Shown: piece after piece, positions 1-34,642 of the stretch
Position numbering within the stretch: the first letter of the stretch is position 1
Layout: every line of letters begins with the position of its first letter
Origin: a virus
DNA length: 34,642 nucleotides
Reading direction: 5' to 3' (one strand)
Virus record (IMG/VR): IMGVR_UViG_3300002447_000014
Location: 1 to 34,642 of that record
Position numbers and translations under genes: made by a program
The notes under the pieces: model-generated
What the model saw: the letters and a program-made list of their open reading frames with translations, nothing else
Told to the model about the DNA's origin: nothing
Databases searched by the model: none

Positions 1-86
1 GGATTCACACGGAATGTGATTTCCCAGTCTCTTGACCACTGAAAATGGCGCACACCAAATCTGATGTTGAACCAAAGATTACTCAT
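1..86 (-). CDS. Small phage protein, 3' end cut by window edge
   Basis: An open frame starts at an ATG (84-86) that overlaps the TGA stop of the next upstream gene as ATGA, and stays open to the window edge (28 codons seen). The visible peptide is rich in Trp, Phe and Arg (MSNLWFNIRFG...), like short conserved hypothetical proteins of large tailed phages. No function is assigned. The ATGA overlap suggests translational coupling in the same minus-strand operon. Only the N-terminus is visible, so the call rests on the overlap and composition. Confidence 0.55.
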   Translation of the reverse strand, partial: MSNLWFNIRFGVRHFQWSRDWEITFRVN

Positions 87-268
87 TTGGTAACTTCTAC
101 ACAAGTATACTTCATGACTTTGGTAGTAGACTGTGCCATCTTTTTAGCATCATCACCAGCAGCACGACACTCTTGTTGAGTTCGGAAACCAGGTACCTGA
201 GCCAGGGCCATAGAATCCGTATTACTCAATGCCCCGGCGTGTGCAAATAGTATTAGAGTCCAGAGCAT
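83..268 (-). CDS. Small exported or membrane-anchored phage protein
   Basis: A 61-residue protein whose first ~15 residues (MLWTLILFAHAGALS) are hydrophobic and could be a signal peptide or anchor. The remainder is polar, with two cysteines (in QQECRAAG and YTCVEV) that could form a disulphide in the periplasm. It resembles short phage hypothetical proteins with an N-terminal hydrophobic stretch and two Cys. It starts one base after the stop of the SPFH lipoprotein gene and its own stop overlaps the next gene as ATGA, so it belongs to one operon. Function is unknown; envelope location is inferred. Confidence 0.65.
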   Translation of the reverse strand: MLWTLILFAHAGALSNTDSMALAQVPGFRTQQECRAAGDDAKKMAQSTTKVMKYTCVEVTK

Positions 269-269
269 A

Positions 270-1064
270 TTACTTGTTCATCATCAATGCGTTGAAGTTA
301 CTTGGAACAACAATGGTCTGCACTCGGCCGTTCTTAATACCTTCGGAGATGTTCAACATAGCCTGTGCTTGCATGAACGCAATTGAACTACCACTGTTGT
401 TAGCCAATGCTGCCATACGACGGCTTTCAGCTTCAGCAGTCTTAACTTCAACTTCTTTTTGTTTCAATTCGTTTTTACTACGGACCAATGCGTTTGCACT
501 TTCAACTACAGTGTCAGCCGGCACAACATTACGAATCAACACTTGGCTAATCATAATAGTGCCGTCCAACTTTTCTTCTGCCAAGTTACGTACAATCTCG
601 TCTTGGATGAACTTTTCCATTTCACCGCGGCTGTCTGCCATGTCCAATGCATCGTACTTACGTGCAGCCTTGTAGATAGCATTGCGAGCATTTTGCACAA
701 TGTAATTGTACATCACATACGTGTCACCCTTGAAGTCAGCGTGAAAAGCCTTGTTTTTTGTAGCGTACAGTTCTGACACTTGTTGTGGGTTGATGTTGTA
801 AACAACTACAGCATCAAAGTCTTTCATGGTAGAGTTGTCTTTAGCTACTGGAGTCATGTTCTCTAATGTAACATTGACATCCTTGATAGGAAATGTCAAC
901 ACATCGCCAATCAATACCTGATTGAATGAGCCAGGCAATAATTCACCACTTTGAACTTGCTTGTCAAAGCCAACGCGAACACCAACTTCACCAGTTTCGA
1001 TACGGGTACAACCTGTAGCAAGAATTGCGGCGGCGAGAATAGAGAGAGTAAAAATACGTTTCAT
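270..1064 (-). CDS. SPFH/Band 7 (prohibitin-like) lipoprotein
   Basis: The start is placed at the ATG at 1064 rather than further upstream because it gives a classic lipoprotein signal (MKRIFTLSILAAAILATGC) and has an AAGG ribosome-binding site about 11 bases upstream. Cys19 would be lipidated. The rest is an SPFH/Band 7 domain: the segment GEVGVRVGFDKQV is typical of prohibitin, stomatin and HflC N-termini. An alpha-helical region rich in Glu, Lys and Ala follows (VRSKNELKQKEVEVKTAEAE), as in the coiled coil of this family. SPFH proteins form rings or scaffolds at membranes. Family members are usually held by a transmembrane helix, so a lipid anchor is a variation. In a phage it may affect envelope integrity, lysis timing or superinfection, which is inference. 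It sits among other lipoprotein and small membrane-protein genes. Confidence 0.85.
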   Translation of the reverse strand: MKRIFTLSILAAAILATGCTRIETGEVGVRVGFDKQVQSGELLPGSFNQVLIGDVLTFPIKDVNVTLENMTPVAKDNSTMKDFDAVVVYNINPQQVSELYATKNKAFHADFKGDTYVMYNYIVQNARNAIYKAARKYDALDMADSRGEMEKFIQDEIVRNLAEEKLDGTIMISQVLIRNVVPADTVVESANALVRSKNELKQKEVEVKTAEAESRRMAALANNSGSSIAFMQAQAMLNISEGIKNGRVQTIVVPSNFNALMMNK

Positions 1065-1160
1065 TTTAAATAATACCTTGTGAAAAAAGAAAAAAGCAAA
1101 CAGCAAAACCCAAAGCAAAATACAGTGGGCGAAGATAACGATCATTAACCATATACATCC

Positions 1161-1337
1161 TTAAAAAACAATTACGAATACAGTCAGTACCACTAGTGTA
1201 AGTACTGCGACAAGTATACTATAACCTAGTAATTTTGTCAATGCCCATTTGTCCTTTCCAGACAAATCTCTGTAACCTTTAATACCAAAATAACAAACAC
1301 CAAATACAACTAAAAATGCTAATATAATTTTAATCAT
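1161..1337 (-). CDS. Small two-helix membrane protein
   Basis: A 58-codon frame starting at ATG 1337, overlapping the TGA of the PGDYG-type gene as ATGA, and ending in TAA at 1161. The protein has two hydrophobic helices: residues ~2-16 (IKIILAFLVVFGVCY) and ~40-58 (SILVAVLTLVVLTVFVIVF). They are joined by a charged loop (GIKGYRDLSGKDKWALTK), giving a hairpin inner-membrane protein. Function is unknown; small hairpin proteins in phages can be holins, superinfection-exclusion factors or membrane modulators, but nothing here decides. The promoter for the SPFH gene lies inside it. Confidence 0.7.
   Translation of the reverse strand: MIKIILAFLVVFGVCYFGIKGYRDLSGKDKWALTKLLGYSILVAVLTLVVLTVFVIVF
1213..1241 (-). 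promoter_or_regulatory. Sigma70-type promoter upstream of the SPFH lipoprotein gene
   Basis: On the minus strand there is a TTGACA box (1236-1241), a 17-bp spacer and TATACT (1213-1218). The site lies within the small membrane-protein gene and points at the SPFH gene. Spacing and both boxes match the host housekeeping consensus, and the same design recurs across the flanks of this window. Confidence 0.75.
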
Positions 1338-1780
1338 TTTGGCATCTCGTAAGTTTGAGCAAAGATGTCTTTCTTTACAACACCGTAATCGTTTTCACCG
1401 TGTCGTACAATAACATCTTCATTAGGATTGTAGTGTAACTTCTCACCCCAGCTGGTATCGACTGTTCCTGAGTGATCTGCTAACTTAGCAATCTTTATGA
1501 TTTTTTTAGGTGTACAAATACCGTTACCCAAATCGTCTTTGAGTTCATTAAACTTTTCAGGACTAATTGGATATTGCTCGCTTTTTGGCCCAGTCATAAT
1601 ATAAAACCCTTTTGGGTAATTAACTGGTCCTTCAAGGGTATTAATAGTTCCAGGCTCAGACGCAACTTCGTATTTTTCTTTGGCAGGACGTTTGTAGGTT
1701 TTGAATCCACCGTCCTTAAACCATTCGTCAGTAATGCCTTTGCCTAACGATTCTACGATGTTAATGTACTCTCTAATCAT
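1334..1780 (-). CDS. PGDYG-domain-like phage protein
   Basis: A 148-residue protein whose C-terminal segment (GENDYGVVKKDIFAQTYE, about residues 128-145) resembles the PGDYG motif region of a small domain of unknown function, seen in phage and bacterial proteins. Before it lies a Pro/Gly-rich region with a tract that looks like a ligand or modified-protein strand (YPKGFYIMTGPKSEQYPIS). No signal peptide is present, so it is probably cytoplasmic. It overlaps both neighbours with ATGA junctions (the LPP20-like gene upstream and the two-helix protein downstream), so it is translated as part of the lipoprotein operon. No biochemical role is known. Confidence 0.6.
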   Translation of the reverse strand: MIREYINIVESLGKGITDEWFKDGGFKTYKRPAKEKYEVASEPGTINTLEGPVNYPKGFYIMTGPKSEQYPISPEKFNELKDDLGNGICTPKKIIKIAKLADHSGTVDTSWGEKLHYNPNEDVIVRHGENDYGVVKKDIFAQTYEMPK

Positions 1781-2334
1781 TGTGCGTCCAATTCTTTAAA
1801 TGCTTCTGGAGCACGTTTTGCGGCCAGTTCATTAATCTTTTGTTGATCTTTAGCCTTCTTCAAAATGTTAGCATCACCTGTAGGAAGTGCTACAAGAACA
1901 TACGCACGATAACGTCCGCCATCAGCAATGATTTTTCTATCAGCTACTTCGACACCTGTAATGTCGACTTCTTTACAAGCAGTACGAATAACCAACTCAC
2001 TCAACTCTGAGCTAACATCGGCAGTATCTGCTTTATAAATTTTAGTACGTTGGCTAACAGTACCACCAGCAGTCATACAAATTTTACCGTATGCTTCTGC
2101 TTTGGCTTTGTGTACAGCCATTGAGTAGTCACCACTTGAGCTAGTACCTGCGGAATAAACAGCTGACGAGCTAGTAGGAAGTTTAACCATCCAGTCCGGT
2201 GCTTTGTCAATTGTACGTTCAACGCTTTTAGTTTGAATAGCACGTTCTTGTTCAGCACGTTTTCCGTACGGGTCAGTAGTACCACAAGCGGCTAATGCGG
2301 CTACGATTGGTAGTAGAAATAAAGTCTTTTTCAT
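1777..2334 (-). CDS. LPP20-like outer-envelope lipoprotein
   Basis: A 185-residue protein that starts with a clear lipoprotein signal (MKKTLFLLPIVAALAACG); Cys17 is the predicted lipidated residue. The mature part has the pattern of the LPP20 family: a segment PDWMVKLPTSSSAVYSAG, then a helix with Ala-rich residues (AVHKAKAEAYGKICMTAGG), then a strand pair (DRKIIADGGRYRAYVLVALP). LPP20-like lipoproteins are small secreted outer-membrane lipoproteins without known enzymatic activity. It lies directly after the entericidin-like gene and overlaps the next gene as ATGA. An effect on the host envelope is the simplest inference. Confidence 0.75.
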   Translation of the reverse strand: MKKTLFLLPIVAALAACGTTDPYGKRAEQERAIQTKSVERTIDKAPDWMVKLPTSSSAVYSAGTSSSGDYSMAVHKAKAEAYGKICMTAGGTVSQRTKIYKADTADVSSELSELVIRTACKEVDITGVEVADRKIIADGGRYRAYVLVALPTGDANILKKAKDQQKINELAAKRAPEAFKELDAQ

Positions 2335-2343
2335 TTTAAGTCC

Positions 2344-2478
2344 TTAGTTGGATTTGATTTTAGAAGCAGTCCAGTCAGTTCCAGACTTGATATCTTCACC
2401 AAGTCCTTTTACTAAACCAGCTGATGTACTACAAGCGGCTATGTTACTAGCCAAAATAAGTGCTACGAAAATTCTCAT
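2344..2478 (-). CDS. Entericidin-like small lipoprotein
   Basis: A 44-codon frame from ATG 2478 to TAA 2344. The sequence starts MRIFVALILASNIAACST: a short hydrophobic signal and a lipobox (IAAC) with Cys16. The mature part (SAGLVKGLGEDIKSGTDWT) carries the G(x)GxD(I/V) pattern of the entericidin A/B family, small cell-envelope lipoproteins linked in bacteria to a toxin/antidote pair. In a phage it could perturb or stabilise the host envelope. It overlaps the preceding small membrane-protein gene as ATGA and lies in the same operon as the LPP20-like and SPFH lipoproteins. Confidence 0.75.
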   Translation of the reverse strand: MRIFVALILASNIAACSTSAGLVKGLGEDIKSGTDWTASKIKSN

Positions 2479-2603
2479 TTTGCCAACTCCTGACTGTGTG
2501 TTTTAACTGTATCAATACCTTTATCAAAAATGCGAGCAATGCCGGAAACTCCAACAGTTGCTACAACCATTCCCAAAACAAACGCAATTAAATAGCCTTT
2601 CAT
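2475..2603 (-). CDS. Tiny single-helix membrane protein
   Basis: A 42-codon frame from ATG 2603 to TGA 2475, overlapping the entericidin-like gene as ATGA. Residues ~4-22 (YLIAFVLGMVVATVGVSGI) form one transmembrane helix, followed by a short charged tail (ARIFDKGIDTVKTHSQELAK). The first gene after a consensus promoter at 2634-2662, with a GAGAGG-like ribosome-binding site just upstream (GAGAGGCAGAT before ATG). Function unknown; it heads the lipoprotein operon. Confidence 0.65.
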   Translation of the reverse strand: MKGYLIAFVLGMVVATVGVSGIARIFDKGIDTVKTHSQELAK

Positions 2604-2633
2604 ATCTGCCTCTCTGTGTGTTAATGTAAGTTA

Positions 2634-2662
2634 ATTATACAATCAAACTGTTATTCAGTCAA
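2634..2662 (-). promoter_or_regulatory. Sigma70-type promoter of the lipoprotein operon
   Basis: TTGACT (2657-2662), 17-bp spacer, TATAAT (2634-2639) on the minus strand. It lies about 30 bases upstream of the tiny membrane-protein gene and is an almost perfect host consensus, suggesting strong early expression. Confidence 0.85.
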
Positions 2663-2663
2663 G

Positions 2664-3191
2664 TCAAAACTTGTCCACGAATGTCCAAAGTTCATTATTG
2701 TTCAAACAAATAACTCCTGAAATTGGATTGGCAACACCATCGGCATGATGTCCTTTGAACATACGGCATTTGGATACCTTGCCAATTTTGAAATACATTG
2801 GATTTTTTTGATCCAATCCAAATTCTGTTTCTTTACCTTCGTAGCCTAATACAAGTGGCTTTGGCTCTTTTGATTTACAAACCATTTTGGATTCGGATTT
2901 AAACTTGCCCGGCAATTGGACTAGCAAGTCGCTAGTACCCTGCCGTATTGCCATTTGGCAAAGTACCTCAGTTTGATAAAATCCAGTTTGTGTCCAATCT
3001 ACATTATGCCATTCGTCGTTTACTTTGATACGAAATTTAACTTGGCAAGAATTTTCAGATTTATTTTTAACTAAATCGACAACTGCGCCAACTGTACGCT
3101 GGCTAGTCATTTGGCTAGTCAATTCTAATCGGCAGTCGTCTGCCAAAGCAGGTTGTGCCAAAAGTATCAGTATAGGTAACAGTTTCTTCAT
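2664..3191 (-). CDS. Secreted hypothetical protein with signal peptide
   Basis: The start at ATG 3191 gives a typical Sec signal (MKKLLPILILLAQPALA, cleavage likely before DDCRLEL). The mature protein is about 158 residues with several Cys (CRLELT, SCQVKF, VLCQMA, MVCKSK, KCRMFKG, VICLNN), suggesting disulphide bonds in the periplasm. No domain is recognised. The gene has its own promoter at 3198-3226 with the start only a few bases downstream, so the leader is very short. Its stop lies at the promoter of the lipoprotein operon. Function unknown. Confidence 0.7.
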   Translation of the reverse strand: MKKLLPILILLAQPALADDCRLELTSQMTSQRTVGAVVDLVKNKSENSCQVKFRIKVNDEWHNVDWTQTGFYQTEVLCQMAIRQGTSDLLVQLPGKFKSESKMVCKSKEPKPLVLGYEGKETEFGLDQKNPMYFKIGKVSKCRMFKGHHADGVANPISGVICLNNNELWTFVDKF

Positions 3192-3197
3192 AGTCGT

Positions 3198-3226
3198 AGT
3201 ATAGCACCACAACTATAAAATGTCAA
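3198..3226 (-). promoter_or_regulatory. Sigma70-type promoter of the secreted protein gene
   Basis: TTGACA (3221-3226), 17-bp spacer, TATACT (3198-3203) on the minus strand. The ATG at 3191 follows the -10 box by only 6 bases, so transcripts from this site would be leaderless or have a leader of very few bases. The -35 box overlaps the 3' end of the upstream gene. Confidence 0.75.
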
Positions 3227-3663
3227 CGATACTGGTCGTCTAGATTTACGTTAGTCAATCCAGCAATCATTTGGAACTTATCCCAAGCGGCTTTTGCGGC
3301 TGGATTAGTTTCGAGCTCACTGCTAGGTAGCACCGCTTCTAGCCAAATTTCAGGACGTCGACTAGGATGTGCGCCAAACTTACGTGGTTGGTGTAGTCGA
3401 CCAGTTTCCCAAAGTTCGATACTAACACTACGGAACTGATCCTCATCATCATAGCCAGCCCACTCTGGATTGCTATGACTAAAAAATCCATTCAAGTAGG
3501 CATTTTCAGTGCCACCACCGTAGCCAATCCAAATTCCTTGCCATTGATCAGCATCTCGCGGATCAAAATCTGTGCGAGTGATAAGTACCAAAACATCATC
3601 GATGTCTACTACGCCGTCTACAATGTCTCGAACGCAACGGCTATAACTTAGTCCAATTTTCAT
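3223..3663 (-). CDS. Conserved phage protein of unknown function
   Basis: A 146-residue soluble protein beginning MKIGLSYSRCVRDIVDG. The N-terminal half contains VDIDDVLVLITRTDFDPRD and the pattern WQGIWIGYGG; the middle has VSIELWETGRLHQPRKFG. It looks like the short phage family in which an IGLSYSRCVRDI start is conserved, but no activity is known. No signal peptide or helix is seen. It follows the WYL_2-like gene by 9 bases in the same direction. Confidence 0.65.
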   Translation of the reverse strand: MKIGLSYSRCVRDIVDGVVDIDDVLVLITRTDFDPRDADQWQGIWIGYGGGTENAYLNGFFSHSNPEWAGYDDEDQFRSVSIELWETGRLHQPRKFGAHPSRRPEIWLEAVLPSSELETNPAAKAAWDKFQMIAGLTNVNLDDQYR

Positions 3664-3672
3664 TTTATTCTT

Positions 3673-3990
3673 TCAAATAGTAAGGGTAACTTGTTTAACA
3701 CTGTCCCATCGAAAACTCTTCCAGTGTTGTGATTCTAAATCGTAAACTGGACATATATCTTCGTTGACTTTCTTTTCCTTTTTTGGAACTGGAAAATCTA
3801 TTGGATTATCTGTGTTAGTTACGTGTATCGGTTCTTCAACAAATGGAACAAGCGATGGACTAGTAGTACACTCCATCACTCGTTCACTACCATCTTTTTT
3901 GGTAAAGGTAATAGTTACGGGCCCGTATGCTAGATGGCTTTTAAGCCATTTTTTAAATAGCTTAAAGTCTTTTTCACTTAGAGTTGTCAT
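3673..3990 (-). CDS. WYL_2/Sm-like SH3-fold phage protein (DUF2693-like)
   Basis: A 105-residue protein with an N-terminal helix (DFKLFKKWLKSHL), a strand pair (GPVTITFTKKDGSERVMECT), a variable Pro-rich linker and a C-terminal strand (HWKSFRWDSVKQVTL). This order and the TFTKKDG...RxMxCT / WxSFRxDSVK pattern match the small phage family annotated as WYL_2 (Sm-like SH3 beta barrel, formerly DUF2693). A nucleic-acid or regulatory role has been proposed for the fold, but no function is proven. Its 5' end overlaps the upstream coiled-coil gene by 17 bases. Confidence 0.65.
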   Translation of the reverse strand: MTTLSEKDFKLFKKWLKSHLAYGPVTITFTKKDGSERVMECTTSPSLVPFVEEPIHVTNTDNPIDFPVPKKEKKVNEDICPVYDLESQHWKSFRWDSVKQVTLTI

Positions 3991-4144
3991 TACTCAATTC
4001 CATTTCTTGAACACGTTGACGTAAGCGGATAACTTCTTGCTCTAATGTTTCAATATGAGCTGCAACCTTATCCATAAATTCAGCAGTATTCATGCCAGTG
4101 GTTCTCAGCATTTCAACAACTGTGGGGCGTTTTTCTTCTGTCAT
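3974..4144 (-). CDS. Small coiled-coil protein
   Basis: A 56-codon frame from ATG 4144 to TGA 3974. The start (MTEEKRPTVVEMLRTTGM) is polar, and residues ~21-50 (EFMDKVAAHIETLEQEVIRL and RQRVQEMEL) form a heptad-like amphipathic helix, so a short coiled coil and oligomerisation are likely. The ATG directly abuts the stop of the metallophosphoesterase gene and the end overlaps the WYL_2-like gene by 17 bases, both consistent with a real coupled gene. Function unknown. Confidence 0.65.
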   Translation of the reverse strand: MTEEKRPTVVEMLRTTGMNTAEFMDKVAAHIETLEQEVIRLRQRVQEMELSNDNSK

Positions 4145-4999
4145 TTAAATCTCCAAAATTTTAGTAGGATCCCAGCCTGTGTTTTCGCTGTATCCGTCGT
4201 TTTCATAACCACGTGGGTTACATACAATCCTAGTCTCACCAATCATGTAATCAAACGGATGATGGGTGTGACCATGTGTCCACAGTTTAATCTGTGGGTG
4301 ATCCAAAATGAACTCACTCAAGTCACTGTGGTAACCACCGTTCATCAAAGTTTCATGTGCGTAAATTGGATTTACACTTTGGAAACTTGGACTGTGATGT
4401 CCAACTACAACAAACTTCTTATCATGCTGTTCTGCTAGCACCGTTCTAAAGTATTGCAAAGTTCTAGCGTGACGACTAACAACATCTCGAGCACTCATAC
4501 ACGCATAGTTTCTATAGTCGTTACGAATGATACGGAAGTCGTTCATCATACCTTCAATGGCATGCATCGTCAAAGGGTCGCCCTTGTTCATGTCAGTCCA
4601 CAATGTAGCACCGATGAATGTTACATCATCAATAACTTTAGTGTCGCACTCTAAGAAGTGGACGTTAGGATACTTAGAGCACTCGTCACGCAGGTAATCA
4701 ATACCAGCGTAAAACTTTCCATTGTAAAACTCATGGTTGCCGGCAATGTAGATAACATCCTTGAACTGAAACGAGCAACGCTTTAAGAAATCACGAAAGC
4801 GAGCAACCCGTTGCATTTTACGGCTAAGGTCTGCCAATGCGCCATTGCTGTAAGGATTAAAGTCAGCGGCATGATGGTCGTGGAGATCTTGGGCAATCAT
4901 AATATCGCCACCTAAAATCAATACATCGGCACCTTCGTTATTGTTAATAAAACAATCCGAAAATTCCAAATGTAAATCACTGACCAACTTTATCTTCAT
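4145..4999 (-). CDS. Calcineurin-like metallophosphoesterase
   Basis: The ATG at 4999 is preferred over an upstream TTG because it begins directly with the catalytic strand (MKIKLVSDLHLEF). Conserved metal-binding motifs appear in order: D8-x-H10, GGD (about residue 32), GNHEF (near residue 90), GHHSPS and the C-terminal GHTH (WTHGHTHHPFDY). These define the calcineurin-like phosphoesterase superfamily, which uses two metal ions to hydrolyse phosphomono- or diesters. The substrate cannot be told; phage members may act on nucleic-acid ends or nucleotides. The start overlaps the preceding gene by 23 bases. A second, unrelated copy lies at 29570-30175. Confidence 0.85.
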   Translation of the reverse strand: MKIKLVSDLHLEFSDCFINNNEGADVLILGGDIMIAQDLHDHHAADFNPYSNGALADLSRKMQRVARFRDFLKRCSFQFKDVIYIAGNHEFYNGKFYAGIDYLRDECSKYPNVHFLECDTKVIDDVTFIGATLWTDMNKGDPLTMHAIEGMMNDFRIIRNDYRNYACMSARDVVSRHARTLQYFRTVLAEQHDKKFVVVGHHSPSFQSVNPIYAHETLMNGGYHSDLSEFILDHPQIKLWTHGHTHHPFDYMIGETRIVCNPRGYENDGYSENTGWDPTKILEI

Positions 5000-5594
5000 T
5001 GCTTTCTTCTTTCTCAAATGGCCAAGGTTTTCCCTGACTTTCTAATTTCCACTTTTGAGCATCTTCTTTAGTAAGATTTCCCATTTCGTATTCTTCAATA
5101 GCAAAGCGCAATGCTTCTTCAACAAGTTCGTTAAAGGTCATATCACGCTCGTGCGCTAGTTTCATGTATTGTAACAGGTCTTCGTCCGAAAAGTCAACCG
5201 GTATTTGTACACGGGTATCATATTCTTCGCCTGCCCGAATAGCCAGTGCTTTTTGGATAAAGTCATCTACTACATCCAAATCAACATAGTCTACTTCGTC
5301 CCACGCTTCATTCAAATTAACACCACGTTCCAATGCTTCTTTTTCATGCTTCTTTTGATTCTTTGGATTAATCATTCGATAAGCACGGTCATTGGTATAA
5401 TCGCACATGCTAACTTCGTAGACCTTTTGAGTTTTAGTACTGAACACAATACTAAAACTATACCCACCCTTGCCGTGAACACCATTCCATGAATCCAGTG
5501 TGTAGGCATTTGGGCCGTAACAACTCCAACCATAATCACCACCTTCGGTAATTTTATAGTCAACCAATTCCATCCATTCTTTCATTGTAATCAT
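4977..5594 (-). CDS. Hypothetical phage protein with ribbon-helix-helix-like C-terminus
   Basis: The start is placed at ATG 5594 because it overlaps the upstream TGA as ATGA; a second Met follows three codons later. The N-terminal ~110 residues carry a conserved-looking phage segment (GGDYGWSCYGPNAYTLDSW, FSIVFSTKTQKVYEVSMCDY). The C-terminal part (VQIPVDFSDEDLLQYMKLA, then ERDMTFNELVEEALRFAI) has the pattern of a ribbon-helix-helix-type strand plus two helices. It could therefore bind DNA or mediate oligomerisation, which is inference. No enzymatic motif is seen. Confidence 0.65.
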   Translation of the reverse strand: MITMKEWMELVDYKITEGGDYGWSCYGPNAYTLDSWNGVHGKGGYSFSIVFSTKTQKVYEVSMCDYTNDRAYRMINPKNQKKHEKEALERGVNLNEAWDEVDYVDLDVVDDFIQKALAIRAGEEYDTRVQIPVDFSDEDLLQYMKLAHERDMTFNELVEEALRFAIEEYEMGNLTKEDAQKWKLESQGKPWPFEKEESNEDKVGQ

Positions 5595-6205
5595 TGCTCG
5601 TTTCCTTCCTTGAGTAATTTTTTCATTTCCCATTCTTCATCCGCTTGCTTACGTGCTAGTTCACGTGCTTCTTCACAAGGTGTACAATAAGTGTGTACCC
5701 ATCCGCCGCCCCGGCGTTCACCAATGTTACCACAGCTTTCGCAAGTAACTCCAGTCATGCTTTCTGCTAATGACACCATACCGCTGATATAATCGTCTCC
5801 GCCAGTGTAGTAAAACCGTAGTGTACCAAACTTTTCTTTAACTTGGTCCAACGTTACTTGCGGAATAAGTTCAGGCACTTCTCTAAAACCGTTAGCAAGA
5901 ATTTCTTCTAGACGTTTTTCTTTGTATTCTTGATTAGTAACAGTTTCCATGCTTTTTTCAAACAGGTCAAAAATGCCTTCTCGACATTGTGCGACCATAG
6001 CATTATGATCAATAGCCCAGTTACGCTGTTTCTCTTTCCAATCAATGTGATGCTGAATATTACCCATAAGCTGATCTAGGATATTATACCAACCATCGCC
6101 ACAATCGAAGCCCCAACACATAGCAGTTTCCTGCATGTTCTTAGTGCGGTTAACCATCATCTTTGGATACTTCTCACACAACAACTTATCTAGTTCTAGT
6201 TTCAT
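5591..6205 (-). CDS. Conserved phage protein with C-terminal zinc-ribbon motif
   Basis: A 204-residue protein. The N-terminal half is helical (KYPKMMVNR, GFDCGDGWYNILDQLM). The middle carries a segment often seen in phage and prophage proteins of unknown function: VTLDQVKEKFGTLRFYYTGG. The C-terminal ~50 residues include CESCG and, 18 residues on, YCTPC, a Cys4 zinc ribbon. The rest is highly charged (ARELARKQADEEW). It could bind zinc and nucleic acid or protein. It is coupled at both ends to neighbours through ATGA overlaps. Confidence 0.7.
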   Translation of the reverse strand: MKLELDKLLCEKYPKMMVNRTKNMQETAMCWGFDCGDGWYNILDQLMGNIQHHIDWKEKQRNWAIDHNAMVAQCREGIFDLFEKSMETVTNQEYKEKRLEEILANGFREVPELIPQVTLDQVKEKFGTLRFYYTGGDDYISGMVSLAESMTGVTCESCGNIGERRGGGWVHTYCTPCEEARELARKQADEEWEMKKLLKEGNEQ

Positions 6206-6456
6206 TTTATCTCATCCGATGTTTCTGGAAAATGACTAATAATCAAATCCAGTGCTGCAATAGTTTGAATGTTAAGTCCTACATCTTCTGGATGTAGCCA
6301 ATAGCCGGTAGGGTTAGCATCTGATTTTGGATTCTTCTTCCACTGCTTGATTTCTTTCTTGAGATACGCACGATAGTCTTTTAAATTAAGACTAGTAATA
6401 CGATCTGCAGTTTCGCCGTCAATCCATTGATACTTCTTATGTTTCTCTTTAGTCAT
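6202..6456 (-). CDS. Small charged hypothetical protein
   Basis: An 84-residue Lys-rich soluble protein (MTKEKHKKYQWIDGETADRI...). Two predicted helices flank a linker with NPTGYWLHPEDVGLN. No domain is recognised. It overlaps the next downstream gene by 4 bases and its own start lies inside the end of the preceding gene (8-base overlap), so it is probably co-translated. Function unknown. Confidence 0.6.
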   Translation of the reverse strand: MTKEKHKKYQWIDGETADRITSLNLKDYRAYLKKEIKQWKKNPKSDANPTGYWLHPEDVGLNIQTIAALDLIISHFPETSDEIK

Positions 6457-6667
6457 ACGCTACTCCTGGCATTTGTTTCTTACCTTCCCAATGATCTCGA
6501 GTTACGCATAGTCCTTTATGTTTTACACGCATGGGATTATCTAAGTTAGGCAATTGTGCCTTTACTGCTTCACATGCTCGTTTAGATTCAAAGCCGATAG
6601 TTTCTTTATTCATAAAGTCTCCAGCTGGACTATGCATAGCAATAATCAAAATCCACGAATGAGTCAT
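6449..6667 (-). CDS. Small phage protein with two cysteines
   Basis: A 72-residue protein starting MTHSWILIIAMHSPAGDF. The first ~12 residues are hydrophobic. The remainder contains FESKRACEAVKAQLPN and HKGLCVTRDHW, giving two Cys about 30 residues apart. This layout (hydrophobic start, FxSxxxCxxA, C near the end) recalls the 61-residue gene at 83-268 and short phage envelope or periplasmic proteins. The start ATG overlaps the preceding TGA by 4 bases. Function unknown. Confidence 0.6.
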   Translation of the reverse strand: MTHSWILIIAMHSPAGDFMNKETIGFESKRACEAVKAQLPNLDNPMRVKHKGLCVTRDHWEGKKQMPGVAYD

Positions 6668-7350
6668 TGTGCGGCCTTTACATAATGTAGTCTAGTCACA
6701 TCATTTTGATGTTTCCAGTGTTTGTTACAATCTTTAACTTTGGCTTTAACTATAACAGCAGGCCCCAAATTAAGATGCGTTTTATTCATCCAGGATACCA
6801 TCCTATTGTTAATTATAGCATCTATATTGTAACCTTCAAAGTTTTTTGACTTAACTGAGGAAATTATTTCAGCATCTAAATCTTTGAGAGTAGAACCAAT
6901 TTCTGCCAATGCGCCTTCTTCAACTTGTTGTGCCGCTCGCTTAACTTTAGTCTGGGCAATATCTCTAACATACACGCTGGGCAAACATGCCACATAACCA
7001 AATTGGTTTGCTTTGACGGTTTCGCCGCTTAGTATTGTGTTTATATTGGTTTGAAAATCGTTTTCACCTTCAATGGCGCTAAACATAAATTTTCGAAAAT
7101 GTCGTTTAATTTCTTCTGAAAGGAGAATGTCTTCTGGCAAGACTTTAAGAGGCATAGGAGCTTCTTTTGGATCAGCTGTCCAGTTGCCAGGATTTACTGT
7201 ACACAGCATCATCATTTTGTTTGTATGATTGGTGTACATGTAAGTATTGTCGTCGGCAAATACACTTGCACTTTCTTTAATGTAGTTACCGTTAATTCGT
7301 TGCGCCGCACAAGCTAGCTCTAGAACTTGTTGGGTGGGGTACTCTTTCAT
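6664..7350 (-). CDS. Hypothetical phage protein
   Basis: The ATG at 7350 (MKEYPTQQVLELACAAQRIN) is preferred: an AGAG ribosome-binding site lies ~8 bases upstream, and a sigma70-like promoter at 7382-7410 lies upstream of it. The 228-residue protein looks soluble, with alternating helices and strands (GYVACLPSVYVRDIAQTKVK) and a basic C-terminus. No domain is recognised. It leads the block of small genes that continues to the left edge. Function unknown. Confidence 0.65.
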   Translation of the reverse strand: MKEYPTQQVLELACAAQRINGNYIKESASVFADDNTYMYTNHTNKMMMLCTVNPGNWTADPKEAPMPLKVLPEDILLSEEIKRHFRKFMFSAIEGENDFQTNINTILSGETVKANQFGYVACLPSVYVRDIAQTKVKRAAQQVEEGALAEIGSTLKDLDAEIISSVKSKNFEGYNIDAIINNRMVSWMNKTHLNLGPAVIVKAKVKDCNKHWKHQNDVTRLHYVKAAQ

Positions 7351-7381
7351 GTTACGCTCTGTGTGGGTTAATATACTTTGT

Positions 7382-7410
7382 ATTTTACATGAAGATGAAG
7401 TCAGTGTCAA
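7382..7410 (-). promoter_or_regulatory. Sigma70-like promoter
   Basis: TTGACA (7405-7410), 17-bp spacer, TAAAAT (7382-7387) on the minus strand. The -10 is weaker than in the other sites. It lies over the 3' end of the putative metalloprotease gene and would drive the gene starting at 7350. Confidence 0.6.
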
Positions 7411-8059
7411 CTTTCATTAGGCGCACATAAATCTTTTTGGCAAGTCGTCTTAACAACGGACTTATGGGTTTTTCAAAATGGCTAACATAAGCATTAAGAT
7501 TTGGGCTGACAAATTCCTCTTTGACCTTAAGTCTAGCCAATGTTGTGAATTTGGGCATATAACGTAATGCTCGATATTTACCAACGGTTCGGCAAAGTTC
7601 AATGGCTATGCTCAATGCGTAAGCATCTAGTTCGTCCGGGTCTTGTAAGTATTCGTGAAATTCTTGTTCAGCATCCGCTCGTTCCCAAAACTCTTTATGT
7701 TTACGTTTTCGGCTTTGTCGCTGATGTTTGTACTCGTGTATAGTAGCATCAAATATTTGAACAAGTAAATCTGTTATCTGAGCATGGCTCCAAATAACGT
7801 CTTTATCAAAATTATGATATATTATTACTTCAATTGGGGTTTCTTTATTTTGATCGTCTTCGGGATCATAATATGCGTTTACATAAAATTCTTCCGTAGC
7901 AAGAAACTTTTTTATTTGCGACTTTATTTTTAAATCTAATCCGGCCCTACGAAACCCACGGCGTAATTCTACTAACAACTTTGGAAAACTAGTATCTTGT
8001 TTAGTCTTGTGTCTAACTTGTGTACAAATCAAACATACAGTTTCCATTATTGAGTTCAT
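7385..8059 (-). CDS. Putative HExxH metalloprotease-like protein
   Basis: A 224-residue protein. Residues 108-112 read HEYKH, an HExxH zinc-binding and catalytic motif, preceded by a hydrophobic helix (LLVQIFDATI). About 30 residues on, DPDELDAYA (140-148) could supply the third acidic ligand, as in gluzincin-like phage proteins that have a helix-borne HExxH and a downstream DExDAYA motif. The N-terminus has CxxC (CLIC). It lacks a signal peptide, so a cytosolic role such as host-protein cleavage or head maturation is possible. The assignment rests on motifs only. An alternative Met lies four codons in. Confidence 0.55.
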   Translation of the reverse strand: MNSIMETVCLICTQVRHKTKQDTSFPKLLVELRRGFRRAGLDLKIKSQIKKFLATEEFYVNAYYDPEDDQNKETPIEVIIYHNFDKDVIWSHAQITDLLVQIFDATIHEYKHQRQSRKRKHKEFWERADAEQEFHEYLQDPDELDAYALSIAIELCRTVGKYRALRYMPKFTTLARLKVKEEFVSPNLNAYVSHFEKPISPLLRRLAKKIYVRLMKVDTDFIFM

Positions 8060-8061
8060 AG

Positions 8062-8280
8062 TTACAACCTATAAGTTACTCTGCCCTTTGTAAGGTCGTA
8101 CGGACTGACTTCCAACTTAACCTTATCACCCAAAATTATCCTAATCTTGTGTTGTTTTAGTTTACCACCCATGTAGCACAAAATTGGATTTGGTGCTTGA
8201 TCTATCTTAACCCTAAACATATTTCCAGGTAATACTTCTTCAACAGTTCCTACTAGTTCAATAATGTCGTCTTTAGCCAT
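8062..8280 (-). CDS. infA: Translation initiation factor IF-1 homologue
   Basis: A 72-residue protein, the same length as bacterial IF-1, aligning end to end with it. It begins MAKDDIIELVGTVEEVLPG where E. coli IF-1 has MAKEDNIEMQGTVLETLPN. It continues with NMFRVKID, then GGKLKQHKIRIILGDKVKLE and SPYDLTKGRVTYRL. This is the OB-fold S1-like domain of IF-1, which binds the 30S A site and helps IF-2 and IF-3. The middle (APNPILCYMGG) differs from the usual VTAHISG, so A-site contacts may differ. In a phage it could tune host initiation toward viral mRNAs, which is inference. It overlaps the AbrB-like gene by 8 bases. Confidence 0.85.
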   Translation of the reverse strand: MAKDDIIELVGTVEEVLPGNMFRVKIDQAPNPILCYMGGKLKQHKIRIILGDKVKLEVSPYDLTKGRVTYRL

Positions 8281-8449
8281 TTACCTTAGATAGTACCATA
8301 GCACCATCTTCTACTTTAATGTTAATAGTATCGCCTTCTACCCAACCCTGAGCTTCGCAAATTTCTGGAGGTAGTTTCATAATGACATTATCTGGATCAT
8401 CAGGAATGTCTTCAAATAGTTCTTCGACTGTATATGTTGTTTTTGTCAT
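8273..8449 (-). CDS. AbrB/SpoVT-MazE-like swapped-hairpin protein
   Basis: A 58-codon frame from ATG 8449 to TAA 8273. The core (VIMKLPPEICEAQGWVEGDT and INIKVEDGAMVLSKV) follows the swapped-hairpin AbrB fold used by MazE-type antitoxins and transition-state regulators: a strand, then LPxExxExxGWxEGDxIxI, then a strand with xGxxxL. It may bind DNA as a dimer and regulate phage or host genes. The usual toxin partner is not next to it; the neighbour is IF-1, whose start it overlaps by 8 bases. The start is preceded by TAAATACATT and no clear Shine-Dalgarno. Confidence 0.7.
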   Translation of the reverse strand: MTKTTYTVEELFEDIPDDPDNVIMKLPPEICEAQGWVEGDTINIKVEDGAMVLSKVNG

Positions 8450-8461
8450 AATGTATTTACT

Positions 8462-8863
8462 TTAAATTCCGTCATCTTCCCATGGTACAGGAAACCAGCC
8501 TAGTCTGTCAAGATCTGTGGCAATCTCATCTGTAACATGTCCTTCGCCAACATGCCCAAGTTTTTTCCATTCAGGGTCTTCTTCATAGCTCATTGCTACT
8601 CCGCCCATACCACTACAGTAATAGTTCATGTAGTCTTCACCCTTATTTCTAAGGTTTGCTACAATGCCGCCAGCGCCACGCCAACTAGCTGACCACAAAT
8701 CTTTATCTGGGTCCTGTCGCAACGTAGGCCAAAGTTCTTTTGGACACCATTGCATATTACACCATGCGGCATATAAGTTTTGAGCATAGCGTCCGTCATC
8801 CGCACGAATCTTTGCCATCATTTCAGGACAGTTGCGTATGTCCTCAACTAAATCGTATTTCAA
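8462..8863 (-). CDS. Conserved phage/bacterial protein of unknown function
   Basis: A 133-residue protein of a family seen in many phages, recognisable by LYAAWCNMQW, then WSASWRGAGGIVANLRNKGE, YYCSGMGG and VGEGHVTDEIATDLDRLGW. The conserved Trp, Gly and Cys pattern suggests a small folded domain, but no activity is known. The likely start is TTG at 8863, whose TTGA overlaps the TGA stop of the upstream gene, the same coupling arrangement as the ATGA overlaps nearby. No signal peptide. Confidence 0.7.
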   Translation of the reverse strand: MKYDLVEDIRNCPEMMAKIRADDGRYAQNLYAAWCNMQWCPKELWPTLRQDPDKDLWSASWRGAGGIVANLRNKGEDYMNYYCSGMGGVAMSYEEDPEWKKLGHVGEGHVTDEIATDLDRLGWFPVPWEDDGI

Positions 8864-9180
8864 TGGTATGCGCCCCTAAAACAATGTAAAACTTCGTGTC
8901 CTAAATTATGAATACTAGCCATTTTAGGCGTCATAATAATACATTCCTTACCTTCCCAAAACGAACAAGCCTGTACGTTAAAACGGAAAACTCCTCCGCC
9001 CCGTTTTTTACTTTCTGCGTTACAAGCGGCATCGATGTCTTTGACTACAACCCACCGCAATTTGACATCCATCACTTCATTTTTTGTAGCGTCAAATTTG
9101 GATTCTGGATTTTTCCAATCCCAAGTTTGTGCCATAGCTGTATTAGTAATAAGTAGTAGTACCAAAAGTGCCTTTTTCAT
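8860..9180 (-). CDS. Secreted small HExxH protein (putative metalloprotease)
   Basis: The start is placed at ATG 9180, giving MKKALLVLLLITNTAMA, a clean Sec signal peptide cleaved before QTWDWKN. An upstream extension would run through a tRNA-like gene and is rejected. The mature protein ends in HNLGHEVLHCFRGAYH. It contains HEVLH (H95, E96, H99), an HExxH zinc motif, with a C-terminal His106 as possible third ligand. Three other Cys may form disulphides. It may act in the periplasm, on cell wall or envelope proteins, but that is inference. Its stop overlaps the next gene as TTGA. Confidence 0.65.
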   Translation of the reverse strand: MKKALLVLLLITNTAMAQTWDWKNPESKFDATKNEVMDVKLRWVVVKDIDAACNAESKKRGGGVFRFNVQACSFWEGKECIIMTPKMASIHNLGHEVLHCFRGAYH

Positions 9181-9209
9181 AAACTGCCTTTCTGTGCCTG
9201 TGTTAAAAA

Positions 9210-9320
9210 TGGTGTAGACGGTAGGATTCGAACCTACAAAGCCGCCCAATGGGCTAGGCCCTGTCCCTCCGTTCGCCGAAGCTACTAGGAGGAGGTATAC
9301 CATGTTCCACTCACGTCTAC
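9210..9320 (-). tRNA. Atypical tRNA-like gene, isotype unclear
   Basis: On the minus strand, positions 9320-9314 (GTAGACG) pair perfectly with 9220-9214 (CGTCTAC), followed by ACCA with an encoded CCA end. A perfect T arm (GTAGG, loop TTCGAAT, CCTAC) precedes the 3' acceptor strand. The 5' part (TGAGTGGAACATGGTATACC) looks like the D arm of class II tRNAs such as tRNA-Leu. The gene is 111 nt, longer than usual (about 85-95 nt for class II). The region between the D and T arms does not fold into a normal 7-base anticodon loop: a CCTCC/GGAGG stem encloses 17 bases, then a GC-rich variable segment. Possible explanations are a very long variable arm, a small insertion, or a degenerate gene. A consensus promoter lies just upstream. 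Confidence 0.6.
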
Positions 9321-9326
9321 CATTGT

Positions 9327-9355
9327 ATTATATACTTATTTGTAAATACTGTCAA
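9327..9355 (-). promoter_or_regulatory. Consensus sigma70 promoter of the tRNA-like gene
   Basis: TTGACA (9350-9355), 17-bp spacer, TATAAT (9327-9332) on the minus strand: a perfect host consensus. The -10 box ends 7 bases before the tRNA 5' end. The -35 box overlaps the start codon of the divergent radical SAM gene, so the two directions share about 35 bp. Confidence 0.85.
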
Positions 9356-10344
9356 TGAGCTTTTCAACCATTCCTTTCCAAAATATTGTACGGTTTGGGC
9401 AACGCACAATGCTAGCCAAACCATTATTTTCTACCAGTTGGATTTTGGGTAGATTCTGTAATTATAGTTGTAGCTATTGTTGGCCATATGCCCGTAGCGA
9501 CAAATTGGATCACCAGCCGCTTGAAGTGTATAAATCTACTGTAGACGAGATTAAGCGTCAAGCACGAGCTAATGGGTTTAACCAGTTCCATTGGTCGTTC
9601 AGCGGAGGTGAGCCTACTGCTTATAAACAATTGCCAGACTTAGTTAAACATTTGGACGAAAAGGAAAGTACCTACCAAAGTATACACATGACTACCAATT
9701 TGTCACCGGGAAGCAAATGGTGGAACACTTGGTGTAAGAATACTGAACTATTACAACGCCGTAGTATTACGGCCAGCTTCCACGATGAGTTTGCCAAGGA
9801 ACAAGAGTTCGGCGACAAGTGTTTACAATTACAATACGAGCTAGTACACGTTACAATCAATCAAGTTATGGTGCCAGAAAAGTTCTACGAACTCTATGAA
9901 CGCATGGAACGTTTTCACAACCGTGGAATCAACGTTACTTTAAAGCCTCAAAGTGATCCGACAGCGAGTGCGGTTGTTGAGGGTTATACTGATGATATGA
10001 TACACAAGATGCGTGAAGGATTTCCGCAACGTGCTAATGGTGAGGAACTTTATCAAATAGCATTATACGAAGCAGATGGAACAGAACACTTATTTGATCA
10101 AGCCGAGCGATTTAACGCATTTGGATTCAATAAGTTTAGTGGGTGGAATTGTAACGCTGGATACCAAAGTGTTATAATTAGAGGAACGGAAGTAAAACGT
10201 AGTTATAGTTGTCACGACCAACCATTAGGTACACTTTCGAACTTTAAATTATTTGACAGCCCGCAAGAATGTATAACTAATACATGTGTCAGTAGTGCTG
10301 ACAGTAAGATACCAAAGGAAATAAAATGGCTAAAAGAATCTTAA
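9355..10344 (+). CDS. Radical SAM enzyme
   Basis: A 329-residue radical SAM protein. Residues 35-42 (CNYSCSYC) are the CxxxCxxC motif that binds the [4Fe-4S] cluster, and SGGEPT at 83-88 is the SAM-binding motif. A C-terminal part with further Cys (CNAGYQS near residue 268, SCHDQPLG, then CITNTC) suggests an auxiliary iron-sulphur cluster, as in SPASM- or twitch-type enzymes that modify peptides or small molecules. Substrate unknown. It is the first gene of the island and its start lacks a Shine-Dalgarno; TAAATA lies 6 bases upstream of ATG. An alternative Met is residue 19. The 3' end overlaps the CysC/nucleotidyltransferase gene by 19 bases, suggesting linked function. Confidence 0.8.
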   Translation: MSFSTIPFQNIVRFGQRTMLAKPLFSTSWILGRFCNYSCSYCWPYARSDKLDHQPLEVYKSTVDEIKRQARANGFNQFHWSFSGGEPTAYKQLPDLVKHLDEKESTYQSIHMTTNLSPGSKWWNTWCKNTELLQRRSITASFHDEFAKEQEFGDKCLQLQYELVHVTINQVMVPEKFYELYERMERFHNRGINVTLKPQSDPTASAVVEGYTDDMIHKMREGFPQRANGEELYQIALYEADGTEHLFDQAERFNAFGFNKFSGWNCNAGYQSVIIRGTEVKRSYSCHDQPLGTLSNFKLFDSPQECITNTCVSSADSKIPKEIKWLKES

Positions 10345-11186
10345 TTATGGGATTACCTGGTTCGGGCAAAACCTATTTTGCTGAACGACTTAAAAAATAC
10401 ATAGAAGAAAATGGGGATTTATATAAAGTAAATCCAAATAGGTTGTTAAATTATGAAGGCATCCCGGGCCCTGACATGTTGAAAGTAGGAGTGGATTGGT
10501 TCAATGCCGATGATGTTCGTAAAAGATTCAACGACTGGGATTTTAGCCGTGAAGGGCGCATTCGTCAAAGTATCAGAATGTTTGATTTTGCTATCAACTG
10601 TACAGGTGATTTTGTTATCTGTGATTTTGTAGCACCGCTAGTTGAAATGCGTAACAACTTTAAAGCCGACTGGACTATCTGGATCGACACAATCGACGCT
10701 GGCCGCTTTGACGATACTAACAAAGCATTCGTTCCACCCGAGCAATATGATTTTAGGATAATCGAACAAAATGCTGAAAAGTGGGTCGAGTTTGTGGGCC
10801 AGCACATTTTAGAAAATAAACGTCGTCCTACATTTGATTGGCAAAAAGAGACGGTACAAATGTTAGGTAGGTGGCAACCTTGGCATGAAGGCCATCGTAA
10901 ATTATTTGAACGTTCTATTGCCAAAACAGGTCAAGTAGTTATTCAAATACGTGATTGCCAAGGCTGGCAAGGAAGCAACCCGTTTGCTATAGATCAAGTT
11001 AAGAGTTATATTAAACGTGACTTAGATCCGCTATTCCAAGGACAGTATGAAATACAAGTTGTACCCAACATTGTAAACATTACCTATGGTCGAGATGTAG
11101 GTTATAAAATCGAACAAGAAACATTTGATGACGCTACACACTCTATCTCTGCTACAAAAATCCGCAAGGAACTAGGTTTGAAATAA
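10326..11186 (+). CDS. CysC-like kinase fused to nucleotidyltransferase
   Basis: A 286-residue two-domain protein. Residues 1-160 form a P-loop kinase: Walker A GLPGSGKT (9-16), then FNADDVRKRFND and FSREGRIRQSIRM, the pattern of adenylylsulfate kinase (CysC). Residues ~175-286 form a nucleotidyltransferase with GRWQPWHEGH (182-191), containing the HxGH active site, and ISATKIR (275-281), the second signature of cytidylyl/adenylyltransferases. The pair suggests phosphorylation and nucleotide activation of one substrate. Related kinase/cytidylyltransferase pairs work in phosphoramidate decoration of capsules, though here the substrate is unknown. The start has an AAGGA site. It overlaps the radical SAM gene before it and the DUF2061 gene after it. 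Confidence 0.75.
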   Translation: MAKRILIMGLPGSGKTYFAERLKKYIEENGDLYKVNPNRLLNYEGIPGPDMLKVGVDWFNADDVRKRFNDWDFSREGRIRQSIRMFDFAINCTGDFVICDFVAPLVEMRNNFKADWTIWIDTIDAGRFDDTNKAFVPPEQYDFRIIEQNAEKWVEFVGQHILENKRRPTFDWQKETVQMLGRWQPWHEGHRKLFERSIAKTGQVVIQIRDCQGWQGSNPFAIDQVKSYIKRDLDPLFQGQYEIQVVPNIVNITYGRDVGYKIEQETFDDATHSISATKIRKELGLK

Positions 11187-11386
11187 TGGATAAGCCCAGC
11201 CGTAGCTTAGTAAAAACCATTACCTGGCGTATAACAGGTAGTGGTGCTACGTTTGGAATTAGTTATTTAATATCTGGAAATTTTGTTGTTGCTGGTAGTA
11301 TAGCAAGTATACAATTAATTACAAATACCGTACTATACTTTATTCATGAACGAGTATGGGATCGAATTAAATGGGGACGTAATTGA
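11186..11386 (+). CDS. DUF2061 small membrane protein
   Basis: A 66-residue protein with the DUF2061 pattern: RSLVKTITWRITGSGATFGI, then SYLISGNFVVAGSIASIQL, and the C-terminal YFIHERVWDRIKWG. Two hydrophobic segments cross the inner membrane. In bacteria DUF2061 proteins are encoded beside, or fused to, CysC-type kinases, so the location right after the CysC-like gene (1-base overlap TAATG) is informative. The role is unknown; it may anchor or support the kinase. It overlaps the next gene as TTGA. Confidence 0.8.
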   Translation: MDKPSRSLVKTITWRITGSGATFGISYLISGNFVVAGSIASIQLITNTVLYFIHERVWDRIKWGRN

Positions 11387-11976
11387 ATATTAATTTAGAT
11401 CACTTTCACTATTGGATGCAAGCCGTAAGGCAAAGTCCTGACCCAATGCGAACATTAGATTGTTTCTGGGCAGGGCAGATGAAAAGCAAAGATTGGTTGT
11501 GTAAACAATTACGCAAACATGTCAATAAGTTTGTTACGGTGGACATACACGGCGGCTGGAATGGTGTACTTGCTAGTATGCTGTTCCAAAGCGATGTGCC
11601 AGTTACTAGTATTCGCAGTGTAGACATTGATCCGGCATGTGAGCCTATTGCTAATATGATGAATAAAGCAGAGGAGATATACGGCAAGTTTCGTGCTGTT
11701 ACTGCTGATATGTGTGCTATCCGTAGTGATGCTGATGTAGTTATAAACACTAGCTGTGAACATATTACACAGGACCAATACGACTTGTGGTTAAGTGGCA
11801 TGCCGCATAACACATTATTTGTATTACAAAGTAACAACTATAACATACCTGAACATATAAGAATTGCCAACAGTTTAGATGAGTTTAAACAACAATGTAA
11901 TCTCGGTACTGTAAAGTGGGCTGGTGAATTGGAATTGCCACTTTACACCCGCTATATGATTATTGGGACTGTTTAA
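11383..11976 (+). CDS. Methyltransferase-like (Rossmann) protein
   Basis: A 197-residue protein that begins with TTG (TTGA overlapping the previous stop). A Rossmann-like core is visible: VTVDIHGGWNGVLASML (motif I-like, Gly-rich), then IRSVDIDP (acidic end of strand 2 for ribose binding), then VTADMCAI and ADVVINTSCEHI. The C-terminal portion (HNTLFVLQSNNYNIPEHI) fits the last strands of class I SAM-dependent methyltransferases. The acceptor is unknown. Its 3' end converges with and overlaps the minus-strand radical SAM gene by 17 bases. Confidence in the fold is moderate; in the reaction low. Confidence 0.65.
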   Translation: MNINLDHFHYWMQAVRQSPDPMRTLDCFWAGQMKSKDWLCKQLRKHVNKFVTVDIHGGWNGVLASMLFQSDVPVTSIRSVDIDPACEPIANMMNKAEEIYGKFRAVTADMCAIRSDADVVINTSCEHITQDQYDLWLSGMPHNTLFVLQSNNYNIPEHIRIANSLDEFKQQCNLGTVKWAGELELPLYTRYMIIGTV

Positions 11977-13039
11977 ATTCCGTAGTAGCTAACTTGCCAA
12001 ATTCGGCAGGGTCATTAAATCTTCCTTCAAAGGAAGAACACACTCCAGAACATATTAACAAGCGACCATTGTTGTAATCCTTGTCCCATCGTTTCTCAAC
12101 TTGGTTAAAAAATTCGCCTTGTACAATAGTATCCCAGTCTTGTTTGTGTAAGTCTATTAAATCACCGCCGGCATCGTTCCATAACTGTTTCCAACCATCT
12201 GGAACTGATACGTGTTTCTGTGCCCAAAAGTTTGAAGCCATAAAACAACAAGGAAACACATGACCTGTAAAATCTATATAAACATCTTGATGCTCTTTAG
12301 CATAACACTTAATACAACTATTGTTCGAATTCTTTAATAAATCATCGACTTTAACAACTTTAGGTTGGAACATTACTTTGTGTATCATCTCTTTCTGTCC
12401 TGGGGGTTGTATAAGTACCCCGCCAGTGCCGTAACGCTGTACACCCATGATGTCATCCATTAAAAATCTATGACTAGGTTTAACTATGAATTTCTTAAAT
12501 CCCATTTGCTCAGCAAGTGTACGTCCATCTTCAACTTGATGTTCGTTATGTTGAAACACAATAAATTGCCATAACGCAGTACCGCCTGCGGCAATAAATG
12601 CTCGAGCATTTTCCATCGCCTTCTTCCAACTTACATTTACACGATATATGTTGTTAGTATCTTCTAATCCGTCTAACGCAAATTGTACTTCGTCATCAGG
12701 CCCTAGTGCGTGGGCAAGCCTAGTCCACCAATCAGGACTTTTCATACCGCCGTTTGTGCTTACGTTAATTTTAAATTTACCTTTGGCACGGACTTTTTTG
12801 ACTACCTCAATAAAGTTTGGAGCGGCACACGGATCGCCTATAGATCCAGCAAATCGTAATATTTCTAAATTCTCGTAAACAGTAGATGGTATTCTATCAA
12901 ACACATCTGCTTGTAAGTAGCCTTCCTCAAACCAAGAATGATCTCCTGGTTTAATTTCACGAATACACTGCGGGCAAGCGGCATTACATATACCGCTATT
13001 CTCTACTTCGATTTCTCTAATTTTATGATAGAAGGTCAT
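11960..13039 (-). CDS. Radical SAM/SPASM protein
   Basis: A 359-residue radical SAM protein: CNAACPQC at residues 18-25 is the CxxxCxxC cluster motif. The segment FAGSIGDPCAAPNF replaces the usual GGEP with a GDP motif. FALDGLEDTNNIYR is the strand-turn region seen in SPASM enzymes. C-terminal Cys (SCIKCYAKE, then DFTGHVFPCCFMA, then CSGVC) form a SPASM auxiliary-cluster domain. It is a paralogue of 25986-27083: both share HNEHQV, DGLEDT, ENARAFI and FPCC. Its stop overlaps the convergent methyltransferase-like gene by 17 bases, and its start overlaps the kinase-like gene by 17 bases. Confidence 0.8.
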   Translation of the reverse strand: MTFYHKIREIEVENSGICNAACPQCIREIKPGDHSWFEEGYLQADVFDRIPSTVYENLEILRFAGSIGDPCAAPNFIEVVKKVRAKGKFKINVSTNGGMKSPDWWTRLAHALGPDDEVQFALDGLEDTNNIYRVNVSWKKAMENARAFIAAGGTALWQFIVFQHNEHQVEDGRTLAEQMGFKKFIVKPSHRFLMDDIMGVQRYGTGGVLIQPPGQKEMIHKVMFQPKVVKVDDLLKNSNNSCIKCYAKEHQDVYIDFTGHVFPCCFMASNFWAQKHVSVPDGWKQLWNDAGGDLIDLHKQDWDTIVQGEFFNQVEKRWDKDYNNGRLLICSGVCSSFEGRFNDPAEFGKLATTEFKQSQ

Positions 13040-13730
13040 TATATTTCTTTATAAGGTTGTTGATTAATTCTTCTGGGTAATTGCTTTTAAAACTCTCTAA
13101 CGCAACTTTTTGTAAATCAACACTTGCGTATGGTTTATCGATATCTAAGCCTGCGCTGTTCAGCACTTCTATTAGTTTATCCTGTCGGCTGTCGCTTATT
13201 TGTAATAACAAACTTCGTATGGTAATTCCAGTCTCAGCTTTGTCAAAGCAAAAGAACCAGTTGAATGGCGTTAGAACACCGTCAACTGCAACCCAACTAT
13301 TTGGATGTAAACTACATTTCAAAATGTTAGTGTCCCACATAGTAGTAATAAGATTAGTCCATTGCTCTTGCCAATTAGGTAGTACGTTATCGTAGCCATT
13401 GGCTGTTAAGCCTTGCATATAAAAATCATCACCGTGCCATTTTAAAAATATTCGTCTGTTTGCTGTATCTACGTCAACTAGATCTAATGTTGGCACAACT
13501 TTGGATGCTCGAGCATAGAATAGCAGTTCTCTGTTAAAACGGTCTGATAGCAGTTCGTCTGTCCATTTAAAATTCTCATGTACATAAATGTGGTATCCTT
13601 CTTCACGGTTAAAGCTCATACAAAATGTTTTCTTGTCTGGACTAACATACGGAGTATATACCAAATTGGCACGAACTTGCTCAGTGCCTTCTAAGTTGTA
13701 ATAATGGTTCCAATTTTTTAAATTTGTCAT
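13023..13730 (-). CDS. Kinase-like protein (APH/protein-kinase fold suspected)
   Basis: A 235-residue protein. NRELLFYARASKVVPTLDLV could be the first lobe helix and strand, and RRIFLKWHGDDFYMQ a hinge-like strand. LKCSLHPNSWVAVDGVLTPF and NWFFCFDK resemble the catalytic loop (H-x-N with DG and a later D) of small-molecule phosphotransferases, although the canonical HxDxxxxN is incomplete. If it is a kinase it may be divergent or inactive. It is upstream of, and overlapping by 17 bases, the SPASM radical SAM gene, so the two are probably co-expressed. Alternative: a fold of unknown type. Confidence 0.45.
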   Translation of the reverse strand: MTNLKNWNHYYNLEGTEQVRANLVYTPYVSPDKKTFCMSFNREEGYHIYVHENFKWTDELLSDRFNRELLFYARASKVVPTLDLVDVDTANRRIFLKWHGDDFYMQGLTANGYDNVLPNWQEQWTNLITTMWDTNILKCSLHPNSWVAVDGVLTPFNWFFCFDKAETGITIRSLLLQISDSRQDKLIEVLNSAGLDIDKPYASVDLQKVALESFKSNYPEELINNLIKKYNDLLS

Positions 13731-13773
13731 ATGATTTCTGATAACTACTAGTATTACTTAATTAGCCTTTATT
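13731..13773. promoter_or_regulatory. Divergent 43-bp intergenic region with shared 14-mer
   Basis: This gap separates the divergent kinase-like (minus) and oxygenase-like (plus) genes. It contains TAAAGGCTAATTAA on the minus strand (13758-13771). The identical 14-mer occurs on the plus strand at 15076-15089 in the next divergent gap. Each copy points in the direction of a downstream gene (13730 minus, 15094 plus), so it may be a promoter or translation element. No sigma70-like boxes are seen here. Confidence 0.4.
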
Positions 13774-14553
13774 ATGATCCGCGGAATAAATTCTCAACCC
13801 TACATTGATTTAGATCCTTACCTTGATATACAAGGCTTGCTAGATCTCCATTACAAAATTTGTAAGGGTATTGTACGATCCAAACACAAGAAAGAAGGCA
13901 ACATTGTTAGACCAGGTGGCTTTAACGATGCTTACGAGCTTAACTTTAAACCAACATTCCAAGCAGTAGATGAATACTTTGCCCTGCCAGAAGATCACGA
14001 GATTAGAAGATTAGGAAAAGAAATTGGCGAATGGGATAATCGTGATGAATTTGTATTGTTCTTAAAATTAACACTAGGCGCTTATGATCCGTATCAGTTT
14101 ATTTTTCTTAAAACTGAAGAAGGCGGTTGGGAATCACGTTTCGAAGAAAAAGCATGGACACCTGACGCTGAATATTTTCCTGAATTTAAACAGTGGATTG
14201 AAAAATTACAAGGCACAGTATTTGATCATATAGGAAGAATAATTATCTTTAAAGCAGAACACGATGGGCAGACTGCTTTACATAGAGATTTAATTTATCC
14301 AAATGAAACTGATTATTTTGATCACAGACACGAGTTCATACACTTACGCACACGATTAGACAGGGACTTCTATATATGGGATTCTGAAACAGATACTAAA
14401 GTCACAACAACATCTTATGCTATCTTTTTCAACGACCAGGACTGGCACAACGGTGGATGTTCAAACGTACAAACTTTTAGTATTAGAATAGATGGAAAGT
14501 TTACCGAAGAGTTTAGGCAACGTGTTGGCATTGCTCACTTAGCGAATTACTAA
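13774..14553 (+). CDS. 2-oxoglutarate/Fe(II) oxygenase-like protein
   Basis: A 259-residue double-stranded beta-helix protein. The candidate iron triad is H170-x-D172 (ALHRDLIYP) and H225 (DQDWHNGG); R238 (FSIRIDGKF) would bind 2-oxoglutarate. Such enzymes hydroxylate amino-acid residues or small molecules. It is a paralogue of 24680-25447: both start with a short PYIDL/PFMNL segment, share HRDxxYP and DWHxG and end in GKFTEEF or GHFTEEF. It stands alone on the plus strand; its stop overlaps the convergent oxygenase gene by 15 bases. Substrate unknown. Confidence 0.7.
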   Translation: MIRGINSQPYIDLDPYLDIQGLLDLHYKICKGIVRSKHKKEGNIVRPGGFNDAYELNFKPTFQAVDEYFALPEDHEIRRLGKEIGEWDNRDEFVLFLKLTLGAYDPYQFIFLKTEEGGWESRFEEKAWTPDAEYFPEFKQWIEKLQGTVFDHIGRIIIFKAEHDGQTALHRDLIYPNETDYFDHRHEFIHLRTRLDRDFYIWDSETDTKVTTTSYAIFFNDQDWHNGGCSNVQTFSIRIDGKFTEEFRQRVGIAHLANY

Positions 14554-15054
14554 TTGTAAACTAATCTTTGGTTCAAATCCAATGTTGGCAGCACCGTGCC
14601 ATGCCTTAGGATTTTCAAACTCGTAAACATCTCCAGCACGATAATCATCCAACATTTTACCTTCATATATAAAGATGTGGCCAGGCTGATAATCTTGCAT
14701 AGGGATCCAAAGTCTGCGTGTCTTGTTGCTAGTTACATCAAACGTATCTACGTGTAATGGGAATACTGATCCAGGATTTATTTTAGAGTACCACCAGTTA
14801 AACGGCCCGTCTATATCTATTGGTATTTGTAAGTCAGTCACAGCAGACATACCTAAGTGCCCGTAGTAATACATAAACCATTCTGCGCCTTTAAGCTCAT
14901 GCCCTAGTGACGACCATATAGATACTTGTTCTTGTTTCTCTATCTCTTTCTCAGTTTTATATGCAGTACGTTTATCGCCTTCACTTTCCAAAATGATTTT
15001 GAGATGATGTGGATTCACCCAATTTGGATAGTTGCCCAAGTATTTTATAGTCAT
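14539..15054 (-). CDS. 2-oxoglutarate/Fe(II) oxygenase-like protein
   Basis: A 171-residue protein with PGSVFPLHVDTFD (H101-x-D103) and AWHGAANIG (H153) as the probable Fe(II)-binding triad in a cupin-like barrel. NWWYSKINPGS and RRLWIPMQDYQPGH are strands typical of phage 2OG oxygenases. The C-terminal KISLQLVIR carries the basic residue expected near the 2-oxoglutarate site. The start has no Shine-Dalgarno; a TAAATA box lies 5 bases upstream (15060-15065). Substrate unknown. Its 3' end overlaps the convergent oxygenase gene; its 5' end faces the sulfotransferase-like gene. Confidence 0.7.
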   Translation of the reverse strand: MTIKYLGNYPNWVNPHHLKIILESEGDKRTAYKTEKEIEKQEQVSIWSSLGHELKGAEWFMYYYGHLGMSAVTDLQIPIDIDGPFNWWYSKINPGSVFPLHVDTFDVTSNKTRRLWIPMQDYQPGHIFIYEGKMLDDYRAGDVYEFENPKAWHGAANIGFEPKISLQLVIR

Positions 15055-15093
15055 AAAAATATTTAGTGTGCAGTTTAAAGGCTAATTAATTAT
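15055..15093. promoter_or_regulatory. Divergent 39-bp intergenic region with TAAATA box and 14-mer
   Basis: The minus-strand side contains GCACACTAAATATTTTTATG, ending in the start codon of the oxygenase gene. A nearly identical string (GCACATAAATATTTCTATG) precedes the plus-strand gene at 23097. The plus-strand side contains TAAAGGCTAATTAA (15076-15089) shortly before ATG 15094. TAAATA resembles the core of the T4 late promoter TATAAATA, but the distance to ATG would leave almost no leader. Confidence 0.45.
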
Positions 15094-15738
15094 ATGAATA
15101 AGTTTATTTTGTTTACCCTTGGAAGAACGGCTAGTACTAGTACGTTCAATTGTATTTTTAATAGTCTTAAAGCGGACTCTCCAACTGCCTTAGGCATTGA
15201 TAGAGGAATCTACGAAAGACACGAATGGCAACAGTTTAATGATGCTAGCCATAGTGTGTTTACATTCTTTAATGCTACTAAGGTCAAGAAACTACAAGAA
15301 GAACTCAAGGATCATAGCGAGTGGTGTTTGTTGCTAGTATCCCGAAAGGACTTTGCCGCTTGGCTATTGAGCAATGGTTCCTACAATACCACTAATAAAT
15401 CACATCCTGGTAAAGACTATGTAATTAAAAATCTAGCATTTAACAAAGAACAGTTTATGTTAGCTTATTGGAATTATAAGTGCTGGGAAAAAGCAGTATA
15501 CGAGCAAGCAGATACTTTTGATTTTGGAAGAGTTATAAGAATAGATTTTGATGATTTGATCAGCGATTGGTCAGGAGCCGGAAAATTAATCAACAACTGG
15601 GATTGGACTAACACAGAAGCGTTGATGGAGCTAGGTCCAACTACTAGCTGGCAAGCGGTAGAAAATATTGACGAAGTGTTATCGTGGATCCCTACAGATG
15701 ACCAACAACTAATAGACAACATTAAGAAACAACTATGA
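15094..15738 (+). CDS. Sulfotransferase-like P-loop protein
   Basis: A 214-residue protein that opens FILFTLGRTASTSTFN (residues 4-19), the 5'-phosphosulfate-binding loop pattern of PAPS-dependent sulfotransferases. The segment LLLVSRKDFAAWLLSNGSY fits the strand and helix with Arg and Ser that contact the 3'-phosphate. RVIRIDFDDLI is the strand before the C-terminal helices. The family transfers sulfate from PAPS to hydroxyl or amino groups; the acceptor is unknown. The CysC-like gene in the same island could, in principle, relate to PAPS supply. Its stop overlaps the twitch radical SAM gene as ATGA. Confidence 0.65.
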   Translation: MNKFILFTLGRTASTSTFNCIFNSLKADSPTALGIDRGIYERHEWQQFNDASHSVFTFFNATKVKKLQEELKDHSEWCLLLVSRKDFAAWLLSNGSYNTTNKSHPGKDYVIKNLAFNKEQFMLAYWNYKCWEKAVYEQADTFDFGRVIRIDFDDLISDWSGAGKLINNWDWTNTEALMELGPTTSWQAVENIDEVLSWIPTDDQQLIDNIKKQL

Positions 15739-17156
15739 CACAAAAGGTATTTTGGTTACAACCAGAAGAAACACAAATAGGTACTTGGCAAAAACAAATT
15801 GAAAGTATCTCAGGTAGCAAAAGTTTTTGTGTACTTCCTTGGATACACTTAGCAACTCGGCCCAACGGCGATATGCGTATATGCTGTGTAGCTAATGCCA
15901 GCGGCGCTGATAGTGGAGACTACACTGTTGGACTTGTTAAGATGGAAGATGGCAAACCCGCTAATTTTGCCCACGATCTGCCTACAGAAGCATTTAATAA
16001 TGACTATATGCGCAGTGTACGTAAGACTATGTTAGCTGGTGAAGTTCCTGCGTCATGTACTAAATGTTTTAAAGAAGAGCAAGAAGGTATTGCTAGTAAG
16101 CGCATTTGGGAAACCGGCACTTGGCATTTAGAAGAAAAGATAGATATAGAACAGCTTATTCGCGAAACAGAAGAAGATGGATCTGTACCTTACAAATTAC
16201 AGTACCTTGATCTAAGATTAGGCCATACATGTAATTTAAAATGTATCATGTGTAGCCCGCATGATTCTAGCATGTGGGTGCCTGAACATAAAAAGATTTA
16301 TCCACTGATACAAAGTCCTTTAATTAAAAAACAAATGGATTGGACTGCTAGCGACTTTAATAATTACTGGCATGAAAATCCAAAATTCTGGGAAGAAATA
16401 TTTGACCAGATTCCTAACATTAAGCAATTATACTTTGCCGGTGGCGAGCCTTTATTAATTAAAGAGCATAAGATGTTCTTAGAAGAAATTATTAAACGTG
16501 GTTACGCAAACAATATCACATTAAGATATAACACAAACGGTTTGTTAATTAACGATGCTATTATAGATATATGGAAGCAATTCAAAAAAGTCAAAGTAGG
16601 GTTTAGCTTAGATGGAATGGGTAAACGTAATCATTACATACGCTATCCAAGCGAATGGCAAACTATTGTTAAAAATTTACAAATACTAGATACTGCTCCA
16701 GACAACATACAAACAAATATTGCGTTTGCTGTACAAATATTAAACATTAAGCACGTTCCTGAATTTATTAAATGGAAGGTTGAACAAGGCTTTAAGAAGA
16801 TTAACTTTGACAAAAATGCCAGTGGGCAAGTAATGGGTGGCGGCCTAATTGGTGTACACTTGTTATGGATACCTACCTGGTTAAGTTTGCGTGTGCTCCC
16901 CCTAGAAGACAAGCAACATGTACGTGAATTGTTTGAAGAACTTAAATCTTGGTTGTGGATTAACTATACGCAGGACAGGGAGTTCTGGGTAACTAACCCA
17001 TACGGTTGGAAGCGTTGGGAGGGTATATTAGATTGGATGGACGCTGAAGACCATACTAACTTGTTGCCAGATTTTGGCGAATATATTAGTACTATGGACA
17101 AACAACGTGGCACCGACTTTAAAGAAACATTTCCTGAGCTAGCCCATTTACTATGA
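15735..17156 (+). CDS. Twitch-domain radical SAM protein
   Basis: A 473-residue protein with a Cys-rich domain before the radical SAM core. FCVLPWIHLATRPNGDMRIC (C32, C50, C51) and CTKCFKEEQ (C108, C111) match the N-terminal twitch/SPASM region. CNLKCIMC (166-173) is the CxxxCxxC motif, FAGGEPLL the SAM motif, and GFSLDGMGKRNHYIR the substrate-binding strand of this class. The order is that of the phage and bacterial family annotated as twitch domain-containing radical SAM protein. Substrate unknown, probably a peptide or protein. It is coupled by ATGA overlaps to a sulfotransferase-like gene before it and another radical SAM gene after it. A paralogue is at 19644-20891. Confidence 0.85.
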   Translation: MTQKVFWLQPEETQIGTWQKQIESISGSKSFCVLPWIHLATRPNGDMRICCVANASGADSGDYTVGLVKMEDGKPANFAHDLPTEAFNNDYMRSVRKTMLAGEVPASCTKCFKEEQEGIASKRIWETGTWHLEEKIDIEQLIRETEEDGSVPYKLQYLDLRLGHTCNLKCIMCSPHDSSMWVPEHKKIYPLIQSPLIKKQMDWTASDFNNYWHENPKFWEEIFDQIPNIKQLYFAGGEPLLIKEHKMFLEEIIKRGYANNITLRYNTNGLLINDAIIDIWKQFKKVKVGFSLDGMGKRNHYIRYPSEWQTIVKNLQILDTAPDNIQTNIAFAVQILNIKHVPEFIKWKVEQGFKKINFDKNASGQVMGGGLIGVHLLWIPTWLSLRVLPLEDKQHVRELFEELKSWLWINYTQDREFWVTNPYGWKRWEGILDWMDAEDHTNLLPDFGEYISTMDKQRGTDFKETFPELAHLL

Positions 17157-18235
17157 AACCAGTTAAGATTGTATCTAACAAATCATCCAACGTTTTAGAG
17201 ATAGGTTGGGATCCTAGTAACTATTGTAATTTTAAATGTGAATATTGTTTTCCTGGTAGCAACGCAGGAACACATAAATTTTCCGATGACTTAGATTTGG
17301 TAGTAGGAAATTTTCGACATTTGATTAATTTTTACAAAGAGAAGTTAGGCAAGGACAAAGTACATTTGTCTATGGCTGGCGGAGAGCCGACTTTATGGAG
17401 GCACTTGGCAGAATTCATTGCCAAAATAAAACAAGACAATAACGTATATTTTTCTTTGATATCGAATGGATCTAGAACCTTACGATGGTGGGAAGAGAAT
17501 GCTCATCTTATTGACAACGCACATTTAACACATCATATTGCCCAAGGTGATGTAACACACATTATAGCAGTAGCCGACGCATTACACGAACGCGGCACAA
17601 AGACTACTGTTAAAGTATTGATGGATCCTAATCATTGGGACAAAGGAATACGCGACATCGAGCTAATGAAAAAGCACAGTCGTAACAGATGGTTTATTAT
17701 GACTGCCGAAGTTATTGATAATACTGCCGATCCATCTGTGCCTCGCTACACACCAGAACAGTTAAAGTATTTAAAACGTGACTTAAAACGTTTGCCTAAC
17801 CTATTATGGTTCTGGCGCAATAGACACTTGATTAAAGACGAGCTTAGATTCTTTGACAGTACTGCTACTTTAGAAGACGGCTCAACTATGCGAGCATCTC
17901 CAGGTGCGTACTTCAATCGTGGTTGGAATAGTTTTAAAGACTGGGATTGTGCTATTGGCTTAGACAGAATTTATATGAACTGGACTGGTAACATTACAGG
18001 AGCCTGTAATGCTAAACTATTTGGGTTAGACACTTACTTTAATATAACAAGTCCTAATTTTACAACAGAATTTAATCCGCCATTAAAGTCAACCAAATGT
18101 CCTAATACTGCTTGCTGGTGTATGCCTGAGACACATTTAACCAAGTTTAATCTTAGTGAGAGGAATGTCAGCGGCACACGTACAATAATTCCTATCACAG
18201 ATTACAGGGTCTACGTTAATACTAAGTGCCCCTGA
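17153..18235 (+). CDS. Radical SAM protein with extended C-terminus
   Basis: A 360-residue radical SAM protein: CNFKCEYC at residues 25-32 is the cluster motif and AGGEPT at 75-80 the SAM motif. C-terminal Cys (DCAIGLDR, ITGACNAKLFG, CPNTACWC) suggest a second cluster. After PETHLTKFNL, where its homologues in this island end, the reading frame runs on for about 25 residues across the convergent gene before a TGA stop. The tail overlaps that gene by 99 bp. It could be a late addition created when an inverted homologue was joined. ATGA coupling links it to the twitch gene. Substrate unknown. Confidence 0.8.
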   Translation: MKPVKIVSNKSSNVLEIGWDPSNYCNFKCEYCFPGSNAGTHKFSDDLDLVVGNFRHLINFYKEKLGKDKVHLSMAGGEPTLWRHLAEFIAKIKQDNNVYFSLISNGSRTLRWWEENAHLIDNAHLTHHIAQGDVTHIIAVADALHERGTKTTVKVLMDPNHWDKGIRDIELMKKHSRNRWFIMTAEVIDNTADPSVPRYTPEQLKYLKRDLKRLPNLLWFWRNRHLIKDELRFFDSTATLEDGSTMRASPGAYFNRGWNSFKDWDCAIGLDRIYMNWTGNITGACNAKLFGLDTYFNITSPNFTTEFNPPLKSTKCPNTACWCMPETHLTKFNLSERNVSGTRTIIPITDYRVYVNTKCP

Positions 18236-19027
18236 GTATATGTTACCTAAGCTACCGCCAACACGGCAAGTAGCACGATGTACTTCGCCATCCCAATTTA
18301 TCATTAGACTTTCAATCCCGGCATTACAAGACCAATCTTTAAACTTGTTTAAATGTAGTTTAATGACGTCATTGGCATGTATAATTTGCTTGCCATCTAT
18401 AACACAATTTCCTTCAACAGTGGCTTCTTGTTTCTTAATCCAGTTTAAGTCGTCAGGGTGATACCGCATGTCGTCAAACAAATCATGATCACCTTCTGTC
18501 CAACGTATTCGTCTTAATGTAGCTGGAATATGAGCAGTCAAGCATCTAGCAAATAACGTATAAGCCGCAGGCATATGATCATGATGGCACATGATCTGTG
18601 CTACGATTCTAAAATTAGTACGGTCGGCAACTTTACTCATAGTATCGTAAACACGTTGCCAATTGTATTCTAAATGTAGACTAAAGACGTATTGATCTAC
18701 ATTTAGACTAGCGTAAAATTCGTAAGGTAATGTTCCATTAGTTGTTACACTGATCCAACTAATGCCAACATGATTACAATACTTAATAAGTTCTGGAAAC
18801 TTAGGATGTACTGTAGGTTCTCCGCCTGTAAAACTTAAACGTATAGGTTTGCCCAGTGTCATTAGTTTGTCCACAGTTGCTTTGAGAATTTCTATATCAG
18901 TATGTGGACTAGAGTTATCATGTATGCTACTAGGGCAGTAACTACAGTCGTAATTACAACGCTTACCAAGATTCCATTCGATCTTAATACTGTCTTGATG
19001 TGGCCAGCGGCTAGTTACGTGTTCCAT
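18137..19027 (-). CDS. Radical SAM protein
   Basis: The start is ATG 19027, overlapping the upstream TAA as TAATG; a GTG further upstream is rejected. The 296-residue protein has CNYDCSYC (24-31), TGGEPT and a SAM-type beta strand (ISWISVTTNG). C-terminal Cys (CNAGIESLMINWDG, then CRVGG, CDRNYCTC) form an auxiliary-cluster pattern like 9355-10344 and 17153-18235, with which it is paralogous. The C-terminal LTKIKLG matches LTKFNLS of the convergent gene. It ends inside that gene, 99 bp before that gene's stop. It belongs to the minus operon starting at 23055. Confidence 0.8.
   Translation of the reverse strand: MEHVTSRWPHQDSIKIEWNLGKRCNYDCSYCPSSIHDNSSPHTDIEILKATVDKLMTLGKPIRLSFTGGEPTVHPKFPELIKYCNHVGISWISVTTNGTLPYEFYASLNVDQYVFSLHLEYNWQRVYDTMSKVADRTNFRIVAQIMCHHDHMPAAYTLFARCLTAHIPATLRRIRWTEGDHDLFDDMRYHPDDLNWIKKQEATVEGNCVIDGKQIIHANDVIKLHLNKFKDWSCNAGIESLMINWDGEVHRATCRVGGSLGNIYSGALSINVDPVICDRNYCTCAADIPLTKIKLG
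18140..18157. repeat. Near-palindrome encoding paralogous C-termini on both strands
   Basis: The 18 bp ACCAAGTTTAATCTTAGT read nearly the same on the minus strand (ACTAAGATTAAACTTGGT). Plus-strand translation gives TKFNLS of one radical SAM protein; minus-strand translation gives TKIKLG of the other. The two homologous genes meet, tail to tail, over this shared motif. Confidence 0.6.
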
Positions 19028-19644
19028 TAGAATGAGTACTTCCACAAGTCGATATCTTTTTCAAACATCTTAGCAACTAACATTCTATTAGCATCGGAAT
19101 AATAGCCGTGATGTAAATCACGTTGCGACTCGTTAGTTTTTGGCAACGGGCGAAAGTCATTACATAGCTCTTGTACAACTACAAAGTCGCTGTCAATGCT
19201 TTCAAATTTAACTACGTGGTCAATTCCAGGACGTATGTAATCAGACTGTGGTGTGCCAGCACTTGACCAGTCATTAGGATGCATTTTAAATTCAGGCAGA
19301 TACTTAACCCAGTCATCAAATGATAAATCAGTATTGCCTGTTAACTTCTCAACAGTTTCCCAAAAGTAATCGTGCGACTTTGGAAAATACATTCCTTTAC
19401 GTTGTGTTAAGTAATGATAGCCGCTGACAACTCTATCCCACGGATTTCGTACTACTGTAAAAATAAAAGGAGATACGTGATTGTCCTGGACTAGCATTTC
19501 AGAACTTTCGTGATGCTTCCACTTTTTATAAGATGTAATATTAGGCAGTTCGTCTAACCAGTGAGTTACACTTGTACCGCCTGTTTTAGTTATGTGAATA
19601 AACGTTAACTCAGCATGAGGTGTAGTAAGATGCATTGTTGCCAT
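19027..19644 (-). CDS. Sulfotransferase family 2-like protein
   Basis: A 205-residue protein with FIHITKTGGTSVTHWL (residues 15-30), the 5'-PSB loop (K-T-G-G-T-S) of carbohydrate sulfotransferases. FTVVRNPWDRVVSGYHYL (62-79) is the 3'-PB motif with Arg66 and Ser74. The end (FEKDIDLWKYSF) is typical of Sulfotransfer_2 proteins. The enzyme would move sulfate from PAPS to a sugar or other hydroxyl group, in the cytoplasm; it has no signal peptide or transmembrane helix. It is flanked by TAATG overlaps with two radical SAM genes, so it is likely part of one modification pathway. Confidence 0.8.
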   Translation of the reverse strand: MATMHLTTPHAELTFIHITKTGGTSVTHWLDELPNITSYKKWKHHESSEMLVQDNHVSPFIFTVVRNPWDRVVSGYHYLTQRKGMYFPKSHDYFWETVEKLTGNTDLSFDDWVKYLPEFKMHPNDWSSAGTPQSDYIRPGIDHVVKFESIDSDFVVVQELCNDFRPLPKTNESQRDLHHGYYSDANRMLVAKMFEKDIDLWKYSF

Positions 19645-20891
19645 TATACGTAATCCTTAAATTCTGGTGTAACTTGTACAAAGTCTTGGTCTCTAGTTTT
19701 ATCTAAACGTCGATTAAATTCTATACAATCTGTCCACTTGTCGCTTTGATCTCTTGCCCTCAAGTAGTTGATGTTATCCTGTATCTGCCCAAGTGTGTAA
19801 CCATATAGCTCAGGATGTTCTTTAACCATCTTAAATTCTGGAATACGGGACTTTACTGCTTCTAATCGTTGTATAGCCAATAGTTTTAATTCAGCAGGTA
19901 ATACTTGTGCTGATAATACTTTAGGATATTCTACACGATGCGTATGAAATACAATTCCTAAATCATTTAAGAAATATTCTATCATCTTGTCTAGTATAAG
20001 CACATTACTAACTTGTACAGTTACCGCGCCAACAATACGACTAATGTTTGTAATAGTCTGTACCTGTTTAATGTTGTTTACGATTTCAATAAAGCTACCG
20101 TTACCCCGTATGTAATCATAACTTGCCCAAATGCCGTCAATGCTTACATTGACTGCTACTGATTTAAACTTAGGCCAATATTCCCAAATGGTACGATTAC
20201 TCTTACCTAATGTGGTTAAGTTAGTTGCGTACTTAATCTCAATTTGATCACCGTAAGGAGCAAGCATATCTAGTATGCGATAGTGCTGTGGATCCATTAG
20301 AGGTTCGCCGCCAGCAAACTCTACACGTCTAAAGTACGGAAGTAGTTTTTCTAAACTAGCCCACCATTCAGGATTGTCTTGAAACTTATCAAGGTGTGGC
20401 TTCTGTTCTAAGTTATGTTCTTCCACAATAGCATACATGATGTTGCCTTCTGCTTTGTAAAAGTCTTTAACTTCACTCCAGTCATTCCAGCTAGTACTAT
20501 CCATTGGATGGCACATCCGGCATTTTAGATTACACAAGTTGTTTAGTTTAAGTTCCATAGTAGGAATCTCAAATGGCATTACTTCTTGTAATGGAGTATT
20601 AGGATACAAGTTAATACGTGCTTCTGGTATTTTGCCTGCTATATGTCGCATACGCAAACTTTCAACACCCTGGTCTTCTAAACTAAAGCAAGGTTCGCAT
20701 TCTTTAGGACGCTCGTCATTTAACACTTGTCGCCGTATGCGGCGCATTGTACTATTATTCCAAATCTCTTCTAAGCTCTGGTACTGTATATTGCCAACAG
20801 GGTGGCTACGACAACAAGCACAAATTGCTCCGTCTTCTCTAGTTGCTAATCCTGTAAAAGGATGCATACAAAATGTTTTACTTTGATTCAT
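19644..20891 (-). CDS. Twitch-domain radical SAM protein
   Basis: A 415-residue protein of the same architecture as 15735-17156. N-terminal Cys residues lie in FCMHPFTGLATREDGAICAC (C8, C24, C26, followed by C27) and CEPCF (C65, C68). The radical SAM motif is CNLKCRMC (120-127), followed by FAGGEPLM and VAVNVSIDGIWASYDYIRG. The two paralogues share the order LxxLCNLKCxMC / GGEPL / SxDG and so probably act on similar substrates. A peptide or protein target is likely for twitch-type proteins, but this is inference. Its 5' end overlaps the SGNH hydrolase gene by 14 bases, its 3' end the sulfotransferase gene by one base. Confidence 0.85.
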   Translation of the reverse strand: MNQSKTFCMHPFTGLATREDGAICACCRSHPVGNIQYQSLEEIWNNSTMRRIRRQVLNDERPKECEPCFSLEDQGVESLRMRHIAGKIPEARINLYPNTPLQEVMPFEIPTMELKLNNLCNLKCRMCHPMDSTSWNDWSEVKDFYKAEGNIMYAIVEEHNLEQKPHLDKFQDNPEWWASLEKLLPYFRRVEFAGGEPLMDPQHYRILDMLAPYGDQIEIKYATNLTTLGKSNRTIWEYWPKFKSVAVNVSIDGIWASYDYIRGNGSFIEIVNNIKQVQTITNISRIVGAVTVQVSNVLILDKMIEYFLNDLGIVFHTHRVEYPKVLSAQVLPAELKLLAIQRLEAVKSRIPEFKMVKEHPELYGYTLGQIQDNINYLRARDQSDKWTDCIEFNRRLDKTRDQDFVQVTPEFKDYV

Positions 20892-21507
20892 TTAAAATAT
20901 TAAAAATCTTATCCGTTAATTTAGCATGTGTTGCCGGTCCAGGATGACTACCATCTAACGCATTGTCAATCCATTCTATACCATCCATGTGTAAATTGTC
21001 TACATGGATTCTTGGAAATTCGTATTCACGTAACTCGTGTGGTGCCGCAGGGTAGTGTATATATTTTATACCTTTACTGTTTAAGTATAGACTAGCGTGT
21101 TGTAGGTAAATCCATGTACGCATAGAGTAATCTCGCTCACTCATCTGCTCCACCCATTTCTTTGCTACACCTGTATTCTTCCAAGCACCTAACCTACGTC
21201 TTAAAAATATCCATTTGAAGAATCGTGTGAACAGCATATCACGTAAGTAGTGAGACCACATTATAACTACTATATCATCTTGTTTAAAATCAAATTGTAG
21301 TATCTCATACAGTATTTCTAAATTACTTGATCCTGGGTAAGACTTGTTCACTAGCTCTACACCTAACTTGTCACTTAGTTGATTTGGCCAACCTAACTGA
21401 CTTGGCTTAGAACTGTGCATACTTTTATGTAGTAATGGCCAATCCTGGCAATCTTCTAATCCCTTGCCATAGGTATAAGAACATCCAAACGTTACGAGTC
21501 TTGACAT
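20878..21507 (-). CDS. SGNH/GDSL-like hydrolase
   Basis: The ATG at 21507 (MSRLVTFGCSYTYGKG) is chosen over an upstream TTG. FGCSYTYG is block I with the candidate nucleophile Ser10. PGSSN and MWSHY correspond to the oxyanion-hole blocks, and DGSHPGPATHAKL near the end is block V with Asp and His of the triad. SGNH enzymes are esterases or acyl hydrolases, often acting on O-acetyl groups of sugars or on lipids. It could remove or transfer an acyl group in the same modification pathway. Overlaps both neighbours (QueC-like before, twitch radical SAM after). Confidence 0.75.
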   Translation of the reverse strand: MSRLVTFGCSYTYGKGLEDCQDWPLLHKSMHSSKPSQLGWPNQLSDKLGVELVNKSYPGSSNLEILYEILQFDFKQDDIVVIMWSHYLRDMLFTRFFKWIFLRRRLGAWKNTGVAKKWVEQMSERDYSMRTWIYLQHASLYLNSKGIKYIHYPAAPHELREYEFPRIHVDNLHMDGIEWIDNALDGSHPGPATHAKLTDKIFNILNESK

Positions 21508-22211
21508 GCTATAGCCCAATCTCTTTCTTTACACCAAAAACATTCCCCGCATACTGGTACGTATTGACCAGGTGTATATGTTGCGTAGTTAATTTCTTTG
21601 AATTCGCCTTCACAACTTCTTGTCAGCTCAAACAAATCCATAATTTCTAATTTTTTATATTGTGCTAGTACCCACGATTTATCTACGAATCGAAAAGGAT
21701 GACTGGCAACACGACCCATATGAATCATGTATTCTAAATGTTTATTTTCTTCGGTTGGTTCTAAATCACGTTCAAGCATACCGTTAAACATTGCTTGCCT
21801 AGGATTACGTGTTACTGCATTAAAATAAGCACTTACATTATGTTTATGGCAAATAAATTCAGCATAGGCACGTTGTTGTATATTATCACCACTTACCTTC
21901 TTGCCATACTCATCAGTTAGATTGGGTCCTATATTACCGTATTCTATGTCTGGGGCAATGAAGTTAGTATGCCGTCTAAATGTTGTATGATAGAAACGCT
22001 GGAATAACCAATTGTAAACTCGATCAGCATCATGTTGTTGCCACGGGCGTGTTTTCCACATACGCACATGATTAATAATGTGTACTGTGACATTATGTTC
22101 TTTAGCAAGCTCGCACACCATGTAGGCTAGTAAGGCACTATCTGCGCCACCGCTTAGACTTACAGCAACATCTGTCCACGTCTTATCAAACGGTATGCTA
22201 ACTTGATTCAT
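21492..22211 (-). CDS. PP-loop ATPase, QueC-like
   Basis: A 239-residue protein. SLSGGADSALLAY (residues 18-30) is the SGGxDS PP-loop that binds ATP and adenylates a carboxylate or carbonyl. C200, C221, C224 and C227 (TRSCEGEF, then CGECFWCKERDW) follow the QueC zinc pattern (C...CGxCxxCxxR). QueC makes 7-cyano-7-deazaguanine, but QueD, QueE and FolE are not seen in the window. A related ligase or amidation role is therefore equally possible. It sits between a PLP-fold gene and an SGNH hydrolase in the minus operon. Confidence 0.7.
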   Translation of the reverse strand: MNQVSIPFDKTWTDVAVSLSGGADSALLAYMVCELAKEHNVTVHIINHVRMWKTRPWQQHDADRVYNWLFQRFYHTTFRRHTNFIAPDIEYGNIGPNLTDEYGKKVSGDNIQQRAYAEFICHKHNVSAYFNAVTRNPRQAMFNGMLERDLEPTEENKHLEYMIHMGRVASHPFRFVDKSWVLAQYKKLEIMDLFELTRSCEGEFKEINYATYTPGQYVPVCGECFWCKERDWAIACQDS

Positions 22212-23055
22212 TTTCCAAATACCTTATCAGTGGACTGACTCCAACAGGCTGTCCATTTTGTAGTGCCAAATATATACTGTTAGTGGGAGTCAAGCCGAAG
22301 TCTTTACATATTGTATAATATCTATCGCCGTGTGTCAACCACAAGTAGTCCGTTGGCAAGTTACGAATAAAATGCAATCCAATCATTGCCAGCGCACGAT
22401 TGTTCATTTTGAAATCGTTCATTATTGTAATCGAATCTGCCTTGCTATCTTTGGTCCAACGTAATCCTATCCTGTTCCACCCGAGACCAAGACCTTTGCT
22501 AAGACTGATGCCAACGGATCTAATAGCCACATGGCTAAAGTCAAAAGTAATGTCACGGCAACAACTAATCCAAGCACCGTCAATATGTACTGCAATGTTT
22601 TTAATTTTACACTCATGTAAAATCTCCTCCATATCCTGATGTGGAGCACCAATGCTAGGGAACGGCATTGCTATAATTAAAGGAATGTCTGGAATTAGCG
22701 AGCCCACATCTTTTACATACGCTAATTCTAATCTTTCATGGTATCTGTAATCGCCTCGCAATACTTGTACAGGCCCTTGCATATACAAATTATCTATAAA
22801 CTGTGTACATCCGTTTATAATATCAACACGATTAAAACTATCAAACCCTGTTAAGGTATTTAATTTTGAGTTAAAAATCCAATTCGTTGTCTCTTGTTTA
22901 AAACTAGTATAAACGTTATCAGTAATATCCTTATCTAGCTTCCCACACAATACATCTTGTATTAACTGCTCAATTTGATTGTCGTCCAACGGACTAGGTC
23001 TATCTGTTTGTAACCATTCAGTAGTGTACGATGTGGCAATGCGAGTATTTAACAT
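22198..23055 (-). CDS. PLP-dependent (fold-type I-like) enzyme
   Basis: The start is placed at ATG 23055, not 23070. It then lies at the same place in the inverted repeat as the start of the divergent gene, and the protein aligns from residue one with its paralogue at 23779-24696. HIDGAWISCC has an Asp that would contact the pyridine nitrogen, and SLSKGLGLGWNRIG carries the Lys expected to form the PLP Schiff base (about residue 187). These are features of aminotransferase/decarboxylase-fold enzymes. The protein is short (285 residues) for that fold. Shared segments with the paralogue are VQVL, YRYH, HIDGAWI and SPL(I/L)RYLE. The reaction is unknown; amino-acid-derived substrate assumed. Confidence 0.7.
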   Translation of the reverse strand: MLNTRIATSYTTEWLQTDRPSPLDDNQIEQLIQDVLCGKLDKDITDNVYTSFKQETTNWIFNSKLNTLTGFDSFNRVDIINGCTQFIDNLYMQGPVQVLRGDYRYHERLELAYVKDVGSLIPDIPLIIAMPFPSIGAPHQDMEEILHECKIKNIAVHIDGAWISCCRDITFDFSHVAIRSVGISLSKGLGLGWNRIGLRWTKDSKADSITIMNDFKMNNRALAMIGLHFIRNLPTDYLWLTHGDRYYTICKDFGLTPTNSIYLALQNGQPVGVSPLIRYLENESS

Positions 23056-23103
23056 AGAAATATTTACCATAGTTATAGTAGCACATAAATATTTCTATGT
23101 TAA
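23049..23103. repeat. 18-bp perfect inverted repeat at divergent start sites
   Basis: Arms at 23049-23066 and 23086-23103 are exact reverse complements (TTAACATAGAAATATTTA and TAAATATTTCTATGTTAA), 19 bp apart. Each arm contains a TAAATA box, five bases, and the ATG of one divergent gene (23055 minus, 23097 plus). The whole start region is therefore mirrored, including the first codons (ATGTTAA). It may serve as a divergent promoter or operator, or as a trace of inverted duplication. Confidence 0.75.
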
Positions 23104-23786
23104 CTAAGACACAATTTCAATTGCCGAAAGAACTATTTGACGAAGCATTTGCCCAAATAATGAACTTGTCGCAGTTTCCAGGCGGTGAGCGCAGAATAAT
23201 ATTAAATCAGCCAACTGGTAATTTCTTTTACGATGCTTGGCAAATCAAAGACGAATATAAGAATACAGTTTGGCAAAGAGTATTGGATACATTGCCGTTT
23301 GAAAAAGGTGAAGCACGGTTAATGAAATTAGATCAGGAAACTTGCTATACACTACATGCTGACATAGATGATAGGTGGCACTTAAACTTATCGGGTAACA
23401 ACTGTTTTTTAGTTGATTTGGATACACACAAACTTCACTCTACAGAAAAAGATTACACTTGGTGGAACATGGATGCTGGCCGAGTACATTCAGCAATAAA
23501 TTTTGGATCGCATGTTCGATATCAATTAGTGATAAGACAGTTGTTGTTGCATGGTAACATTGATAACCCTGTTAATATTAGAATTACACCTAACAACATT
23601 CCTGCTGATATTTTTAGATATAACTTTGACCAGATATATAGTCCGTGGCTAAATTATAAAAGCAAAGAAGGGCAGATAGCAAATTTTAGATTTGATGATA
23701 CTGGAATTTATTTTACAGTTGACAATCAGCATTTTGATCATATAAAAAACTTAGCTGGCCTGTTTTTTAAGGTAAACTATGAGTAA
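23097..23786 (+). CDS. Aspartyl/asparaginyl-hydroxylase-like 2OG oxygenase
   Basis: A 229-residue protein whose centre matches the aspartyl/asparaginyl beta-hydroxylase pattern: YTLHADIDDRWHLNLSGNN (H87-x-D89 and R93), CFLVDLDTHKLHST, then GRVHSAINFGSHVRYQLV (H131, R141). H87, D89 and H131 bind Fe(II), R141 2-oxoglutarate. The enzymes hydroxylate Asp or Asn in peptides; the target is unknown. The start lacks a Shine-Dalgarno and follows a TAAATA box within the inverted repeat. The stop overlaps the PLP paralogue by 8 bases, giving an oxygenase-PLP-oxygenase cluster. Confidence 0.75.
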   Translation: MLTKTQFQLPKELFDEAFAQIMNLSQFPGGERRIILNQPTGNFFYDAWQIKDEYKNTVWQRVLDTLPFEKGEARLMKLDQETCYTLHADIDDRWHLNLSGNNCFLVDLDTHKLHSTEKDYTWWNMDAGRVHSAINFGSHVRYQLVIRQLLLHGNIDNPVNIRITPNNIPADIFRYNFDQIYSPWLNYKSKEGQIANFRFDDTGIYFTVDNQHFDHIKNLAGLFFKVNYE

Positions 23787-24696
23787 CATATTTTTACCAG
23801 CGCCTGACTATTCAGACAATTATCTACAAACAGTTAAGTGCCACCCGTTTATTGATTCGCTACACGAGCAGTTGATGGAAAACGTTAGGACTAATAAAGT
23901 TAAATTAGATTTTTTAGATAGTTCATTTACTGCGGCTGATGTAACTAACGAAGTTACTAGTCCTATATTTGAAAAGTTTAAGAATACATTTAGACAACGG
24001 TTAGAACAATCTAAGTTAAATTCAATTAGAGGTTTCAACAAGTTTAAACGTGCTGATATTTGTCTGGGTGTTGCCCACTATATGGATACACTACATGCTA
24101 CACAAAATGTTCAAGTACTACAGGATGAATACAGATATCATACACTGATTAACCCTAAGTTGATTCCTAAAACAATTGACACGCTAGAGCCACGTAAGCA
24201 TTTAATTATTTCTGTTCCGTTTGCTAGGATAGGTAAAGTACATCCGCAAATGAATGAAATTTTAAATCGTTGCTTAGAATTAAAAATACCAGTACATATT
24301 GACGGAGCATGGATCACAGCGTGTCGCAATATTGATTTAGATTTAACACATCCAGCTATATGGAGTTTTTCTTCAAGTCTAAGTAAAGGGTACGGACTAG
24401 CTGGATGGAATCGTATTGGAGTACGGTGGTCTAATGTAATGTACGAAGATCCTATTACAATACTCAACGACTACCTCCAAATAAATACCATGTGTGTAGC
24501 AATAGGTAATTATTTCTTAGATAATGTGCCAGCTGATCATTTGTGGAATACACACGAACAACATTACAACAAAATTTGTAAAGATTTTAATCTGAGTCCA
24601 ACAGATGCTATTCACATGGCAACATCTGGTGTTAAGAATCTTGGGTTATCACCTTTACTAAGATATTTAGAGAGCAACAATGCTAAAATTAGCTAA
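23779..24696 (+). CDS. PLP-dependent (fold-type I-like) enzyme
   Basis: A 305-residue paralogue of 22198-23055 on the opposite strand. HIDGAWITAC (Asp175) and SLSKGYGLAGWNRIG (Lys203) give the probable PLP site. FNKFKRADICLGVAHYMDTL, VQVLQDEYRYH and SPLLRYLESN match the paralogue in order. Together they may form a heterodimer or act on related amino-acid substrates; both are inferences. AAGG before ATG provides a ribosome-binding site. It overlaps an oxygenase gene on each side (8 and 17 bases). Confidence 0.7.
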   Translation: MSNIFLPAPDYSDNYLQTVKCHPFIDSLHEQLMENVRTNKVKLDFLDSSFTAADVTNEVTSPIFEKFKNTFRQRLEQSKLNSIRGFNKFKRADICLGVAHYMDTLHATQNVQVLQDEYRYHTLINPKLIPKTIDTLEPRKHLIISVPFARIGKVHPQMNEILNRCLELKIPVHIDGAWITACRNIDLDLTHPAIWSFSSSLSKGYGLAGWNRIGVRWSNVMYEDPITILNDYLQINTMCVAIGNYFLDNVPADHLWNTHEQHYNKICKDFNLSPTDAIHMATSGVKNLGLSPLLRYLESNNAKIS

Positions 24697-25447
24697 CGGC
24701 AAACCGTTTATGAATTTAGAACAGTATCTTAACATTAATGAGTTACTGGATAAGAAGGATGACTTTTATTTCTTCTTTGCTAAAAACTGGCCGCAACATA
24801 GCGAATCGAATACTGCTGCCGGTATTAACTTTGAAGATCTAAACAAGCCCGCATTTAAAATGGCTAAGTTAGCATATTATGTATTACACGATTTAAAACA
24901 AAACGGCACAGATAAAGAAAAAGAACGCATTGCGTATTTTGAAGATAATAACGATAGATATGGACTCATGCGATATCTACAATTACAACATAAAGTATTC
25001 AGTCCTTACAGAACAATGCACTTGTTTAACTACGGTACTGGCCAGTTTAAAGATTGGGTTGACGAAGATATTAAACAATGGGTTAAAACTTGGCCGTTTA
25101 AAGAAATAAAACAAGTATCCTTCTTTTATATAGACCATTACATGCCTCAGGCTTGCCATAGAGATTTTAACTACTATCCATTCGAGGAAGGTGTGTTAAC
25201 TTTTGAACAACTTGAAAAACCTCATGATGTGCTATGGTTTAGATTTGATAAAGAGCGTGAAATGAATCTATACGATTTTGACGACGCTGGTAACGTAGTA
25301 CAGTGTATTCCTGTAGAAGGGCATATTGCTACATTTAACTATCACGACTGGCACGGTAATCTAACTAAGACGTTGCCGTATGCGACATTAACTTTTAATA
25401 TAGAAGGTCACTTCACTGAAGAGTTTAAGAAAAAGATTGGAATATAA
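24680..25447 (+). CDS. 2-oxoglutarate/Fe(II) oxygenase-like protein
   Basis: A 255-residue paralogue of 13774-14553. The probable iron triad is H160-x-D162 (ACHRDFNYYP) and H225 (YHDWHGN). The Arg of the paralogue (R238 in FSIRIDGKF) is replaced by Asn (LTFNIEGHF), so 2-oxoglutarate binding may be altered or use another residue. The C-terminus (GHFTEEFKKKIGI) matches the paralogue's GKFTEEFRQRVGI. The gene overlaps the PLP gene by 17 bases and the GNAT-like gene by one base (TAATG). Confidence 0.7.
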   Translation: MLKLANGKPFMNLEQYLNINELLDKKDDFYFFFAKNWPQHSESNTAAGINFEDLNKPAFKMAKLAYYVLHDLKQNGTDKEKERIAYFEDNNDRYGLMRYLQLQHKVFSPYRTMHLFNYGTGQFKDWVDEDIKQWVKTWPFKEIKQVSFFYIDHYMPQACHRDFNYYPFEEGVLTFEQLEKPHDVLWFRFDKEREMNLYDFDDAGNVVQCIPVEGHIATFNYHDWHGNLTKTLPYATLTFNIEGHFTEEFKKKIGI

Positions 25448-26001
25448 TGTATAAACTAGTTCCGTGGACACAAGAGCTAGACTTAACATCCTTTTACGAT
25501 AGTGCGGCAAGCCGTGGCTTTGAAAACAACGCTAATCAAAAGATTCTAGTAGATAGTTTCCGCAAAGAAACTAAAAGCCAAGTATGGATTTTATATTATA
25601 ATGATGAAGCTGTAGGTAGTGTTGCAGCGCATAGCCTACCTGAGTTGGGTGAGAATGCTTATCGTATATGTGCGAGAACGTGTGTGTTCACTGATAGACT
25701 TCCTATATCAACATTACGTGCTAGAGGAAGAACAATACAACAACACCAAAACGCAACAGCACAATTTTTTATACCAGCATGTATTGAGTGGTGTGGTGTT
25801 GATAGCAACATGTACATTTCAACCAATGAATCCCCAGTTGCTAGTCAACGCCTGGTACATAAGATTTATTGTCCTGCGCTTGTTGAGACTGGTGCTTTAT
25901 CCAAACATTGTGCAATGATATATAGAGGGCACGAACAAACGTTTTGGAAATTAAACCCAGTTGTATTTTTGAATCAACTTGAAACTTACGGACGCTGGTG
26001 A
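25447..26001 (+). CDS. GNAT-like acyltransferase (tentative)
   Basis: A 184-residue protein. QVWILYYNDEAVGSVAAHSL looks like beta strands 2-4 of the GNAT fold, ending in GSVAAH, and the segment ENAYRICARTCVFTDRLPI may follow the acetyl-CoA-binding strand. The usual Q/RxxGxG/A pyrophosphate loop is not clear, so the fold call is tentative. ACIEWCGVDSNMYISTNE in the middle suggests a late strand. It is last in the 23097-26001 operon; its stop overlaps the convergent radical SAM gene by 16 bases. Function unknown if not GNAT. Confidence 0.45.
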   Translation: MYKLVPWTQELDLTSFYDSAASRGFENNANQKILVDSFRKETKSQVWILYYNDEAVGSVAAHSLPELGENAYRICARTCVFTDRLPISTLRARGRTIQQHQNATAQFFIPACIEWCGVDSNMYISTNESPVASQRLVHKIYCPALVETGALSKHCAMIYRGHEQTFWKLNPVVFLNQLETYGRW

Positions 26002-27083
26002 AGTATTTCTTTACTAGTATATTGCTCTGAAGGTTTTGAAAATACTGGCGTCTTAAGAACACCACAAGCTCTAGCACATACAGTTAATTTCTTCTCAGCC
26101 CAAAACTTGTACCACACTGATTGATACTCCGGCGAATCAACAATATCTTTAATTGTATGCTGAGTAGCATCTAATTTATCTATCCCGCCTAATGCGTTAA
26201 TCAGTTCATTGTATTCGTCTAGCATTTGATAACGCACTGGAGCAAATCTAATGTCCTCGTCGAAGGAAGTATATGGTGTACTAGCAATCCAACAACACGG
26301 AAAAATCCTACCAAACGCATCTATATATACTTCTTTTAAATCCAATGCCTGACATTGTATTTCACTTTCGGCTACTAATTTCTTATGTTGTTTAATAATG
26401 TCTGTACTAATAAATTTAATTTCGCTGTACGTCGAAGGCTCTAAATTATAAATTACAGATCCTTGTTTGTTTAATACAGCATATTTCTCGCTATCAAAGA
26501 AGCGTGAGCTATCTTTCATAGTAAAATTTTCAAACCCTAGCTCAGTTGCCATCTGTCTTACATCATTTACTTGATGTTCGTTGTGCTTAAATCTTATAAA
26601 TGCCCACTCTGCTTTACCACCGGCATTGATAAATGCTCGAGCATTTTCTATTACTTTATTAAATGATGTACCGATGCGATAGATAGAATGAGTATCTTCT
26701 AAGCCGTCAATGGCAAACACTACACGATGATTTACTGGCAATGTCTTTGCTAACTTTATCCACCAATCGACATTACGGGCTCCGCCATTTGTGTGTATGT
26801 TAATAGTAACTGTTGGATCAACGCTAACAGCATACTCGCACATGTCTATCAATTCATTGTTTAGTATTGGATCTCCAAAGTTACCGCAAAAATAAAACAC
26901 ATCGATTTGTGATAGTACTTCTGGAGATACGATTATTTTAAATGTATCTAAGGTCCAGTTGTTAATAGTCAACAGCGGATTATCAACACCCCCGCGAACA
27001 TTCCTCGCACACATAGGACAACTGGCTTGGCAGTTGTTTGTTATTTCTAAGTGTAATTGTTTTAGCTCGCTAAATTTAAACAT
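25986..27083 (-). CDS. Radical SAM/SPASM protein
   Basis: A 365-residue paralogue of 11960-13039. CQASCPMC (18-25) is the cluster motif, and YFCGNFGDPILNNELI carries the GDP variant of the SAM loop. VVFAIDGLEDTHSIYRIG and ENARAFINAGGKAEWAFIR are shared with the paralogue. C-terminal Cys (IQCQALDLKE, FGRIFPCCWIAS, VCARACG) form a SPASM auxiliary-cluster region. Targets of SPASM enzymes are often peptides, but this is not shown here. The start overlaps the sulfotransferase-like gene by 8 bases, and the 3' end meets the GNAT-like gene. Confidence 0.8.
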   Translation of the reverse strand: MFKFSELKQLHLEITNNCQASCPMCARNVRGGVDNPLLTINNWTLDTFKIIVSPEVLSQIDVFYFCGNFGDPILNNELIDMCEYAVSVDPTVTINIHTNGGARNVDWWIKLAKTLPVNHRVVFAIDGLEDTHSIYRIGTSFNKVIENARAFINAGGKAEWAFIRFKHNEHQVNDVRQMATELGFENFTMKDSSRFFDSEKYAVLNKQGSVIYNLEPSTYSEIKFISTDIIKQHKKLVAESEIQCQALDLKEVYIDAFGRIFPCCWIASTPYTSFDEDIRFAPVRYQMLDEYNELINALGGIDKLDATQHTIKDIVDSPEYQSVWYKFWAEKKLTVCARACGVLKTPVFSKPSEQYTSKEILHQRP

Positions 27084-27831
27084 TCTTCAAATCCGGATTA
27101 TGTTCGTAAAACAATGCTGTAACTTTATCTTTAAGTATATTATATGTGTCAGTCAACTCGTCGTAGTTGGTTATAAGTTGTTTATAGTCGTACCCAGTTT
27201 CTATAGTGTTAGCTAATCCTGTTGGATAATGGTCTTTTACGTAATCAGTCATGTCTTCGTAATAGATTTCACTCCATGCTATATTTTTATTGTCTAGGTA
27301 CTTCTTTAGCTCTTGACTTATCAAGTCGTGCCAAATATAAATCATAACAGCAATATTATTAGACATAGGTTGCGCTTCAATAGCCATAGGTTTGTCGCCA
27401 CGGCCGTAGTGCCACTTGTCTGTTTTGTTAGCAATGAAGTAACTACAAATTGCATCAATGTGATTCTTACGTACAGTAAAGTAAATTTGATTGTATTGTT
27501 GAAAACCAAACAAGTCAAAATCTATTAGCTGACCGCTTGCTGGAAAGTAAGCTAACTGCGATGGGTGAACTTTGATAATAAAACTAGCTTTATTTTTTAT
27601 CTTAGACTGGAACTCGTTGAACTTGATTAAAAATTCTTCTTTAATAGATGTAGGGAAGTTAGGATCCCAAATTGGTTCCCATTGCGATGAGTGATAACAC
27701 TCCACTGGGAGTACGTTATACACATTTTTAATTTGGTGGTGTGGGATTTCAGGTATTTTGAAATAGTCCGCAATTACATTAAGTAGGTAAGTACTTCGCG
27801 AACGGGGGTGCCCAATAATACAAATTCTCAT
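27076..27831 (-). CDS. Sulfotransferase-like P-loop protein
   Basis: A 251-residue protein that begins MRICIIGHPRSRSTYLLN, a 5'-phosphosulfate loop pattern (GxPRSRST). IYFTVRKNHIDAICSYFIAN fits the 3'-PB region with Arg and Ser. The C-terminal half is helical (WHDLISQELKKYLDNKN) and ends in IYYEDMTDYVK, typical of the core strand and helix of this superfamily. PAPS-dependent sulfation is the likely activity; the acceptor is unknown. It is the last island gene, starting right after an inverted repeat next to the tail-fibre-like gene. The start has AAAGG 10 bases upstream. Confidence 0.7.
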   Translation of the reverse strand: MRICIIGHPRSRSTYLLNVIADYFKIPEIPHHQIKNVYNVLPVECYHSSQWEPIWDPNFPTSIKEEFLIKFNEFQSKIKNKASFIIKVHPSQLAYFPASGQLIDFDLFGFQQYNQIYFTVRKNHIDAICSYFIANKTDKWHYGRGDKPMAIEAQPMSNNIAVMIYIWHDLISQELKKYLDNKNIAWSEIYYEDMTDYVKDHYPTGLANTIETGYDYKQLITNYDELTDTYNILKDKVTALFYEHNPDLKNV

Positions 27832-27877
27832 AAAAAGATAACCTTTAAGCCTTTATAGACTTAGTAGTTATCTTTTT
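27832..27877. repeat. Inverted repeat between island and tail-fibre-like gene
   Basis: Arms AAAAAGATAAC (27832-27842) and GTTATCTTTTT (27867-27877) are exact reverse complements, with a 24-bp loop. The loop holds TATAAAGGCTTAAAG on the minus strand, similar to the TAAAGGCT motif at 13771 and 15076. The T-rich arm could act as a weak terminator after the tail-fibre-like gene, or place the start of the sulfotransferase-like gene in a hairpin. The 58 bp between the two genes contain nothing else that I recognise. Confidence 0.5.
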
Positions 27878-27889
27878 GTAAGGATAGTA

Positions 27890-28963
27890 TTAGCCTAATG
27901 TGACCCAGGCAGTGCCGTTATAGCCTTCAAAAACACCAGAAGTGTCGTTGAAAATAATCATGCCTTTGGCAGGTGTTGGGCGGGTGTCTGCTGGTGTAGT
28001 TACATATACACCTGTTTGAAGAGCAGGAACACTTAGTACACCTTTACTATTAAATGTTAATGTTACAAAGCCGTTGCCAGTTGAGTTGGTATTTTGAACA
28101 GCAAATAGGCCAGGTATTTGGTTGTTAATGACAGCGCCGTCTACTAGTCCACCAATAACAACAGACTTGTCGTACGTTGTGCCATTCCAGGAATTTAAAA
28201 TCATACCACTTAGTTTGTCGCCTGGATTAACAGCTGAAGGAGAAGCAAACGTGCCGTTAGATGAATAAAATTCTAACCATGATGTGTGGTCGCCAGCTTG
28301 ATTACCATAGAAACGTCCAAACGCAGATGTTACGTTATACAATGTAATACGTTGCTCATCTTTATCAAATAGAATATTTCCGTTTGCGTCTTGGATGTTT
28401 GCGCTAATACGTCCATTACTAGCCTCAAAAATTATAGTGTTGTCATTAGCAAGTAGGTCGCCTTTGAATCCAGCCGTAGCGGTAACTCCGCCTGTAATAC
28501 TGATGTTACCTGTTCCTGTAACATCGAATGAATTAATATCTAAATTGCCGCCAAGACTTGGAGATGTATCGTTTACAATATCAGTAAGACCAATGCCGTC
28601 TAAAGTTACAGTAGCATTAATTTTATTTAATGCGTCATCATATTGAAAAGTAATATTAGTATGTGAACCTGCCGCAAACAATGCAGCTGTCGCATCCTGG
28701 GCTAAATCTGTACTGAAAAACTTATTGTTAATCCCGTTGGATATATCATCAGCAGTTAGGCCAGCTACTTCAATTCTTTTAGAACTGGCGTTAAATGTTA
28801 GTCCGTAGCCAGTAATATTACTGCCAACAGCAGGGCTTCCGCCTGATGTGACTCCGTCTCCAACCCACAGTTGTTTTGTGTCAGTAGTGTATACTAATTC
28901 ACCAGGTTCAAAGGTTACGCCTGTTCGTTGGGCTTCTGTTCCGCGTCTAATTCGTAGCGACAT
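27890..28963 (-). CDS. Tail-fibre/appendage-like structural protein
   Basis: A 357-residue protein. The N-terminus (MSLRIRRGTEAQRTGVTFEP, then GELVYTTDTKQLWVGDG) matches the Mtd-type (major tropism determinant) N-terminal domain found on phage tail fibres and receptor-binding proteins. The middle is Gly-, Asn- and Thr-rich repetitive beta structure (SLGGNLDINSFDVTGTGNIS, ITGGVTATAGF). The C-terminus (GMIIFNDTSGVFEGYNGTAW) is a common fibre-tip-like closing segment. It probably sits in the virion and contacts the host. A GGAG ribosome-binding site and a late-type AATAAATA box lie upstream. It directly follows the radical SAM island. Confidence 0.8.
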   Translation of the reverse strand: MSLRIRRGTEAQRTGVTFEPGELVYTTDTKQLWVGDGVTSGGSPAVGSNITGYGLTFNASSKRIEVAGLTADDISNGINNKFFSTDLAQDATAALFAAGSHTNITFQYDDALNKINATVTLDGIGLTDIVNDTSPSLGGNLDINSFDVTGTGNISITGGVTATAGFKGDLLANDNTIIFEASNGRISANIQDANGNILFDKDEQRITLYNVTSAFGRFYGNQAGDHTSWLEFYSSNGTFASPSAVNPGDKLSGMILNSWNGTTYDKSVVIGGLVDGAVINNQIPGLFAVQNTNSTGNGFVTLTFNSKGVLSVPALQTGVYVTTPADTRPTPAKGMIIFNDTSGVFEGYNGTAWVTLG

Positions 28964-29008
28964 GTGCTATCTCCATATACTTTAATCTAATGCTAGATTG
29001 TTATAGTG

Positions 29009-29016
29009 TATTTATT
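29009..29016 (-). promoter_or_regulatory. T4-late-promoter-like AATAAATA box
   Basis: On the minus strand AATAAATA lies about 45 bases upstream of the tail-fibre-like ATG, differing by one base from the T4 late consensus TATAAATA. There is no sigma70 -35 box at the right distance. The position fits a late promoter for a virion gene. Confidence 0.5.
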
Positions 29017-29060
29017 CAATCGGAGAAAACCGCACTCGCAAAATGTGCGTATTTTAAGTC

Positions 29061-29085
29061 AAAAAAATAGGGCCCAAAGGCCCTA
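29061..29085 (-). terminator. Rho-independent terminator
   Basis: A perfect 7-bp stem (TAGGGCC/GGCCCTA) with a four-base loop is followed by seven T on the minus strand. It lies just after the stop of the kinase gene (29100) and ends the operon that starts further right, insulating it from the tail-fibre-like gene. Confidence 0.9.
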
Positions 29086-29099
29086 TTAAACTGCGTATT

Positions 29100-29561
29100 T
29101 TATACCCGCCATATCTCTTTGAAACCCTCTTCGTTAGTAGGATATTCAAAGTTATCAATCATACCTTGTACAACTTCCCAAGGAATCGGTTGTCCTACAC
29201 GATTGGCTAAACGTTCCTTTAATACTGCTATTGCTGGAGTTGTAAAAACCACAGCAATATGCTCGTAGTTAGGAAGCATATTGAACTTACGAGCACGACT
29301 TTTAACGGTAGTGCTAGTTTGATCCCAAAGTACATCACGTCCAGCTTCTCTAGCGGCAACAACTTCTGCGGCCATCAAGTCTACTGCTGTGGGCATGTAA
29401 TCCTTAAAAACTTCTTCGTAAGTCTTACCTTGTTCCTTAGCATACGCATGAACATGATGATCTGTGCTAACGTATTCCATGCCGCCGATCCAGTTTTGGC
29501 TGTTAATCCAAGTACTTTTTCCTGCGGCAGGAACACCAATCAATTGATAACACTTTGGCAT
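29100..29561 (-). CDS. Polynucleotide-kinase-like P-loop kinase
   Basis: A 153-residue protein with Walker A GVPAAGKST (9-17) near the N-terminus, then VSTDHHVHAYAKEQG (S/D region that binds the phosphate acceptor), and VLWDQTSTTVKSRARKF, the Asp-containing strand and the helix after it, as in T4 polynucleotide kinase and related AAA_33 kinases. The T4 enzyme also has a phosphatase domain, which is absent. It could repair cleaved RNA or phosphorylate nucleic-acid ends. A good AGGAG site precedes the ATG. It is last in the operon and is followed by a strong terminator. Confidence 0.75.
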   Translation of the reverse strand: MPKCYQLIGVPAAGKSTWINSQNWIGGMEYVSTDHHVHAYAKEQGKTYEEVFKDYMPTAVDLMAAEVVAAREAGRDVLWDQTSTTVKSRARKFNMLPNYEHIAVVFTTPAIAVLKERLANRVGQPIPWEVVQGMIDNFEYPTNEEGFKEIWRV

Positions 29562-29569
29562 ACTACTCC

Positions 29570-30175
29570 TTACATCGTTGGGCCATTGCCATTTTTAAAA
29601 CCTACACTGCCACCTTCAGCTTCGATGCGGGCAATGACATCTTCAAATAAGATAGGAGCAAAGTCTGGAGTTTGTTCCACACAAACGCAATGGTAGCGCG
29701 GATCAATTTCATCACTATACAAGACTTCCCCAGTCCTAGCATCAACTCCACGAGCTTTACGCACACGGTTTGCGTGAGTATGTCCGTGGATGTTAACACC
29801 AAAACGACCCATTGAATCTGAGTGTAATGGAATATGGCTAAGGATCATACCGTTCATAACGTGATAAGCTCTAAGCTCTCTAAAGTACATACGATACTCG
29901 TCGTCCCTAAAGATATCGTGGTTACCACGAATTAAAACTTTGTCGCCGTTTAATCTCGACATGATTTTTAACGCTTTACGGTTAATGACAACATCGCCTA
30001 AGTGGTAGACCTTGTCAGTGGGCTTTACCCGTTCGTTCCACGCCTTAACCATAGCTTCGTCCATTTCCTCTGCGGAGTCCCATGGGCGAAGTTTTGTAAC
30101 ACCATCGTTACGTGTGAAGCGGCATACACCTGTGTGTCCAAAGTGTGTGTCGCTTACTAAGAATACACTTGGCAT
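29570..30175 (-). CDS. Calcineurin-like metallophosphoesterase
   Basis: A 201-residue protein with the motifs in order: SDTHFGH (8-14; D9, H11), LGDVV, IRGNHD, SHIPLH, HGHTHANR. These are the metal-binding residues of the calcineurin-like phosphoesterase family, in the compact form typical of phage enzymes. The substrate could be nucleotides, an RNA end or a phosphoprotein. It is distinct from the longer enzyme at 4145-4999. AAGGAG precedes the start. It lies with a kinase and a phosphatase, suggesting phosphate-group metabolism during takeover (inference). Confidence 0.85.
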   Translation of the reverse strand: MPSVFLVSDTHFGHTGVCRFTRNDGVTKLRPWDSAEEMDEAMVKAWNERVKPTDKVYHLGDVVINRKALKIMSRLNGDKVLIRGNHDIFRDDEYRMYFRELRAYHVMNGMILSHIPLHSDSMGRFGVNIHGHTHANRVRKARGVDARTGEVLYSDEIDPRYHCVCVEQTPDFAPILFEDVIARIEAEGGSVGFKNGNGPTM

Positions 30176-30190
30176 ATTATGCTCCTTTCT

Positions 30191-30361
30191 TTAATAAGTT
30201 TCTTTTACAATTTTAAATTCTGTTGTCGGGTACTTTGCTTTGAATTCATCAGTTTTAACAAACTCATTAAATTCTTTAGCATTAAAAAACATACGATGGA
30301 AAACTGATTTGTGATCCAACGTAGTTACTGTGAGATAAATCGATTTCGCTTTACCAGCCAT
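30191..30361 (-). CDS. Small basic hypothetical protein
   Basis: A 56-codon frame from ATG 30361 to TAA 30191 with an AAAGG ribosome-binding site and its own consensus promoter upstream. The protein is Lys/Phe-rich (MAGKAKSIYLTVTTLDHKSV, then FNAKEFNEFVKTDEFKAKYP): a strand pair followed by helix. No domain is recognised. The strong promoter and position at the head of the metallophosphoesterase/kinase operon argue for a real gene. Confidence 0.7.
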   Translation of the reverse strand: MAGKAKSIYLTVTTLDHKSVFHRMFFNAKEFNEFVKTDEFKAKYPTTEFKIVKETY

Positions 30362-30388
30362 TTTGTACCTTTCACTGTTTAATGTATA

Positions 30389-30417
30389 ATTATAACATCA
30401 ACTCAGGTGTTAGTCAA
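30389..30417 (-). promoter_or_regulatory. Consensus sigma70 promoter
   Basis: TTGACT (30412-30417), 17-bp spacer, TATAAT (30389-30394) on the minus strand. It lies over the end of the phosphatase gene and drives the small gene at 30361 and the two downstream enzymes. Confidence 0.85.
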
Positions 30418-30877
30418 CCGATCTAAATGTGCGCCAATCGTCAATATTGGGCTTTTCGTTTTCATCATAAGTCCAACCTAGCACCTTCATCATGCGATGC
30501 TTGACTAGCAAGTTAGGACTACGGAAACGCTCTGTATCATTGAAGCCCATCATAACTCCAACTTCACAAACCGCACCCGAACGGCAAATGCCAGCATAGC
30601 AATGAACAACCACATTCATACGATTTTCCAATGCGTGTTGTAGCAAGCGAACAAGCTCTGCGGCCTGCTCATGACTACAACGCATTTCTTCGTCTAGAGC
30701 AAAGTCTTTTTCTTCGATGTCCAAGAACTCAAAGTTATGACGCTCTTTAAATTGATGCTTGGCTTCGGGGCGCCAGCTGGCTGGATCCACGATGCTGATC
30801 AGCATACTGTTAGGGCCGGCATCGTGATGGAATCCAATTGGAATATCACTTGCGGCTACATTTTCAATCCACGGCAT
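30410..30877 (-). CDS. Cys-based tyrosine/dual-specificity phosphatase
   Basis: A 155-residue protein with VVHCYAGICRSGAV (about 90-103): H92-C93-x5-R99 is the P-loop of Cys-dependent protein phosphatases. The N-terminal strand MLISIVDPASWRPE and a helix containing Glu-rich residues (EEKDFALDEEMRCSHEQ) match the compact phosphatase fold. It may reverse host phosphorylation or act on nucleotide/RNA 5' ends, as some small members do. AAGGAG precedes the ATG. It lies between rIIB-proximal genes and the metallophosphoesterase operon. Confidence 0.8.
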   Translation of the reverse strand: MPWIENVAASDIPIGFHHDAGPNSMLISIVDPASWRPEAKHQFKERHNFEFLDIEEKDFALDEEMRCSHEQAAELVRLLQHALENRMNVVVHCYAGICRSGAVCEVGVMMGFNDTERFRSPNLLVKHRMMKVLGWTYDENEKPNIDDWRTFRSVD

Positions 30878-30886
30878 AATAGCTCC

Positions 30887-31087
30887 TTAAATCATTCCAT
30901 ACAAGCGAAACACTTCGTCTTTTGGAACATAAAAATCTGTAGTTGGGTCATAGTACTGACCTTCTTTTGGATCGTAGTAAACAACACGGCCACCAAAGTT
31001 GAATGGACCTTCAAGTCCTGCACGTGGGCCGTATTTGGTACGCATCTCGTCCATTTGCGATTTGTCTGCGATAACTTTATAACCCAT
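30887..31087 (-). CDS. Small conserved phage protein
   Basis: A 66-residue protein, MGYKVIADKSQMDEMRTKYG..., with an aromatic/Gly-rich middle (FNFGGRVVYYDPKEGQYYDP) and DFYVPKDEVFRLYGM at the end. It is favoured over the overlapping frame (start 31092) because it has CAGGAG at the right distance and a phage-like composition. It is preceded by a consensus promoter. The YYDPKEGQYYDPTTDFYV pattern looks like a small beta structure. Function unknown. Confidence 0.65.
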   Translation of the reverse strand: MGYKVIADKSQMDEMRTKYGPRAGLEGPFNFGGRVVYYDPKEGQYYDPTTDFYVPKDEVFRLYGMI

Positions 31088-31117
31088 TTCATGCTCCTGT
31101 TTTGCTAGTATGTGTAT

Positions 31118-31146
31118 ATTATACAGTCAAAAAGAAGTCCAGTCAA
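31118..31146 (-). promoter_or_regulatory. Consensus sigma70 promoter overlapping a terminator
   Basis: TTGACT (31141-31146), 17-bp spacer, TATAAT (31118-31123) on the minus strand, pointing at the gene starting at 31087. Its -35 box lies in the stem of the terminator at 31129-31164. Confidence 0.85.
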
Positions 31147-31164
31147 CTACAAATCAACTGGACT
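31129..31164 (-). terminator. Terminator after rIIB
   Basis: On the minus strand an 8-bp stem (AGTCCAGT/ACTGGACT, positions 31157-31164 and 31136-31143) is followed by TTCTTTTTG. It lies about 23 bases after the rIIB stop and should end rII transcription. The DNA also serves as the -35 region of the next promoter. Confidence 0.65.
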
Positions 31165-31167
31165 GAT

Positions 31168-31183
31168 GTTGTATTAATACAAC
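31168..31183. repeat. 16-bp perfect palindrome
   Basis: GTTGTATTAATACAAC lies three bases after the rIIB stop. It could be a protein-binding site or a weak structure next to the terminator. No partner copy was seen. Confidence 0.4.
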
Positions 31184-31186
31184 GAT

Positions 31187-31999
31187 TTAGACTGGCGAAT
31201 TAGGCCAAGCACCCATGTCGCCATACATTGGCTGTGTTCCGGCAGGCACAGGCTGGTTAGCCATTTCTTGTACAGGAGCAGTAAACGCTTCCTCTGGATC
31301 TACACCCAACTCACCAATAACTTCATAGCGGCAAGCACGACCTTTGCTGTTGTTGTAGTCAGTTGGAATGCTTACAACATCGCGCGGACTGATCTTAAGG
31401 ATCATTGTGCGGCTATCACTGCTACCAAACGAACCCAAATACTCTTGTGAGCAGAAGTGCAAGCCTGAGCTACAAGTGTTATTTTGGTTGTCGTCTACCT
31501 TATTACGTTCCATTTCACAAACCATTCCAACTGAGTTGTTGAAAGTGCCACTATGGATATCCATGTAGTCATTGCGAACTTTTTTGTAAGCAAGGAAGCA
31601 ACCGTCTGGAGTAATTGGCAAGCTGTTCTTTTCCAAAAAGCCATACAGTTCATTAACTGCTCGGAAACTTGGATTCTCCAAAAGATTCTCCATAAAGTTA
31701 ACAAGCGGTTCAACTGGGAAACCGTCCTGTAACATTTGGATCATACGCTTGCTCAAACTGTTATGCATTTCTGCGCCCTTCCAAAACAATGTTTCGCCTT
31801 GTACGCTTACATTGCCTTTGCCGTAATTGAGCACAACCTTTTTAGGTTCGATTACGTCTTTAACAGTTTCCCAATCTTGTGCTTTAATAGCATCCAATAC
31901 CTTTGTATAGGTAATATGGGTTGAACTGATTGTGTGGCTCTTGTTGCCAATAACGACTACAATGTTTTTGCCTTGAATAATAAATGGATAAGCCATCAT
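31187..31999 (-). CDS. rIIB: rIIB-like protein
   Basis: A 270-residue protein located directly after rIIA, with which it overlaps as ATGA (start at 31999; a second Met at 31996 is possible). The C-terminal portion contains the rIIB-like pattern GCFLAYKKVRNDYMDIHSG and GLHFCSQEYL, then RTMILKISPRDVVSIPTDYN and GRACRYEVIGE, which match the conserved domain of T4-like rIIB proteins. The N-terminal half carries FIIQGKNIVVVIGNKSHTI and a helix-turn-helix-like segment. In T4, rIIA and rIIB are membrane-associated and protect against the host lambda-rex exclusion system; the molecular function is unclear. A terminator follows. Confidence 0.85.
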   Translation of the reverse strand: MMAYPFIIQGKNIVVVIGNKSHTISSTHITYTKVLDAIKAQDWETVKDVIEPKKVVLNYGKGNVSVQGETLFWKGAEMHNSLSKRMIQMLQDGFPVEPLVNFMENLLENPSFRAVNELYGFLEKNSLPITPDGCFLAYKKVRNDYMDIHSGTFNNSVGMVCEMERNKVDDNQNNTCSSGLHFCSQEYLGSFGSSDSRTMILKISPRDVVSIPTDYNNSKGRACRYEVIGELGVDPEEAFTAPVQEMANQPVPAGTQPMYGDMGAWPNSPV

Positions 32000-34170
32000 A
32001 CGCCTTCTTTCTTGTCAATTAAGTTAATATACTCTGCTACTTGCTCATTTGGTGCACTACGCAGGTACTGCAACAACGGATAACGATCATAGACAACCTT
32101 ACATTGTGCTACAAACGTGTCTACTGTGTCTTGCGGGTTGAATGTAACATTCTTAGCATACATACGGCACAGATTTTTCAAACTTTGTTCACTATATTTG
32201 ATCTTCTCAAACCCCGCAAACTGTTTTACCAATTTGACATAAGGACTATCTGTAGCTTCTACATGATAGGTAATATTACTATTATAGCTGAGCAAGTTAA
32301 AACTGTCAACAGCCTGCAACACCAAACTCATAACTAATTTATTGTCAATCGCCGACAACTCTTTAGCAATATGATCCTCGATGTTGATCCAGTTCTTTTG
32401 AGTTTGAATAAACTCAATGTCGCCTTTACGAACACCGTAGATAGTCTTACTACGCAATGTATCAACACCGCACTCTTTCAAGTCGTTGAAGAAACGTTTG
32501 ACATCAAATCCACTACTTACTTTGCTGATTGGATTGAATCCACTCAATGGCAAATAGTAGAATGTTGTGTTAGTATCAAAACTATCGGCTTTGCCGGCAT
32601 CACGCCACACCATTTCGCGTGAACGATAGTAACCGCCGCTATTGCGTTCTTGTAAACTCAGTACAGTAACGTTTTTCAAGCTACCTGACACACGAGCCTT
32701 CTCTTTAAGCGCACTCGCATTCATAGTCCAGTTTGTTGGAGGATTGTGAAGCGCCGCAAAGAACGCCTTAGTGTTCATTGGCTTAGTCTTATCAAACTTG
32801 GCCAATACATAAACATTGTGTGTACCTGCCTCAGTTTTTTCCTTTGGAGTATTCTTCCAGTGGAACTTAGCACGTTCAGTAGCACCAATGTTCAAATCGT
32901 TAATAACAAAGCGGATGCCACGGTCAATGCTGAATGGCCAGTGATGAATACTCTTGTGAGTACCGTCTGGTTGGCGAACATGCTCGTAGCTGGATTTGCC
33001 ATTAGTAACTGTAGTACTTGAGCCACTGTGACTAAACTGTGTGATAGTAATGTTATACTTACTTGCCAAGTCATCAGTAGTGACTTTATTGTCCTTCAAG
33101 AAGTTCCAGTGTTGCTTTTGGTCAGGATTTGCCAACGCAAACTTAGTGTCGGTAACATACTTAACAGTAGCATTGGCCCACAATGCGCTGTCACGCTTGG
33201 CCTTCAAGAACAAAGCACGTTCCCATAAGTTTTCGATAGCATCAGCTTCTTTAGCCAGCACACCAGTCAACGCACCGTTAACCGCAATCAACTTAGCCTT
33301 GATGGCTTCGATAGTCGAAGGAATGTACGACAAGCCTTCGCGTGATGCTTGGAAGTCCAATTCGCCAATAGCAAAGTGCATTTCCAAACCACAGCCCAAC
33401 AAACTACGCAACTCGCCCAATACCTTGTCAGCATTAGGAATGTCTACCGGATAAGCAATATTACCCATAATAGCAACAGAGCGTCCGCCCTGACAACTAT
33501 GTACACCGGGAATAATATTTGTAGAGTCATATGTTACTTCGTAAAATTGAAAGTCCTTATAACCAGTTACAACAGGACGCAATTTGAAATAAGTGTAGAC
33601 AGTACGTGCTTCGTCGCGGAACTTGCTGTAGTCATATCGATCATTAACGCTAAATTTAATTTCAACGCCAGCAGGATCTGTAGTGTCTTCAGTCATCATT
33701 TGAGCAATGCTCGGTACACCTTGTGCATTAATAAATGCGCTATAGATGCCTTTCTTGCCATCACGAACGGCTGTTACTGTGAAGTTGTCTGTATAACTAA
33801 ATGGAGACTTTGAACCAAGACCCAAAGCGCCGATATAATCGTTGCTGTCTGTCTTAGTGCTTTCAAAATATGTCGTATAGATTGATGTGACTTGTTCGTG
33901 TGTAAGTCCTGTACCGTAGTCACGGATGCTAAACCAAGGTTCCAAATCGTTTGGAAGATGGACATCAAACGGTGTATCTTGTTTGCCAGCCGCAACATGA
34001 CTGTCCACAGCATTACAACTCAATTCACGTACAATAGCACGGATCTTGTTAGCATACAAGCCTGAGCTCAAAATGTTAAATGCCTTAGCTGACGCTTTGA
34101 TTTTAAAGTCGCCAACTTCACCAACGTTGCTCAAAATAGCCTGGTCTTGTGGAGCAGTGTGCAATAGCAT
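31996..34170 (-). CDS. rIIA: rIIA-like GHKL ATPase
   Basis: A 724-residue protein with GHKL ATPase motifs at the N-terminus: VRELSCNAVDSH (N box; E49, N53, D56), IRDYGTGLT (DxGxG; 82-90) and YIGALGLGSKSPF (112-124). FESTKTDSN is the loop typical of rIIA. The remaining ~550 residues are the conserved rIIA body. T4 rIIA is an ATP-binding peripheral membrane protein linked to exclusion and to lysis inhibition. The gene has an AAAGG site and a consensus promoter 40 bases upstream, and overlaps rIIB. Length agrees with T4 rIIA (725 residues). Confidence 0.92.
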   Translation of the reverse strand: MLLHTAPQDQAILSNVGEVGDFKIKASAKAFNILSSGLYANKIRAIVRELSCNAVDSHVAAGKQDTPFDVHLPNDLEPWFSIRDYGTGLTHEQVTSIYTTYFESTKTDSNDYIGALGLGSKSPFSYTDNFTVTAVRDGKKGIYSAFINAQGVPSIAQMMTEDTTDPAGVEIKFSVNDRYDYSKFRDEARTVYTYFKLRPVVTGYKDFQFYEVTYDSTNIIPGVHSCQGGRSVAIMGNIAYPVDIPNADKVLGELRSLLGCGLEMHFAIGELDFQASREGLSYIPSTIEAIKAKLIAVNGALTGVLAKEADAIENLWERALFLKAKRDSALWANATVKYVTDTKFALANPDQKQHWNFLKDNKVTTDDLASKYNITITQFSHSGSSTTVTNGKSSYEHVRQPDGTHKSIHHWPFSIDRGIRFVINDLNIGATERAKFHWKNTPKEKTEAGTHNVYVLAKFDKTKPMNTKAFFAALHNPPTNWTMNASALKEKARVSGSLKNVTVLSLQERNSGGYYRSREMVWRDAGKADSFDTNTTFYYLPLSGFNPISKVSSGFDVKRFFNDLKECGVDTLRSKTIYGVRKGDIEFIQTQKNWINIEDHIAKELSAIDNKLVMSLVLQAVDSFNLLSYNSNITYHVEATDSPYVKLVKQFAGFEKIKYSEQSLKNLCRMYAKNVTFNPQDTVDTFVAQCKVVYDRYPLLQYLRSAPNEQVAEYINLIDKKEGV

Positions 34171-34206
34171 TGGAAAACCTTTCAGTGTTTGTTTGTGTAT
34201 GTGTAT

Positions 34207-34235
34207 ATTATAGCAAATATCCAGCTACCAGTCAA
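34207..34235 (-). promoter_or_regulatory. Consensus sigma70 promoter of rIIA
   Basis: TTGACT (34230-34235), 17-bp spacer, TATAAT (34207-34212) on the minus strand, about 37 bases upstream of the rIIA ATG. A textbook early promoter. Confidence 0.88.
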
Positions 34236-34280
34236 CTATTGATGTTGCCAAAAATTGAACACATCGATAGGGCCGTTACC

Positions 34281-34305
34281 AAAAAAATAGCACCCGAAGG
34301 TGCTA
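34281..34305 (-). terminator. Rho-independent terminator with TTCG loop
   Basis: On the minus strand, a 7-bp stem (TAGCACC/GGTGCTA) closed by a TTCG tetraloop is followed by seven T. It ends transcription from the DUF2828-like gene and the possible RNA to its right. Confidence 0.9.
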
Positions 34306-34483
34306 CTCAAAAATTAGTTGTAGGGTTTCCACCTACACCCACCTCGCTTTTAAGTATGCGTGTCCAATACTATAATTATTTTTGTGTCAGGAAATTACAA
34401 ACCCCGGATACACAGCTCATCCCACATTTCGTGTATCGCGGATGCTGGATTCTCAGCCTAGGCTAAGGTGGGCCAGCAGTTAC
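34306..34483 (-). ncRNA. Possible structured RNA after the DUF2828-like gene
   Basis: The 178 bases between the stop at 34484 and the terminator hold no good ORF but several stems. A 7-bp helix joins 34466-34472 with 34338-34344 (AGGTGGG/CCCACCT). A 6-bp hairpin sits beside it (34319-34324 with 34332-34337). A 10-bp stem with one bulge joins 34404-34413 with 34431-34441. A 5-bp stem joins 34444-34448 with 34473-34477. The first and last could form a pseudoknot. It could also be a long 3' untranslated region. No known RNA family is recognised. Confidence 0.35.
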
Positions 34484-34642
34484 TTACAGAGCGTAACGAT
34501 CACTCATTACTGTCTTAAGCATGATGCCTTCTGGAGTGAATTGATCCAAATCAGCGGCTAGCAAGCTAGTCATGATTGATGGACTGAATCCACTTACCAA
34601 TGCGGCACCACTCTTGTCTGCCTTAACAGGCACGTTATCTGA
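34484..34642 (-). CDS. 3' end of a DUF2828/vWA-like gene
   Basis: The last 52 codons of a gene that continues beyond the right edge. The visible part (NVPVKADKSGAALVSGFSPS, then SLLAADLDQFTPEGIMLKTV) has the ALVSGFSxSxxxxxLL...TPxxxMxxxxxxxRY pattern of the vWA-like C-terminal domain found in DUF2828-family proteins of phages, protists and plants. Function unknown; the family is related in architecture to TROVE/Ro60 RNA-binding proteins, but this relation is not shown by the visible part. Only the C-terminus is available. Confidence 0.55.
   Translation of the reverse strand, partial: SDNVPVKADKSGAALVSGFSPSIMTSLLAADLDQFTPEGIMLKTVMSDRYAL

Follow-up and report, generated by a model that had tools for sequence, protein, structure and literature searches.

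The Campylobacter phages CP220 and CPt10 (Firehammervirus), which are T4-like, carry 11-12 radical SAM (rSAM) genes, with an interchangeable module that combines five rSAM genes and an amidinotransferase (PMC2853527). Cassettes of rSAM genes have been reported in the host recognition clusters (HRCs) of pelagimyophages (PMC7029224), and 12 rSAM genes are found in TARA_ERS488813_N000010, a T4-like environmental genome of about 183 kb (PMC5332604). The locus considered here lies in IMG/VR record IMGVR_UViG_3300002447_000014, of which positions 1 to 34,642 were analysed (hereafter the window). It resembles the CP220/CPt10 module in having several homologous rSAM genes, seven in all, within an interchangeable block whose site is empty in some relatives, but belongs to another host and another insertion site.

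Results

The island comprises 23 open reading frames, g18-g40 (Table 1). A preliminary description of the window had correctly placed it at positions 9355-27831 but counted 22 genes. Besides seven rSAM proteins and four oxygenases with an HxD...H motif, it encodes two PLP proteins of fold type I, a PP-loop protein, proteins with a kinase and a methyltransferase fold, and a single clear sulfotransferase. Together with the Mtd_N fibre gene g41, the island is bounded by a tRNA-like RNA gene on the left and by g42 on the right. Its neighbours in the window are g42-g47, including rIIA/rIIB (phrog_612, 3e-127; phrog_609, 2e-79), rather than VrlC and gp14, between which a pelagimyophage HRC would lie; the presence of rIIA/rIIB beside the island marks its carrier as a T4-like phage. 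Larger related records span 116-364 kb, and 8-19 rSAM genes occur in 14 of the 16; gp23 is present in nine of the 16, and the records that bear the capsid gene are T4-like.

Table 1. Features of the island and its boundaries, with positions in the window
Feature	Positions	Strand	Class	Evidence
tRNA-like RNA gene, left boundary	9210-9320	-		7-bp acceptor, T-arm, encoded CCA, no anticodon loop
sigma-70-type promoter of tRNA-like RNA, TTGACA-17-TATAAT	9327-9355	-		12/12 consensus
late-promoter-like GTAAATA	9342-9348	+		6 nt before g18 ATG
g18 radical SAM, C-terminal Cys cluster	9355-10344	+	core	PF04055 46.5 bits; homologue in 124/157 loci
g19 P-loop kinase fused to nucleotidyltransferase	10326-11186	+	accessory	phrog_10255 1.5e-44
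g20 DUF2061 membrane protein	11186-11386	+	accessory	PF09834 4e-22
g21 class I SAM-dependent transferase fold	11383-11976	+	core	AF2 pLDDT 95, PDB fold matches; 126/157 loci
g22 radical SAM, SPASM-like, g39 paralogue	11960-13039	-	core	PF04055 38.7 bits
g23 protein-kinase-like fold	13023-13730	-	core	profile A12 vs PDB 2.7e-6
g24 Fe(II)/2OG-type oxygenase	13774-14553	+	core	HxD...H in 65/65 relatives
g25 Fe(II)/2OG-type oxygenase, weakly AspH-like	14539-15054	-	core	HxD...H in 94/94
late-promoter-like CTAAATA	15060-15066	-		5 nt before g25 ATG
g26 possible sulfotransferase	15094-15738	+	accessory	by eye only; no family match
g27 radical SAM, N-terminal twitch/SPASM	15735-17156	+	core	NF033640 409.5 bits
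g28 radical SAM, C-terminal Cys cluster	17153-18235	+	core	PF04055 50.9 bits
g29 radical SAM, C-terminal Cys cluster	18137-19045, likely start 19027	-	core	PF04055 47.5 bits
g30 sulfotransferase	19027-19644	-	accessory	PF03567 1.2e-9
g31 radical SAM, N-terminal SPASM/twitch	19644-20891	-	core	NF033640 323.7 bits; 153/157 loci
g32 SGNH/GDSL-like hydrolase	20878-21519	-	accessory	PF00657 0.0032, below cut-off
g33 PP-loop ATPase, QueC-like Cys motif	21492-22211	-	core	SGGxDS + CxxCxxC in 66/66; phrog_1550 3.2e-6
late-promoter-like GTAAATA	23061-23067	-		before likely g34 start
g34 fold-type-I PLP enzyme	22198-23070, likely start 23055	-	core	AF2 pLDDT 90, CobD/aminotransferase fold
late-promoter-like ATAAATA	23085-23091	+		5 nt before g35 ATG
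g35 Fe(II)/2OG-type oxygenase	23097-23786	+	core	HxD...H in 92/92
g36 second PLP enzyme, g34 paralogue	23779-24696	+		42% identity to g34 over 295 aa
g37 oxygenase, g24 paralogue	24680-25447	+	accessory	6e-13 to g24
g38 GNAT-like by eye	25447-26001	+	accessory, recurrent	61/157 loci; no family match
g39 radical SAM, SPASM-like	25986-27083	-	core	PF04055 25.7 bits, just under cut-off; phrog_21308 8.6e-26
g40 possible sulfotransferase	27076-27831	-	accessory	by eye only; no family match
g41 tail-fibre-like protein, insert right end	27890-28963	-		PF18454 Mtd_N 5.5e-10; abuts cassette in relatives

About 13 families form a core that is found, in constant order and strand, in 110 non-redundant IMG/VR loci. 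As an unbiased check of linkage, among loci found through the PLP gene alone (n=29, at least 15 kb), g27 and g31 are each present in 29/29 and g29, g39 and g35 each in 27/29; among those found with g31 (n=51), g27 and g29 occur in 50, g39 in 49, g35 in 47 and g21 in 42. The most conserved core gene is g31, at a median identity of 75%. Because more than 100 loci have the same genes in the same order, the island represents more than chance, and the possibility that its genes are unlinked in relatives, which the preliminary description had named as a refutation, is contradicted by their forming a conserved unit. Judged by gene content and order, the island is one shared unit and not loose cargo, so that a phage-borne pathway becomes a well-defined target instead of a set of scattered auxiliary genes. 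The accessory genes g19, g20, g26, g30, g32, g37 and g40 turn over among relatives. No match came from searching for loci with the single g36 sequence, nor from searches of cultured phages with g31 and g36.

Many of the dozen tailoring families have no Pfam assignment, yet their active sites are near-invariant. The motif CxxxCxxC is present in all seven rSAM proteins, each detected by PF04055 (g39 at just under the cut-off), and is kept in 229/229, 146/155, 195/195 and 65/65 of their relatives. The two twitch proteins reported earlier, g27 and g31, are members of NF033640 ('N_Twi_rSAM'), both well over its curated cut-off of 170 bits. SPASM clusters had been proposed in at least two rSAM proteins; g31 bears this out (1.3e-10), and the matches of g22 and g39 lie below cut-off. 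All four oxygenase-like proteins (g24, g25, g35 and g37) fell below threshold in the Pfam search; HxD...H is invariant in the relatives of g24, g25 and g35. A catalytic lysine motif is retained in 82/82 relatives of the PLP proteins g34 and g36, and the PDB matches to the AlphaFold model of g34 are fold-type-I PLP proteins. The kinase-nucleotidyltransferase fusion g19 and the PP-loop protein g33, with its QueC-like C-terminus, were also supported. Three sulfotransferases had been suggested, of which g30 has a family match and g26 and g40 show a likeness by eye only; the resemblance of g32 to SGNH hydrolases is present at a sub-threshold score. PDB profile searches with g21, g33, g34 and family c14 returned no credible match. 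Nicotianamine synthase is the top fold match of g21, but the TM-scores equal those of other methyltransferases and the identification was rejected, as was a viperin-like role for g28 and g29, where the match is confined to the rSAM core.

Two related loci, L223 and L249, are empty sites: 70 nt separate the boundary RNA from the start of g42, and the gap contains none of the core genes. The island and fibre together form an insertion next to the conserved gene for the tRNA-like RNA, a feature absent from the preliminary description, whose tail-fibre-like neighbour is g41. The Mtd_N domain was detected in only about ten relatives; a fibre with this domain directly adjoins the cassette in six of the relatives and in the window. 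The fibre gene also occurs without the cassette (L273, L253), and in other relatives the same slot holds metabolic cargo (DctP-like, TctC-like, desaturase-like and ATP-grasp-like, all named by eye).

The boundary RNA was unexpected. It is a conserved gene that resembles tRNA-Leu but lacks an anticodon, and it has a sigma-70-type promoter of its own, which is also kept in relatives. It scores 117.6 bits with the R1 model, its stem pairs covary, and the acceptor and T-arm are kept in 76 of 79 copies (ACCA in 74). A variable hairpin replaces the canonical 7-nt anticodon loop on a 5-bp stem; ARAGORN, run on the window, did not call the RNA as a tRNA, and the one Rfam match within the window is at chance level. 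A role as aminoacyl carrier for the cassette is weakened because the RNA occurs in cassette-free phages (L223, L226, L249) and is missing beside some cassettes. It constitutes a separate small discovery.

The late-like motif [TC]ATAAATA precedes 133 of 518 operon-first genes versus 10 of 1568 inner genes, typically 4-5 nt upstream of the ATG. A TATAAATA-like element, of the T4 late promoter type, is found at operon starts (the motifs are also written ATAAATATTTC). These motifs suggest late expression of the cassette and lend sequence evidence to the earlier proposal that it acts late in infection. A consensus scan showed no excess of sigma-70-like promoters or terminators across the island as a whole.

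Discussion

The carriers are uncultured T4-like phages that form a large group. A genuine chemistry of several steps, linked to host recognition, is probable in them, since they share a block of about a dozen enzyme kinds that has signals resembling late-type ones and adjoins a fibre gene. The reading that we prefer, and hold tentatively, is a late pathway in T4-like phages that tailors a host-recognition structure, most likely a virion adhesin or fibre, and is encoded by one cassette co-inserted with a fibre gene. On this view the island works as a single biosynthetic cassette that entered a fixed site together with the tail-fibre gene, and short T4-late-like promoters ahead of operon-first genes would drive its transcription late in infection. 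The encoded enzymes (rSAM, Fe(II)/2OG-type, PLP, PP-loop, kinase and transferase), which we infer to act in one pathway with the fibre as target, would add a number of unusual groups to a host-recognition structure, most probably a virion adhesin or fibre produced at the same time. The larger records vary in their number of rSAM paralogues, which would fit the modification of one large substrate at several sites, and a diverged cassette lies between tail-fibre genes and VrlC in the cultured Pelagibacter phage Mosig EXVC030M. It is possible, if doubtful, that the cassette encodes machinery for hyper-decorating the phage's own adhesin, a virion protein, at many sites and to a proteusin-like degree; tail-fibre chemistry, beyond fibre sequence alone, would then be swappable between phages as a module.

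Fibre tailoring is opposed by the nature of some of the enzymes: PLP, nucleotidyltransferase, PP-loop and amidinotransferase functions better suit small-molecule or sugar chemistry than direct modification of a protein. Also against it are the fibre genes that occur without the cassette, the small number of relatives with Mtd_N and the chromosomal arrays of Bdellovibrionota, and the analysis turned up neither a modified residue nor a substrate motif. The cassette might yield a free small molecule, an amino-acid- or nucleotide-derived natural product that aids the infected cell or the phage, with fibre adjacency reflecting a cargo hotspot. Such pathways typically include PLP, PP-loop, kinase-nucleotidyltransferase and SAM-transferase genes, the g21 model matches small-molecule methyltransferases as well as nicotianamine synthase, other metabolic cargo occupies the same slot, and chromosomal versions in Bdellovibrionota lie beside rpoD and dnaG with no evident phage fibre. 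Nevertheless, no recurring exporter or resistance gene is seen in the cassette, late-like promoters would allow scant time for a metabolite to be of benefit, and fibre adjacency is seen again in an unrelated phage, Mosig. We regard a free small molecule as unlikely, if the strongest rival.

Unlikely too, and placed after it, is a role of the enzymes in making or altering a glycan or lipid on the host surface at a late stage of infection, perhaps as a guard against superinfection or re-adsorption of progeny to debris. The core has no glycosyltransferase or sugar-nucleotide pathway, and rSAM/oxygenase tailoring predominates. The GT-like family c24, named by eye and found in 18 loci, is accessory, but it points in this direction together with the sulfotransferase g30. 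So do the two NDP-sugar-transferase folds in the CP220 module, the UDP-Ara4N-type aminotransferase and carbamoyltransferase of the Mosig island, the LPS genes within pelagimyophage HRCs (PMC7029224) and the proximity of PagP to rSAM genes in Vibrio phage K566.

That independent auxiliary metabolic genes have piled up in a hypervariable region with no common pathway is very improbable: the accessory set behaves in this way, but for the core the idea is already largely refuted by ordered linkage and near-invariant active sites. Least probable is a RiPP cluster, with a small ribosomal peptide from the island or its vicinity as the substrate that the rSAM/SPASM proteins mature. All seven rSAM proteins do have additional cysteines of the SPASM/twitch type, which peptide maturases often possess, and the g18/28/29 profile aligns over its full length with SkfB (7.5e-8). 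Yet a systematic scan of the cassettes found no conserved small ORF, in keeping with the earlier failure to recognise a precursor, and Pfam matches (E<=0.01) include no RRE/PqqD domain, leaving room for a distantly encoded peptide.

Fibre tailoring, the preferred reading, can be set against the known systems. Bdellovibrionota chromosomal arrays share the NF033640 family, with c14, c15, PLP and g22/39 homologues nearby, but their N_Twi copies are more numerous, identity is mostly lower (about 25-50%) and the phage gene order is not conserved. TARA_ERS488813_N000010 is alike in being T4-like with a dozen rSAM genes, and was described through its Fe-S genes only. The rSAM proteins of CP220 match the g22/39 profile at 1e-27 to 1e-30 and also the g18/28/29 profile, and its amidinotransferase matches family c32, which is absent from the window itself and has members in 10 related loci. 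No member of the g21, g33, g34, g24, g25 or g35 families was found in the CP220 stretch tested, which therefore lacks the oxygenase/PLP/PP-loop core. Since CP220 and Mosig are cultured phages with diverged versions, mass spectrometry of their virions could directly reveal whether phages modify their adhesins chemically. The Mosig island has few rSAM genes, no detected N_Twi type and a different gene order, and it lies between tail fibres and VrlC instead of adjoining g42-g47. Like the island in the window, it is nonetheless a set of tailoring enzymes flanked by tail fibres, and seven families are shared: g34 (1.9e-20), g21 (1.5e-19), g22/39 (2.1e-27), g18/28/29, g32, c15 and c28. The CP220 module and the fibre-flanked island of Mosig are precedents for the island.

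Results

An island of 23 ORFs (g18–g40) is packed into the 34,642-base virus record, itself a fragment, on both strands, with few-base overlaps within operons and short gaps where starts diverge. The preliminary description had placed 22 tailoring-enzyme genes in the same interval, so that its position stands and its count rises by one. Its seven radical SAM (rSAM) proteins are all matched by PF04055, g39 slightly under the cut-off, and all seven carry CxxxCxxC and extra cysteines; g27 and g31 belong to NF033640 (N_Twi), with an N-terminal twitch/SPASM region. The tail-fibre-like neighbour was also correctly recognized, but of three proposed sulfotransferases only g30 holds, g26 and g40 having no statistical support. 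G+C is slightly lower in the island (about 0.34–0.39) than in its flanks (0.38–0.42).

Features of the window and of two related loci
Feature	Position	Strand	Description
Island g18–g40	9355–27831	both	tailoring-enzyme cassette
tRNA-like RNA	9320–9210	-	7-bp acceptor stem, 5-bp T-arm, encoded ACCA
g17 as listed	8860–9303	-	147 aa; reads through tRNA-like RNA
TAAATA cores	9342, 15066, 23067, 23085		precede g18, g25, g34 (second ATG as start), g35
g19			kinase-nucleotidyltransferase
g20			DUF2061
g23			protein-kinase-like fold (profile)
g30			sulfotransferase
g41			adjoins island; Mtd_N domain
g42–g44	29100–30877		conserved right flank: P-loop kinase, calcineurin-like phosphoesterase, dual-specificity-phosphatase-like
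tRNA genes, locus L171	565–2175		12 genes directly left of cassette
c14 example, locus L135	1680–3002		440-aa family

Related IMG/VR loci were found with the PLP pair (g34 and g36) and the twitch-rSAM pair (g27 and g31) as queries, giving 157 loci among the matches listed, 110 without overlaps; the rSAM query alone gave at least 586 confirmed relatives. Homologues of g18, g21, g22/39, g23, g24, g25, g27, g28, g29, g31, g33, g34 and g35 recur in 94–153 of the 157, with median identities of 59–75% for the best-conserved of these proteins. As a control for bias, companion genes were counted in loci of at least 15 kb that had been retrieved solely through the PLP gene (n = 29): g27 and g31 are present in every one, and g29, g39 and g35 in 27. 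Order and strand are kept as 18+ 21+ 39+ 27+ 28+ / 29- 31- 33- 34- / 35+ ... 25- 24- ... 23+ 38+, and the linkage in relatives by which the preliminary description proposed to judge the island is borne out. Variable accessory families include B12-type rSAM, rSAM with an N-terminal zinc ribbon, Asp/Asn hydroxylase, an amidinotransferase and, named by eye, SDR-like and GT-like proteins. Absent from the window, the recurrent family c14 has no Pfam match; 36 loci encode it, as do Bdellovibrionota arrays.

Catalytic motifs are nearly invariant in all core enzyme families tested, so the core proteins are functional enzymes maintained by selection rather than debris. The g34 model (pLDDT 90) shows a compact PLP protein of fold type I, whose closest matches are threonine-phosphate decarboxylase (CobD) and aminotransferases. 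The g21 model (pLDDT 95) has a class I SAM-dependent transferase fold, with no Pfam family found, and g33 retains SGGxDS and a QueC-like CxxCxxC. None of these folds or motifs names the product.

The larger records with such loci span 116–364 kb; 15 of 16 contain rSAM genes (8–19 in 14 of these), and the T4-type capsid protein gp23 is seen in nine. In the window, rIIB and rIIA adjoin g42–g45. On the left, a conserved lineage has g14–g17 and then the tRNA-like RNA. Loci L223 and L249 pass from this RNA through 70 nt to g42, and L226 through 99 nt to g43, with no cassette gene between; other relatives have a lone fibre or other cargo, named by eye. Because relatives' slots are empty or differently filled, cassette and fibre form one insert. 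Cargo beside the RNA in L281, L225, L253, L290, L299 and L238 comprises, by eye, DctP-/TctC-like binding proteins, PP-loop, ATP-grasp, desaturase and B12-rSAM. The L171 contig, binned as Neisseriaceae, is probably a phage contig.

Divergent gaps within loci are short (median 43 nt, 188 gaps) and enriched in ATAAATAT (n = 107) and TATAAATA (n = 51), the latter being the T4 late promoter consensus; in shuffled gaps no 8-mer exceeds 12. In the 110 loci taken together, 133 of 518 operon-first genes have [TC]ATAAATA nearby, vs 10 of 1568 inner genes (shuffle mean 16.5), and the motif (C/T)ATAAATATTTC of operon-first genes ends mostly 4–5 nt before the ATG. Transcription starting this near the ATG would probably yield messages with little or no leader, whereas neighbours such as g43 are SD-led. 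The TAAATA core also precedes the fibre gene g41, at greater distance. The earlier proposal of action late in infection thus gains T4-late-like motifs, from which lateness in vivo may be inferred.

In the boundary RNA, the anticodon arm is replaced by a hairpin of variable length. No Rfam family matches it (the sole window match lies elsewhere, at chance level), and in the window it escapes detection by ARAGORN. An alignment of 28 copies shows pairing in 97.5% of cells and changes on both sides at 13 of 23 pairs; this covariation exceeds 500 of 500 shuffles and all slid controls. A pattern scan added 79 loci, 76 retaining acceptor and T-arm and 74 ACCA. A sigma-70-type promoter (at least 10 of 12 positions; 12 of 12 in the window) lies upstream of 92 of 110 copies, its -10 box always ending 6 nt before the RNA. 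Of the canonical tRNAs, ordinary tRNA-Leu(taa) genes score near the top against the model (35–36 bits), and the D-arm sequence resembles tRNA-Leu; the E. coli leucyl synthetase is not known to read the tRNA-Leu anticodon. Since the RNA occurs both with and without the cassette, it is treated as marking the site rather than as a pathway component. The true start of g17 is probably near 9180, with signal-peptide-like MKKALLVLLLITNTAMA.

Discussion

Promoters of late type, joint insertion with a fibre gene in this lineage, and flanking fibre genes in the unrelated Pelagibacter phage Mosig suggest that the cassette enzymes would serve host recognition, presumably as a common pathway. The kinds of enzyme and the varying number of paralogues suggest repeated C–H chemistry by rSAM enzymes and oxygenases, plus group transfer. 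On both grounds we tentatively favour tailoring of a virion adhesin as the substrate. The preliminary description had also named a small molecule and a glycan. A free small molecule as product is a serious rival, though a less likely one, and modification of an envelope glycan, also serious, ranks just after it.

Related genes also occur elsewhere. Bdellovibrionota MAG contigs carry N_Twi rSAM arrays with c14, c15, PLP and g22/39 homologues; one such array, on a 917-kb contig, adjoins genes identified by eye as rpoD and dnaG. Chromosomal arrays in Bdellovibrionia MAGs (L166–L170) comprise some ten or more N_Twi rSAM genes, accompanied by PLP genes and by genes resembling those for Asp/Asn hydroxylase and amidinotransferase. 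Vibrio phage K566 encodes four rSAM proteins of the N_Twi type. Campylobacter phage CP220 combines homologous rSAM and amidinotransferase genes, the latter homologous to the accessory family, in one module previously described as interchangeable (PMC2853527). rSAM modules in T4-like phages are already known. For pelagimyophages, rSAM cassettes are reported from the host recognition cluster (PMC7029224), and 12 rSAM genes are on record for one marine T4-like genome (PMC5332604). Judged against open-access full text, and allowing for earlier description elsewhere, what is new is a larger conserved cassette that has an oxygenase/PLP/PP-loop core and a promoter type of its own, bordered by an unusual RNA. 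The nearest island among cultured phages is that of Mosig, which has homologues of g34, g21, g22/39, g18/28/29, g32 and protein clusters c15 and c28, and lies between tail-fibre genes and VrlC.
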